Origin: Chloranthus sessilifolius
Lineage: Eukaryota; Streptophyta; Magnoliopsida; Chloranthales; Chloranthaceae
Length of the DNA stretch: 64,000 nucleotides
Direction: 5' to 3'
NCBI GenBank assembly: GCA_021018995.1
Contig: CM037598.1
Span: 69,768,671-69,832,670, forward strand
This document shows positions 1 through 64,000 of this stretch, in pieces. Position 1 is the first letter of the stretch, and each line of letters opens with the position of its first letter. A model generated the notes under the pieces. The model searched no databases. It was given only the letters and a program-made list of their open reading frames with translations, and had not been told where the DNA came from. The position numbers and the translations under genes are program-made.

Positions 1-1119
1 GTAGTTTGAAGATTGGCACACATATCAAAGTTAACTGTGCGATGAATTGACTGATGTATTGGATTCTGCCTAAAAAGCCTCTGACCTCCTTCTCTGTAGA
101 CGGTGGTGGCATTTCATTGATGGCCTTGATCTTGGTAGGATCGACTTCGATGCCTCTTATACTGAAGATAAAACCTAATAGCTTTCCTGACATAGTGTCG
201 AATGCGCACTTCTAGGGATTCAACCGCAGCCTGTACTTAACCTCTCGAACAGCTTCTGAAGGTTTATCAAATGGACATCCCTTTTCGGTGATTTAGCAAT
301 CATGTCATCGACATACACTTCGATCTCTCGGTGCATCATGTCATGAAATAGGGTCGTCATTGCTCTCTGGTAGGTTGCCCCAGCATTCTTGAGCCCAAAT
401 GGCATCACCCTATAGCAGAAGGTTCCCCAGGGAGTGATGAACGCGGTCTTCTCTCGGTCGACCTCTGCCATCTTAATCTGATTGTAGCCCAAGAACCCGT
501 CCATGAAAGAAAGCATCCCGTGCTTAGCAGTGTTATTGACCAGGATATCGATGTGGGGCAATGGAAAGTCATCCTTAGGGCTCGCCTTGTTGAGATTTCA
601 AAAATCAATGCACATTCGAACTTTCCAATCTTTCTTTGGTACGGGGACGATATTGGCTAGCCATTGCGGGTACTTGGATACCATGAGGAAACCCGTGTCG
701 TACTTCTTGATGACCTCGTCCTTGACTTTCAACATCCATTCAGGTCGGAGACGTCTCAGCTTCTGTTTAACTAGCTTGCGGTCAGGGTAGAGTGGCAACT
801 CATGCTCAACCAGATCGGTATTCAGACCAGGCATGTCTTCGTACGACCATGCGAAGACGTCTTGGTATGATCGGAGGAAGTCTATCATACCTTTTCTCTC
901 TGTCGGGGACAGCGACGTTTCGATTTTGGTGATTCTAGGGACCTCTTCAGTGCCCAAATTGACGTCCTCTGTCTCCTTCACGATCGGGGTAGGGCCATGC
1001 TCAAAATCGGCAAATTGCTTGAGGAGCTCATGGGGGAGCTCATCGATTTTACCTTCCTCGTCCAGACTTGCGACTCGTACCTCTTCTCGTATTTCATAGG
1101 GAAGGGGTCGGCTTCGCAT
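1..1119 (-). pseudogene. Element A pol fragment: reverse transcriptase
   Basis: Minus-strand frames encode the linker before RT (acidic, DFEHGPTPIV), then RT blocks: PEWMLKVKDEV, VPVPKKDWKVRMCIDF, PHIDILVDNTAKH-like, LGYNQIKMAEVD, FCYRVMPFGLKNAGATYQRAM and the catalytic YVDD box with its two aspartates, followed by the connection segment at the window edge (GIEVDP-like). Known role of the family: copies element RNA to DNA in the cytoplasmic particle. This copy is decayed and cut by the window edge. It is the same subfamily as the RT regions at 24636-26162 and 42960-44579. Confidence 0.9.
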
Positions 1120-1714
1120 GGGATGGGTATCACGACATCTTTTTCAATTTTATTAGGAATTTTAAAAGACAATATTTTTGGAATTGGTATTTTTTCTATT
1201 CTTATGGTTTTTTGCAATTTTTCGGAAGTTAGCCCCTGGCGAGGTGGATCTCTATATATATAGGGTAGAGTGTCCCAAAGGCTAACCTCACTTCTTACAG
1301 GTTGTTTTTTTTTAGAGAGCTGGTGCCGTATTCACAGCATTTGGCGGCTCCCAGGAGTTGGGGCAAAAATGCCTAGTTACTTACCTGCGAGGCTTGGCCT
1401 TTACCCTTTCGGTTGGAAATAGCATCAGTAGGCCCTTGCAGTTCCCCCCTCAGCATGTTTATGGAGGGATCCTCTAGGACCCTGTCTTTGAAGGTTAGGG
1501 TGGGCCCAGAGTGGCTAGTGCTAGAGTGATGGGTGGGCCAGGGGATTTCTTCCTCAAACAGGGAGAGGGCTATCAAGTCCACCTCAAGGTTCGGGGGGAT
1601 GATGTACTGGTTAGTGGGGTGGGCGGAACCAAGCTTGTGTGGGGTTACCCTTTTCTCCCCATTCAGATCAATCTTTACTACCCCGACTCTTACAAAGGTT
1701 TGCTGGATGTGGGG

Positions 1715-2059
1715 TCAGGCTGGAGTTTCTTCTTCCAGGTTGATTCCTCTGGCCCTGGCGGCTGCTTCGGCTCTCATCTTTTCTTTGGCCTCTCTGACCT
1801 CTTCTTCATCAGGCTTGTAGCCTAGGCCAAATCTAGTTTGCTGCCCCTTAGCCCTGACGGGGTCTCTTCTTCCTTGAAGGCGCGGGCCCAAACCTTTCCC
1901 CTTTTGGTGACCCCATTTGTGGAGCATGAGCACTGCCGCGTCCATTCCTACCCCAGTTTTGGCAGGGGTTTTCTCAGGTGACTCAAGGGTGACAGTTGAA
2001 AAGTCGTACTCAAATCGATGGAAATCGGTGTCATCTGTTGTGTGCGGCATGTCAAGCAC
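1715..2059 (-). pseudogene. Element A polyprotein: G-patch segment
   Basis: A 114-residue minus-strand frame with a G-patch-like core at about residues 37-75: hydrophobic start (AVLMLHKWGHQKGKGLG), then PRLQGR and a basic/acidic tail (FGLGYKPDEEEVREAKEK). The spacing of glycines (KWG...GKGLG...LQG) matches G-patch domains, RNA-binding glycine-rich modules. It lies between the protease and RT parts of the polyprotein, as in elements B and C. Its role here is inferred to be RNA handling during packaging or reverse transcription. Confidence 0.75.
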
Positions 2060-2146
2060 TTTTGGATTTTTAATGTGCAGAGCGCTCCACTCCCTGTCTT
2101 CTCTGCTCTCACCTACGATGGTGACGATTCTTCCGCCTGAGATGAA

Positions 2147-3001
2147 TCAGAGTTTTTGGTGTAGAGTTGATGGTATTGCCCCGATCTCATGCAGCCACGG
2201 CCAGCCCAATAGTAGATTAAATGTAAACTTGATGTCCATCACCTGGAAGGGGACAGTGAAGGTTTGCGGCCTCATGATCAGGTTGAGGTCTACTTCTCCT
2301 ATGATTTCTCTCCAGGTGTTATCGAATCCCCTAGCGCTGGTTATTGATGGCCGAAAGGTGTTGGGGTTCGCACCAATTTTGATTGTCGTCCTTAGAGGGC
2401 ATACATTCAATGCCGACCCGTTGTCTATTAAGACCAACGGCACCACTAGGTTTCCTACTTCCACTGTTATATTCAGGGGCTTGGAGTGGTTGTTCCCTTC
2501 GAGCGACAGATCCGCATCGATGAAGGAGATGTCATTTGGGGCCAATACTTGCCCAATTATCTCTCCTACCTCATTTGGGGTCACGTGGGTGGAAACATGT
2601 GCGTCTTTGAGTGCTCCCATTAAGGGTTGAAAGTGGAGCGGGGATCTGATCAATAAATCCCAGACAGTGATATGTGCAGGTGTCCTCTTGAGCTGTGTCT
2701 CCAACACATGCTCTCTCGCCATTTTCTCAAAGGGGTTCCCTGCGGCCTGCTCTTTCTTCTTCTCTTCTCCTCTTACGGCCCCCGATGCTTCTGGCTGCAT
2801 AGAAATCTTGCCTGACTGGGTGATAAATTCAACCATTTCTTCTTGGTTGCGACCAGCATTCATGTCCGTCTGCTGGTAACTTAACGGCACTTGATGCAGG
2901 TCATAGGCGGGTTTTGGGATGAGGAAGGGGGTGCTTGGTGATTCTGGGGCAGATTGGGTTGGGGTATGTCGAATTCTCGGGCCCAACCAGGTTGACTCCA
3001 A
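2147..3001 (-). pseudogene. Element A polyprotein: aspartic protease (retropepsin) region
   Basis: A 284-residue minus-strand frame. The N-terminal part is a Gln/Glu/Lys-rich linker; then FEKMAREHVLETQLKRTPAH, a conserved block of this subfamily, and a retropepsin-like fold with VPLVLIDNGSALNVCPL (the active-site Asp lies in D-N-G-S, a variant of the usual D-S/T-G), and the later FNLLLGWPWLHEIGA, the hydrophobic LLG motif of retropepsins. Family role: processing of the gag-pol polyprotein inside particles. Elements B and C share the D-N-G-S form. Confidence 0.85.
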
Positions 3002-3181
3002 TAGGGGGTGTAATGGTATTGGCGGGAGTCGGTGAAGTTGGATTTGAGGGTGCGGAGGGGATTTGTGCAGGCGCTACCGAGGCATGGTAAGACCAGTGGT
3101 GATGGTGAGCGGGTGATAAGGGGAGTGGGTGAGGGGTCGTTTGTTTGGATGGGGGTGGAGCTGGATTAGGGGCAGAATAAC

Positions 3182-3189
3182 ATAGGGAT
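3182..3189. repeat. Target-site duplication, left of element E
   Basis: atagggat, identical to 9697-9704. It directly abuts the TG that begins element E. Eight bp is longer than the usual 5-bp LTR-element duplication; the outer 3 bp may match by chance. Confidence 0.75.
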
Positions 3190-5040
3190 TGTTGTTGATT
3201 CTAAGTGTGCATGATTTATTTGTGTTTTGAAAACAGATTTATAAATGATGAATTATACTGAATTTAGAAAACTAAAAAGAATAAAGAAATATCAGCACAG
3301 AGAGAACTTAATTAGCCTGCAAGATCAGGGCCAATTGTAGCAAGTTTTAAATGTAAGTGAGTAAAAGATCGTCCACAGGGAATTGATTTAAAATGTAAGA
3401 TAAACCTTCAAATCTGAGCTACCAGATCTGACCTCTTATCCTATATACAAAGCACATAAGATGGGAGGTTGAATTTGTCACATTAACTAAATGATAAAAG
3501 TAAAAATTAAAACTAAATGATCCATATCCGAGTTGGGGAGATTTGATGTAAATTAATAAGAATGGAGAAATAATATCTAACTTCGATTTAGTACTTGATT
3601 GCAGAATGAAAATAAATGTAAAACAAATGAGATATTATCCAACCTTCATCTGGCTACCAGCACAGATGCAAGAGAAAGTAATCCAACTCAAGGATTGGAA
3701 TTGAGTTGGACTTATGGCTATGGTCTGTCCACTTCAATGGACACAGATCATCCAATAGTCTTCAATTCGAATCCGTGATTCAGAACAAAAACACCACTAC
3801 AAATGCTATGAGAAATTAGGTTACAAACGCCAATTCTCACAGGAATAATGAATTAAGGGAAATTGCTTTTAAAAATAGTAAATCTAAAGGAATCTAATGA
3901 AATAAGGAGATCATAAGAAACCCTTAACACGAATCCAATTGAGAACATACGGTTCACAGCAATCTTTTCAAATTCACCATTACAATTACAAAGCACAGCT
4001 TAAACAGCTCTCGGATTTTTAGTCTTGAATACAATTCTCACGTGAAGTACAGAGATATCTCACAACTCTCAATTACAAATAAAAGCTAGGCTATTACAGA
4101 AGTTTCAGACAAGCTATCTGAAATGGAAATGAGGCAATAGAAATGAAACTCAAAATCTGGATGCCCAAATTGGGCAAATAGTTCATCTATTTATAATTTT
4201 CCCCAAGTCCATCTAAGATGTGCATCAACCAATCAGAATTGGTTAGATCCATATCAGCCAATAGGAGTCGAGCACTACGATCCAGATCTGTTCTAGCCAA
4301 TCAGAACTGCTTGATCTGGTTCAGCCAATCAGGAAACAGAGGCATCAATTCTGTTAGGAAATTCAAAAATCTGTTGGAACTTCTAGAAGTTCCCGCCAAG
4401 TAATTTCATCTTTGGGTGTTCACATGGGGTGGAATATGCCTCTGGTTCGTGCTTCGAATCTTCTAGAATGCCCCTGGGTTTTTAAATGCATTGGGGTGCA
4501 TGCAGAGATTACCCAATTACCCTTACAGATGCTGGGAATCTTCAGAATACCATTTCGCACAGTTTGGAGAACTTTTCGCAAGGTACTGTGACTTCTGAAG
4601 CTCTTTTCGCACAGTTCTGGTGCTTTTCGCAAGGAGTTCTCTTCTTTTCGAATAGGTCAGAAATCCTTTCGAAGAGTTCAGGTGCTCTTTGAAAGCCAAG
4701 CCTCGAGCTTTTGGTTCTTTTCGCACAGTTCAGATTCTTTTCGAAAAGCAATCTGTAATGCAATCTTCTGTACGAATAACTCCACACCTCTTTCCAGGTT
4801 GAAACCAGGCCTTTGTCCTCTTTAGTTTAGGCATTTTGACAGCTAGTGAGGTTGTCCCTTCTCCTTCTTCCTCTGGATCAACATGGATCATCATCTTTTT
4901 GGCACTTTTAAGCTGCTTTCAAGGTTAAGCGTGCCTTTATTGTTAGCTGTGAAACAAACACTTAAAACACTTATTTAGTTCTCTCAAAGGTCTATCAAGA
5001 CCCAGGTTAAGGGGTGGAAAATGGTATTTTCCAGTTCTCA
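3190..5040 (-). repeat. Element E 3' LTR (left)
   Basis: 1851-bp LTR starting TGTTGTTGATTC and ending CCAGTTCTCA. Its last 1530 bp match 8147-9696. It contains clustered short direct repeats of the type TTTTCGCACAGTT / TTTTCGAAAAG at about 4550-4760, plausibly U3 or regulatory repeats. Short frames within it appear in both LTR copies but look like chance. Confidence 0.85.
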
Positions 5041-5060
5041 ACACACCCCCAAACCTAAGC
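5041..5060 (-). other. Polypurine tract of element E
   Basis: On the minus strand a purine-rich run (GGTTTGGGGGTGTGT) directly precedes the LTR start TGAGAACTGG. This is the expected site for plus-strand DNA priming. A second copy of the motif lies at 6631-6650, just upstream of the 3' non-coding region. Confidence 0.7.
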
Positions 5061-6826
5061 TTTGCTAGTCCCTGAGCAAAGACAACATTAAAAACAGAAT
5101 GAAAAAGCCACTTTTGTAGGGAACACAGTTGCATTTAGCATATGCAACAAACCTTTTAAACCCCTAGGTGATCCCTAGTGGAGGAGTGAAGTCTCCTGAG
5201 GGTTTTCAGTGAAGGTACCCACAAACTTCTCCAATAAATCAGTTAATATCAATGCAGTTCTATTAAAGCAGACTTTTATCCAGTCAGGTTATTCACACCT
5301 GCATCAGTCAAGCTGTAAAAAGATCTTCAAGAAAACATCAGTTTAAAACTAAAATTCTACTGTAATTCCTTTTACCATTCACTCAGTTTGTGTCAAAAAG
5401 TTTTTACAAGAAAAATTAATGAAAAGCTTGCCTTCTATTTGAAAATTCAGTTTTTATGTTACCCCAAATGATCTGATTTCAAACTCAACTCTCACCAGGG
5501 TTTTCACTCATCATGCAAATAGGAGGGTTGTGCTATTTCACACAGCTCAAGAGCAGTTACAATCCTCAAATAGGACTGTAAGCAGGAGCATAGGCATAGC
5601 TTTTTAGGTTAAGAATCTGATCTTTCACCATAGATTACACAAATCCTTATCTCCATGTGACAGCTCAATCCATCATTGATCAGTAAGGACTTTGACTTGG
5701 GTGGTTATGTGGCTTATGGGTGAAATTTATCAAGAATAAAGAGGTGGAATGGAGTTCCAAATTGAGAAGTCAGTCAAGGTCAGGAGGTGGTAGACACACC
5801 TTCTTTATTTCAGCACAATTTCATCTTCTTCTTTGAATTTTCAGAGCCAAAGTGGCCATCTTTTTCTTTTTCTTTTTCAAATTTCCAATGAAATGACTTT
5901 TTTTTTTTTTTTTTCTTTTTTTCTTTTTTTTTTTCAGGGACATTGACTAGAATGCCACATTTCTTTTGTTGATACATCATTGCCTTCAATTATTTTTCTT
6001 CTTCTTTTACCAAACTGTTACCCAACTCTCCTTTCTTCAGCTTCCTTTCCTTTACCTTCTAAATTCTCAGAGTGAGGGTTTGGCTAAATGAGGTTGATTA
6101 GGTTGGTTGATGAGGTTTCAAAGAAATCTTGGATTTATAAAGCTCAACTGGTGTGTATCAAAGGTAGTTTCAAAAGGTGGGGCTTTTTGAAGTTCAAACT
6201 GTAAAAAAGGAGGCCTTACATCATGTCTTTAATATCATGATAGTTGTCAAGTTATTTCAATTTGAATATGTGTAACTTCTAGTGATAGTAAGCAGGTTCA
6301 AACAGTCCCTAGAATAGAAAAAATTGCCAATTCATATCTCTAAGGAATATATTTCAGGCCCAAGTTTCATTGGGTGTAGTTTTCTATCAAATTTCTGAAG
6401 TATATCATCACTGTTTTCTCTCTTTTTAGGTTTACTAAAACATCAATTTTATTTTGAAAATTTTCTGACATTCACTTCATGAAAGTATTGGAATTACACT
6501 AAAAATCAGTTTTAAAAAGTTTTTACTTCCTCATTTTTCAAAACAACAGGTGTGAAATTACTTTATCTTCAAAAATTCTGCTGTGATCATAAGCTGCACT
6601 GATTTTAACTAAACTATTGGTAATTCTGCTACACCCCCAAACCTATGATGAGCAGTGTCCTCACTGGTCCAAAGTGCATAATCAAAGAAAAGAAAACAAT
6701 CAAACAGAAATCATAATGACAGAGAAGAAGAAAAAGAAATGCACAGTAATTACTTAATTAACAAAAGTTAACAGAAAGCAGGAATTACATATGACAGACC
6801 CACAAAACAAACATGTACAATGTATT
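5061..6826 (-). other. Element E 3' non-coding region
   Basis: No supportable gene. AT-rich DNA with a long pyrimidine run on the plus strand at about 5860-5940 (mostly T). A second purine-tract-like motif (acacccccaaacc on the plus strand) lies at about 6631. Confidence 0.6.
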
Positions 6827-7132
6827 CTAATAACTTGGGTCAAAATCTATATCATAAGTTGGTTCAATGGGATCAGAACTGGAATCACTGTTAGAGTCAG
6901 AACTTGAGTTAGTATTGAAGTCTGAACTCGATTTAGCCTTCTCCTGGATTGTGCCTTGCAGCTCGGTGTATTCCTCAGATTTGATCTTTTTGGTGAGGCC
7001 AATATACTTTTCAAGTCTAGAAGCCATCAATTTTTCTTGTTCAAGCTGTGCTTGCAACATGGTGACCTTGTGCTGTTCACTCCTAACCATCTGAAAAGTT
7101 TGACCCAGCAGGTCCTGCATCTTCTCTCTCAA
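6827..7132 (-). pseudogene. Element E coiled-coil frame
   Basis: A 101-residue minus-strand frame: residues 1-55 form a strong heptad pattern (QMVRSEQHKVTMLQAQLEQE, then KLMASRLEKYIGLTKKIKSE), followed by a Ser/Asp-rich acidic tail. It overlaps the 3' end of the 7083-8120 frame. No catalytic motif is visible. It is probably the C-terminal part of a gag-like structural protein of a non-autonomous element; that is inference from position only. Confidence 0.5.
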
Positions 7133-8120
7133 ATTTCATGAACAACTCCAATTTTCGAATCTGGTCTTCATAAGGGGTTCTAATGTAAGCTTGTAGATCA
7201 ACTAACCCCTTGAGGACATCGCGACAGATATAAGGGTTCTCTTCCATAGCCCTTTTGAGAGTGGCAAATCTGGGAATGGGAATGGAGTGGTAGGGGACCA
7301 AAGGTTTCCCAGCCGTGGGAGAAGAGGAGTCCAAAAGTATGACCTTAGGGTCAGTTTGAGTAGCTTGATCAGAGAAATTGAGGAAAGTTGAAGGGGAATC
7401 AAAAAGTACCACCTCAGGTTCTGTTTGGGTAACATTGTCAGCAGTGGTGAGGATGGGTGGATCTACAAAAACTACCTCAGGGTCTGTTTGGGTAGCATGG
7501 TCAGCAACAGTAGGTACAGTGGCTAAGGTGGTTGTTTGGGATGTGGAGGCAAAGGTTAGGAGAAGGGAATTTGTCATAGACTGATTGTCTATGTTGATCT
7601 GTAGTTGGGCCTGGATGGATTGGAGAAAGGTAAAGATTTGGCTAATTGATTCAGGTGTGGGTGTGGTATGCAGAGTAGGGGCTGGTAAAATTGATGTAGA
7701 TGGTTGAGGGGCAATGGGTGAAATGCCTGTAAAGGGGGAAGTAGCCAAATGGGTGAAATGAGGAGGGTCAGGTATAGGTACAGATTCAAGCCCAATATTT
7801 TCCAAGATAGATCCCATCAATGAGGAATAGGCCTCTGTAGTGAATATCTCAGGTTCAGGGGTATGAGTTACTTCAGGTGTATGAGTTGAATGGGCAGGTG
7901 ATCCTGAGAAACTTTGGAGAAGGGGGGTGCTAGGAGTTAGTTCAACAAAATTTGTGGCCATGTCTTGAACATTGTTAGGGGAAATTGGTGGTGTGAGTAT
8001 GGCTGGAGTGGTTGGTGTAGAGGGAGAGTCTGCAATTGGGATTATGGTGGTTATGAGTGATGGGACTGCTGGAATGGGTGAAGGTATAGGAGTTGTGCTA
8101 GGTGAAGTGGGTAAGATCAT
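7083..8120 (-). pseudogene. Element E Pro/Ser/Thr-rich gag-like frame
   Basis: A 345-residue minus-strand frame. Residues 1-270 are low-complexity and rich in Pro, Ser and Thr, with three imperfect repeats of the type DQATQTDPEVV(L/F)(F/V)D; the last ~70 residues are ordered and charged (YHSIPIPRFATLKRAMEENP, then YICRDVLKGLVDLQAYIRTP). I do not recognise a Pfam-type domain. Being the only long frame between the LTRs, it is the best candidate for the element's structural protein. Confidence 0.5.
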
Positions 8121-8146
8121 GAGCTCTTCAACAATGGGTGCAGCTG

Positions 8147-9696
8147 AACTAAATGATCCATATCCGAGTTGGGGAGAATTGATGCAAATTAATAAGAATG
8201 GAGAAATAATATCTAACTTCGATTTAGTACTTGATTGCAGAATGAGAATAAATGTAAAACAAATGAGATATTATCCAACCTTCATCTGGCTACCAGCACA
8301 GATGCAAGAGAAAGTAATCCAACTCAAGGATTGGAATTGAGTTGGACTTATGGCTATGGTCTGCCCACTTCAATGGACACAGATCATCCAATAGTCTTCA
8401 ATTCGAATCCGTGATTCAAAACAAAAACACCACTACAAATGCTGTGAGAAATTAGGTTACAAATGCCAATTCTCACAAGAATAATGAATTAAGGGAAATT
8501 GCTTTTAAAAATAGTAAATGTAAAGGAATCTAATGAAATAAGGAGATCACAAGAAACCCTTAACACGAATCCAATTGAGAACATATGGTTCACAGCAATC
8601 TTTTCAAATTCAACATTACAATTACAGAGCACAGCTTAAACAGCTCTCGGATTTGTAGTCTTGAATACAATTCTCACGTGAAGTACAGAGATATCTCACA
8701 GCTCTCAATTACAAATAAAAGCTAGGCTATTACAGAAGTTTCAGACAAGCTATCTGAAATGGAAATGAGGCAATAGAAATGAAACTCAAAATCTGGATGC
8801 CCAAATTGGGCAAATAGTTCATCTATTTATAGTTTTCCCCAAGTCCATCTCAGATGTGCATCAACCAATTAAAATTGGTTAGATCCATATTAGCCAATAG
8901 GAGTTGAGCACTAGGATCCAGATCTGTTCCGGCCAATCAGAACTACTTGATCTGGTTCAGCCAATCAGGAAACAGAGGCATCAATCCTATTAGGAAATTT
9001 AAAAATCTGTTGGAACTTCTAGAAGTTCCCGCCAAGTAATTTCATCTTTGGGTGTTCACATGGGGTGGAATATGCCTCTAGTTCGTGCTTCGAATCTTCT
9101 AGAATGCCCCTGGGTTTTTAAATGCATTGGGGCGCATGCAGAGATTACCCAATTACCCTTACAGATGCTGGGAATCTTCAGAATACCATTTCGCACAGTT
9201 TGGAGAACTTTTCGCAAGGTACTATGACTTCTGAAGCTCTTTTCGCACAGTTCTGGTGCTGTTCGCAAGGAGTTCTCTTCTTTTCAAATAGGTCAGAAAT
9301 CCTTTCGAAGAGTTCAGGTGCTCTTTGAAAGCCAAGCCTCGAGCTTTTGGTTCTTTTCACACAGTTCAGATTCTTTTCGAAAAGTTCAGATTCTTTTCGA
9401 AAAGCAATCTGTAATGAAATCTTCTGTTCGAATAACTCCACACCTCTTTCCAGGTTGAAACCAGGCCTTTGTCCTCTTTAGTTTAGGCATTTTGACAGCT
9501 AGTGAGGTTGTCCCTTCTCCTTCTTCCTCCGGATCAACATGGATCATCATCTTTTTGGCACTTTTAGGCTGCTTTCAGGGTTAAGCCTGCCTTTATTGTT
9601 AGCTGTGAAACAAACACTTAAAACACTTATTTAGTTCTCTCAAAGGTCTATCAAGACTCAGGTTAAGGGGTGAAAAATGGTATTTTCCAGTTCTCA
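8147..9696 (-). repeat. Element E 5' LTR (right)
   Basis: 1550 bp matching 3511-5040 at about 97%. It ends CAGTTCTCA against the target repeat. One 20-bp unit (TTCAGATTCTTTTCGAAAAG) is present twice in tandem here and once in the left LTR, which accounts for the length difference. Confidence 0.85.
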
Positions 9697-9704
9697 ATAG
9701 GGAT
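9697..9704. repeat. Target-site duplication, right of element E
   Basis: atagggat, identical to 3182-3189; element A gag resumes beyond it. Confidence 0.75.
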
Positions 9705-12700
9705 GGTGGGGGTGTGACGGGGATAGGGTGACCGGGAAATGTTGGAGGTGCAGGTGGAGCGGAGCGATAAGGGTATGATGGGGTAGTAGACGGAGCAGGG
9801 GGGTACTGGTATGAAGGGTTTGTAAATGGGGTGGCATGGTGGGGTGATGATGGGTTCGTGGATAAAATGGGGTAGGCCGGGGGTGATGGAGTAGTGCATG
9901 GGGCAGGGTGATTTGAGGATGGTGGAGTTGTGTATTGGGCGAGATGATTTGGGGGTGGTGGGGTAGTATGCTGGGCGGTGGGATTTAGGGGTGTGTATGG
10001 GTTAGGGTAGTATGGGGATGGTGGAGTTATGTATGGCGTGGGGTGATGTGACGGAGTGGTATATGGGGTGGCTGACGATGGGATAGTGTGCGGGAGGGGG
10101 TGATTGGGAGGCGGCGCGTATTGTGGGATAAATTGGGAGTGGGGCGGATATGCGTATGATTGCGGCAGGGCTGGGCCCGTTTGGATTTGATAAGCAGGAG
10201 CGGAAGTGTAAAAATACTACCCTAAATCTAGGGGCTCTTCTTAGTATGTTGGGGTGGGGAAGTAATCGGCTAAATACAGCGGCTCGATTACCCCTACAAT
10301 TGGCTCACCCTCGTTCAGCCTGGTAAATGAAAACTCTTCTTGATTATCGATGTAATCCGATGGGTCAAACTCTTCCTCTTCCTCCTCTATGCAGTGGATG
10401 TTAGGCTTGGAGCCCCCTGGATGCGGTGCAGAGGGACCTGATGGATATTCTGGTTTTGCCCTTGAGGAAGCAGTGGGGGAATAATTTTTCCTGCCTCTAT
10501 TAAATCTTGGATCGCGTGCTTTAGTGGGAAGCACCGATCCGTAGGGTGACCTGGTCCTTGGTGAAAGTTGTAATACAGATTCGGATCATAGTTTCTTGGT
10601 ATCAAATTCGGTGGTGGGGGAGGCTAGAGTAAATTAATCAGACCCTTTTGTAGCAACACTGGTAATAAAACACTTAGGGATTGCCCTAATGGCGTGAAGA
10701 CCCGTTCGAATCGGGCTTTCATCTGTTCCTGGGTGAACGGGGCCCTTAGTCCATTGTTCGGCCTTGGCACTTGTTCGAAATGGGCCAGGGGTGGGTGCGG
10801 CTGAGTCAGACGGGTGGTATTGGCACAGGGATAAATGATGTTCGCACCTACGCTTGGCCTTCTTTCAACCCTTGGTTCGATAGCTTTTCGAACCCCAGCG
10901 GCCCCGTTGGCCATGCTCTTTCCCAACCTACCCTCTCTAACGGGGTCTTCGCAACGGTTGGCATTTCGGACCAAATCAGCAAAATTGGACTGCTGCTGAT
11001 ATACCAAGAATTCTGCGATGACTGGGAGTGCTCCCTTGGTTACTAATTCGATCTACTCATCATCCGGAATCCGATGGGTCACCTGGGTGGCCAATGCCCT
11101 CCACCTTCCTAAGTAGGCACTGAAAGTTTCATCATGCCTTTACTTCAAACGGGCCAGATCTGACTTCCTTGGCTCTATGTCCATGTTATAGACATACTGT
11201 TCTTGGAATAAGTGTGTCAGATCTTTCCAAGTTTTGGTCATGGATGGTTCTAGGGATGTGAACCACCTTAGTGCCGGGCCCGTTAGACTCTTTTAGAATA
11301 CTTTGATGAGGAGTCGTTCATCTCCGCCGTACTGACACATATCCCCACAGTAAGATTTTAAGTGGGCGATGGGGTTGTCAGTGCCATTATATTTTTCAAA
11401 TAACGGCATCTTAAATTTTGGTGGTAGGGGGACATCCAAGAATAGACACAAGTCTAAAAAGTCTATCGAATGCAGTTCTAGCCCTCCCATCTTCGTCAGC
11501 TGCTTTTGTATTCTGTCTATCTGTTCTTTCAGCTGCTCTGATTCTTTTGTAGCTGGGACTACCTCCCCCTGGTTTGGTTCGGCCCTGGGTGTGATGACGA
11601 CGGGCCTGGGGGGCCGAAGCTGGCAGCTCCTCCACTGTTGTGGATCTAGTCCTCCTCATACCGTTGGTCATTGTACTGGTGAGGGGCGAGGTCTGCTATT
11701 TGGATTTGGGGAGTGATGGGTTGGACGACTGGTGGGGCCACAAGGCTTGTAGAGGATGGGAGGGAGTAAATGGATGAGTGGTTTGCGGATGAATGATGTG
11801 CTGAGCTGGGTGTATATTCTAGGGGTGATGGGAGTGTGGTTGATGTGGCGGGATACTGTAGGTGTGGTTTTGAGGCATAGGGTAGATCCGATTTTCCGTT
11901 GGAGGCGGGATGGGGGCATAAGGGGTGTAGGTGAATGAAGGGTATTGGTGAAGGGGTACGGGGTTTGTGAACGGGCCTTGATGAGTGTGGGTGGATGGGC
12001 CTTGGGTCTGGGCTTGATGGTTTTGGAAAGCTTGGGTTGATGGGCCTTGGGCTTGGGTGTGGAGGTTGATATGATTTTGGGCCAACGGGCCCTGTTGTGT
12101 TTGGGCTAATGGGCCATGTGGGTATTGGGTATGGGATGATGGGCCTTGGGCTTGGGTTTGATAGGTTTGGGTCCAAGGGCCCTGGGGGACTTGGAACTGA
12201 GCCTGGATCTGATGGGCTTAGGCCTGGGCTTGTGTTTGGGGGGTTTGGGCCTGGGTTTGAATCTGACGGGCTTGGGCTTGGGGCCATGGGCCTTGAGGGT
12301 TTTGGGCTTGGGTTTGGGTCTGATGGGCTTGGGCTTGGGGCCATGGGCCTTGAGGGTTTTGGGCCTGGGTTGGATCTGATGGGTTTGGGCTTGGGCCCAT
12401 GGGCCTTGAGGATTTCAGGTCTGGGCCTGGACCTGATGGGGGCTTGGGCCCATGGATTCGTGTGGGTTTGGTCCTGAGATGAGGGGACTTGGGTCTGTTG
12501 GGCTTGGGTGTGGGCCTATAATTGAGGTGGGGGATCTTGGATGGTATAAATGATGGGTGGTTTGGGCATGGTCATGAGGGAATGGGGTATGGAGGTTTTG
12601 GAGGCCTGGGTGAGGGGTTTGGGATATGGGATTTTGAGAGGCAACCCACAGGGCATATATCCTTCTCATGTCCTCCATTGAGGGCATGGATTCAGGTGGG

Positions 12701-13286
12701 AGATTAGAAGGTGATGGTCCACTTAAGGATGGAAGGGGTTGGGAGAAATTGGGCATGACCCGGGTATGGGGGGTATGGATGATTGTACTTGGAGGGTATG
12801 GGTGTATGGGTATGGAAGATGGTGGGTTATTGGTCATACCTAGGGAAAAGTTGGGGATGACCTGGGTAAATGGGGGGGTGTGTTGGGATGTGGAGGGGCC
12901 ATGTGACGTTGATGGTATGTGAGATGAGGTGGGTGGGATATAGGATGTAGGGGGCATGGATGAGGAGGTGGATGGGTCGTGGGAGATAGGCGAGGGCTGG
13001 GGCTCCCTACGGGGTCTTTGGGAATAGGGGGTGCGGTAAGGGTGTATGGGTGGGAGATGGGAATGTATGGGTCGGTTGGGAAGTGAGGGGTTTCAGTAGG
13101 GGATGAAAAGGGGGTATGTTGGGAGAATGTAAGGGAGGGGGATGGGGTGGATGCGAACACGGGTGCCCCAAATGGGCCCGTGACATCGAACCTGGTTTGG
13201 GTGAAGGTGTCGGAGATCAGGTCTTCTCCTATATGGGAATGGGATGGGGATGACAGCGGGATGTATCGGCTCGACATGATGATCAT
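9705..13286 (-). pseudogene. Element A gag
   Basis: Minus-strand gag starting near 13286 (MSSRYIPLSSPSHSH; the downstream block VTGPFGAP is shared with gag of B and C). Order: a Pro-rich N-terminal half with Gln/Pro tandem repeats (12000-12430); the gag core at 11293-11490 (KFKMPLFEKYNGTDNPIAHL, CQYGGDERLLIKVF); a basic linker at 10624-11007; and a zinc-knuckle-like segment near 10550 (NFHQGPGHPTDRCFPLKHAI), the CX2HX4HX4C type usual in Tat gags but without a recognisable first Cys. An acidic tail (EEEEFDPSDYIDN) follows. Family role: the particle shell and RNA packaging. Decayed. Confidence 0.85.
12000..12430 (-). repeat. 57-bp tandem repeats in element A gag
   Basis: G-rich on the plus strand. 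The unit containing GGGGCCATGGGCCTTGAGGG recurs every 57 bp (for example 12280 and 12337), encoding a 19-residue Gln/Pro/Ala-rich repeat around NPQGPWPQAQ. It lies where element C has 8-residue repeats. Confidence 0.7.
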
Positions 13287-14627
13287 TGGCAGTGTTGTAC
13301 CGATGCCTTGGGTAGGGGCGAATACTCTCCTAGTTCTTCCTCTATGGGTTGGGTTTGAGGTTAAGTAGTAGCGATCCAGAAAAGTTTGATTTTTTTATAT
13401 ATTTATTTTTTTGGATTTTTCAAATGAAAATTATCTCCCCTATTTTAAATGAATAATGATCTGGTGCCCTAGAAAAATTCCCGTCTCAGGTGGTATATGC
13501 ACCTTTAGTAGGTCCCACGGCGGGATCCGACACACTTCGGAAGGAGCGAAAGGGAACCCTTTCGTTCTATTGAAGGTGAGGGAATCCACGCAAATGACCC
13601 ATCCCCTGGAGCAAATCAATGAGAAGTTGCCTTCTTTTGACTGGGCAGGGGCATATTGGGTGTTATAGAATGCGGGAGGCTACTGTGGGCAGTAATACCG
13701 CTAATCGGGGAATTGGGGTGGTGGATTACGCCTTAGATCGGGTTGCTGTGACCCAGTTTATACTGGGCGTATATGTTAAGCACGCCCGACCAAAAAATGA
13801 CAGATTTAGCTGGGCGTATATATTATATATGCCTGGCAAAAACAACTCTGTCAGTTAATTTTGACAGTGAACAGCAAGCCCAAAAATGGTCTTTGAACTG
13901 GTTTCCTGGGAGGAATGCTCCCGGGGACTGCTGTGTATATTATCGGGTCCCTCCTTTCCGTTTCCTAGGGATACACGGTTGAATTAGGCATCTCGCTCTC
14001 ACCAATGCAAGTTTCTGGCTTTATCGTAATTGGCAACCCGATATACCTCGCAAGCACCTTCTCGAATCTTGGAAGGTGGTTTCTTTCAGATCATCACCAC
14101 TAGGGCTGCCACCTTACTGGGAACTGGGTAAGTTATATCTGTGCCTAAAACTCCCAAAAAACTACCCAAAATATGCAAAAACATATTTGATTATGTCCCC
14201 ACACTGTTGGTTCACTTTTAATTACAGATTTTTAAAGGGGAATGAAATTAAGCCCGTGCCTCAACGGGCCGGCGTTCAATGGTGAGATATGATGACTGAA
14301 ATAAAGAGCGCATGTAGGCCCGCCAAACGGCTAAGGCTCGTAAATGACTGAAATTTAAATGACGTGGAAAGTAGATGCGAGCAAGCTCGCCAAACAGCTA
14401 AGGCGGCTTAATGACAAAATCATAAAAAACTAAAATTTAAAGGCGCAAGTAGGCCCGCCAATCGGCTAAGGCACTTAAAGGACTGAATCGTAAGGGTGAG
14501 TATGTTAGTAAAAACAATAAAAAATAAAGAAAAATAGCAGAAAATTAGAACAAAAAACAGCCATGGTTAGTAGAAAAAAATAAAAATAAAGAGAAAGGCG
14601 AACAAGAGGGGAAGTGCTAGGGTGATG
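13287..14627 (-). other. Element A leader (5' UTR) with palindromes and tandem repeats
   Basis: No gene. Two 21-nt-class palindromes at about 13763-13790 and 13811-13838 (GGGCGTATAT...), matching those in the LTR. Three imperfect repeats of about 65-70 bp at 14308-14485, each carrying a (C)GCCAA(A/T)CGGCTAAGGC-type block. The equivalents in B lie at 31166-31345 and in C at 51143-51325. Confidence 0.7.
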
Positions 14628-14645
14628 TCCCCAACAGAGTCGCCA
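14628..14645 (-). other. Primer-binding site, tRNA-Arg type
   Basis: Minus strand TGGCGACTCTGTTGGGGA, two bases inside the LTR. It resembles the complement of the 3' end of plant tRNA-Arg (acceptor stem GACTC..., ending GAGTCGCCA) with a few mismatches. A tRNA-Arg primer is known for Ogre/Tat elements. The tRNA assignment is from memory. Confidence 0.65.
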
Positions 14646-15378
14646 TCTGTGCGAGCATGGATCCTCTCAAACCCATCGCGGCGATGCACTCGCGATGGAA
14701 TAAAAATGTAGAGTCGCCACCCGGAGCTTTTCGTGACCCGAGAAACCTTTAAATCAATATTTTGAGCACCGAAGTGCTAAATATGACTCTGATTTATCGG
14801 TCTTTGCCAAAGGCTCTAGGGTAGGGGCTTCGGTTATCGATCGGAAAGGGTTTAGGCACCTGATCAACCCGCATGTAGCGGTCTCTATCTATGGCCAAAA
14901 ATAAAAATAAATGGGTGGAGCTTCTCCTTGCCCGAAAGTAATACGGTCCTATCAAGCTTTGAGCCAAACTAAAATTTCGACGGTGTAACGGCTTGAATCC
15001 TTGGACGGAGGAAATACCGAGAAGGTAGAGGAAGAGAGGGGTGAGCCAGAGCTCACGGGCCCTTGTTGTACCGTATGAGACCTTCGCTTCGGCGTGCTTC
15101 TAATGGCTTTAAATGGCTTAAACGGTAGAAGAATAGGTTCTAATGCTAGGATTCGGTAGATAGGAGGTGTGGAATGAAGCTAGGGACTAAGCTTTAACTA
15201 AAAGAGTTGATCTAATGGTTGAAAAGGGTTGCAAAGGATGATCTATGCATGCTGGAATTCTGGTTGAAAATATAAGAAAAGAACTTTCTCTCACTAGGGC
15301 TCTCTCTCTCCTAACTCAAGCTTTCACCCTAATCATTTCAACCTTGATTTTTTCAACCCTTTTGGGAAGAGGGGGGCC

Positions 15379-15392
15379 TCTCTATTTATAGA
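15379..15392 (-). promoter_or_regulatory. TATA box of element A LTR
   Basis: Minus strand CTCTATAAATAGAG, a canonical plant TATA box, about 880 bp from the U3 start. Transcription would run left into R/U5, the leader and gag. Confidence 0.75.
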
Positions 15393-15663
15393 GAAGAGGT
15401 GGGTTAGAGGGTTACTTAAGAGCTAATTGGTTTAGCAATTAGGTAATCCTCCATCTAAGGTTTTCTAGGTTTTTAGGGTCCTAGAGGTTTGGGAAATTGG
15501 TTTCAATGGTGGATGATGGGAGACCATGGGTGACTTAAGGGTTACCAATAAGCTCAAAGGGGGTACAACCAACCTCAAGACACCCACCTTAACAAAGGGG
15601 ATGGTCAAAGGATCAAACCAGATGGAGGAAATTCGAGCATTTAATGACAGATACTGTAGCTAA

Positions 15664-15890
15664 GCTGGGCGTATATATTACATACGCCTAGCTTATGCAC
15701 AATAAAAAAATAAGAAAACCAGGGGGGATCTGACTAGATGGGTGCCCGCGTTGGTGGCAACCTATGCTGGGCATATGTATTATATACGCCCGGCCAAATT
15801 TGGCCCAAAAATGCCAGGCGTATATAATATATACGCCTGACCAATCTGGGGCCAAATTGGCTGGGTGTATGTAATACATACGCCTTAGCA
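15664..15890 (-). repeat. Palindrome cluster in element A U3
   Basis: Four palindromes in ~225 bp of the form GGCGTATATA-A-TATATACGCC (perfect at 15817-15837; variants near 15668, 15777 and 15864). They lie upstream of the TATA box. Two more occur in the leader. The matching places in B and C hold palindromes with a different core. Confidence 0.85.
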
Positions 15891-16284
15891 AAAGTTGTCA
15901 TTTTATGTGAAACTTCAATCGGCCATAACTTTTGAACCACAACTCCAAATTGGGTGATCTTTGGCTCGTTGGAAAGCTGGAGAAGTCCTCTTTCAATGGT
16001 ATGTGGCTCATCCTTAGTAGGGGTCTATATAAAAATTTGTAGCTCTCCTCCCATCAAATGCTCAAAAGGGTTTAAGTCGAGTCTGGGAAGGGATCCTGGG
16101 GTTTAGGGGTGATCTCTAAGGGTTGGGGGAATGGTTCTAATGGATTTTAGGTGATTCCTAAAGGTCTGGATAGATTCCTAAGGGTTCAAGGGTCGAAAGC
16201 ACAGGGGTGCATCTTTGCCGGAGTACAGACTGATCGGACCTTGGGCCGAATTTGGGTGTCTACAGAAACAAAAGTATATGACTA

Positions 16285-16643
16285 GACACAAGTTGAAATA
16301 TTAGCTCTGTGGCTCAGGCCCCATGACCCTAACGTGAGAACCATGCACTGAAATAATAGTACATGGCTGAACACAGGCTGAAATAATAGCTATGTGGCTC
16401 AGATCCCAACTTAGGGAGACTATATACTAAAATAATAGTATATAGTCGAAATGCAGACTGAAACAATAGTCTAGCATTTCAGACCCCGTAACCCTATATT
16501 GGGGACCATGCACTAAACAATAGTACATGGCTGAACACAGGCTAAAATAATAGCTCTGTGGCTCAGGTCCCAACGTAGGGAGATTATATACTAAAATAAT
16601 AGTATACAATCAAAATGCAGGCTGAAATAATAGTCTAACATTT
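16285..16643. repeat. Cluster of nine hairpins sharing one loop
   Basis: Nine short inverted repeats in ~360 bp, each with a loop close to GAAATAAT and a stem ending ...CT / AG.... Examples: 16341-16366 CCATGCACT/AGTACATGG; 16418-16447, perfect 11-bp arms GACTATATACT/AGTATATAGTC; 16449-16479 AATGCAGACT/AGTCTAGCATT; 16582-16611. Hairpins 2-5 and 6-9 form a higher-order repeat of about 165 bp. Stems differ between units while pairing is largely kept. No reading frame crosses the cluster. Confidence 0.85.
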
Positions 16644-17084
16644 TAAGACTCGAACAACCCCAAATTACGCGCCTAAAACCACATGCCCAATTCGATCACA
16701 CGCTGAACCACAAACATGCAATCAGTCCCCTCTCAGACAAGATTTCCTTTCTCAGGCCACCTTGAGACTCGATTAAGCGTGTCACACGGCACGCGCGATC
16801 AGATGGAGCGCCCGATCACTGGCGTGCAATTGGTTTACGCCCGACCTAGTCTTATAGTCCTTGATCCCCAAGCTTCCTCGATCAAGTGCTTCAAATGAGG
16901 AATTTAATCGAAATGTGCACTCGACACCAGGTGCACAGTTAGTCCAAACATTGTTAGAACTAGGAAACTCGCTGAGCAAGTCAGCCGGTCGCTCACTGAG
17001 TCGATGATCGACTCAATGCGATTAAGCACCGAGAAACCGACGCGCAATTCAGTTAAATGCTTGAAATAGGGTGTTTAATTAGGA
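16644..17084. other. Non-coding, no recognised feature
   Basis: Mixed-composition DNA between the hairpin cluster and the TATA-like sequence. I see no gene or clear repeat here. Confidence 0.5.
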
Positions 17085-17280
17085 AAAAACCTATAAAAGA
17101 CCTTTTTTAATTCGCCCCAAAGGGGGACTAAAATTTTCAAAGAGCTTAGGGATTTCAAGGCTAGAGAATTTCAAGAACGAACATAGAGAGAAACAAAGCC
17201 ATGATTTCGAGATTCAAGCTTCGAATTTTGAGATTCCTCTCCGCAGCCCCGCCTTTAGGTAAGAATTTAGTCTTTAGTTC
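17085..17280 (+). promoter_or_regulatory. TATA-like box and 5'-exon-like stretch
   Basis: CCTATAAAAGACC at about 17090 is followed ~110 bp later by ATGATTTCGAGATTC (17203) and a good splice-donor consensus (CTTTAG/GTAAGAATTT) near 17263. Two readings fit: U3/R of an older LTR element, or the 5' end of a transcript. The downstream part is interrupted by ~45 kb of later insertions, so I cannot decide. Confidence 0.35.
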
Positions 17281-17849
17281 CTGACCTTAGTTTTAGTTAG
17301 TCCTTAAATTTAGTTTTTCTTGGTTTTTTAATTATTAATATTAAATTTTCAGTCTTAGACTATAGCCCCTTTTTAGACTGTAATTTTAATATCTGATTCT
17401 AGTCCTTAGTTTCTAGAACCAGTCCTTAATCTGACGACCTAATTCACGACCTTAGACTTTAATTTTGTTTTGAAATCTTAATCTCCAGTCCTATCATTAA
17501 TCTCGTGCTCTAGTTCTTAGTTTCTAGAACCAGTCCTTAATCATACGGCCTGATTTTCTGATTTCGGACCTGAATTCAGTCCTTAAATCTTAAATTCTAG
17601 TTTTAGTTCCTTAATTTAATAGTTTTTAAAATCCCAATTTATAATTTAGGCATCCAAAATTCTAGTCTCATAATTTAATTCATAATTTTAATTCAAAAAT
17701 AATTTTAAAAATTCAAAAAAAAAAATCTTATAATGCAAAATCCAATTTGCTTTAATCCTAGCCATCCGATTTGCCCAAGGGAGCTTACGGAGGGTACTCG
17801 GGAACGAGGCCAATCCTCTTTAGCATAGCAGGCCCAAATCCCTTTTTTT
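17281..17849. other. AT-rich stretch with degenerate short repeats
   Basis: Repeated phrases such as TTAGTCCTTAGTTTCTAGAA occur at about 17400-17580. No gene seen. It leads into the minisatellite. Confidence 0.5.
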
Positions 17850-18209
17850 TAGAATTTTAGTAGAATTAATTCATCGCTTTAATTAGAATTAGTAAAGTTA
17901 GTTCCATTATTTTCTCAGAATTTTAGTATAATCAATCTATTGCTTTGATCATAATTCTAGTGAAATTAGTTCCTTTATTTTAATTAGATTTTTAGTATAA
18001 TTAGTTCCTCTACTTTAATTAGAATTTTAGTATAGTTAATTCATTGCTTTAATCAGAATTTTAGTAAAATTAATTCATTGCTTTAATTAGAATTTTAATA
18101 AAATTAGTTCATCGCCTAAATTAGAGTTTTAGTAAAATTAGTCCTTTATTCCAATTAGAATTTCAATAGGACAAGTTCCTTTGTTTTAGTTAGAATTTCA
18201 GCCAAATCA
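17850..18209. repeat. AT-rich ~35-bp minisatellite, left part
   Basis: About ten degenerate copies of a unit like AATTTTAGTAAAATTAATTC + ATTGCTTTAATTAGA. Related units continue to the right of element B (33134-33334), to the right of C (53073-53272) and beyond the MULE (63081-63240), so the insertions interrupt one original tract. Confidence 0.8.
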
Positions 18210-18214
18210 GTATA
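18210..18214. repeat. Target-site duplication, left of element B
   Basis: gtata, identical to 33129-33133, and abutting the LTR start TGTGCAACC. Confidence 0.85.
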
Positions 18215-18936
18215 TGTGCAACCGTGGGAATCGAGATGATCCCGTCGTGACGATGCACTCTCTAACGAAAAATATAGAGTCGCCACCCGGAGCTTTCGGT
18301 GTTCCGGGATACCTAGTTCATTTTTATGAGCACTGAAGTGCTAAAAATATTACTCTGAATCCGTTCCACACCAAAGGCTCTTGGGTAGGGGCTTCGGTTA
18401 TCGATCGGGAAGGTGTTAGGCACCCGATCAACCCGCTTAACGCGGTCTCTAATAATGGCCAAAAATAAAATGAAGTAAAAGAAAAGAAAATAGTTCCCTC
18501 TTGCCCAAATGGGCCTCCAATCCTATTTGTGTCCCTCCTTTCCTACCAAAAATTCGATAGCGTAACGGCACAAAATGAGAGGGTAGGGAGAGAAAAAGGA
18601 GATAGGAGAAGAAAGGGGAGAGTCGGAGCCCTCGGGCCCTTGTAGCACTGTAGGAGAGCCTTGCATGGCTTGCTTTGATGAGCTCTTGAAGGCTTTGTAT
18701 GATGGAAAGTGGGGTTCTAGCTCTTAAGGCTTGCTAACTAAGAGGTAGAGAGGAAAGGTGAATGGGTAGCATATACCTAAACTAAGGGATCTAAGGTAAA
18801 AAATATCACTCAAAGGAGGTTTTGGAATTCTGAAATTTGTATGAGAAGTGTGCACCAAAGGGAGAAAGATCTTCTCACTTTAAGCTCTTTCTCTCTTGGG
18901 CCAAAATTCTCAACCCTTAAGCAAGAGGGGTGGCTC

Positions 18937-18950
18937 TCTATTTATAGGAA
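18937..18950 (-). promoter_or_regulatory. TATA box, element B left LTR; also the duplication breakpoint
   Basis: TTTATA at 18941-18946 (plus strand) is the sequence at which the tandem duplication begins; the same six bases occur at the junction 37340-37345 and at 60032-60037. Confidence 0.7.
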
Positions 18951-19230
18951 ATGGGTGAATTAGTGAGGGGTTAAAGTCTTAATTGGATTAGCAATTAGGT
19001 AATGGGCAATCTAAGGTTTCCTAGGATTTTTGGAGCCTTGAAATGTGTGGGAAGGTCCTCCAATGGTGGATGATGGGGTGAGGCCTTAAGCCACTTAAAG
19101 GGGTGCAAATAGGCTTCAAAAGGGTGCAACAGAACTAGCTAAACACAGCCCAAAGGTCGAGGTGGTCAACAAGTCAAACCCCAGTCATGAATTTCAGGGC
19201 AAAAACCAACAATTACTGTTCATATGCATA

Positions 19231-19395
19231 GCGCAACTATTAGTTGCGCTAGGCAAATGTATAGTAAAATAGTAATGTATAGTGCCTGGAAGTCAGCTCG
19301 TGAGGATGGGGCCAACTTTTGAATCTGGCACAACTATTAGTTGTGCCAGGATTAAAATAAGGGAAAATTGGCCTGGTGCAACTATTAGTTGCATC
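19231..19395 (-). repeat. U3 palindromes, GGCGCAACTA/TAGTTGCGCC type
   Basis: Three copies at 19231-19249, 19327-19347 and 19375-19395, with arms of 9-10 bp around one central T. They are upstream of the LTR TATA box. Counterparts: 32621-32641 and ~32669-32689 in the right LTR, and 30561-30581 in the leader. Confidence 0.85.
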
Positions 19396-19564
19396 AAGTC
19401 CCTAAGGGGCCCACATGACTTTACATTCATGCCCTCCGGGCTCGGTTTGCCATATCTTTTGACTTATACCTCTGATTGGGGTGATTCTTGGACTGTTCGA
19501 AAGCTGACGATCTCTACTCCTCAATGGTATGAGACTTGATTGCAGTAGAGGGCCATAGCTAGTT

Positions 19565-19608
19565 CCGGCGCACCACTCTTCATCCATAGATGAAGAGTGG
19601 TGCACCGG
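19565..19608. repeat. LTR hairpin private to left LTRs
   Basis: Arms CCGGCGCACCACTCTTCATC and GATGAAGAGTGGTGCACCGG (19 of 20 pair) with the 4-base loop CATA. The same hairpin is in the left LTR of C (37915-37957). Both right LTRs have the 5' arm only, followed by CCTGGTAAGGTT. Confidence 0.9.
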
Positions 19609-19772
19609 AGTAGGTTTCTAAAGGTTTGGGATAGGTTCCTAAGGGATCTAGGGGGATTCCTAAGGGTTTGGGGTGATTCCTAGGGGTTCCATACATGCCA
19701 TCAAAAGCTCAAAATTGCACCTCTCTTGAAAAGTGTTTTGATCGAGCCTTGGGCCAAATTTGGGTGTCTACA

Positions 19773-19792
19773 GATGCCCCTCTTTAGTATCC
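19773..19792 (-). other. Polypurine tract of element B
   Basis: Minus strand GGATACTAAAGAGGGGCATC immediately before the LTR start TGTAGACACCC. Confidence 0.8.
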
Positions 19793-20107
19793 GATCACTA
19801 ATGATCGTATACCAAAGAAAAGAGACATCCGAAGAGGCCCAAGACATTATTGATGGGTCCGCTATATTCAGAACGAACTTCAAACATTGGGTGAGTAATA
19901 TGGTGAGAAAATGAAAGCCCTGGGGCGCCAGGCTAATCATTCGTTTCTCGCGGTAATTGGTTCCCAAGCGCTTAGTGACATTACTGGGCATAACCGAGGT
20001 GGAATGAGTTGCGAAAGCCCAATAGCTGAGAAAAACGTTCGCCTCTCGAGTTGTGAAAGTCCATTAGTTGGAAAAAACATTCACTTCTCGAGATGATTTG
20101 AAGGTGA

Positions 20108-20725
20108 TTGATGTTCGAGATTTATTCTGAATACAACAATTTCGTAAGTAAAGGGGGTGATCGACCCACATTCAAAGATAGGCGCGAAGTAAACATACGC
20201 AAGGCTCCACAGTTTACGTCCAATCCTACGAGACATTTGATGACCTCATTAGATTATTCGAGGGTGCACCTGCTGAAAGCAGGGTTCGTGATCTTTGGGC
20301 GAACCCATCGATCCCAAAGTTTATTTAGCATGACCACCTGAGCGAAGTGAATAGATGCTACAACACATTTTGGGAGTACGTGCCATTTCGAAAACATGCC
20401 TCAACTCAGCATGGCCTAGAGTATCCAATTTTGACTTCCTTGAACAGATCTATCCAAACATTGGGCACCTCCCAAAAGGGGGCATCCAAACCAGGCCTCT
20501 GTTGACAATGATCATAATCATCAATTAACTATGCATAATCCTGCACCCATCAGGGACAATAAGCAACAACAAAGGCGATGGAAGCCCCGACCCGGACCCG
20601 CCTGGGTACAATTTACCTGGGACAAACTACCATCATACAGATACCCAGACGCATGGCGTAAACTTTATAGGGATACCACTGCCCATACAGGTTTTAAGCC
20701 TACAAAAAATAAAAAAGGGAAATGA
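20108..20725 (+). pseudogene. Antisense extra frame of element B (aORF-like)
   Basis: Plus-strand, opposite to gag-pol, between integrase and the 3' LTR. Coding-like blocks include YETFDDLIRLFEGAPAES, VRDLWANPSIPKF, RCYNTFWEYVPFRKHAST, and a basic end (20531-20725) with WKPRPGPAWVQFTWDKLP and a Lys-rich tail. The same blocks are readable in element C (38440-39052). Tat-lineage elements are known to carry extra frames here, some antisense. I do not recognise the protein. Decayed in both copies. Confidence 0.55.
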
Positions 20726-22756
20726 TCCCTTCTGAATGCATGGTTGCACATAGTTTGATTGACACATAATCTCATTCTCAACAGGTTGGTCTCAACCAGC
20801 GATTGACCTTTTCCAATGGAGAATCTGAAGCTTAAAACACTTAAGTTCATACGAATCCAAAACAAAGTGCTCATCGCTCAAGAGATTTAGCAGTGGAGTT
20901 GACTCGATCGAAACATTGACTGTTTGACCGAACTGACATCGTTGCTCCTTCCTTGAAGAAGGATCCAGAATCTAAGGCGTGCCTTAGACTTAGGATGTTA
21001 TTATAGCATAGTAGTGTTACTGATAAAATAAAGACATTTTACCGCATCAGAACATGCATGTGCGTCTCTGCGGGAAAGCACAAATTTATTCTTTTTCTCT
21101 CTTTTTTCCTTTTCTTTTAAAGATTGCTTTTTTTCATTTTTTTTTTTTAGAACAAACATCATCTGGACCTCGAACCCCAGGAGGCACACACCTAGACAAC
21201 GCATATCAAGAGCCCGTGCCTCTGCAGTAGTTTGCGACTAAACTGAAGCCAACGTACTCAAGTTCACCTGACGTCGGTGGTGAGATGTTTTATTTAATTT
21301 GTCCATCGCTGAGAAGTTGCCCGCTTCGAGGCTTTGGACCGTGTGATGTTCCTGCACATTCTCGAGAAAACGTCAATCCCTTTTTTGTTTATACATATAA
21401 AGAAAATGCATTCTAAACAATAGAAAAAAAAGTAGATTTCTACCTACACTTTTTCATTTTCAAGATATTTTTTAGATTTTTGTTTTTGGAGATTTTTTGT
21501 TATTTTTCTTCATTTTTGAGATTGAAATATGATGTTGGAAATATGTACATGAAAATGAGAATAAATATATACACATTTTTTAGTGTTTGGATTTTTCTTG
21601 ATTTTTAGTTTTTAGTTTTTCTTCTTTTTTTTATTTTTAATGCCTTGATAGTCAGACGGAGTAATGGGTCCCATTTTTAGTATAGTCGAACTCTTTCATG
21701 CAGTCGAACCTGAGTGAGTTTCTAGATTTTACCAAGGCCGCAATGTTGATCCGTTTGGATTGAGTTAAACCTTTCTCCTTGCCTCGGGTCATACAATTGA
21801 CGGTGCAGGTTTCACAAAGACAATTCTGGTCTGGACCCGATTCGAACTAGCATGAGCGGCCCAGTCGGACAAGAGGGTATAGGAAGAGTAACAAAAGGGT
21901 TCCTCAAACATCAATCTTCTCAATCAGTCCAAACCTTTCTTCTTTTCTTTTATTTTTTTTTATTTATCTCCTCCCTTTTTTTACCCGTGGCGCCCTTTCG
22001 GGTTTTTACCACGTCCATGGGTTTAGCTCTCTTACCCCAAGCGCCCTTTCGGGTTTTCACCTAGTCCACGCAAGCCCGCTGTTTTTACCCGTAATGCCCT
22101 TTAAGGTTTTCACTACGTCCATCTTGCTTCGAGCCTGTATTTTTATTTTATTCTTTATTCTTTTTATTTTTTAGAGCCACGACATAGACATCGATTTCGT
22201 CATAGCCGGCTGGATGGGGTTCTGGTGTCGTCTCATGACTCAGCTCATGTTGACTTAACAGATATTATGACTGCTTGCGAACCTACAAAGAGGGCTTCCT
22301 TCAGGGTGTAGTTTGGCCATGGGTTAGGTTAGGATTTAAAGGTATGCTAGGCTAAAAGGGTTTCCTGGATACGACTTCAATTTTCTCAACATACAGCATA
22401 CTTTCTTCCTTGGGAGTTTTACTGTACATTCCCCGTGATTCTTTTACATTTTTGGTCCTTTTTGCTTCATTTCAGGCAATCTCTTTTTGAGGTTTTGCTT
22501 TTTTGATTTTTTTTTGGATTTTGATAGTAACTCTACTTCATCTTTTCTCTCTTTTTTTTTTTGGTATATGTACACGTATATTTTTTTGGGGGAATGGGTT
22601 TATTGAAAGAAAGGCCTAGGCTCAAATGGGGTAGCAAAGGATATCATCATTTTTAGGAATAGTTTTGGGCTACTGTGCTTGGAATGATGGCCTCTTTTGG
22701 GTGGTCTTTAAGCACTCACGTATCTGTTTCGCCAACACTTACCTTGTCGTGATGGA
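20726..22756 (-). other. Element B 3' non-coding region
   Basis: No gene. Pyrimidine-rich tracts on the plus strand (21090-21150, 21430-21640). At 21985-22130 there are three imperfect ~60-bp repeats around GCGCCCTTTCGGGTTTTCAC. Near 22565-22590 there is a T-run, then TATGTACACGTATATTTTTT. The equivalent in C is at 39053-40967. Confidence 0.6.
21985..22130. repeat. ~60-bp tandem repeats (GCCCTTTCGGGTTTTCAC)
   Basis: Three units, each with a (G/A)(C/T)GCCCTTT(C/A)(G/A)GGTTTT core separated by variable linkers ending near GTCCA. Element C has the same array at 40190-40325. Confidence 0.75.
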
Positions 22757-23823
22757 CTAAGAGTAGAACCGTTGGACGTATCCAGCATTGATGGGCTCAG
22801 GAAGATGATCTCCGTCTATGGTGGCGAGGCGGATGGCGTATCCCGTCAGCATTTCTCGGACGACATATGGTCCTTCCCAGTTTGGTTTAAACTTTCCTCT
22901 CGGATCGGTATGTAGGGATGGGAAGATCTTCTTCAGCACAGTGTCTCCTACCTTTAGATCTCGACCGCGGACACGTTTATTGTAAGTGCGTGCGATTCGC
23001 CCCTGGTAAACTTGAGTGTGACACAAGGCTAGGAGTCTCTTCTCGTCCAATAAGTTTAATTGTTCAAAACGGGATCTCTTTTTTTTGCTTCGGGTAAGTC
23101 TGATTCTATGAGGATTCGGAGTGAGGGTACTTCAACCTCTACCGAGACGACGACCTTGGTTCCATACACAAGGGAGAATGGTGTTTCCCCTGTAGCGGTA
23201 CGGATCGACGTTCGGTAGGCCCACTAAGCAAATGGCAGCATTTCACTCCAATCTCGATAAGTGATGACCATTTTCTCAAGGATGCGGATGACTATTTTGT
23301 TCGCGGCTTCCACGGCTCCATTAGTTTGAGGCCGATAAGGGGATGAGCGTTGGTGCTTGATCTTGTATTGCTCGCAGAAGTCTCGGATGCGTTTATTCGC
23401 AAAGTTTGTGTCGTTGTCCGTGATGATATCTTTGGGTACTCCAAATCAGCACACAATATTGTTCTTGAGAAACTTCTCAACGTGACTGGCCGTGATGTTG
23501 GCATATGACGCTGCTTCTACCCACTTGGTGAAGTACTCAATGGCGACCAGGATGAACCGATGTCTGTTTGATGCTTTTGGATTAATCATTCCAATAGCGT
23601 CAAGGCCTCAGGTATAAAATGGCCAAGGAGTGGTCATGCAGTGAAGATCAATGGCAGGAGTGTGTATCAGACTGGAGTGTTCTTGACACTTGTAGCATTT
23701 TTTAACATGTTTGCAATAATCTGATTCCATGGTGGTCCAAAAGTATCCTTGCCGTAGGATTTTCTTAGCGAGCATGTGACCACTGACGTGGGCTCCACAT
23801 ACTCCCTCATGGATTTCTTTCAT
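22757..23823 (-). pseudogene. Element B integrase
   Basis: Minus strand. The N-terminal zinc-binding region is at 23608-23823 (HEGVCGAHVSGHMLAKKIL ... CKHVKKCYKCQEH, the H2C2 pattern), then the catalytic-core region, and the C-terminal part at 22757-23050 (RVRGRDLKVGDTVLKKIF, KFKPNWEGPYVVREML), the usual GPY/F module. No chromodomain follows, as expected for Tat rather than chromoviruses. Family role: inserts element DNA into the chromosome. Decayed. Confidence 0.88.
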
Positions 23824-23937
23824 AACATTGACCGTTTCACTTTTAGTGAGGCACCTAAGTAAGACGTTATTGTATGATCACTTGTAGAGACATTCCTCGC
23901 AAATGACGTAACCTATCGCTAAACGATGAATGGTTCG

Positions 23938-24635
23938 TCAGTCTGTCTTGGATGTACCCTCTGGGAAAGTTACGGTTTTGAGGATATTCTTGATATCTGA
24001 GAACCAAGGTGGCTCATCATCAGGCTTTGTAGGTTCCTCAATCTGGAGGCAGAAGGCCGGCTTATTCCTTTCCTCGATCCTGATCAGCTTCATCTCAACA
24101 CCATAGGGGATTTCAATCATTGACGCCAAAGTTGCTAATGCGTCGACAAAGCGATTCCTTATCCGGGGGACGTATGAGAAAGTCACATCTTGGAAGCAAG
24201 CTATTAGATCCTCGAGGTGTTCATGATAGGGAATCAGTTTCTCATCTTTCATCTTCCAGTCACCATTCGTCTGGCATATGATAAACTGTGAATCGCTAAA
24301 TACTCGAAGGTGAGTTACATTCAGATCGAGAGCCGCCTGCAGACCGGTGGCGCAAGCTTCGTACTCAGCCATATTGTTAGTGCAAGGGAAGTTGAGCTTG
24401 ATAGAGACCGGTACGTGGGATCCTTTTGGTGAAATCAGGATGGCGCCAACTCCTTGGCCCTCGACATTTGCTGCCCCGTCAAAATGCATTACCCATGATT
24501 CTTCTGCTTCTTCTGTATCGTCTTCTGTCATGAACAGAATGTCCTCATCGGGGAACTTAGTTCTCTCATTATCAGGTAAAGGATTGTCGGCAAGATGATC
24601 AGTAAGTGCCTGCCCCTTGATAATAAAAGGTGCCA
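23938..24635 (-). pseudogene. Element B second (archaeal-type) RNase H
   Basis: Minus-strand frame with all four acidic RNase H positions visible: MHFDGAANVEGQGVGAILIS (first Asp), NNMAEYEACATGLQAAL (Glu), LRVFSDSQFIICQTNG (second Asp), RNRFVDALATLAS (last Asp). It follows the RT-linked RNase H, giving the dual RNase H layout that defines the Tat lineage of plant Ty3/gypsy elements. Confidence 0.9.
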
Positions 24636-26162
24636 TCATGCAGTCCACCCAGTGAGAGCCGGCTTCTCGAACAAGTATTTTAACAGATCCATTCGGGCTA
24701 AAAGCAGAACGGCTTGAGATAGCAAGTAGTGGCGGAGCCTTTGAGTAGCCCATAAAAGAGCTAGGCATACTTTCTCCAGATGAGAGTAGCGCATCTTGTA
24801 ATCAGTAAACTTCTTGCTCAGGTAGTAAATGGCCTGGTCTCTTCTTCTCGTTTCATCGTGTTGCCCCAAGACACATCCCATCGAAACTTCCGTCGTGGAG
24901 AGATACATCAAGAGTGGTCTCCCTGGCTTAGGTGGTACCAAAACAGGTGGATTAAGGAGGTAGCTTTTGATTTTTTTGACCGCTGCCTGACAATCGTCGT
25001 TCCATTCAACGGGCGAATTCTTCCTTAGTAACTTGAAGATCGACGTGCAGATTGGAGTTTGCTGTGCAATGAACCGGCTGATATACTATATTCTGCCCAA
25101 AAACCCTCTAACCTCTTTCTTGATTGACGGTGGTGGCATTTCAGTGATGGCTTTGACTTTGATTGGGTCGACCTCGATCCCCCTCCTGCTAACGATGAAC
25201 CCTAGAAGTTTCCCTGACATAGCACCAAATGCGCACTTCTATGGATTCAGTCATAGTCGATACTTCCTCAGCCTTTCAAACGGCTATTGAAGGTTTACCA
25301 GATGGTCGCTTCACTTCGGTGACTTGGCTATCATGTTGTGAACATACACTTCAATCTCTCAGTGCATCATGTCATGAAATAGTGCAGTCATAGCTCTCTG
25401 GTACGTTGCACCGACATTCTTCAGCCCGAATGGCATAACTCGATAGCAAAAGGTTTCCCAGGGGGTAATGAATGCTGTCTTCTCACGATCAACCTCAGCC
25501 ATTTTGATCTGATTGTATCCTGAGGATCCATCCATAAAAGAAAGCATCCTGTGCTTAGCTATGTTATCGATCAAGATGTCGATGTGTGGTAGTGGGAAAT
25601 CGTCCTTTGGGATCGCTCTGTTCAAATTACAGAAATCGATGCACATGTAGACCTTTCCATCTTTCTTTGGCACAGGTACAATATTTGCTAGCCATTGCAG
25701 GTATTTGGATGCCATGAGAAACCCCACATCATACTGCTTGATGACCTCGTCTTTGACTTTCAACATCCACTCGGGTTGGAGACGTCTCAGCTTCTGCTTG
25801 ACTGGCTTCATATCAGGGTAGAGGGGCAACTCATGCTCGACCAAATCAGTATCTAGGCCAGGCATGTCCTCGTATGATAAGGGAAAAACATCTTGGTATG
25901 ACAGAAGGAAGTCGATCATGCTTTTTCTTTCCTCAGGAGATAGTGAAGTTCTGATTTTAGTTATCCTAAGAACCTCCACAGGTCCTAGATTGACGTGTTC
26001 GGTCTCTTCGACAATGGGGGTAGGGCCATACTCAAAGTCGGCAAATAGGTCAAGGAGCTCATTGGGGAGCTCTTCGAAGGGGACATCCTCGTCCAGACTT
26101 GGGATCCCTACCTCTTCTTGTATTTCTACAGGGAAGGGGTCGATTTCACGTGGGACAAGCAT
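24636..26162 (-). pseudogene. Element B reverse transcriptase and RNase H
   Basis: Minus strand. The linker (25980-26162: PREIDPFPVEIQEEVG, LDLFADFEYGPTPIVEE) is followed by RT blocks PEWMLKVKDEVIKQYDVGF, VPVPKKDGKVYMCIDF, SGYNQIKMAEVDREKTAF and FCYRVMPFGLKNVGATYQ, then the connection domain and RT-linked RNase H (24636-24941: PGRPLLMYLSTTEVSMGCVL, AIYYLSKKFTDYKMRYSHLE). Family role: reverse transcription. Decayed. Confidence 0.9.
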
Positions 26163-26740
26163 TTTGATTCAGGCATCCTTTTGTGGGACATTTTCTGGAA
26201 TTTTAAATGACAATATTTTTAAACTTTGGATTTTTTCAATGTTTTTGGAATTTTGTATTTTTTTCATGTTTTTGAGACTTTGAATTTTTTCCTTGCTTTT
26301 GAGATTTTTGTTTTCTTCGGAGATGGACCCTTGGCAAGGCGGGTTGCTATATACACAAGATATTGTTTGCCAAGGGCTTCTCTCACTTTTTATAGGTTGT
26401 TTTTTTTTAGGAAACGGGTGCCAAATGTTAGGCCACTCCCCGCTTCCAGGGTTTGGGGCAAAGATGCCCAGTTGCGTACCTAAGGGGCCGCTTCTTTACC
26501 TGTTGGGGTGGAGGGTGCTGATTGATATGGCTCATTGGAGTCAGCCTCCATCATATTGATCCCCATTTCATTTGAGATCATGTCCTCAAATGATAACTTA
26601 GTTTTATGGTGATTCACCACAGGGGGGGTTTGTTCAGGTACCGATCGTCGTTCCTCAAAAAGGGACAACGCGGCCAAATCAATCTCCAAGCTGGGAAGGG
26701 AGATTTGGGGATTGGTGGGATGGATTGGGGCTGTGGTTTT

Positions 26741-27135
26741 TTATGGGGTCAAATGGGTTACCCCATTTTGATCCATTTTTATGACCCCTGTGCTGACAAA
26801 GGAATCCTTGATGTGCGGCCTAGGGCAAGGTTTCTCTTCTATGTTGATTCCTCGAGCTCTTTGGCCTCTTGGACCTCTTCTTCTTTGGGCTTGTATCCTA
26901 ACCCAAATCGGACCTTCTGCCCCTTGGTGACAACTGGCTCTTTTCTTCCTTGTAATCTGGGTCCCAGACCTCGGCCTTTCTGGTAGCCCCACTTTTGGAG
27001 CATGGCTACTGCTGCTACCATGCCACCTCCGGTTCTTGGAATGATGTCCTCGATGGGCTCCAGGGGTATTGCCGACACCTCGTACTCGAAACTGTGGAGG
27101 TTGACGTCCTCAGCGGTGTGTGGTATATTCAGCAT
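26741..27135 (-). pseudogene. Element B polyprotein: G-patch segment
   Basis: Minus-strand frame (26839-27135) with MVAAVAMLQKWGYQKGRGLG, PRLQGRKEPV and FGLGYKPKEEEVQEAKE: a G-patch-like module in the same place (between protease and RT) as in A and C. The preceding residues (DVNLHSFEYEVSAIPLEP) are a conserved lead-in. Confidence 0.78.
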
Positions 27136-27231
27136 ATTAGGTTTTTCAATGCTATTGGCGGCCTTTTCTTTCTCACTGTGCCCCTCTCCGATGATTGTGA
27201 TAATCTTATGTCCAGATGTAAATTTGAGTTT

Positions 27232-27879
27232 CTAGTACAATGTGGAAGGTATGGCTCTAACCTCGTGCAACCATGGGCGCCCCAATAATAGATTAAAGGA
27301 GGATTTGATGTCCATTACCTGAAATAGTATGGAGAAGGTCATTGGCCCAATTAACAGCTCAAGGTCAACTTCTCCCATTATCTCTCTTCGTGTGTTGTCA
27401 AAACCTCGGGCACTGGTTCTTGTGGGTCTCAGCATGCACAGATCTACCCCAATCTTGGTGGCGGTTCTTAATGGGCATATATTCAATGCAGACCCGTTAT
27501 TGATTATAACTAAGGGGATAATCATATTTCCAGACTCAACGATTATATTCAAAGATTTTGAGTGACTTCCTCCTTCCTCAGGTAAATCGGCATCAGAAAA
27601 TGAAATGGCATTTGGAGCCATCACTTGACCAATTATCAGCTCAACTTCATTCGAGCTAACTTGAAGTGATACATGCACATTTTTTAACACCCCCATTAAT
27701 GCTTGGAAATGGAGTGGGGACGTCATCAATAGATCCCATACAGTGATATGGGCAGGCATTCTTCTCAGTTGAGTCTCCAGTATATGTTCTCGACTCATCT
27801 TCTCGAAGGGGTTCACCGCGTTGTCTTTCTTTCCTTCGGGTTGGGCACGTACTGCTTTTACTTTGATATCCTCCGACAC
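27232..27879 (-). pseudogene. Element B polyprotein: aspartic protease region
   Basis: 215-residue minus-strand frame. FEKMSREHILETQLRRMPAH lead-in, retropepsin-type core IPLVIINNGSALNICPLRTA and FNLLLGRPWLHEVRA. The active-site region resembles that of A and C (D-N-G-S in those copies). Family role: polyprotein processing. Confidence 0.82.
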
Positions 27880-30022
27880 GGTAACAAAATATCGCCGCTT
27901 CTCTCTGCTGCTTGCATTGATATCTGTTTGTTCGTAACTTAGCGGGACCAGATGAGGATCATATGTGAGTCCCGAGAGCTAGAAAGGAATGGCTATCGGT
28001 TCTTGAGGTTCTTGAACTGTCGGCTCAGGAGGTGTGGGCAATACTTGATTCACCTCGATGGTAGCGAGTTGGGTGGAAAGATTGGGCCAAATGGGGGTGG
28101 TGAAGCTTGAGGGTGGTGGCATTGGAGGGAAGGAAGTAAAAGTAGGCCATTGATAGCTTGTGGGTGCTGGCGACAGATGGGGGATCTGATGGGCTGTTAG
28201 GTAATTGATCGGGGTGGTGGAGTTTGTCGGTGGCTGAACTGGAGGTGATGGGGTGGGCGCAGGCCATGGATAACTGATGGGTGCGGGTGTTGGATTGGGG
28301 GCCTAGTGGCTTAAAGGGTACTCGATGGGGGTTGTGGTGTATGGTGGTAGTTAAAATGGGGCGGGCGTAGGCCATTGATAACTGGCGGGTGTGGGTGCAG
28401 GATTGGGGACCTGGGGGCTTATAGGGTAATTGATGGGGGTTGTGGTGTATGGTTAGTATGCATTGATATTTACATAATTAACGAGTGTGGTGGACGGAAC
28501 GTATGCCCGGAGTTCCAAGGGTTCAAATTGCGGGGTTGAGTTGGGGAAATATTCAGACAAATTTAGGGGTTCAATTACCCCAACATTCCTTTCTTCATCA
28601 TTCCTTGGAAATGGTGCCACATAATTCTCTCGATCACTGATATAATCGGATGGGTCAAATTCAAACTCCTCCTCATCTTCTATCATTTCGACGGTGGGTT
28701 TGGGACCTGCTCTTCCGATGGGATGTGGAGGTAGTGGCACTGGATGAATATTAGCATGTTGAAAGGGTGCAGGGGGAATGATTTCCTCGGTATCGATCAA
28801 ATCTCGGATGGCGTGCTTCAATGGGAAGCAGCGATCAGTAGGGTGACCTGAAACCTGATGAAAATTACAGTGGGTATTTGGTTCATAGTTCCTTGGGATC
28901 GGGTGAGGAGGAGGTTGAGGTTAGTGGATAGCCACTAATCCCTTTTCTACTAACAGGGGCAAAAGTACACTCAATGATTGCCCCAGAGGTGTGAAGACTC
29001 AGTCATAGCGGGCTCTCCTCTGTTCCGGGGTCATTTGCATTCCTTGCCCTGGGTAGGTCTGGCTGAGTGGGCCTTGATGGGTGTGAGCCATGGGCCCTTG
29101 GTGGGTCTGGGCCATGGGCCATGGGTAGGTTTGGGTGGTGGGGTATTGGGCCATGTGCCCCTGGGATATGCGAGAAAAGGGGGTTTGGGCCAATGGGCCT
29201 TGGGGTAAGTGGGTAATGTGGGTTTCAGTGGTGTGGATTATGGGGGGTTGATGGGGATCATGGGGGAGTGAGGCATGGAGATTGGTTAGGGTATGGGATG
29301 GGTTCATGGGGTGTGGAGGAGAGGGGTTGTTTTGAGAAGCCTTCCATATGGAATAGGCTTGGAACATCTCCTCCATCATGGTCATGGAGGAAGGGTTGGA
29401 TGGAGATGGGGGATTTAAGGGGTGATGGGTATAGATGGGATGGAGGTGGTGGAAAAATTGGGCATGGCCCCGGTATAATCGGGCATGGACATGGTAGGTG
29501 GGGGGGTATAGGGTGGATGAGGGGATGTATTGCGTATGTTTTGGGATGATGGGGGGGCATGAGAAGGAGGGATGAGGAAAGTTAGGCATGGCCCCGGTAA
29601 AAATGGGCGTGACCCGAATGGATGGGGGATTTTGCGGAGGGGCGGGGGGAGGGGGGGGGGGCGAATAGGGCGGAAGTGGTGTATGTGAATGTGGGTGGAT
29701 CGGGTCTATAGGGGGATGATGGGAATTGGGGCATGAATGTGGATTGGAAAAATGGGTATGGGTTTTGTATGGATGTGGATGGGAGATGAGTTGGACTTGG
29801 CATGGGCATGGCTTGGGCAAAAGATGGAGAATGGGGCGTTGGATTTTTGATATTTTGGGGGGTAGTGGATGGGAAATTGGGGGCACCAAATGGGCCGGTA
29901 ACGGTAAAGGGGGGTTGGGTGAGGGGGATGGCAGAAAAGATTTCTCCCGAATGGGAGTGGGTTGGAGAATGTGGTGAGGATGAGTTGGGATCGGCATAAG
30001 CCGAGTCCACTACCCACGACAT
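27880..30022 (-). pseudogene. Element B gag
   Basis: Minus strand, start near 30022 (MSWVVDSAYADPNSSSPHSP). The Pro-rich N-terminal half includes FTVTGPFGAPNFPST and then AQTHQGPM-type repeats; toward the C-terminus is a zinc-knuckle-like CNFHQVSGHPTDRCFPLKHA (CX2HX4HX4C) near 28800-28870, an acidic block (EDEEEFEFDPSDYI) and a long Pro/Ala/Thr-rich tail (28025-28480). Family role: particle shell and RNA binding. Decayed; about ten or more breaks across the element's coding part. Confidence 0.82.
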
Positions 30023-31488
30023 GTCTCGGTAGCGGGTCAGGTAAGTGTGCCTTGGATAAGGCCCAAAAATCCTCCTCGTTCTTTCCCTACGGGACGGCGG
30101 AGGGCAAGATGATGCCGTTGTGCCGGCACCACAAACTATATATATTTTTTAGGTTTTGATTATATATATTTTTTTGAATTTTTTTAAGAAGTTTTGAAAA
30201 ACCAAAGTTCGGAGGCCTTGGAATTCCCTTCTCGGGTGGCTCACATACCTTAATTCGAGACCTGCAGCGATGATCTCAATGCACTTCGAAAGAATCAAAG
30301 GAAAACCTTCGATTTATTGAAGGCACGAAAATCAAGGCAAACAACTCAATCCCCCTAAATGAGCCAAAAAGAAGTTGCCCTCCTTTGATCGGCGGGGGCG
30401 TATTGGGTGTCGGAGATGGCGGGGCCTAAACAAGGCACTAAGCACACTGATCGGGGGACTCGAGAGGTGAAGAAGGCCACAGATTCGGGTTGGTATGGTG
30501 TAAAACAAACCTGGCGCAACTAATACATGTGCCCAGGTTACAGGGGACCCTTTTTACAGTGGGGCAACTATTAGTTGCGCCAAGGTAAAATTTGGGATTT
30601 TAATAGTTGCGCCAGTTATAAATTTCAGTGTTTTTACACTGGTGCAACTAATACTTGTGCCAGGCAAAAACTGGTCCTCCAGAACAAATGACCGCAGCCA
30701 CTAATGCCCGAAATGAGCCTCTTTTTTTAGTTTTTTGTGGAAGCTAGGCTTCCGAAAACTGAGCTATTTTTTGGTGATCGATTCTCTCCTCACCGCACCT
30801 AAAGGGTTTGAGTCTGGTATAACTCGCTAGCGCGCTCCCTAAGGGTTTTAAGCTTTGGAATAGGAACCCACCCGATATACCTCCGGCGCGAGCGCCTTCT
30901 CAAATACTAGTAGGGCTAGGACTTTTCTGGATCATCACCACTAGGGGCTGCCGCCATACTAAGACCCGGGTGTTTGCATGTTTGCCTAATCCCAACCCTT
31001 TTGTAAAATCTATCCCGTAAAAATAGATTAATTAAGCTCCCTAACTTAGTTCAATTTTAATTTTTTCAAAGCTTTTCTCTTTTTTTGGAAGTTTTCTTTA
31101 GTTCAAAGACTGGGGGTGATTATCCCGTACCGCCACTATGGGCCGACGTCCACTGATGGAATATGAGCGCACAAGTAGGCCCGCCAATCGGCTTAAGCAC
31201 TTTAAATGACGGAAATTTAAAGGAATTAAAAGACAAAGCTCAAGTAGGCCCGCCAATCGGCTAAGGCACTAAAATGATGGAAAAGTAAGGAATTTTAAAA
31301 GACAATGCGCATGTAGGCCCACCAATCGGCTAATGCTCGTAAATGATAGAAAAGTAGGGGTAAGTAAAATGACTTAATCAGAGGGGTGAGTAAAAATATC
31401 GCAAAAATAAACTAAAAAAATAGTAATAACATGTTAGTAAAAATAAATAATAACAAGGCCGAGTTCAAGGGGAAGCTCTACAAGATAT
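30023..31488 (-). other. Element B leader
   Basis: No gene. Palindromes at about 30511-30665, including 30561-30581. A conserved block at ~30860-30960 (CCTCCGGCGCGAGCGCCTTC) is shared with C. Three ~75-bp repeats at 31166-31345 are built on AGTAGGCCCGCCAATCGGCT. Confidence 0.75.
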
Positions 31489-31506
31489 TCCCCAGCAGAG
31501 TCACCA
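31489..31506 (-). other. Primer-binding site of element B, tRNA-Arg type
   Basis: Minus strand TGGTGACTCTGCTGGGGA, two bases inside the LTR, close to the tRNA-Arg-type site of element A. Confidence 0.65.
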
Positions 31507-31508
31507 TC

Positions 31509-33128
31509 TGTATAACCGTGGGAATCGAGACGATCCCGTCGCGACGATGCACTCTCTAACGAAAAATATAGAGTTGCCACTCGGAGCTTTCGGTGTCCCG
31601 GGATACCTAGTTCATTTTTATGAGCACCGAAGTGCCAAAAATATGACTTTGAATCCGGTCCACACCAATGGCTCTTGGGTAGGGGCTTCGATTATCAATC
31701 AGGAAGGTGTTAGGCACCCAATCAATCCGCTTAACGCGGTCTCTACTAATGACCAAAAGTAAAATGAAGTAAAAGAAAAGAAAATGGTTCCCTCTGGCCC
31801 AAATGGGCCTCCAATCCTATTTGTGCCCCTACGTTCCTATCGAAAATTTGGCGGTATAACGGCACAAAATGAGAGGGTAGGGAGAGCAAAAGGAGATAGG
31901 AGAAGAAAGGGGAGAGCCGGAGCCCTCGGGCCCTTGTAGCACCGTAGGAGAGCCTTGCGTGCCTTGCTTTGATGAGCTCTTGAAGGCTTTGTATGGTTGA
32001 AAGTGGGGTTCTAGCTCTTAAGGCTTGCTAACTAAGAGGTAGAGAGGGAAGGTGAATGGATAGCATATACCTAAACTAAGAGATCTAAGGTGAAAAATAT
32101 CACTCAAAGGAGGTTTTGGAATTCTGAAATTTGTATGGGAAGTGTGCACCAAAGAAAGAAAGATCTTCTCACTTTAAGCTCTTTCTCTCTTAGGCCAAAA
32201 TTCTCAATCCTTAAGCAAGAGGGGTGGCTCTCTATTTATAGGAAATGGGTGAATTAGTGAGGGGTTAAAGTCCTAATTGGATTAGCAATTAGGTAATGGG
32301 CAATCTAAGGTTTCCTAGGGTTTTTGGAGCCTTGAAATGTGTCGGAAGGTCCTCCAGTGGTGGATGATGGGGTGAGGCCTTAAGCCACTTAAAGGGGTGC
32401 AAATAGGCTTGAAATGGGTGCAACAGAACTAGCTAAACACACTCCAAAGGTTGAGGTGGTCAACAAGTCAAACCCCAGTCATGAATTTCGAGGTAAAAAC
32501 TAACAGTTACTGTTCATATGCCTGGAAGTACTATTAGTTGCGTCAGGCAAATGTACAGTAAAATAGTAATGTACAATGCCTGGAAGTCAGCTCGCGAGGA
32601 TGAGGCCCACTTTTTAATCTGGCGTAACTATTAGTTGCGCCAGGCTTAAAATAAGGGAAAATTAGCCTAGCGCAACTGTTAGTTGCGCCAGGAAAAGTTT
32701 AATACTGGCGCAACTATTATCGCCAAGTCCCTAAGGGGCCCATATGACTTTACATTCATGCCCTCCGGGCTCGATTTACCATATCTTTTGACGTATACCT
32801 CCGATTGGGGTGATTCTTGGACCGTTGGAAAGCTAACGATCTCTACTCCTCAATTGTATGAAACTCGATCACTGTAGAGGGCTATAGCCAATTCCGGTGC
32901 ACCACTCTTCATCCATAGCCTGGTAAGGTTAGGTTCAGGGTTTAAAATGTGTTCTAAGGGTCGGGATTGGTTTCTAAAGGTTCGGGATAGGTTTCTAAGG
33001 GATCTAGGGTGATTCTTAAGGGTTTGGAGTGATTCCTAAGGGTTCCATACATACCATCAAAAGCTCAGAATTACACCTCTCTCGAAAGGTGTTTCGATCG
33101 GGCCATGGGCTAAATTTGGGTGTCTACA
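31509..33128 (-). repeat. Element B 5' LTR (right)
   Basis: 1620 bp, plus strand TGTATAACCGTGG ... GGGTGTCTACA, followed by gtata. TATA box (minus strand CCTATAAATAGAG) at about 32229-32242. U3 palindromes at 32621-32641 and ~32669-32689. It shares with the right LTR of C the sequence CCTGGTAAGGTTAGGTTCA, absent from the left LTRs. Confidence 0.92.
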
Positions 33129-33133
33129 GTATA
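33129..33133. repeat. Target-site duplication, right of element B
   Basis: gtata, identical to 18210-18214. Confidence 0.85.
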
Positions 33134-33334
33134 CTTGTTTTAATTAGAATCGTAGTAAAATTAGTATATTTACTATGCTTAGAATTTCTGTATAATTAGC
33201 ATGCTTGATTTGATTAGAGTTTCACTAGAATTGATATATTTGCATTCCTAAGTATAATTAGGAGACTAATATTAATTAGACTTCTAATAACATTAGGAAA
33301 CTAAATTAATTAGACTTTTAACAAGAGTAAAACA
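33134..33334. repeat. AT-rich minisatellite between element B and the MULE
   Basis: Degenerate TTTAATTAGAATCGTAGTAA / AATTAGACTTCTAATAACAT units. This is the continuation of the 17850-18209 tract across element B. Confidence 0.75.
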
Positions 33335-33343
33335 TTAAATTAA
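33335..33343. repeat. MULE target-site duplication (copy 1, left)
   Basis: ttaaattaa, the same 9 bp as 53273-53281 and 63072-63080. Confidence 0.8.
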
Positions 33344-33472
33344 GGGAAATTTACATTTTCAGCCCTATAATTTTTCTTATTTGCAAAAACGGCCCTATAG
33401 TTTCATTCCTTGCAGAATAGGCCTGCTCTAAGCCAAGTCATTTCCACGTCACCGCCCACTTGCCTAGTCAGC
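33344..33472 (+). repeat. MULE terminal inverted repeat, left (copy 1)
   Basis: Starts GGGAAATTTACATTTTCAGC and pairs with the reverse complement of 62943-63071 at about 90% or better. Confidence 0.88.
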
Positions 33473-33680
33473 ATGGATTCCAAGCGTCGCCACAGTAGGG
33501 TAGCGTCGCGCTACAGCGCCGCCAGGTCAGCAGTGTCGATATTTAAAAAAACAAGAAACTATTTAAACAGTAGAACGACTTTTCACTTTCTACTTTTCAC
33601 TTTTCACTTTTACCCTCCAGAAGAGAACAGGGTGATTACTGCTTTCAAGGTAAATTATTTTTTTCCAGGTTTATTTTTTG

Positions 33681-33800
33681 GCATTCCGCTATCCTAGAGT
33701 AGCGTACCGCTATCCTGGGATAGCGGTCCTCTAACCTGTGATAGCGATCCGCTACTCAAGGATAGCGATCCGCTATCCCAGGATAGTGGTACGCTATAAG
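33681..33800. repeat. Subterminal palindrome array, left (copy 1)
   Basis: About six units of ~20 bp such as GGATAGCGATCCGCTATCCC. It starts ~337 bp inside the MULE end, shorter than the copy 2 array (53617-53823) by about 88 bp. Confidence 0.85.
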
Positions 33801-33847
33801 CTATTTATTTTATTTTATTTTAATTAATAACTACATGATGTTTATAT

Positions 33848-36800
33848 ATGTTCTATACAGTTCCTTTCACACATGCTAGGATGTCAAAGTTGAAGCCGTT
33901 AAAGCCCTTTGGAAAGTGTACAGGTATTAGTGTTAGAAAACTTTACATGCATTACAACGAAGAGAGGAAGAGGATACTGGATGAATCAATTTTTGGTCAT
34001 CTGTTTAGGATGCCTGAAAAATTAATCTTTATTGGAGACTTAATTGAGGCAATTTTAAGCTTTTGGGTGAAAGATAACATGTTTAAAGTGAAGAACACCA
34101 AGTTAGTTTTACAAGAGGCCGATATATCACTAATTTTAGGATTAAATATGTTGGAAAAATTTGAAGAAAATGAGCCTGAACAAAGGACTATAAGAGAAGA
34201 GGAAACCATTTGGTACAAATTCTTTAGGGAACAGTTGGCTAGAAGATCTTGTATTGAAGAAGTCATAGATAGTGCCCATCTTTCCGAAGATGAATTTTTG
34301 AAATTATCATTGTTGTTTCTCGTATGCACTTTTCTACTTCCAGACATATATCAAGAAGTTGATAGTAAATATTTAAAGTTAGTTGATAACTTAGAATGCT
34401 TCAACCAATATCCGTGGGGGCTTGAAGTTTACAATAATTTAGTTGATTGCATAAAAAAAGTGATTGGGAGAAGAGAATTGGCAAAAGTCTCGGAAAAAGG
34501 ACAATACAACATATACGGTTGCACTATAGCGTTACAGATATGGGCGTTGGAGCACTTTCCTGGAATCGACACTCCTCGTACACAAATGAAAAATCTATTT
34601 TTGAGGCTAGTGAAATGGGAAGCTCTAAAAGTCAGCCGTACTCCAAATTATTACAGAGAAAAAATTCTTACATCTCCGGTAATTGTTGAATTTGATTATG
34701 AGAAACACAAACTACAATATCTATCAGTTCGACAATTCTTCAGTCATAGGGAGAGAGAAAGGGAACGGTTAGTTGAAGAACCGAGAAAATAAAGGGATTA
34801 CCCTACCGAAAAAAGGGAATACCCAACAAAAGAAAAAGAGATAAGTGAAGAATATGATGAAGATAATAATGACGACGATGAATATAATAGTGATGATAAT
34901 AACGAATACAAATTCGTATTACGTCATCAAAAAGAATTAAAGGGGAAGCCAACAATTAGAGAACTGGCTAGACATCCCGAGCTCCTAAATGAAATTAAGA
35001 AGCTTAGAAAAGACTGTTCGTCCCTACGCAATGCTGTTAAAGAAATAAAGGGCGATTTCAAACGTGCTTTCACTATGTTAAAAGGGCAGGCATTCACAAT
35101 TGAGCAGCAGAGAAGGGAGAACAAGAGTTTAAAAGAAGAAGTAGTGTCTTTAAAGGAAGAGTTAGAAAATTTAAAGAGTGAAAATATATTAATTAGGAAT
35201 GAACTTGCAAAGGTTAAATCTCATTTGACAAAGATATAAAACTAGTCTCATTTGTTATATTTATAATAATTTTTTAGTTTTATTTTGTTTAAATTTATTT
35301 AATATTATTTTTTAATAATTTTATAGCGGACTGCTATCCCGAGATAGCGGACCACTATCCCGCTCTCCCAGGATAGCGGTCCGCTATCCTGACTCATTTT
35401 TTTGAAATTTCTTGTTTAACTTCTTTTTTTTTTTACCTTATATAGGATGAAATTCTCTCTATAATACTATTTGAAACCTTTGTTACTCCTAAATCTCCTG
35501 CTCCAGAACCAGCCCCTCATCCCCCATCAGCTTCTAAACCCCCTTCTCCTCATCACCCTGCCCCATTCACTCAAACTTCTGAACCCCCTTCTCCTCATCA
35601 CCCTGCCCCAATCACTCATCACCACCCTACCCCAATCACTCAAACTTCTAAACCCCAACCGCCGATTGAAGATATAGATAAAGGGGTTGATCCGCCAGTA
35701 ACTCAGCCAACTGTTGAGTCGCAACCAACGTCTTTTAAACCCTTATTAGTGAAGATTCCTACTTTTACTAAGGGCACGTTATACAAGCTTCGAAATCGAA
35801 CCAAAAGAAAGTCGCCAACGGAAAAAATCATTAAAAATAAAAGAAAAAAAGTGGAAGAACAAGAAGAAGAAGTTCCAGAGTCAAAGGAACAGAAATTTAT
35901 GAGGAGCTTATGGAATCGGCCTTTAGAAGAATATTTAGTGATCATTAATACTATCTACGGTCTAGACGTCACCGAAGGGCATTTAAAACTTTTGAAGGGA
36001 AAATCATGGCTCGATAACGAAGTTATCGATTTGTATTTGAATGTTTTAGACAGTAGAAATGATAATATGTTCGTGGAAATGGCGGAGAAGAGCTGGTTTG
36101 CATCGGCCTCTGCATTGGTATCATTTATTATTATTATTATTTGATTTTATGATTTAATTTATTTATCTGCCTTTATTTACATCATTAATAGATTCAAATA
36201 ATGAGTTATTTTAATATTAAAATTTCAGACCTTGATTATAGAGGACCATGTAAAGTTTCAAAAATTCGTTCGTGATGAAAATTTGGAGCCACTGAATGAA
36301 AAAGGTAGATGGGAGGCCTATTGCGACAGGTGACAGATTCGCCACCAGGCCAAGCCACTTGAGCCCCTCCTTCCAAGTACCTCACGCGCTATTAATGCTA
36401 TCGATTGTGGGATGGTAAGTTATTTTTTGATAGCGATCACACTTTTAAAGTTTATTAATTAACAGATTACTAATTAGATTTACGATTGCATGCAGATATA
36501 TTTTCCAATGCATAGCCAGAGACACCATCATTGGGCATTGGCTATCATTTCCGTAACGGACCGCGTTATAAAGTTGCTAGACCCTGCCAACTAAGAGTGT
36601 TCGAAGAAGTTTGATACGTATAAAGATTAGTTGATACATCACCTGCTGCGACTTCTTCACACTGTCGGATTGAGTTCTGCTCTCGATCAGTAGTGACAAC
36701 TTACTATCATAAATAGTGTTGATCTTCCCCTCCAAAATAACGGTTGGGACTGTGGGGTTTTTGTGATGAATTACGTTGAATACTTTTCCGAGCGGCGAAA

Positions 36801-36876
36801 AGTAAATTTTCAAGAGAAAGACATGCAGCAATTTTGAGCTGAAATTGGACATTCATTGTCCACGTGTGGGACTTAG
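33848..36876 (+). pseudogene. MULE-borne Ulp1-like protease gene (copy 1): DUF1985-like, coiled coil, C48 peptidase
   Basis: First part (33848-34792, 314 residues open; M at 33881, after a TATACAG acceptor-like site, is the more likely start): SIFGHLFRMPEK, ADISLILGLNML, LVDNLECFNQYPWGLEVYNN, resembling DUF1985 domains fused to plant Ulp1-like genes. Next an acidic stretch and coiled coil (34815-35238), shifted in frame from the first part. After an intron with palindromes, a Pro-rich linker and the Ulp1 start (35448-36118, FTKGTLYKLRNRTK, LKGKSWLDNEVIDLYLNVL). Further exons hold HHHWALAIISV (catalytic His), VIKLLDP (Asp) and LQNNGWDCGVFV (Gln, Cys). Likely introns: 35240-35447, ~36119-36228, ~36420-36495. 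Breaks: the frameshift near 34790; a lost donor after 35237 (AAG/ATATAA where copy 2 has AAG/GTATAA); an in-frame TGA at about 36331, unless a splice site lies there; a stop after LLDPAN (~36592). Ulp1 enzymes process or remove SUMO; the role in the transposon is unknown. Confidence 0.8.
35324..35395. repeat. Palindromes inside a MULE intron (copy 1)
   Basis: Two to three units of ATAGCGGACCGCTATCCCGA type, related to the subterminal array, between the coiled-coil exon and the Pro-rich exon. The copy 2 equivalent is at 55348-55397. Confidence 0.8.
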
Positions 36877-37135
36877 TTTTTATTTTCACTTGTTTATTTT
36901 GTTTTGTAATTATGATTCAAATTATTGGGATAATGAATGCATTTTTTGTATACTTCGAAGTCTAGCAAGAAAACTCATTACAATTTTTATCACGAATTGA
37001 CACAAACTCAAGATCAAATCAAGTCAGGTTTGAGACTCTAAGTAGGTGTTCACACTATTCAAATTTAACTCCCTAAATCATAATTCATGGTTAATAAAAA
37101 ATTTTATTGACTAAAAAAGACTAAAAAAAGTGATT
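36877..37135. other. Non-coding gap between convergent MULE genes (copy 1)
   Basis: AT-rich. It holds the 3' flanks of the protease gene (from the left) and of the transposase gene (from the right). No other feature seen. Confidence 0.5.
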
Positions 37136-37345
37136 TTATATTCTAACAAATTTACAAGAGCGGCGGTTATGACCATATTTATTACAATTTTTACACCGTT
37201 GTGGTCAAACTTTGCCTTTAGATTGTATCCTCCTTTTCTTTCGGCGACCGGCTTGACGTATGTTGTGCGGAGGTAAAACCTCGATATCTTCCCTTATAAC
37301 TGCCCAGCGGTGCTTATCAACGGTCAAAAGAAATTGTTCTTTATA
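37136..37345 (-). pseudogene. MULE transposase C-terminus (copy 1)
   Basis: Minus strand: basic KKRRIQSKGKV and a zinc knuckle CKNCNKYGHNRRSC (CX2CX4HX4C), then CKFVRI and stop at 37136-37138. This is the usual C-terminal end of MuDR-type transposases. Cut off upstream by the duplication junction. Confidence 0.75.
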
Positions 37346-38102
37346 GGAAATGAGTGAATTAGTGAGGGGTTAAAGTCCTAATTGGATTAGCAATTAGGTA
37401 GCGGGCAATCTAAGGATTCCTAGGATTTTTAGAGCCTTGAAATGTGTGGGAAGGCCCTCCAATGGTGGATGATGGGGTGAGGCCTTAAGCCACTTAAAGG
37501 GGTACAAATAGGCTTCAAAAGGGTGCAACAGAACTAGATAAGCACACCCAAAGGTCGAGGTGGTCAATAAGTTAAACCCCAGTCATGAATTTTGGGGCAA
37601 AAACCAACAATTATTGTTCATATGCCTGGTGCAACTATTAGTTGCGCCAGGCAAATGTATAATAAAATAGTAATGTACAGTGCCTGGAAGTCAGCTCGCG
37701 AGGATGGGGCTCACTTTTGAATCTGACGCAACTATTAGTTGCGCCAAGTCCCTAAGGGGCCCACATGACTTTACATTCATGCCCTCCGGGCTTGGTTTGC
37801 CATATCTTTTGATGTATACCTTCGATTGGGGTGATTCTTGGGCCGTTGGAAAGCTGACGATTACTACTCCTCAATGGTATAAGACTCGATTGCAGTAGAG
37901 GGTCGTAGCCAATTCCGATGCACCACTCTTCATCCATAGATGAAGAGTGGTGCACCGAAATTGGTTTCTAAAGGTTCGGGATAGGTTCCTAAGGGATCTA
38001 GGGTGATTCCTAAGGGTTCCATACATGCCATCAAAAGCTCAAAATTGCACCTCTCTCGAAAGGTGTTTCGATCGGGCCTTGGGCCAAATTTGGGTGTCTA
38101 CA
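37346..38102 (-). repeat. Element C left LTR portion
   Basis: Matches 18947-19772 of element B's left LTR at about 94% by eye. It includes the U3 palindrome at 37628-37648 and the left-LTR hairpin at 37915-37957 (loop CATA). Confidence 0.9.
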
Positions 38103-38122
38103 GATGCCCCTCTTTGGTATCC
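38103..38122 (-). other. Polypurine tract of element C
   Basis: Minus strand GGATACCAAAGAGGGGCATC next to the LTR start. Confidence 0.78.
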
Positions 38123-38439
38123 AATCACTAATGATCGTATGCCAAAGAAAAGAGACATCCGAAGAGGCCCAAGGCATTACTGACGAGTCCGCTGTATTCA
38201 GAACGAACTTAAAACATCGGGTGAGTAATATGGTGAGAAAATGAAAGCCCTGGGGCGCCAGGCTAATCATTCGTTTCTCGAGGTAATCGGTTCTCAAGCG
38301 CTTAGCAACATTACTGGGCATAACCGAGGTGGAATGAGTTGCGAAAGCCCAATAGCTCGGAAAAATGTTCGCCTCTCGAGTTGCGAAAGCCCATTGGTCG
38401 GGAAAAATGTCTGCTTCTCGAGATGATTTAAAGGTGATT

Positions 38440-39052
38440 GATGTTTGAGATTTATTTTGAATACAACAGTTTCATAAGTAAAGGGGTGATCGACCCACAT
38501 TCAAAGATAGGCGCGAAGTAAACATACGCAAGGCTCCATAGTTTGCGTCCAATCCTACGAAGCATTTGATGACCTCATTGGATTATTCGCGGGTGCCCCT
38601 GCTGAAAGCAAGGTTCGAGATCTTTGGGCGAACCCATCGATCCCAAAGTTTATTTAGCATGACCACCCGAGCGAAGTGAATAGATGTTACAACGCATTTT
38701 AGGAGTACGTGCCATTTCGAAAACATGCCTCAACTCAGCATGACCTAGAGTATCCAGTTTCGACTTCCTTGAATAGATCTAGCCAAACATTGGGCACCTC
38801 TTAAAAGGGGACATCAAAACCCGACCTCTGTTGACAATGATCATAATCATCAATTAACTATGCATAATCATGCACCCATCAGGGTCAATAAACAACAACA
38901 AAGGTGATGGAAGCCCCGACCCGGAACCGCCCGGGTACAGTTTACGGGGACAAACGACCATCATACGGATACCCAGACGCATTGCATACACTTATAGGGA
39001 TACCGCTGCCCATACAGGTTTTAAGCCCGCAGAAAATAAAAAAGGGAAATGA
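38440..39052 (+). pseudogene. Antisense extra frame of element C (aORF-like)
   Basis: Plus-strand counterpart of 20108-20725, with blocks YEAFDDLIGLFAGAPAESK, VRDLWANPSIPKF, EYVPFRKHAST and DTAAHTGFKPAENKKGK. Similarity to B at the protein level suggests a real former gene. Unrecognised and decayed. Confidence 0.5.
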
Positions 39053-40967
39053 TCCCTTCTGAATGCATGGTTGCACATAATTTGATTGACACATAATCTC
39101 ATTCTTAACAGGTTGGTCTCAACCAACGATTGACCTTTTCCAACGGAGAATTTGAAGCTTAAGACACTTAAGTTCATACGAATCCAAAACAGAGTGCTCA
39201 TCGCTCAAAAGATTTAGCAGTGGAGTTGACTCGATTAAAACATTGACGTTTGATCGGGACTGACACCGTTGCTCCTTCCCTGGAGAAGGATCCAGAATCC
39301 AAGGCGTGCCTAAGACTTAGGACGTTATTATAGCACAGTGGTGTTGCTGATAAAATATCGATATTTTACCACATCCGAACATGCATGTGCGTCTCTGCGG
39401 GGAAGCACATATTTATTCTTTTTCTCTCTTTTTTTCTTTTTTTTTTTAAAGATTGCTTTTTTTTTTTTTTTTTTTTTAGAACAAACATCATCTAGACCTC
39501 AAACCCCAAGAGGCGCACTCCCAGACAACGCGTACCAAGAGCCCGTGCCTCCGCAGTAGTTTGCGACGAAACTGAAGCCAACGTACTCAAGTTCACCTAA
39601 CGTCGGTGGTGAGATGCTTTATCTGATTTGTCCATCATTGAGAAGTTGCCCGCTTTGAGTCTTTAGACCGTGTGATGTTCTTGCACATTCTCGAGAAAAC
39701 GTCAGTCCCTTTTTTGTTTATACATATAAAGAAAATGCATCCTAAACAATAGAAGAAAATGAGTAGAAATATATACACATTTCTTGGTGTTTAGATTTTT
39801 CTTGATTTTTTATTTTTGGCTTTTCTTCTTTTTTTTTGTTTTTGATCCCTTGATAGTGAGAGGGAGTAATGGGCCCCATTTTGAGCATAGTCGAACTCTT
39901 TCATGCTGTCGGACCTGAGTGAGCTTCTTGATTTTATCAAGGTAGCAACATTGATCCGTTTGGATTGAGTTAAACCTTTCTCCTTACCTCGGGTCATACG
40001 TTTGATGGTGCGGGTTTCACAAAGACAATTCTGGTCGGGACCTGATTCAAACTAGCATGAGCGGCCCAGTTGGACAAGAGGGTACAGGAAGAGTAACAAA
40101 TGGGTTCCTCAAACATCAATCTTCTCAATCAGTCCAAACCTTTCTTCTTTTCTTTTTTTCTTTTTTTATTTATCTCCTACCTTTTTTTTACCCGTGGCGC
40201 CCTTTCGGGTTTTCACCAGGTCCATGGGTTTAGCTCTCTTACCCCAAGCGCCCTTTCGGGTTTTCACCTGGTCCGCACAAGCTCGCTGTTTTTACTCGTA
40301 ATGCCCTTTCGGGTTTTCACTACATCCATCTTGCTCCGAGCTTGTATTTTTATTTTATTTTTTATTCTTTTTATTTTTTAAGAGTCATGACATAGACGTC
40401 GATTCCGTCATAGCCGACTGGATGGGGTTCTGGTGTCGTCTCACGACTCGGCTCATGTAGACTTAACAGATATTATGACTGCTTGCGAACCTACAAAGAG
40501 GGCTTCCTTCAGGGTGTAGCTTGGCCATGGGTTAGGTTAGGATTTGAAGGTATGCAGGGCAAAAAGGGTTTCCTTGATACGACTTCAGTTTTCTCAATAT
40601 ACTTTCTTCCTGAGAGTTTTACTGTACATGCCCCGTGATTCTTCTACATTTTTTGTTCTTTTTGCTTCATTTCAGGCAATCTCTTTTTGAGGTTTTACTT
40701 TTTCAATTTTTTTTTGGATTTTGATAGTAACTCTACTTCATCTTTTCTCTCTTTTTTTTTTGGTATATGTACACGTATAATTTTTTGGGGGAATAGGTTT
40801 ATTGAAAGAAAGGCTCAGGCTCAAATGGGGTAGCAAAGGATATCATCATTTTTAGGGATGTTTTTGGGCTACTGTGCTTGGAATGATGGACTCTTTTGGG
40901 TGGTTCTTAAGCAGTCACGTATCTGTTTCACCAACATGTACCTTGTCGTGATAGACTAAGAGTAGAA
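39053..40967 (-). other. Element C 3' non-coding region
   Basis: No gene. Long T-rich run at 39417-39478; GCCCTTTCGGGTTTTCAC repeats at 40190-40325; same layout as 20726-22756. Confidence 0.6.
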
Positions 40968-42027
40968 CTATCGGACGTATCCAGCGTTGATGGGCTCAAG
41001 AAGATTATCTCCGTCCATGGTGGCGAGGCGGATGGCGTATCCCGGCAGCACTTCTCGGATGACGTATGGTCCTTCCCAATTTGGTTTAAACTTTCCTCTC
41101 GGATTGGTATGGAGGCATGGGAAGATCTTCTTCAGCACAGTGTCTCCTACCTTTAGATCTCGACCGCAAACACGTTTATTGTAAGTGCGTGCGATTCGCC
41201 CCTGGTAAACTTGAGTGTGACACAAGGCTAGGAGTCTCTTCTCATCCAATAAGTTTAATTGTTCAAAGTGGGATCTCTCTTTTTCTGCTTCGGGTAAGCC
41301 TGATTCTATGAGGATTTAGAGTGAGGGTACTTCAACCTCTACCGGGAGGACGGCCTCGGCTCTATACACAAGGGAGAATGGTGTTGCACCTGTAGCGGTA
41401 CTGATCGACATTCGGTAGGCCCACAAAGTAAATGGCTGCATTTTGCTCCAATCTCGATAAGTGACGATCATTTTCTCAAGGATGCGGATGACTGTTTTAT
41501 TCGCGGCTTCCATGGCTCCATTAGTTTGAGGCCGATAAGGGGATGAGCGACCGTGCTTGATCTTGTATTACTCGTAGAAGTCTCGGATGTGCTTATTAGC
41601 AAAGTTTGTGCCGTTGTCCGTGATGATATCTTTGGGTACTCCAAATCGGCACACAATATTGTTCTTGAGAAACTTCTCAACGTGACTGGCCGTGATGTTG
41701 GCATATGACGTCGCTTCTACCCACCCACTTGGTGAAGTACTCAATGGCGACGAGGATAAATCGATATCCGTTTGATGCTTTTGGATTAATCATTCCGACA
41801 ACGTCAAGGCCCCAGGTAGCAAATGGCCAAGGAGTGGTCATGCAGTGAAGATCAATGGCAGGAGCATGTATCAGACTGTAGTGTTCTTGACACTTGTAGC
41901 ATTTTTGAACATGTTTGCAATAATCTGATTCCATGGTGGTCCAAAAGTATCCCTGCCGTAGGATTTTCTTAGCGAGCATGTGACCGCTGACGTGGGCTCC
42001 ACATACTCCCTCATGGATTTCTTTCAT
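40968..42027 (-). pseudogene. Element C integrase
   Basis: Minus strand. Zinc-binding N-terminus at 41677-42027 (HEGVCGAHVSGHMLAKKIL, CKHVQKCYKCQEH) running on into the core (WPFATWGLDVVGMINPKAS with the first core Asp, and GYRFILVAIEYFTKWV). More core at 41316-41513 (KMQPFTLWAYRMSISTATGA). C-terminal GPY/F-type module at 40968-41249 (KPNWEGPYVIREVLPGYA). Decayed. Confidence 0.88.
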
Positions 42028-42245
42028 AATATTGACCGCTCACTTTCAGTGAGGCACCTAAGTAAGACATTATTGAATGATCGCTTGTAGAGACATTCCC
42101 CGCAAATGACGTTACTTGCCGCTAAACGTTGAATGGTTCGTCAGTCTTTCTTGGATGTACCCTCTAGGAAAGTTAGGGTCTCGAGGAAATTCTTGATATC
42201 TAAGAACCAAGGTGGCTCATCATCAGGCTTTGTAGGTTCCTCAAT

Positions 42246-42833
42246 CTAGAGGCAGAAGGCCGGCTCAGTCCTTTGCTCGATCCTGATCAACTTCATCTCA
42301 ACACCATAGGGGATTTCAATCATTGACGCCAAAGTTCTTAATGCGTTGGCAAAGTGATTCCTTATCCGGGGAATGTATGAGAAAGTCACATCTTGGAAGC
42401 AAGTTATCAGATCCTCGAGGTGCTCATGATAGGAAATCAGTTTCTCGTCTTTCATCTTCCAGTCACCATTCGTCTGGCATATGATTAACTGTGAATCGCC
42501 AAATACTCGAAGGTGAGTTACATTTAGATCGAGAGCTGCCTACAGACCATCGACGCAAGCTTCGTACTCAGCCATATTGTTAGTGTAAGGGAAGTTGAGC
42601 TTGATAGAGGCCAGTACGTGGGATCCTTTCGGTGAAATCAAGATGGCGCCAACTCCTTGGCCCCCGACATTTGCTGCCCCGTCAAAATGCATTACCCATG
42701 ATTCTTCTGCTTCTTCTGTATCGTCTTCTATCATGAACAGAATGTCCTCATTGTGGAACTCAGTTCTCAAAGGCTCATAATCAGGTAAAGGATTGTCGGC
42801 AAGATGATCAGCAAGTGCCGACCCCTTGATCAA
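42246..42833 (-). pseudogene. Element C second (archaeal-type) RNase H
   Basis: Minus strand: MHFDGAANVGGQGVGAILIS and NNMAEYEACVDGL, then DVTFSYIPRIRNHFANAL. The same module as 23938-24635. Decayed. Confidence 0.85.
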
Positions 42834-42959
42834 CTTCTAAGTGACGTACGTGATGTCGAATTTAGATAATAAAAGCTTCCATGATGCAGTCCGCCTAGTG
42901 AGAGCTGACTTCTCGAACAGGTATTTTAACGGATCCATTCAGGCTAAAACCAGAATAGC

Positions 42960-44579
42960 TTAAGATAGCAAGTAGTGGCGGAGCCTTTGATCCCATAAAA
43001 GTGCTAGGCATGCTTTCTCCAGATGAGAGTAGCGCGTTTCATAATTAGTAAACTTCTTGCTCAGGTAGTAAATAGCCTGCTCTCTTCTTCCCGTTTCATT
43101 GTGCTGCCCCAAGACACATCCCATCGAAACTTCCGTCATGGAGAGATACATCAAGAGTGGTCTCCCTGGCTTAGGTGGTACCAAAACAGGTGGATTAAGG
43201 AAGTAGCTTTTGATTTTTTTGAACGCTGCCTGACAATCATCGTTCCATTCAACAGGCGAATTCTTCCTTAGTAACTTGAAGATTGGCATGCAGATTGGAG
43301 TTAGTTGTGCAATGAACCGGCTGATATACTGTATTCTGCCCAGAAACCCTCTAACCTCTTTCTCGATTGATGGTGGTGGCATTTCAGTGATGGCTTTGAC
43401 TTTGATTGGGTCGACCTCAATCCCCCTCCTGCTGACGATGAACCCTAGAAGTTTCCCTGACATAGCACCAAATGCGCACTTCTGTGGATTCAGTCGTAGT
43501 CAATACTTCCTCAGCCTTTCAAACAGCTACTGAAGGTTTACCAGATGGTCGCTTCGCTCCAGTGACTTGGTTATCATGTCGTCGACATACACTTCAATCT
43601 CTCAATGCATCAAGTCATGAAATAGTGCAGTCATAGCTCTCTGGTATGTTGCACCGACATTCTTCAGCCCGAATGGCATGACTCGATAGCAAAAGGTTCC
43701 CTACGGGGTAATGAACACTGTCTTCTCGTGATCAACCTCAGCCATTTTGATCTGATTGTATCCTAAGAATCCATCCATAAAAGAAAGCATCCCGTGCTTA
43801 GCTGTGTTATCGACCAAGATGTCGATGTGTGGTAATGGGAAATCATCCTTTGGGCTCGCTCTGTTCAAATTGCGAAAATCGATGCACATGCAGACCTTTC
43901 CATCTTTCTTTGGCACAGGTACGATATTGGCTAGCCATTGCGGGTATTTGGATACCATTAGAAACCTTGCATCATACTGCTTGATGACCTCGTCTTTGAC
44001 TTTCAATATCCACTCGGATCGGAGACGTCTCAACTTCTACTTGACTGGCTTCATAACAGGGTAGAGGGGCAACTCATGCTCGACCAAATCAGTATCTAGA
44101 TCAGGCATGTCCTCGTACGACCAGGCAAAAACGTCTTGGTATGACCGAAGGAAGTCGATCATGCTTTTTCTTTCCTCAGGAGACAGTGATGTTCCGATTT
44201 TGGTTATCCTGGGAACCTCCTCAGTTCCTAGATTGACGTCTTTGGTCTCTTCGAAAATGGTGGTAGGGCCATACTCAAAGTCGGCAAATCGATCAAGGAG
44301 CTCATTGGGGAGCTCTTCGAAGGGGACATCCTCATCCATACTCATGATCCCTACCTCTTCTTGTATTTCTACAGGGAAGGGGTCGATTTCACGTGGGACA
44401 GGCATTTTGATTAAGGCATCCTTTTGTGGGACATTTTCTGGAATTTTAAATGACAATATTTTTAAACTTTGGATTTTTTCAATGTTTTTGGAATTTTGTA
44501 TTTTTTTCATGTTTTGAGATTTTGTATTTTTTCCATGTTTTTGAGATTTTTGTTTTCTTCGGAGATGGACCCTTGGCAA
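42960..44579 (-). pseudogene. Element C reverse transcriptase and RNase H
   Basis: Minus strand. The N-terminal linker at 44037-44579 (PREIDPFPVEIQEEVGIMS, DRFADFEYGPTTIFEE); RT blocks at 43701-44033 (VPVPKKDGKVCMCIDFRNLN, PHIDILVDNTAKHGMLSFMD); connection and RT-linked RNase H at 42960-43463 (GIEVDPIKVKAITEMPPPS, LLMYLSMTEVSMGCVLGQ). Decayed. Confidence 0.9.
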
Positions 44580-45062
44580 GGCGGGTTGCTATATACAAAA
44601 GATATTATTTGCCAAGGGCTTCTCTCACTTTTTATAGGTTATTTTTTTTTTGGGAAACTGGTACCAAATGTTAGGCCACTCCCCGCTTACAGGGTTTGGG
44701 GCAAAGATGCCCAATTGTGTACCTGAGGGGCCGCTTCTTTACCTGTTGGGGTGGAGGGTGCTGACTGATATGGCTCATTGGAGTCAGCCTCCATCATATT
44801 GATCCCCATTTCATCTGAGATCATGTCCTCAAACGCTAACTCAATTTTATGGTGATTCACCACAGGGGGAGTTTGTTCAGGTACCGATCGTCATTTCTCG
44901 AAAAGGGACAATGCGGCCAAATCTATCTCCAAGCTGGGAAGGGAGATCTGAGGATTGGTGGGATGGATTTGGGCTGTGGATTTGTGTGGGGTCAAATGGG
45001 TTACCCCATTTTGATCGATCTTTATGTCCCCTGAGCTGACAAAGGAATCCCTGACGTGCGGC

Positions 45063-45406
45063 CTAGGGTGAGGTTTCTCTTCTATGTTGATTCCTCAAGC
45101 TCTTGCAGCTGCAACGACCCTGGCTTTCTCTTTGGCCTCTTGGACCTCTTCTTCTGTGGGCTTGTATCCTAACCCGAATCGGGCCTTCTGCCCTTTGGCG
45201 ACAACTGGCTCTTTTCTTCCTTGTAATCTGGGTCCCAAACTTCGGCCTTTCTGGTAGCCCCACTTTTGGAGCATGGCTACTGTTGCTACCATGCCACCTC
45301 CGTTTCTTAAAATGAATCCCTCGATGGGCTTCGGGAGTATTGCCGACACCTCGTACTCGAAACTATGGAGATCGACGTCCTCAGCGATGTGTGGTATATT
45401 CAGCAT
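45063..45406 (-). pseudogene. Element C polyprotein: G-patch segment
   Basis: Minus strand (45095-45406): MVATVAMLQKWGYQKGRSLG, PRLQGRKEPV, FGLGYKPTEEEVQEAKEKAR. Same position as in A and B. Confidence 0.77.
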
Positions 45407-46086
45407 ATTGGGTTTTTCAATGCTATTGGCGGCCTTTTATTTCTCACTGTGCCCCTCTCCGATGATGTGATAATCTTATGTCCAGATATAAATTTGAGTT
45501 TCTTATGCAATGTGGAAGGTATGGCTCCGACCTCGTGCAACCACGGGCGCCCCAATAAAAGATTAAATGAGGATTTGATGTCCATTACCTGAAATAGTAT
45601 GGAGAAGGTCATTGGCCCAATTAAAAGCTCAAGGTCAACTTCTCCCATTATCTCTCTTCGTGTGTTATCAAAACCTCGAGCACTGGTTCTTGTGGGTCTC
45701 AGCATGCACGGATCTACCCCAATCTTGGTGGCGATTCTTAATGGGCATATATTCAATGCAGACCCGTTATAGATTAGAACTAAGGGGATAGTCATATTTC
45801 TGAACTCAACGGTTATATTCAAAGATTTTGGGTGACTTTCTCCTTCCTCAGGTAAATCGACATCAGAAAATGAAATGGTATTTGGAGCCATCACTTGACC
45901 AATTATCTGCCCGACTTCATCCGGGCTAACTTGAAGTGATACATGTGTATTTTTTAACGCCCCCATTAATGCTTGGAAATGGAGTGGGGACGTCATCAAT
46001 AGATCCCATACAGTGATATGGGCAAGCATTCTTCTCAGCTGAGTCTCCAGTATATGTTCTCGACTCATCTTCTCGAAGGGGTTCAC
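45400..46086 (-). pseudogene. Element C polyprotein: aspartic protease region
   Basis: 228-residue minus-strand frame: FEKMSREHILETQLRRMLAH, the retropepsin-type core IPLVLIYNGSALNICPLRIA, and FNLLLGRPWLHEVGAIPST. It overlaps the G-patch frame slightly in another frame. Decayed. Confidence 0.83.
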
Positions 46087-49000
46087 CGCGTTGTCTTTCT
46101 TTCCTTCGGGTTGGGCCTATGCTACTGCTAGTGCTTCTAGCTGCTTTGATATCCTCCCTGACTTGGTAATAAAATCTACTACCCCTTCTCTGCTGCTGCT
46201 GCTGCTGTCGACATTGATATCTATTTGTTCGTAGCTTAGCGGGACCTGATGAGGATCATATGTGAGTCCCGAGAGCTGGAAAGTTATCACTGCCGGTTCT
46301 TAAGGTACTTGTACTGTCGACTCAGGAGGTGTGGGCAATACTTGATTCACCTCGATGGTAGCGGGTTGGGTGGAAAGATTGGGCCAAATGGGGGTGGTGA
46401 AGCTTGAGGGTGGTGGCATTGGAGGGAAGGAGGTAAAAGTAGGCCATTGATAACTGGTGGGTGCTGGCGGCAGATGGGGAGTCTGATGGGCCGTTAGGTA
46501 ATTGACCGGGGTGGTGGAGTTTGTCGGTGGTTGAACTAGAGGTGATTGGGTGGGCGCAGGCCATTAATAACTAATGGGTGCAAGTGTTGGATTGGGGGCC
46601 TAGTGGCTTAAAGGGTACTCGATGGGGGTTGTGGTGTATGGTGGTAGTTGAAATGGGGCGGGCGTAGGCCATTGATAATTGGCGGGTGTGGGTGCAGGAT
46701 TGGGGGCCTGAGGGCTTATAGGGTAATTGATGGGGGTTGTGGTGTATGGTTGGTATGCATTGATATTTACATAATTGACGGGTGTGGTGGATGGAACGTA
46801 TGCCCGGAGTTCCAAGGGTTCAAATTACGGGGTTGGGTTGGGGAAATATTCAGTCAAATTTAAGGGTTCAATTACCCCAACATTCCTTTCTTCATCATTC
46901 CTCGGAAATGGTGCCACATAATTCTCTCGATCACTAATATAATCGGATGGGTCAAATTCAAACTCCTCATCTTCTATCTTTTCGACGGTGGGTCTGGGAC
47001 CTGATCCTCTGGTGGGATGTCAGGGTAGTGGCACTTGATGAATATTAGCATGCTAAGAGGGTGCAGGGGGAATGATTTTTTCGACATCGATCAAATCCTG
47101 GATGGCGTGCTTCAATGGGAAGCAGCGATTAGTAGGGTGACCCAGACCCTGATGAAAATTACAGTAGGTATTTGGGTCATAGTTCCTTGGGATCGGGTGA
47201 GGAGGTTATGGTTGGCTGATAGCCACTAATCCCTCTTCTAGAAATAGGGGCAAAAGTACACTCAATGATTGCCCCAGAGGTGTGAAGACTCGGTCATAGC
47301 GGGCTCTCCTCCGTTTCGGGGTCATTTGCATTCCTTGCCCATTCCCCATTCTTTGCATCTGCTCAGGCCTAACGGATGCTGGTGGGGTAGCCTGAAATTG
47401 AAACGGGGTTGTATTGTTATTGGGCCGAGTATTGACTATGTTCTGGACATCGCCCCCTGTTCTCTTCTCGTTCCTTTGCTCTGAAAATCTTCTAACCCCA
47501 CTGGGTCCACTTGGCATATTCTTATTCAGGCGCCCCTCCCTGATGGCGTCCTCGCATCGGTTAGCATTTCTCACTAGATCAGCAAAGCTGGTCTGCTAGT
47601 GATATACCAAAAAGTCTGAAATCACTGGCAGAGTGTTCTTTGAAATCATCTCTATCTATTCATCAGCAGGTATTTTGTTCCTAACCTGAGCTACCAATGC
47701 TCTCCATCGCCCCAAGTAGTCGCTGAAGGTCTCGTTCTGGTTCTGCTTTAAACGGGCCAAGTCAGATTTATGCGGCTCAATGTCTATATTGTAGACATAC
47801 TATTCTTGAAAGAGGTGCATCAAGTCCCTCCACATTTTCATCATAGACGGTTCTAAAGATGTGAACCATCTCAAAGTCGGACCGGTCAGACTCTTTTGAA
47901 AGACTTTTATTAGTAGTCTTTCGTCCTCCCCGTATTGGCACATGGACCCATAGTAGGACTTCTGGTGTGCAATAGGATTACCAGTGCCATTATATTTATC
48001 GAAGGTTGGCATTTTAAATTTGGGGGGCAGGGGGACCTCAGCGAACAGACATAAGTCTGTGAAGTCCATGTCATGGATTTCAGCAACACCCATTTTCATC
48101 AGCTGCTTTTGTATTTAGTCTAACTATTCTTTCAGTTGTTCAGACTCTTTTGATACGGGGTCACTTTTTCAGCCGTCAGTTGGACTTCACTCTGGGCCAC
48201 CAGGGGGTGGGCAATTATGGGAGGAGGGTTAAGGCCGGTCAAAGCCCCAGCATAGGCCCTGCTATTCCTAATTTCATCCTCTTCATACTGCTGATCGGCA
48301 TAATTTACAGTAAGGGCGGGATTCTCCTGTTGTTGTTGCATGGGTTGGATGGGAATGACATGAGTGGGGGTTGGGTGAGCCTATTGGGGGTGAGGAAAGG
48401 TTTGTTGGGTGATGGGAATTTGGTTTTGAGGTGGGGCCTGATAGCGCCATTGGGTATGGGGGAAGGTTTGGAGATGGCCTTGGGGTGTGGGGCCATGGGA
48501 GAATTGGGTTTGAGGTATGGCATGGGTTTGACTCGGCTGTGAAGGTTGGGTTAAATGTTGGGGGTATTGTGGATGGTGTGAGTGTGGGGTTTGGGTTTGA
48601 GCCATGAACCCTTGGCCATTTTGGGCCACAAGCCATTGATAGGTTTGGGCCATGGACCCTTGGTGGGTGTGGGCCAGTGGGCCTAGGTAGGTTTGGACCA
48701 AGGGCCCTTGATGGGTCTGGGCCATGGGCCCTTGGTGGGTTTGGGCTATGGGCCCTAGGTGGGTCTAGCCCAATGGGCCTTGATGGGTCTAGCCCAACGG
48801 GTCTTGATGAGTCTGAGCCATGGGCCCTTGATGGGTCTGGCCCATTAGGCCTTGATGGGTCTGGGACATGGGCCCTTGATGGGTCTGTGCCATGGGCCCT
48901 TGGTGGGTCTGGCTCAATGTGCCTTGATGGGTCTGGGTCATGGGCCCTTGATAGGTCTGGCTGAGTGGGCCTTGATGGGTCTGAGCCATGGGCCCTTGGT

Positions 49001-49989
49001 GGGTCTGGGCCATGGGCCCTTAGTGGGTTTGGGCCATGGACCCTGGGTAGGTCTAGCTCAATGGGCCTTGATGGGTCTGAGCCATGGGCCCTTGGTGGGT
49101 CTGGCAATGGGCCCAGGGTAGGTTTGGGTGGTGGGGTATTAGGCCATGTGCCCCTGGGATATATGAGAAAAGGGGGTTTGGGCCAATGGGTCTTGGGGTA
49201 AGTGGGTAATGGGGGTTTGAGTGGTGTGGATTATGGGGGGTTGATGGGGATCATGGGGGAGTGAGGCATGGAGATTGGCTAGGGTATGGGATGGGTTCAT
49301 GGGGTGTAGAGGAGAGGGGGTGTTTTGAGAAGCCTTCCACATGGAATAGGCTTGGAACATCTCATGGTCATGGAGGAAGGGTTGGATGGAGATGGGGGAT
49401 TTAAGGGGTGATGGGGCATAGATGGGATGCAGGTGGTGGAAAAATTGGGCATGGCCCCGGTATAATCGGGCATGGCCACGGTAGGTGGGGGGGTATGGGG
49501 TGGATGAGGGGATGTATTGGGTATGTTTTGGGATGATGGGGGACATGATAAGGAGAGATGAGGAAAGTTAGGCATGGCCCCGATAAAAATGGGCATGACT
49601 AGCATGGATGGGGGATTTTGCGGGGGGACGGATAGGGCGGAAGTGGTGTATGTGAATGTGGGTGGATCGGGTCTATAGGGGGATGATGGGAATTGGGGCA
49701 TGGATGTGGATTGGGAAAATGGGTTTGGGTTTTGTATGAATGTGGATGGGAGATGAGTTGGACTTGGCATGGGCATGGGTTGGGCAAAAGATGGAGAATG
49801 GGGGGTTGGATTTTGGATATTTTGGGGGGTAGTGGATGGGAAATTGGGGGCACCAAATGGGCCGGTAACGGTAAAGGGGGGTTGGGTGAGGGGGATGGCG
49901 GAAAAGACTTCTCCCGAATGGGAGTGGGTTGGAGAATGTGGTGGGGATGAGTCGGGATCGGCGTAAGCCAGGTCCATTATCCACGACAT
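46087..49989 (-). pseudogene. Element C gag
   Basis: Minus strand, start near 49989 (MSWIMDLAYADPDSSPPHSP). Order: a Pro-rich N-terminal half with FTVTGPFGAPNFPST; 8-residue AQTHQGPM-type repeats (48600-49110); the gag core at 47800-48099 (KFKMPTFDKYNGTGNPIAHQ, GEDERLLIKVFQKSLTGPTL, RWFTSLEPSMMKMWRDL), matching the retrotransposon gag family; a basic linker (47206-47574); a zinc-knuckle-like CNFHQGLGHPTNRC-type segment near 47130; an acidic EDEEFEFDPSDYI block; and a Pro/Ala/Thr-rich tail. Family role: particle shell and RNA binding. Decayed. Confidence 0.87.
48600..49110 (-). repeat. 24-bp tandem repeats in element C gag
   Basis: About 21 copies of a 24-bp unit (plus strand GGGCCCTTGATGGGTCTGGC + CCAT), coding for the octapeptide AQTHQGPM in the gag frame and open in other frames too. 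Elements A and B have different repeat lengths or counts at this place. Confidence 0.85.
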
Positions 49990-51464
49990 GTCTCGGTAGC
50001 GGGTCAGGTAAGGGTGCCTTGGATAAGGCCCAAAAATCCTCGTCCTTCCCCTATGGGTCGGCGGAGGGCAAGATGATGCCGTTGTGCCGGCACCACAAAC
50101 TATATATATTTTTTGGGTTTTGAGTATATATATTTTTTTGAATTTTATGAAAAAGTTTTAAAAAATAAAAGTTTCGAGGCCTTGGATTTCCCTTCTCGGG
50201 TGGTTCTCTTACCTTAATTCGAGACTCGCAGTGACGATTTCGATGCACTTTGGAAGAATCGAAGGAAAACCTTCGATCTATTGAAGGCACAGAAATCGAG
50301 GCAAACAACCCGATCCCCCGGAATGAGCCAAAAAGAAGTTGCCCTCTTTTGACTGGCGGGGGCATATTGGGTGTCAGAGATGGCAGGGCCTAAACAAGGT
50401 ACTAAGTACACTGATCGGGGGCCTCGGGTGGTGAAGAAGGCCACAGATTCGGGCTGGATTGGTGTAAAACAAACCTAGCGCAACTAATACATGTGCCCAA
50501 GTTGCAGGGGACCCTTTTTACACTGGCGCAACTATTAGTTGCGCCAAGGTAAAATTTGGGATTTTAAAGCTGGCGCAACTATTAGTTGCGCCAGTTATAA
50601 ATTCCAGTGTTTTTACACTGGCGCAACTAATACTTGCGCCAGGCAAAAATTGGTCCTCCAGAACAGATGATAGCAGCCGCTAATGCCTGAAATGAGTCTC
50701 TTTTTTGGTTTTTTGTGGAAGCTAGGCTTCCGGGAACTGAGCTATTTTTTGGTGATCGATTCTCTCCTCACCGCACCTAAAGGGCTTGAGTCCAGTATAA
50801 CTCGCTAGCGTGCTCCCTAAGGGTTCTAAGCTTTGAAATAGGAACCCACCCGATATACCTCCGGCGCGAGCGCCTTCTCAGATACTAGGTGGGCTGGGAC
50901 TTTTCTGGATCATCACCACTAGGGGCTGCCGCCATACTAAGACCCGGGGGTTTGTATGTTTGCCTAATCCCAACCCTTTTTAAAATCTACCCCGTAAAAA
51001 CAGATTAATTAATCTCCCTAACTTAGTTCAATTTAAATTTTTTCAGAGCTTTTCTCTATTTTTGGAAGTTTTCTTTAGTTCAAAGACCGGGGGTGATTAT
51101 CTCGTGCCGCCACTACGGGTCAGCGTCCACTGATGGAATATGAGCGCACAAGTAGGCCCGCCAATCGGCTTAGGCACTTTAAATGACGAAAATTTAAAGG
51201 AATTGAAAGACAAAGCTCAAGTAGGCCCGCCAATCGGCTAAGGCACTAAAATAACGGAAAAGTAAGGAATTTTAAAAGACAATGCGCATGTAGGTTCGCC
51301 AATAGGCTAAGGCTCGTAAATGACGAAAAAGTAGGGGTACGTAAAACGACTTAATCGGAGGGGTGAGTAAAAAAACCATAAAAATAAACTAAAAAAATAG
51401 TAATAACATGTTAGTAAAAATAAAAAATAACAAGGCCGATTGTGCAACCGTGGGAATCGCCACC
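49990..51464 (-). other. Element C leader
   Basis: No gene. Two perfect 21-nt palindromes at 50525-50545 and 50572-50592 with further half-conserved ones nearby (50470-50640). Three ~75-bp repeats at 51143-51325 on the AGTAGGCCCGCCAATCGGCT theme. Confidence 0.75.
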
Positions 51465-53067
51465 TGTGCAACCGTGGGAATCGAGACGATCCCGTCGTGA
51501 CGATGCGCTCTCTAACAAAAAATATAGAGTCGCCACCCGGAGCTTTCGGTGTCCCGGGATACCTAGTTCATTTTTATGAGCATCGAAGTGCTAAAAATAT
51601 GACTTTGAATCCAGTCCACACCAAAGGCTCCTGGGTAGGGGCTTCGGTTATCGATCGGGAAGGTGTTAGGCACCCAATCAACCCGCTTAACGCAGTCTCT
51701 ACTAATGATCAAAAATAAAATGAAGTAAAAGAAAAGAAAATGGTTCCCTCTTGCCCAAGTGGGCCTCCAATCCTATTTGTGCCCCTCCGTTCCTACCGAA
51801 AATTCAGCAGCATAACGGTACAAAATGAGAGGGTAGAGAGAGCAAAAGGAGATAGGAGAAGAAAGGAGAGAGTCGGAGCCCTCGGGCCCTTGTAGAACCG
51901 TAGGAGAGCCTTGCGTAGCTTGCTTTGATGAGCTCTTGAAGGCTTTGCATGGTAGATAGTGGGGTTCTAGCTCTTAAGGCTTGCTAACTAAGAGGTAGAG
52001 AGGGAAGGTGAATGGGTATCATATACCTAAACTAAGGGATCTAAGGTGAAAAATATCACTCAAAGGAGGTTTTGAAATTCTGGAATTTGTATGGGAAGTG
52101 TGCACCAAAGGGAGAAAGATCTTCTCACTTTAAGCTCTTTCTCTCTTAGGCCAAAATTCTCAACCCTTAAGCAAGAGGGGTGGCTCTCTATTTATAGGAA
52201 ATGGGTGAATTAGTGAGGGGTTAAAGTCCTAATTGGATTAGCAATTAGGTAATGGGCAATCTAAGGTTTCCTATGGTTTTTGGAGCCTTAAAATGTGTGG
52301 GAAGGTCCTCCAATGGTGGATGATAGGGTGAGGCCTTAAGCCACTTAAAGGGGTGCAAATAGGCTTCAAAAGGGTGCAACTGAACTAGCTAAACACGCCC
52401 CAAAGGTCGAGGTGGTCAACAAGTCAAACCCCAGTCATCAATTTTGGGGTAAAAATCAACAATTACTGGTCATATGCCTGGAAGTACTATTAGTTGCGTC
52501 AGGCAAATGTACAGTAAAACAGTAATGTACAGTGCCTGGAAGTCAGCTCACGAGGATGGGGCCCACTTTTGAATCTCGCAGAACTATTAGTTGCGCTAGG
52601 CTTAAAATAGGGGAAAATTTGCCTAGCGCAACTATTAGTTGCGCCAGGCAAAGTTTAATACTGGCGCAACCATTAGTTGCGCCAAGTCCCTAAGGGGCCC
52701 ACATGACTTTACATTCATGCCCTCCGGGCTCGGTTTGCCATATCTTTTGATGTATACCTCCGATTGGGACAATTCTTGGACCGTCGGAAAGCTGACGATG
52801 TCTACTCCTCAATGGTATGAGACTCGATCATAGTAGAGGGCCGTAGCCAATTCCAATGTACTACTCTTCATCCATAGCCTGGTAAGGTTAGGTTCATGGT
52901 TCAAAATGGGTTCTAAGGGTCGGAATTGGTTTCTAAAGGTTCGGGATAGGTTTCTAAGAGATCTAGGGTGATTCCTAGGGGTTCCATACATGCCATCAAA
53001 AGCTCAGAATTGCACCTCTCTCAAAAGGTGTTTCGATCGGACGTTAGGCTAAATTTGGGTGTCTACA
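51465..53067 (-). repeat. Element C 5' LTR (right)
   Basis: 1603 bp, TGTGCAACCGTGG ... GGGTGTCTACA, followed by gtata (53068-53072). TATA box at about 52186-52199. Palindromes at about 52627-52684. It groups with the right LTR of B by the CCTGGTAAGGTTAGGTTCA block. Confidence 0.9.
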
Positions 53068-53272
53068 GTATACTTGCTTTAATTAGAATCGTAGTAAAAT
53101 TAGTATATTAACTCTGCTTAGAATTTCAGTATAATTAGCATGCTTAATTTGATTAGAGTTTCACTCGAATTGATATATTTGCATTTCTAGTATAATTAGG
53201 AGACTAATATTAATTAGACTTCTAATAACATTAGGAAACTAAATTAATTAGACTTTTAACAAGAGTAAAACA
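53068..53272. repeat. Copied target duplication (gtata) and minisatellite between C and the MULE
   Basis: Near-identical to 33129-33334, as expected for the duplicate unit. Confidence 0.8.
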
Positions 53273-53281
53273 TTAAATTAA
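53273..53281. repeat. MULE target-site duplication, left
   Basis: ttaaattaa, matching 63072-63080 exactly. Nine bp is the standard Mutator duplication length. Confidence 0.88.
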
Positions 53282-53410
53282 GGGAAATTTACATTTTCGG
53301 CCCTATAATTTTGCTTATTTGCAAAAATAGCCCTATAGTTTCATTTCTTGCAGAATAGGCCTGCTCCAAGCCAAGTCGTTTCCACGTCACCGCCCACTTG
53401 CCTAGTCAGC
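53282..53410 (+). repeat. MULE terminal inverted repeat, left
   Basis: Begins GGGAAATTTACATTTTCGGC and ends near CTTGCCTAGTCA; pairs with 62943-63071. Confidence 0.9.
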
Positions 53411-53616
53411 ATGGATTCCAAGCGTCGCCACAGTAGGGAAGCGTCGCGCTACAGCGCCGCCAGGTCAACAGCGCCGATATTTAAAAAAACAAGAAATTAT
53501 TTAAACAGCAGAATGACTTTTAACTTTCCACTTTTCACTTTTACCCTCCAGAAGAGAACATGGCGATTATTTCTTTCAAGGTAAAATTTTTTTTTTCCAG
53601 GTTTATTTTTAGGCGT

Positions 53617-53823
53617 TCCGCTATCCTGGAGTAGCGTACTGCTATCCTGGGATAACGGTCCGCTATCCTGTGATAGCAGTACGCTACTCCAGGATAGCGG
53701 TCCTCTATCCCGAGATAGCGATCCGCTACTCCAAGATAGCGTACCACTATCCCAGGATAGCAGTACGCTATCCCAGGGTAGCGGTACGCTATCCCTGGAT
53801 AGCGGTATAGCGGTACGCTATAA
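53617..53823. repeat. Subterminal palindrome array, left
   Basis: About ten ~20-bp units alternating ATAGCGGTCCGCTATCC-like palindromes and CC(T/C)(G/A)GGATAGC linkers. It begins ~335 bp inside the left end and lies just before the first protease coding block, within a probable 5' UTR or first intron (donor-like AAG/GTAAAA near 53580, acceptor-like TATACAG near 53880). Confidence 0.88.
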
Positions 53824-55347
53824 GCTTTTTTTTTTTTTTTTAATTAATAACTAAATGATGTTTATATATGTTCTATACAGTTCCTTTCACACATACTAGG
53901 ATGTCGAAGTCGAAGCCGTTAAAGCCCTTTAGAAAGTGTACAGGTATTAGTGTTAGAAAATTTTACATGCATTGCAACGAAGAGAGGAAGAGGATACTGG
54001 ATGGATCAATTTTTGGTCATCTGTTTAGGATGTCTAAAAAATTAATCTTTATTGAAGACTTAATTGAGGCAATTTTAAGCATTTGGGTGAAAGATAACAT
54101 GTTTAAGGTGAAGAACACCAAGTTAGTTTTGCAAGAGGCCGATATATCACTGATTTTAGGATTAAATATGTTGGAAAATTTTGAAGAAAATGAGTCTGAG
54201 CAAAGGATTATAAGAGAAGAGGAAACCATTTAGTACAAATTCTTTAGGGAACAATCAACTAGAAGATCTTGTATTGAAGAAGTCATAGATAGTGCCCATC
54301 TTTCCGAAGATGAATTTTTGAAATTATCGTTGTTGTTTCTTGTATGGTCTTTTCTACTTCCAGACATATATCAAGAAGTTGATAGTAAATATTTAAAGTT
54401 AGTTGATAACTTAGAATGTTTCAACCAATATCCGTGGGGGATTGAAGTTTACAATAATTTAGTTGATTGCATAAAAAAAGTGATTGGGAGAAGAGAATCG
54501 GTAAAAGTCTCGAAAAAATGACAATACAACATATATGGTTGCACTATAGCGTTACAGATATGGGCGTTGGAGCACTTTCCTGGAATCAACACTCCTCGTA
54601 CACAAATGAAAAATCCATTTTCGAGGCTAGTGAAATGGGAAGCTCTAAAAGTCAGCCGTACTCCAAATTATTATGGAGAAAAAATTCTTACGTCTTCGGT
54701 AATTGTCGAATTTGATTATGAGAAGCACGAACTACAATATCTATCAGTTCGACAATTCTTCAGTTATAGGGAGAGAGAAAGGGAACAGTTAGTTGAAGAA
54801 CTGAGAAAAAAAGGGATTACCCTATTGAAAAAAGGGAATACCCAACAAACGAAAAAGAGATAAGTGAAGAATATGATGAAGATAATGATGACGACGATGA
54901 ATCTAACAGTGATGATAATAACAAATACGAATTTGTATTACGTCATCAAAAAGAATTAAAGGGGAAGCCAACAATTAGAGAACAACCGGCTAGACATCCC
55001 GAGCTCCTAAATGAAGTTAAGGAGCTTAAAAAAGAATGTTCGTCCCTACGCAATGTTGTTAAAGAAATGAAGGACAATTTCAAACGTGCTTTCACTCAGT
55101 TAAAAGGGCAGGCATTCACAATTGAGCAGCAGGGAAGGGAGAACAAGAGTTTAAAAGAGGAAGTAGTGTCTTTAAAGGAAGAGTTGGAAAATTTAAAGAG
55201 TGAAAATATTATAATTAGGAACGAACTTGCAAAGGTTAAATCTCATTTGACAAAGGTATAAAACTAGTCTCATTTGTTATATTTATAATTATTTTTTAAT
55301 TTTATTTTGTTTAAATTTATTTATTATTATTATTTAATAATTTTATA

Positions 55348-55397
55348 GCGGACCGCTATCCCGAGATAGCGGACCACTATCCCGCTATCCTGACTCA
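55348..55397. repeat. Palindromes inside a MULE intron (copy 2)
   Basis: GCGGACCGCTATCCCGAGAT type, about two units, within the intron 55258-55444. Confidence 0.8.
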
Positions 55398-56518
55398 TTT
55401 TTTTGAAATTTCTTGTTTAACTTCTTTTTTTTAACCTTATATAGGATGAAATTCTCTCTACAATACTATTTGAAACCTTTGTTACTGCTAAATCTCCAAA
55501 TTTAACTAGCCCTCAAATTTCATCACTTCTAAACCCCCTTCTCCTCATCACCCTACCCCAATCACTCAAACTTCTGAACCCCCTTCTCCTCATCACCCTG
55601 CCCCAATCACTCATCACCACCCTGCCCAAATCACTCAAACTTTTAAACCCCAACCGCCGGTTGAAGATATAGATAAAGGGGTTGATCCGTCAGTAACTCA
55701 GCCAACTGTTGAGTCGCAACCAGCGTCTTTTAAACCCTTATTAGTGAAGATTCCTACTTTTACTAAGGGCACGTTATACAAGCTTCGAAATCGAACCAAA
55801 AGAAAGTCGCCAACGAAAAAAATCACTACAAATAAAAGAAAAAAAGTGGAAAAAAAAGAAGAAGAGGTTCCAGAGTTAATGGAACAGAAATTTATGAGGA
55901 GCTTATGGAATCGGCCCGCGGAAGAAGATTTAGTGATCATTAATACTATCTACGGTCTAGACGTCACCATTGGGCATTTAAAGTTTTTGAAGGGAAAATC
56001 ATGGCTCGATAACGAAGTTATAGATTTGTATTTGAAAGTTTTAGACAGTAGAAATGATAATATGTTCGTGGAAATGGCGGAGAAGAGCTGGTTTGCATCG
56101 GCCTCTGCATTGGTATCGTTTTTTTTTTTTTTATTTGATTTTATGCTTTAATTTATTTATCTGCCTTTATTTATATCATTAATAGATTCAAATAATGAGT
56201 TATTTTAATATTAAATTTTCAGACCTTGATTATAGCGGACCATGTAAAGTTTCAAAAATTCGTTCGTGATAAAAATTTAGAGCCACTGAATGAAAAAGGT
56301 AGATGGGAGGCCTATTGCGACAGGTGACAGATTCGCCACCAGGCCAAGCCACTTGAGCCACTCCTTCTAAGTACATCACGCGCTATTAATGCTATCGATT
56401 GTGGGACGGTAAGTTATTTTTTGATAGCAATCACACTTTTAAAGTTTATTAATTAACGCATTACTAATTTGATTTACGATTGCACGCGGATATATTTTCC
56501 AATGCATAGCCAGAGACA

Positions 56519-56523
56519 CCATC
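56519..56523. repeat. Target-site duplication, left of solo LTR
   Basis: ccatc, repeated at 59215-59219. The empty site in copy 1 (36513-36545 region) has ccatc once. Confidence 0.88.
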
Positions 56524-57360
56524 TGTAATAACCCAGATTTTTGAATTTTATTTAATGGTATTAGATGATGTACCACACAATGCGTGGTGCTAACGCTCCA
56601 CACCGGAATATACCCACTTTAGAAATAGTCTAATTTTATATATATATCAATATTAGACTCATTGCGGAGTACTTGTCGATACGATTCCAACGATATATAA
56701 TTTGTCGATTTTCGATAAGAATATAAAAAGTTATGCCCGTTTGAAGAGTGAAGCGGGTTAAAGGGCACAATTGTAAATTCGGGAGAGAATCACCATTTAC
56801 CTTGGTGCTTACACAAAGTGCTGGAGCAAAACCTCTTCTCAAGCTTTTCAAGTCACGTATGAATTCTACTTTTATTAAATTTTATACGGAAAATCTTAAT
56901 TAGAGTTAACTTTACAGTAATTAGATATATATTTACTTCTCTCCTTATCTTTCTTTATTCCCTCTTCTCTGCAAAAGCTCCATCTTTCATAATTCCTCGT
57001 CGGATCTCTATCGATTTTCGATCTTATCAGAGAATCTTACACCATCAAAGTTTCTCATCGCTGCGACCAATTTATCGTAAGAAAGGAATTCTCGCGAAAA
57101 GACTCGGGCATATCGTCTCTCGAATCCGATCTCCATCAACCCAAATCATCGTAGGATTCGAATCACGCTTCAACAGGTGGGTGCCTCTAAATCCATCTTA
57201 AATTATTCAGTTATTTCTTAAAAAGAAAACCCTAATTTTTCCTTAAGTTTTGATAAATTTCGGGTCTTAAAAACTTAGAAATTAGGCCCAAAATCGATAG
57301 GATCGTTTTTCCCAGATTTTCGTGAAATTCGGCCAAACTCTTCAACAGACACAACCTCGG

Positions 57361-57945
57361 TATTTTGGCCATAACGTTTTATCCCGAACTCCGATTAAGA
57401 CGATTCTTTTTGCGTTGGAAAGCTAATAGAAAAATCTACAACTTTCATGTTTTGACCAACTCATGAATCAATCGTATTAATAGTTAAAAAAATATAAGAA
57501 TGTTACGTCAAATCGCTCGAGCGAGCTATTATCATCGCTCGAGCGAGGTATCACCGAACTCCGACATTACCTTAGTATTTTAGTCATAACTTTTTATCCC
57601 GAACTCAGATTAAGACGATGCTTTTTGCGTTGGAAAGCTAATAGAAAAATCTACAACTTTCATGTTTTGACCAACTCATGAATCAATCGTCTTGATGGTC
57701 AAACAAATATGAGAATGTTACATCAAATCGCTCGAGCGAGCTATTATCATCGTTCGAGCGAGGTATCACCGAACTCCGGTATTGCCTTAGTATTTTAGTT
57801 ATAACTTTTTATCTCGAACTCCGATTGAGACGATTCTTTTTGCGTTAGAAAGCTAATATAAAAATCTATAACTTTCATGTTTTGATCAACACATGAATCA
57901 ATCGTCTTGATAGTCAAACAAATATGAGAATGTTACGTCAAATTC
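57361..57945. repeat. ~215-bp tandem repeats in the solo LTR
   Basis: Units begin near 57361, 57576 and 57791 (TATTTT(G/A)G(C/T)CATAAC...), each with TTTTTGCGTT(G/A)GAAAGCTAAT. The first two end with two copies of the palindrome CGCTCGAGCG (one mutated in the second); the third lacks it. Confidence 0.85.
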
Positions 57946-59210
57946 TAGGATTGGCGCAACTTGCCTGTTTTGACTTGTTTTTGAGGAAACGCTTAAATAG
58001 GTCTATATTATTAGTAATTAGAGTTTATCTTAATGCATAAACGTATATTGTGATGTAGATTGAGGGCGAGAGGCCATCAATAGGACCTTGCTTGACTTCG
58101 CATAACTCCGAGTTCTAGGTAGGAGAATCTCATCTTTACAGTATTTTATTTTAATTTGCATGGATATTTTGAATTAAAATCTTTGAACTTGCATATGCCA
58201 TTGAAATCACATCTGTAAATTGAAATTGATATGAATGACTAAAAATCTAAATCTACCTGAATCCTGAAACCTGAATCTGCTTAAGCTCTGAAGATTTGAA
58301 ATCAAGAACCTGAACTATGTATAAGAGACTTCCATCTGATTATATTAGTATCTGCATTTGTTTTATGATTGACCTGAACGACCCCTCAAAAATTCCTGAA
58401 CAACTTCCTGGCACAAGTTTCCCTCATTACGCAGGGGCTTGTTGCATCCTGAAAAAGGTTTCATGAACGACGATGGTAGGTAGGGGTTCCCATCGGCTAT
58501 ATTCCTGCTCTCGAGATATAGTTTACTCGGGAGGTATTTTAAGTTGAGGATTAAGTCATGAATTACTGAACTTTGCATATAGAAGTTAGAGAAACTAAGA
58601 CACCAAACACCGATCATTCTTGAAACTGTTTTCACACATTTAGAAATAAATCTTACATATGATTTCCGCACCTAAATTCAGTTTATTATCTGCTTATATG
58701 TTTGACAAGCTATATTCGGGTATTGGTCTTGAAACCATGTTAGTTAAAGTAAAATGCCGTAGATGTCTTTCTTCTACTGAGCTTTGTTGGTTAGCTCACT
58801 CCAACTATACGTCACAGGTTCAGGTACTGACGTGGCTATTCAGGGCTGTGAGACTGATCCTGACTACGTGCCTGAGGAAGAGCTTGAGGTTCCTCCTGAG
58901 GAGTTTTTCCCAGTATAGAACTTACTGATTTTCTTATTTGTGGTGAGAGTTAGACTTGAATTTGTGGGCCCATTTTAGTTGGATACCATAGTTTTATATT
59001 TGACGTTGATTTCTGTTATGAGCCATGTTTCGATGATGGTCGGCCATCATCGGTGGTTCTTTACTTTTAATTGCTTCCGCATTTATTTTAGCTATGGATA
59101 TTTATTGCACTTTACTCTGATATGTGCCCTGTTTGTCCGGCTTATCGTTTATTCGATAGGTTGGCGAACCGGCCTTTCCTATACCTGAGGGATTGGAAAA
59201 GTCGGGTCGT
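57946..59210. other. Distal part of the solo LTR, no gene
   Basis: Mixed composition without a supportable frame. Short frames here (for example 58659-58928) lack family motifs. Confidence 0.5.
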
Positions 59211-59545
59211 CACACCATCATTGGGCATTGGCTATCATTTCCGTAATGGACCGCGTTATAAAGTTGCTAGACCCTGCCGATCGAGAGTGTTCGAAGAAGT
59301 TTGATACGCACAAAGATTTGTTGATACATCACCTCTCGCGACTTCTTCACACAATCGGATTGAGTTCTGCTCTCGATCAGCAGTGTCAACTTACTATCAT
59401 AAATAGTGTTGATCTTCCCCTCCAAAAGAACGGTTGGGATTGTGGGGTTTTCGTGTTGAAATACATTGAATACTTTTCCGAGCGGCGAAAAGTAGATTTT
59501 CAAGTGAAAGACGTGCAGCAATTTCAAGTTGAAATTGGACATTAA

Positions 59546-59827
59546 TTGTCCACGTTTGGGACTTAGTTTTTATTTTTTCACTTGTTTATTTTGTTTTGTA
59601 ATTATGATTCAAATTATTGGGATAATAAATGCATTTTTTATATACTTCGAGGTCCAGCAAGAAAACTCATTAGAATTTTAATCACGAATTGACACAAACT
59701 CAAGATCAAATCAAGTCAGGTTAGAGACTCCGAGTAGGTGTTCACACTATTCAAATTTAACTCCCTAAATCATAATTCATGATTAATGAAAAATTTTATT
59801 GACTAAAAAAGACTAAAAAAAGTGATT
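59546..59827. other. Non-coding gap between convergent MULE genes (copy 2)
   Basis: AT-rich 3' flanks of both genes, matching 36877-37135. No other feature seen. Confidence 0.5.
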
Positions 59828-62404
59828 TTATATTCTAACAAATTTACAAGAGCGGCGGTTATGTCCATATTTATTACAAGTTTTACACTGTAGTGGTCGA
59901 ACTTTGCCTTTAAATTGTATCCTCCTTTTCTTTGGGTGACCGACTTGACGTATGTTGTGCGGTGGTAAAACCTCGATATCTTTCCTTATAACTGCCCATT
60001 GGTGCTTATCAACGGTCAGAACAAATTATTCTTTATATGTTTCCCTACATAAGGCACTGGTAAACCAATGATCACAAAATTGAGAAATCTCTTTATCCCT
60101 ATTTCTGCGCTATAATGCAGCGATCGCATGCGAACATGGTAATCCAAGGATAGCCCAACATCTACATGTACACATTCGTTTCTCTAGATCGACACTGTGA
60201 GTGTATTGCGCACGTTTAACTTGAAATGTATCGCGACCATAGGGAATAACGTTCTTTCGATGGGCCCACCCTGAATTTTGTGTTATGTGCTCTTCTGCCA
60301 TCGGTGTCAACTCGTGTGCCATTTTATTTCCTTCTTCCTGACGCTGAAGGTAGAATTCAGCTACCTTCGTGCGAATGGTTTCTAACATTTTCATGATCAG
60401 TTCCTCTCTAGCTATCTTCAACACACTGTTAATGCTTTTAGTTATATTTGTTGTCAGTATATCATAACGCTTTCTTGGAAAATATGCGCGCGCTTAGAAA
60501 TGGTCACCGACTTTTTTAATCCATGTTATACATTCTGGGGGGGCCTCATCTTGTATTTTTCATAAAATTCATTTGAATTTTTCCTCGGAGAATGCACGGG
60601 CAGCAACCTAAAACTGCGGTCGAGAGATTGTATCCTTATATGTATAAAAAAGTTTCAAAGTTAGGTGTCGCATACAGTAGCTGTGAAATGCATTAGAAAA
60701 AACATTATGCACATCTTCCTCAACCCCTTCTGTCGGTCTGATATCAATACAAATTGCTTTTCAAAGTCCCCGATTATGCGTCTCCCAAATAGATCAAGGA
60801 ACCATATATCCAATGATCTTCATTTTCTTTGGATACAACGTCGAACACTATAGGGAATAAATGTCTATTACCGTCTATCCTCGTAGCTATTAACAACACT
60901 CCTTTGTATCATCCGCACAAATGCGTTCCATCTACCATAATTATTCTTCGCAAAGTGTTACGATAGCTCCTAATGCAATGTCTAAATGCTACGAAGAGCC
61001 TCTGAAAGGCATTATCAGGCTCGCGACACAATTCAGTCTGTATGTCTGGATCGACTCGCTATAATTCGGCAATATAAGACGGTAACATCTTAAATTGCTC
61101 CTTCTAGCTACCACGGATGTCGCTTAAAGCTATTTCTTTCCCTCTCCATGCTTTCCAATAACTTACTGTTACACCGTATTTTTTTTTTAATATAAAAAAT
61201 TATTAGAGCAGGAGTCCCGTCAAAGCCTTTTAACAATTTATCTCTCACGAAGGAAGCTATCCAAGAATTCATACACTGGCGATGTCCTCTTCCGAAAGCT
61301 AGCATTCCGCACGTATGTTGTGGGCGAAATGTCTTCACAACAAACGTGTCAACACCCACCAATTTTGATGCATGTATTCGCTAAGCACACCCTAATTGAA
61401 TACAGCTCGTCGTAACTCGAAGAGGACTAGTTTTTATTGATTTAATTTAAAAATTATTTGTCATTGCAAACTCTCTAAGGGCTTTTTAAAAGGTTTTTTT
61501 ATTTCTGAATGCCTGACCAACAGTTAATGGCCCCCCTTCATACAATTTTTCATCATCCGAATCCATATACTCTCCTTTCAAGTATTAAGCTGTAGTCTTT
61601 CTCCACCATAGGTTGATCAATTCTCCTATTAGTATGAACACGCGAAGTGGGCGAGGAGGGCAGTGCTTCAGTATTTTCAGGATCACTATCACCGTTATCG
61701 ACTGGAATATTATTACGTATTTGGGGTTGAGTCCATCGAGGTATGGTTAGTGTTCGCTCCTGTGCTCTGGCCTCGATTACTGTTCGCTCCGAAGCTATTG
61801 GTTCAGAAGGCCATTCGTATGGACTAATGCCTCCCAAAAATATTTCCCACTAATTCCAATCGAATATGTTGTTTACCGCTTCATCGTTATGCTGACATGT
61901 ATTGTCCATCGGATTCATTTGAGGATAATATCCTTGATCTTGATCGTCTTCTCTCATTGGAACGTATGAAGACGCTATTGGTTCTGTGATATGAGTGACT
62001 AATGTATTGTCCATTGGATTCATTTGAGGATAATATCCTTGATCTTCATCGTCTTGTCTCATTGGAATGTCTGAAGACGCTATTAGTTTGGTGACATGAG
62101 TGATTAATGATTTCTCGATATAAACATTTATCACACCATCACCAATACAATATGCTCTAATTAAGTTCACAAGATCATCAAAGTCCAACAATTCAGCAAA
62201 CACCAACTCCTCCTTGATACGCAATGAAACGGATAGCGAAATTGAATGCTCTTCCGGTTGAGTCCTACTAATATTGTACATTGTCTGCTTAAATTGATCA
62301 AATGGTATATTGTCTTTGATAACAACAATCTTCCGATGTCCACCATTGTAAGTATCATCTCTAACACGGACCCTATCGAAATGATAAAGAATGGGAACAT
62401 CCAT
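59828..62404 (-). pseudogene. MuDR-type (MULE) transposase
   Basis: Minus strand, start ATG at 62402-62404 (MDVPILYHFDRVRVRDDTYN), stop at 59828-59830. Order: N-terminal PB1-like/MuDR region with two imperfect DQGYYPQMNPMDNT repeats (61850-62404); linker 61553-61837; DNA-binding region 61108-61362 (FVVKTFRPQHTC ... GHRQCMNSWIA); DDE core with IMVDGTHLCG (first Asp, near 60925), LIATRIDGNRHLFPI, and LISDRQKGLRK (second Asp, near 60730); SWIM zinc finger 60110-60424 (CTCRCWAILGLPCSHAIAAL); C-terminal zinc knuckle CKTCNKYGHNRRSC near 59850. At least three stops or frameshifts separate these blocks, including a stop after THLCG. Family role: cuts and pastes the MULE. Confidence 0.88.
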
Positions 62405-62517
62405 TTCAATCTACAAAGATTAAAAAAATGAAAATTAAACCCTAAACCCTAAATTGATCAATATAATGGAAAAAATAATGAAAATTTAAACACTAAATTG
62501 ATAATAATAAAATTAGT

Positions 62518-62730
62518 CAAGGTAGCTAGCAAGCCGCTAGCTCAAGATAGCGGGCCGCTACCTCAAGATAGAGGGACGCTACCTTACTATAGCGTCCCAC
62601 TATCTTGAGGTAGCGGGCTACTATCTTGAGGTAGCGGCCCGCTATCTTGAGGTAGCGGCCCGCTATCTTGAGGTAGCGTCCCGCTATCTTAACGTAGCGT
62701 CCCGCTATAGCGGGCCGCCCATTTTTTGCT
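62518..62730. repeat. Subterminal palindrome array, right
   Basis: About ten units of ~21 bp, e.g. GATAGCGGGCCGCTACCTC and CTATCTTGAGGTAGCGGCCC. It ends ~341 bp from the right end and lies ~115 bp upstream of the transposase start. It mirrors the left array in place and length. Confidence 0.88.
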
Positions 62731-62942
62731 TTTCTAGCTAAAACTACTGTTTACTAAAAATTTATTCTTACCAGTTATCCTTGTCGTTGATAGGGTTGAT
62801 CTGAACAAGTAAAAGCGACGATGTTAGGGTTGGTCTGAACTATGAACTACTAATGGGAAACGGAATATAGAAAATAAGTAGAGGGGAATGAATTCATATA
62901 TTATTATATATATAAATAATATAAATAAATAAATCATACTGT
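62731..62942. other. MULE right subterminal spacer
   Basis: AT-rich, no gene. Likely transposase promoter DNA between the inverted repeat and the palindrome array; no clear TATA box can be assigned (several TATATA runs near 62900). Confidence 0.4.
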
Positions 62943-63071
62943 GGTGACTTGGCAAGTGGACGGTGACGTAGAAACGGCTTGGCTTGGAGCGGGCCTATTC
63001 TGCAAGGAATGAAACTATAGGGCTATTTTTGCAAATAAGTAAAATTATAGGGCCAAAAATGCAAATTTCCC
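62943..63071 (-). repeat. MULE terminal inverted repeat, right
   Basis: The reverse complement starts GGGAAATTTGCATTTTTGGC and matches 53282-53410 with about 9 differences in 129 bp. Confidence 0.9.
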
Positions 63072-63080
63072 TTAAATTAA
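63072..63080. repeat. MULE target-site duplication, right
   Basis: ttaaattaa, identical to 53273-53281. Confidence 0.88.
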
Positions 63081-63240
63081 TTCGACTCCTAGTAGGATTA
63101 GGAGACTAAATTAATTAGACCTTCAATAGGATTAAAAATATTAAACTAATCAGACTCGTAGTAGAACTAGGGAACTTAAACCAAGTAGAATTACAATAAT
63201 CACAAGGAAAGAAAAGGAAAACTAAACTATCTAAAGTATA
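63081..63240. repeat. AT-rich minisatellite, right part
   Basis: AGGATTAGGAGACTAAATTA-type units that resemble those left of the MULE, so the MULE landed inside the tract. Confidence 0.75.
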
Positions 63241-63644
63241 AGGAAGAGTTATAGCTGCTGACGTTCGCAGGCAGACGATTCAGTAGAGAAATAACCGACA
63301 CCCGCTCTAAAGTGTAATCATTGACATGTTGCAGCGTCGATAAATATCTGCAGCTAGCGATCACAACAAACTAGGAATCTTCCTAGAAATCCCCCTTTAT
63401 TTTCAACATTCCAAACACCGCATTGCCAGGGTCCACTTCGACAGAATTGGGCCACTGATTCAATGGGGATCGAGAGGAACCCAGAAAAAGCACGTACCAA
63501 CAGACTAGCGATCGTGATGCGATGCTTTTGCAGAACTCTTTCATTCTTAGATAGTTAGTTTTTATTTTTATTTTCCTATTTTTTTCTTCCCACCGCATCA
63601 TTTCAAATTCCTTTCAATATATGAGTCTTTGTCAATGACTCGAG
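63241..63644. other. Non-coding stretch upstream of the edge frame
   Basis: Mixed composition, T-rich near 63550-63590. It could be a leader or 5' UTR of the frame at 63645. No motif I can name. Confidence 0.4.
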
Positions 63645-64000
63645 ATGTCTGATATACAAAGAGTGAATTTAGGAGACCCACCATTGTGGGGATATTTTGG
63701 CAACCCCATATATGAAGAAGAATCACTCTACAATTCCAACCTACGACAACCTGAGATTAACATGGCTGGCGATCAAGAAAATCCCTTCTATACCCCGCAC
63801 ACCGAAAATAATCATAACGAGATAGATAGTAACACAAGACAAAACCTCACTGCTCAACAAATCGTAGAACTCAGTATTCAAAGAATACAAAGAGGAGATG
63901 ATACGCTGAGGAATTGCTCTGAGGACTGGTTGCCGCCTACGAGACCGTTAGGGCACGACAATATTTGGAAGAACAAGAACGACAGGAAAGGCAGCCTCCT
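63645..64000 (+). CDS. Unrecognised open frame, runs off the right edge
   Basis: From ATG at 63645 the frame stays open for 118 codons to the window end: MSDIQRVNLGDPPLWGYFGN, then Asn/Glu-rich (ENPFYTPHTENNHNEIDSNT), then LTAQQIVELSIQRIQRGDDT and EDWLPPTRPLGHD. An upstream ATG (63621) is closed after five codons, so 63645 is the better start. The polar, Asn/Gln-rich N-terminus after a long T-rich leader would suit the gag start of an older LTR element whose 5' part is at 16265-18214, but no family motif is visible. It could also be a host gene. Confidence 0.4.
   Translation, partial: MSDIQRVNLGDPPLWGYFGNPIYEEESLYNSNLRQPEINMAGDQENPFYTPHTENNHNEIDSNTRQNLTAQQIVELSIQRIQRGDDTLRNCSEDWLPPTRPLGHDNIWKNKNDRKGSL

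Follow-up and report, generated by a model that had tools for sequence, protein, structure and literature searches.

The window, a stretch of 64,000 nucleotides on contig CM037598.1 of Chloranthus sessilifolius, holds Tat-like Ty3-order LTR retrotransposons, hereafter A, B, and C, whose LTRs and pol regions are the following:

14648-16264, minus strand: element A 5' LTR (1617 bp; TGTAGACACCC...GCACA, boundaries read directly)
18215-19772, minus strand: element B 3' LTR (1558 bp; TSD TATAC at 18210-18214)
23938-26168, minus strand: element B pol (Pfam: RT 25359-26168, RNase H 24636-25085, RVT_3 23938-24801)
31509-33128, minus strand: element B 5' LTR (1620 bp; TSD TATAC at 33129-33133)
37341-38102, minus strand: element C 3' LTR, truncated at the TATA box (palindromes 37725-37745 and 37628-37648)
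41677-44036, minus strand: element C pol (Pfam: RT 43701-44036, RNase H 42960-43499, integrase zinc-binding 41677-42039)
51465-53067, minus strand: element C 5' LTR (1603 bp; TATAC upstream, as in B)

Element A is present through its 5' LTR and leader, its 3' LTR, its integrase region, and the place of a second RNase H lying outside the window; its TATA box starts at 15391 and its PBS context, read directly, is TGGCGACTCTGTTGGGGAC. The Ty3 gene order (RT-RNase H, then integrase H2C2) is found on the minus strand in element C, where the RT match at 43701-44036 is below the curated Pfam cut-off, and the element B pieces tested gave no integrase match. A second RNase H was detected in element B only (RT_RNaseH_2 at 24636-25085, then RVT_3 at 23938-24801, E 4.4e-20), with none in the element C pieces tested. 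In PMC5348765, possession of an archaeal-type RNase H in addition to the original one is given as a hallmark of the Tat lineage; the Pfam RVT_3 match of element B is a candidate for this domain. Rfam gave no family at or above its gathering score, the search for tRNA genes was negative, and none of the seven leader-proximal ORFs tried (not all in both libraries) matched Pfam or NCBIfam. Elements B and C carry the identical TSD TATAC and duplicated flanks: they are a single insertion, copied by a tandem segmental duplication that included these flanks, and for this reason count as one independent case, their use as independent witnesses being ruled out. The comparison thus bears on two independent elements (A and B/C), and hence on two families only. 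This duplication had been missed by the sequence-only reading of the locus, as had the 47-48 nt spacing, the composite foldbacks, and the leader-U3 spacer relatedness described below.

That reading had drawn attention to 21-nt palindromes in the U3 and leader of these elements, and they do occur at the places claimed, with perfect symmetry at 50525-50545, 50572-50592, and 15817-15837; the one named at 32621-32641 is present too, but with one broken pair. Their placement in both U3 and leader also holds in both families, but needed sorting by element, since the sites at 50525, 50572, and 50620 belong to the C leader and that at 32621 to the B 5' U3; in element A, the range 15664-15890 is U3 and 13763-13838 is leader. 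The arrays are distributed as follows:

13763-13838, minus strand: A leader palindromes, 13813-13833 (1 broken pair) and 13766-13786 (4 broken), 47 nt apart
15664-15890, minus strand: A U3 array, 15864-15884, 15817-15837 (perfect), 15770-15790, and 15668-15688 (spacings 47, 47, 102)
19230-19395, minus strand: B 3' U3 palindromes, 19375-19395, 19327-19347, and 19230-19250 (spacings 48, 97)
30513-30661, minus strand: B leader array, 30641-30661, half site 30593-30613, 30561-30581, and 30513-30533
32524-32727, minus strand: B 5' U3 array, 32669-32689, 32621-32641, 32524-32544, and remnant 32707-32727
50477-50640, minus strand: C leader array, 50620-50640, 50572-50592 (perfect), 50525-50545 (perfect), and 50477-50497 (spacings 48, 47, 48)
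52480-52683, minus strand: C 5' U3 array, 52663-52683, 52625-52645, 52577-52597, and 52480-52500 (spacings 38, 48, 97)

Searched on both strands with at most 3 mismatches, the B/C word gave 27 matches at 15 places, all in B or C, and the A word 9 matches at 5 places, all in A, when 100 shuffles for each gave a mean of 0.00: the palindromes are not due to chance. Up to four occur per U3 array and two to four per leader array, and their quality is uneven, 5 of the 25 sites examined being perfect and 16 having at most one broken pair. The poor sites include 52480 and 32524 (5 broken pairs each), 13766 and 50477 (4 each, the left half of 50477-50497 being chimeric), and 52577, 30641, and 30513 (3 each), and 30593 and 32707 are palindrome remnants. 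The U3 sites occupy LTR offsets 358-585, some 300-500 bp ahead of the TATA box (offsets 826-888 in the four LTRs that have one), and the leader sites lie about 815-976 nt past the 5' LTR. A spacing of 47-48 nt recurs in 11 of 19 intervals.

The core of the palindromes was said to have been replaced between related elements with symmetry, length, ends, and dual placement retained. All four of these properties are indeed shared by A and B/C, and the difference between the two family words is compensated, each of the three differing arm positions (5, 7, and 8) being matched on the opposite arm; but "replaced" overstates a difference at 3 of 10 arm positions, when the 24 sites aligned show no variation at positions 9 and 10 and almost none at position 6. 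Beyond the 21-mer, conservation drops within a few bases. As for the matching of cores within an element, it is found for most of the diagnostic letters (at position 5, T in 6/6 A sites vs C in 19/19 B/C sites; at position 15, A in 6/6 vs T in 19/19) but not at position 8, which varies in both families (A 3, G 2, T 1 in family A; C 15, G 4 in B/C), and the core is asymmetric at two of the four B/C leader sites (1 and 4). Over the 20 arm positions, U3 and leader sites differ on average by 3.4 within A and 3.6 within B/C, the cross-family distances being 8.1 between U3 sites, 7.6 between leader sites, and 6.3 between A U3 and B/C leader. Double-changed cells are in excess (18 vs 7.3 in shuffles, reached by 0/500), an excess that mostly amounts to the single split between A and B/C, and neither the pairs changed on both sides (6 vs 4.1; 29/500) nor the further pair types (13 vs 12.2; 197/500) give a strong signal. 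A formula that assumes independent drift of the arms and a change of 15-25% per lineage gives a probability of roughly 2e-3 to 2e-5 for keeping 10/10 pairs in both family words.

In all six U3 comparisons, for which the LTR ends used differed from the final boundaries by between a few and fourteen bases, palindrome columns changed faster than other U3 columns: 15/63 vs 72/753 for B3-B5, 10/42 vs 66/712 for C3-C5, 15/63 vs 74/733 for B3-C5, 7/42 vs 69/713 for B5-C3, 6/42 vs 50/705 for B3-C3, and, with only a slight excess, 7/81 vs 59/784 for B5-C5. Of the 40 arm changes from the B/C word counted over 19 sites, 30 affect the five outer positions of the arms, where the CpG lies. Ongoing selection on these copies is ruled out, the palindromes decaying faster in dead copies.

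The explanation that we find best, though we hold it tentatively and at somewhat less than even odds, is that the palindromes are dyad-symmetric DNA sites grouped in paired cis-regulatory arrays, one in the U3 promoter and the other in the transcribed leader. Of the three roles suggested from the sequence, paired regulator sites fit best because of the positions, the symmetry, and the lack of strand preference, when a hairpin source of small RNAs is possible and a kissing loop fits poorly. A putative two-fold symmetric factor, either dimeric or repeat-binding, would read both half-sites, so that both arms would have to change together; the arrays could grow and stay alike within an element if blocks were copied during replication, in tandem, in inverted orientation, or between U3 and leader, and a change of reader or subfamily may lead to a joint turnover of sites that leaves one main core per family. 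This reading is favored by the nearly equal U3 offsets of A (381/428/475/577) and C (385/423/471/568) despite a whole-LTR identity between A and B/C of about 60-61%, by the likeness of U3 and leader sites within an element and their unlikeness across families, by the excess of double-changed cells and the low probability of keeping all pairs under independent drift, by the similar strength on both strands of the composite foldbacks described below, and by the precedents of Sirevirus RM boxes and VANC target motifs. Against it stand the asymmetric cores of two of the four B/C leader sites, the variability of position 8 in both families, the number of independent elements (two only), the two covariation measures that are not strong, and, as detailed below, the related leader and U3 spacers and the compensated changes of the B 3' LTR.

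Another possibility, to which we give appreciably less credit, is that the RNA is the functional unit, in the form of 146-148-nt hairpins acting in processing, packaging, or stability, or diced into host small RNAs. Spacers included, the palindrome triplets of the A U3 and of the C leader are composite foldbacks of that length, in which the outer palindromes and the spacers would pair and the central palindrome would form the cap:

15755-15900, no strand assigned: A U3 composite foldback, three palindromes with complementary spacers, self-inverse 79% (MFE -83.6 sense, z -10.5; -88.8 antisense, z -12.9)
50509-50656, no strand assigned: C leader composite foldback, three palindromes (MFE -87.6 sense, z -13.7; -86.3 antisense, z -12.5)

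Such a role is consistent with these z scores of about -10 to -14, with the z of -3.6 or lower found on both strands for all ten stretches folded, with spacers that pair better than shuffled ones when palindromes are kept (0/500 in the A U3 and in the C leader, 2/500 in the C 5' U3 triplet), and with the small-RNA excess on palindrome-rich Sirevirus LTR regions reported in the maize literature. However, the strong composite foldback lies in the U3 for A but in the leader for C, the energy gained from the spacers is smaller in the C 5' U3 (8 kcal/mol, vs 23 in the A U3 and 12 in the C leader), a second C leader triplet shows no spacer effect (70/500), the A leader has two sites only, and the spacer-only duplex test gives no excess in the C leader (222/2000). 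Moreover, the composite foldbacks are about equally strong in sense and antisense, as a DNA-level feature would be.

We consider it unlikely that the palindromes are a mere mutational by-product, in which template switching, snap-back copying, or quasi-palindrome correction would create, symmetrize, and spread them without function, even if part of the data points that way. The one A leader spacer resembles A U3 spacers in direct orientation (14/3000 and 31/3000, uncorrected values among 30 comparisons, a similarity that may well be lost on correction), one of the three C leader spacers resembles C U3 spacers in inverted orientation (0-6/5000), and the spacers flanking a central perfect palindrome resemble each other in inverted orientation. 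Because some leader and U3 spacers are thus related within an element, the agreement of cores may partly reflect copying or shared descent, and functional matching follows less readily from matching cores; likewise, the 47-nt periodicity is also what tandem duplication yields, which weakens its reading as a helical constraint. Finally, the silent B 3' LTR has undergone three compensated pair changes since insertion (null 0.0025; one of six sets examined), so that symmetry apparently can persist without function. In the other five site sets, however, all eight altered pairs are uncompensated; a mutational origin is also at odds with the conservation that drops just outside the 21-mer and with a four-site U3 layout common to A, C 5', and B 5' (one site being a remnant in the latter) across about 39% LTR divergence.

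RNA dimerization or 5'-3' closure, with palindromes pairing in trans or leader with U3, would expect cores matched within an element and free to drift between families, and agrees with the self-complementarity of the sites, with the presence of both leader and 3' U3 within the genomic RNA, and with the palindromes used by retroviral dimers and suggested for Ty1 dimers and with the closure of Ty1 RNA through CYC5-CYC3 pairing, but is improbable, as the U3 sites near a DNA promoter would require a separate reason, two of the B/C leader sites (1 and 4) lack symmetry, and local hairpins would expose 3 nt, when HIV-1 exposes a 6-nt palindromic loop. This predicted 3-nt loop, which leaves no self-complementary stretch at the apex, concerns the single palindromes that fold locally (A U3, B3 U3, C5 U3, and C leader); in the A leader, B leader, B5 U3, and C3 U3, the MFE structure pairs other stretches. 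Palindromes in the 5' region of the element RNA are also a feature of the retroviral dimer initiation site and of Ty1 PAL (PMC5874298, PMC4974528), and HTLV-I is described as an exception with a single-A apical loop, but the several full-length palindromes seen here, also in U3, set the present arrays apart, and a kissing-loop role is weakly supported.

Returning to cis-regulatory arrays, the best reading of those of A and B/C is that they correspond, within Ty3/Tat, to the palindromic repeats published for Sireviruses. The RM boxes of Sireviruses (Ty1/copia; PMC2829016) are palindromes that precede the TATA box; elements bearing ENV have a further cluster ahead of that gene, 12 of 13 elements show a CGG-CCG signature, and each element has at least eight copies. 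Here too, each element has several palindromes in the LTR's upper half, ahead of the TATA box, a second cluster occupies a non-coding internal region, as in ENV-bearing Sireviruses, and a common signature is accompanied by letters that vary between elements. Unlike in Sireviruses, however, the host is not Ty1/copia (RT precedes integrase in C, in the order RT-RH-INT), the second cluster lies in the leader past the PBS rather than before ENV, the ends are GGCG-CGCC rather than CGG-CCG, and the palindromes, 21 nt long with 10-bp arms, number only 2-4 per array. Sites total 8 in C (one LTR and leader, several imperfect) and 6 in A (5' LTR and leader). The 47-48 nt spacing and the composite foldback are not mentioned for RM boxes in the sections of PMC2829016 consulted. 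VANC target motifs offer a second parallel, since they occupy several non-coding regions of each VANDAL and differ between related TE families (PMC5735166, PMC10398659), just as the same short motif recurs here in several non-coding regions in a family-specific form, for two families only; their co-evolution within a family and link to tandem-repeat formation (PMC5735166, PMC10398659) can be likened to the palindromes of this locus. VANDALs, in contrast, are DNA transposons that encode the motif-binding protein, when the reader is putative here, and VANC motifs are described as lying in arrays of a single orientation, "palindrom-" words being absent from the main text of PMC5735166. On this model, each family might own a symmetric address, present in several copies in promoter and leader and recognized by a dimeric factor that co-evolves with it and might, like VANC, be encoded by the TE, a switch of core insulating the family from the activator, silencer, or anti-silencer of another; we regard this extension as a long shot.

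Scans with the A and B/C cores gave 0 matches in viral contigs, and no relative was confirmed in viral or prokaryote genome contigs when reverse-transcriptase proteins served as queries; these collections being viral and prokaryotic, such absence says nothing about plants. Among the papers listed for palindromes in Tat, Ogre, gypsy, and plant LTR elements, no title or abstract start describes such arrays in Tat elements; passages of three of them deal with satellite palindromes, with palindromes in general remarks, and with insertion-site palindromes. Among those listed for short sub-words of the motif, none is on retrotransposons by its title. New here are the 47-48 nt spacing in 11/19 intervals and the 146-148-nt composite foldbacks of the A U3 and C leader.

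If the explanation is an ordinary one, the locus carries a caution, namely that block copying can give matching LTR and leader palindromes. The compensated core difference permits a test in which the core is swapped and the symmetry kept, asking which property (binding, silencing, or dimerization) follows the core and which the hairpin. Sirevirus work has proposed palindromic LTR arrays as both control regions and small-RNA hot spots; if our reading is true, the Ty3/Tat design would be a convergent second case beside these arrays.

The palindromes considered here, 21 nt long with two 10-bp arms around one central base, lie in three Tat-like Ty3-order LTR retrotransposons, A, B, and C, whose main features are as follows:

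16264-14648, minus strand: 5' LTR of A; the element itself continues past the left window end
33128-31509 and 19772-18215, minus strand: 5' and 3' LTRs of B (B5, B3), TATAC at both flanks
53067-51465, minus strand: 5' LTR of C (C5), preceded by the same TATAC as B
38102-37341, minus strand: 3' LTR of C (C3), truncated at the TATA box
26839-27231 (B), 45095-45436 (C), and 1715-2146 (A): G-patch domains, each upstream of the RT of its element
19577-19596 and 37927-37946: hairpin TCTTCATCCATAGATGAAGA in both 3' LTRs (B3, C3), of which B5 and C5 have one arm only

Pfam detects RT and G-patch in B, in C (where RT falls below cut-off), and in the part of A within the window; B and C also have RNase H, to which B adds a second RNase H (RVT_3) and C an integrase zinc domain. 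Two RNase H domains are a described mark of plant Tat elements (PMC5348765), and G-patch is listed among the non-canonical domains of plant Gypsy elements (PMC9289625). The C primer-binding site region (51441-51470) is scrambled, with an LTR-end-like stretch repeated there, and a 24-bp repeat occurs in ~20 copies in the leader-proximal ORF region of C (48632-49114) and ~4 copies in B (29046-29135). Segments 18941-37345 and 37340-60037 align in four successive blocks of 88.8-93.0% identity, flanks included, 56523-59212 being without counterpart in the other copy, which defines a tandem segmental duplication of ~18 kb, with a longer second copy, that carries the retrotransposon and its flank. 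Since the matching blocks include the flanks and the same TATAC precedes both 5' LTRs, B and C are one insertion, later duplicated, and the window holds only two independent palindrome-bearing elements, A and B/C. The altered fourth U3 site common to B5 and C5, like the hairpin common to B3 and C3, is as expected if LTR divergence preceded the duplication.

The sequence-only reading had reported palindromes of equal length and position but different core in the U3 (the promoter-side part of the LTR) and in the leader that follows the 5' LTR, and they are indeed present there far beyond chance: with up to three mismatches on both strands, the family word of B/C gives 27 matches (15 places) and that of A gives 9 (5 places), whereas 100 shuffles for each word average 0.00. 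Among 25 sites, five are perfect, and in 16 no more than one pair is broken. Counted from the LTR start, the U3 sites of A begin at 381, 428, 475, and 577 nt and those of C at 385, 423, 471, and 568 nt; as whole A and B/C LTRs are 60-61% identical, the place and number of U3 sites were kept while the surrounding sequence drifted. The equal placement does not extend to site number in the leader, where A has two sites (815 and 862 nt after the LTR) and C four (825, 873, 920, and 968 nt). Across all LTRs and leaders, remnants counted, the 19 neighbor spacings are 47-48 in 11 cases, 97-102 in five, 38 in two, and 32 in one, the 97-102 gap preceding the last U3 site in both families. The U3 spacers (the sequences between neighboring sites) show some resemblance across families: in the long third spacer the alignment of A with C beats shuffles (1/3000), and the short ones show weak similarity in direct orientation (27-86 of 3000 shuffles).

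On the element strand, the words, picked by the analyst from the sites, are GGCG-TATATA-W-TATATA-CGCC in A and GGCG-CAACTA-A-TAGTTG-CGCC in B/C. Symmetry was thus kept, each difference being mirrored on the opposite arm, but the proposed core replacement is limited to three of ten arm positions (5, 7, and 8). Among 25 sites (6 A, 19 B/C; two B remnants excluded), the base at positions 5, 7, 15, and 17 is T (6/6), T (5/6), A (6/6), and A (6/6) in A, and C (19/19), A (17/19), T (19/19), and G (15/19) in B/C; at position 8, the A sites carry A three times, G twice, and T once, and the B/C sites C 15 times and G four times. U3 and leader cores largely agree within an element, with mean distances over 20 arm positions of 3.4 (A) and 3.6 (B/C), against 8.1 between families for U3, 7.6 leader to leader, and 6.3 for A U3 to B/C leader, but position 8 varies and B/C leader sites 1 and 4 are exceptions, with left halves CAAGTA and CATGTA. 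The latter, one letter off the A variant TATGTA, is a chimeric site that occurs in both B and C and so predates the duplication. In 24 aligned sites (23 distinct rows; one identical copy and two remnants excluded), double-changed cells (18 vs. 7.3 in shuffles, 0/500) and the covariation score (0.275 vs. 0.162, 0/500) exceed shuffles, but the excess is not strong for pairs with both sides changed (6 vs. 4.1, 29/500) or for further pair types (13 vs. 12.2, 197/500); the single split between A and B/C accounts for most of this signal.

Of the roles proposed earlier, regulator sites rank first: we tentatively read the palindromes as DNA-level regulatory arrays, a possibility still short of an even chance, because promoter-side placement is kept, the units are two-fold symmetric without strand preference, each family has one main core, and two published kinds of transposable element behave alike. 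Sirevirus RM boxes are likewise palindromic and sit upstream of the TATA box in the upper LTR; ENV-bearing elements have a further, internal cluster, and 12 of 13 share a CGG-CCG signature (PMC2829016). VANC targets also form arrays, located in several non-coding regions, whose motifs differ from one related family to the next (PMC5735166, PMC10398659). No relatives were found in viral and prokaryote sequence collections, nor did searches of the open-licence literature list any previous description of arrays like these from Tat elements.

That hairpin RNA is the functional unit is rather unlikely, although maize reports describe small RNAs at Sirevirus palindromes (PMC10760457, PMC5311732) and the clusters form composite folds. 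In the A U3 (15755-15900) and the C leader (50509-50656), three palindromes are arranged symmetrically about a central, perfect one, and pairing extends to the spacers, with sense-strand MFEs of -83.6 (z -10.5) and -87.6 kcal/mol (z -13.7), against -54.1 and -48.7 kcal/mol for the best of 200 shuffles; antisense folds are about as strong. With palindromes fixed and spacers shuffled, the observed energy was reached in 0/500 cases in each. A spacer-only duplex test was strong in A (1/2000) and not significant in the C leader (222/2000). The C 5' U3 triplet also beats its spacer shuffles (2/500), with a gain of 8 kcal/mol vs. 23 in the A U3 and 12 in the C leader, and the next C leader triplet shows no excess (70/500). 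The strongest hairpin therefore sits in different places, the U3 in A and the leader in C. In an ungapped whole-window scan, 47 (A center), 46 (B leader), and 43 (C leader) of 73 positions pair, where 10 block shuffles peak at 36-40, and all are outscored (up to 60) by neighboring arrays of another element:

33685-33797, 53619-53807, and 62534-62708: tandem arrays of another palindromic unit, 21-bp period, CCGCTATCC / GGATAGCGG type, with units near 35323 and 55345

An ORF at 33839-34792 matches DUF1985 and, below threshold, a plant mobile domain, and Ulp1 protease (59189-59542) and SWIM zinc finger (60110-60490) matches also occur; we take the array-bearing element with the DUF1985 ORF to be probably Mutator-like, with its own palindrome array. 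From its direct repeats (3511-5041 and 8147-9697, 96% identical), 3511-9697 is probably an LTR element nested in A; its largest ORF (7083-8270) has no Pfam match, and each repeat carries a GGAACTTCTAGAAGTTCC palindrome (4375, 9011) that, to our eyes, resembles a heat-shock element.

Less probable still is a mutational by-product, a reading based on possible copying between U3 and leader and on compensated decay in B3. In direct orientation, the A leader spacer resembles both short U3 spacers of A (14/3000 and 31/3000, before correction for 30 comparisons); in inverted orientation, the middle one of the three C leader spacers resembles that of the B/C U3 (B3 5, B5 6, C5 0 of 5000); A and C leader spacers show no significant similarity in six comparisons (best 167/3000). 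Judging from these likenesses, each lineage may have transferred blocks between its U3 and its leader; such transfer alone would make cores agree, and this spacer sharing is the main result against cores matching because of a need to pair. Among 12 of 19 B/C sites (the seven whose arms are lost or asymmetric being excluded), the seven arm changes of B3, every one C-to-T or G-to-A, include three compensated pairs (0.0025 for this one of six sets, under a null with hot-spot weights to which these changes themselves contribute); in the remaining five sets, none of the eight altered pairs is compensated. The source could be double hits at methylated cytosines, or else quasi-palindrome correction, a warning that symmetry can persist without selection. 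Dimerisation or end closure is the weakest reading and quite improbable, because locally folded palindromes leave 3-nt loops, although HTLV-I is an exception (PMC5874298) and, in Ty1, palindromes are suggested to serve this purpose and the RNA ends do pair (PMC4974528).

Between the two LTRs of one element, palindrome columns changed more often than the rest of U3, in 15/63 cases vs. 72/753 for B and in 10/42 vs. 66/712 for C, with little contrast between B5 and C5 (7/81 vs. 59/784). The copies are decaying, so that clean sites reflect the active ancestor. The feature most clearly common to both families is the individual 21-nt site, together with where it lies.
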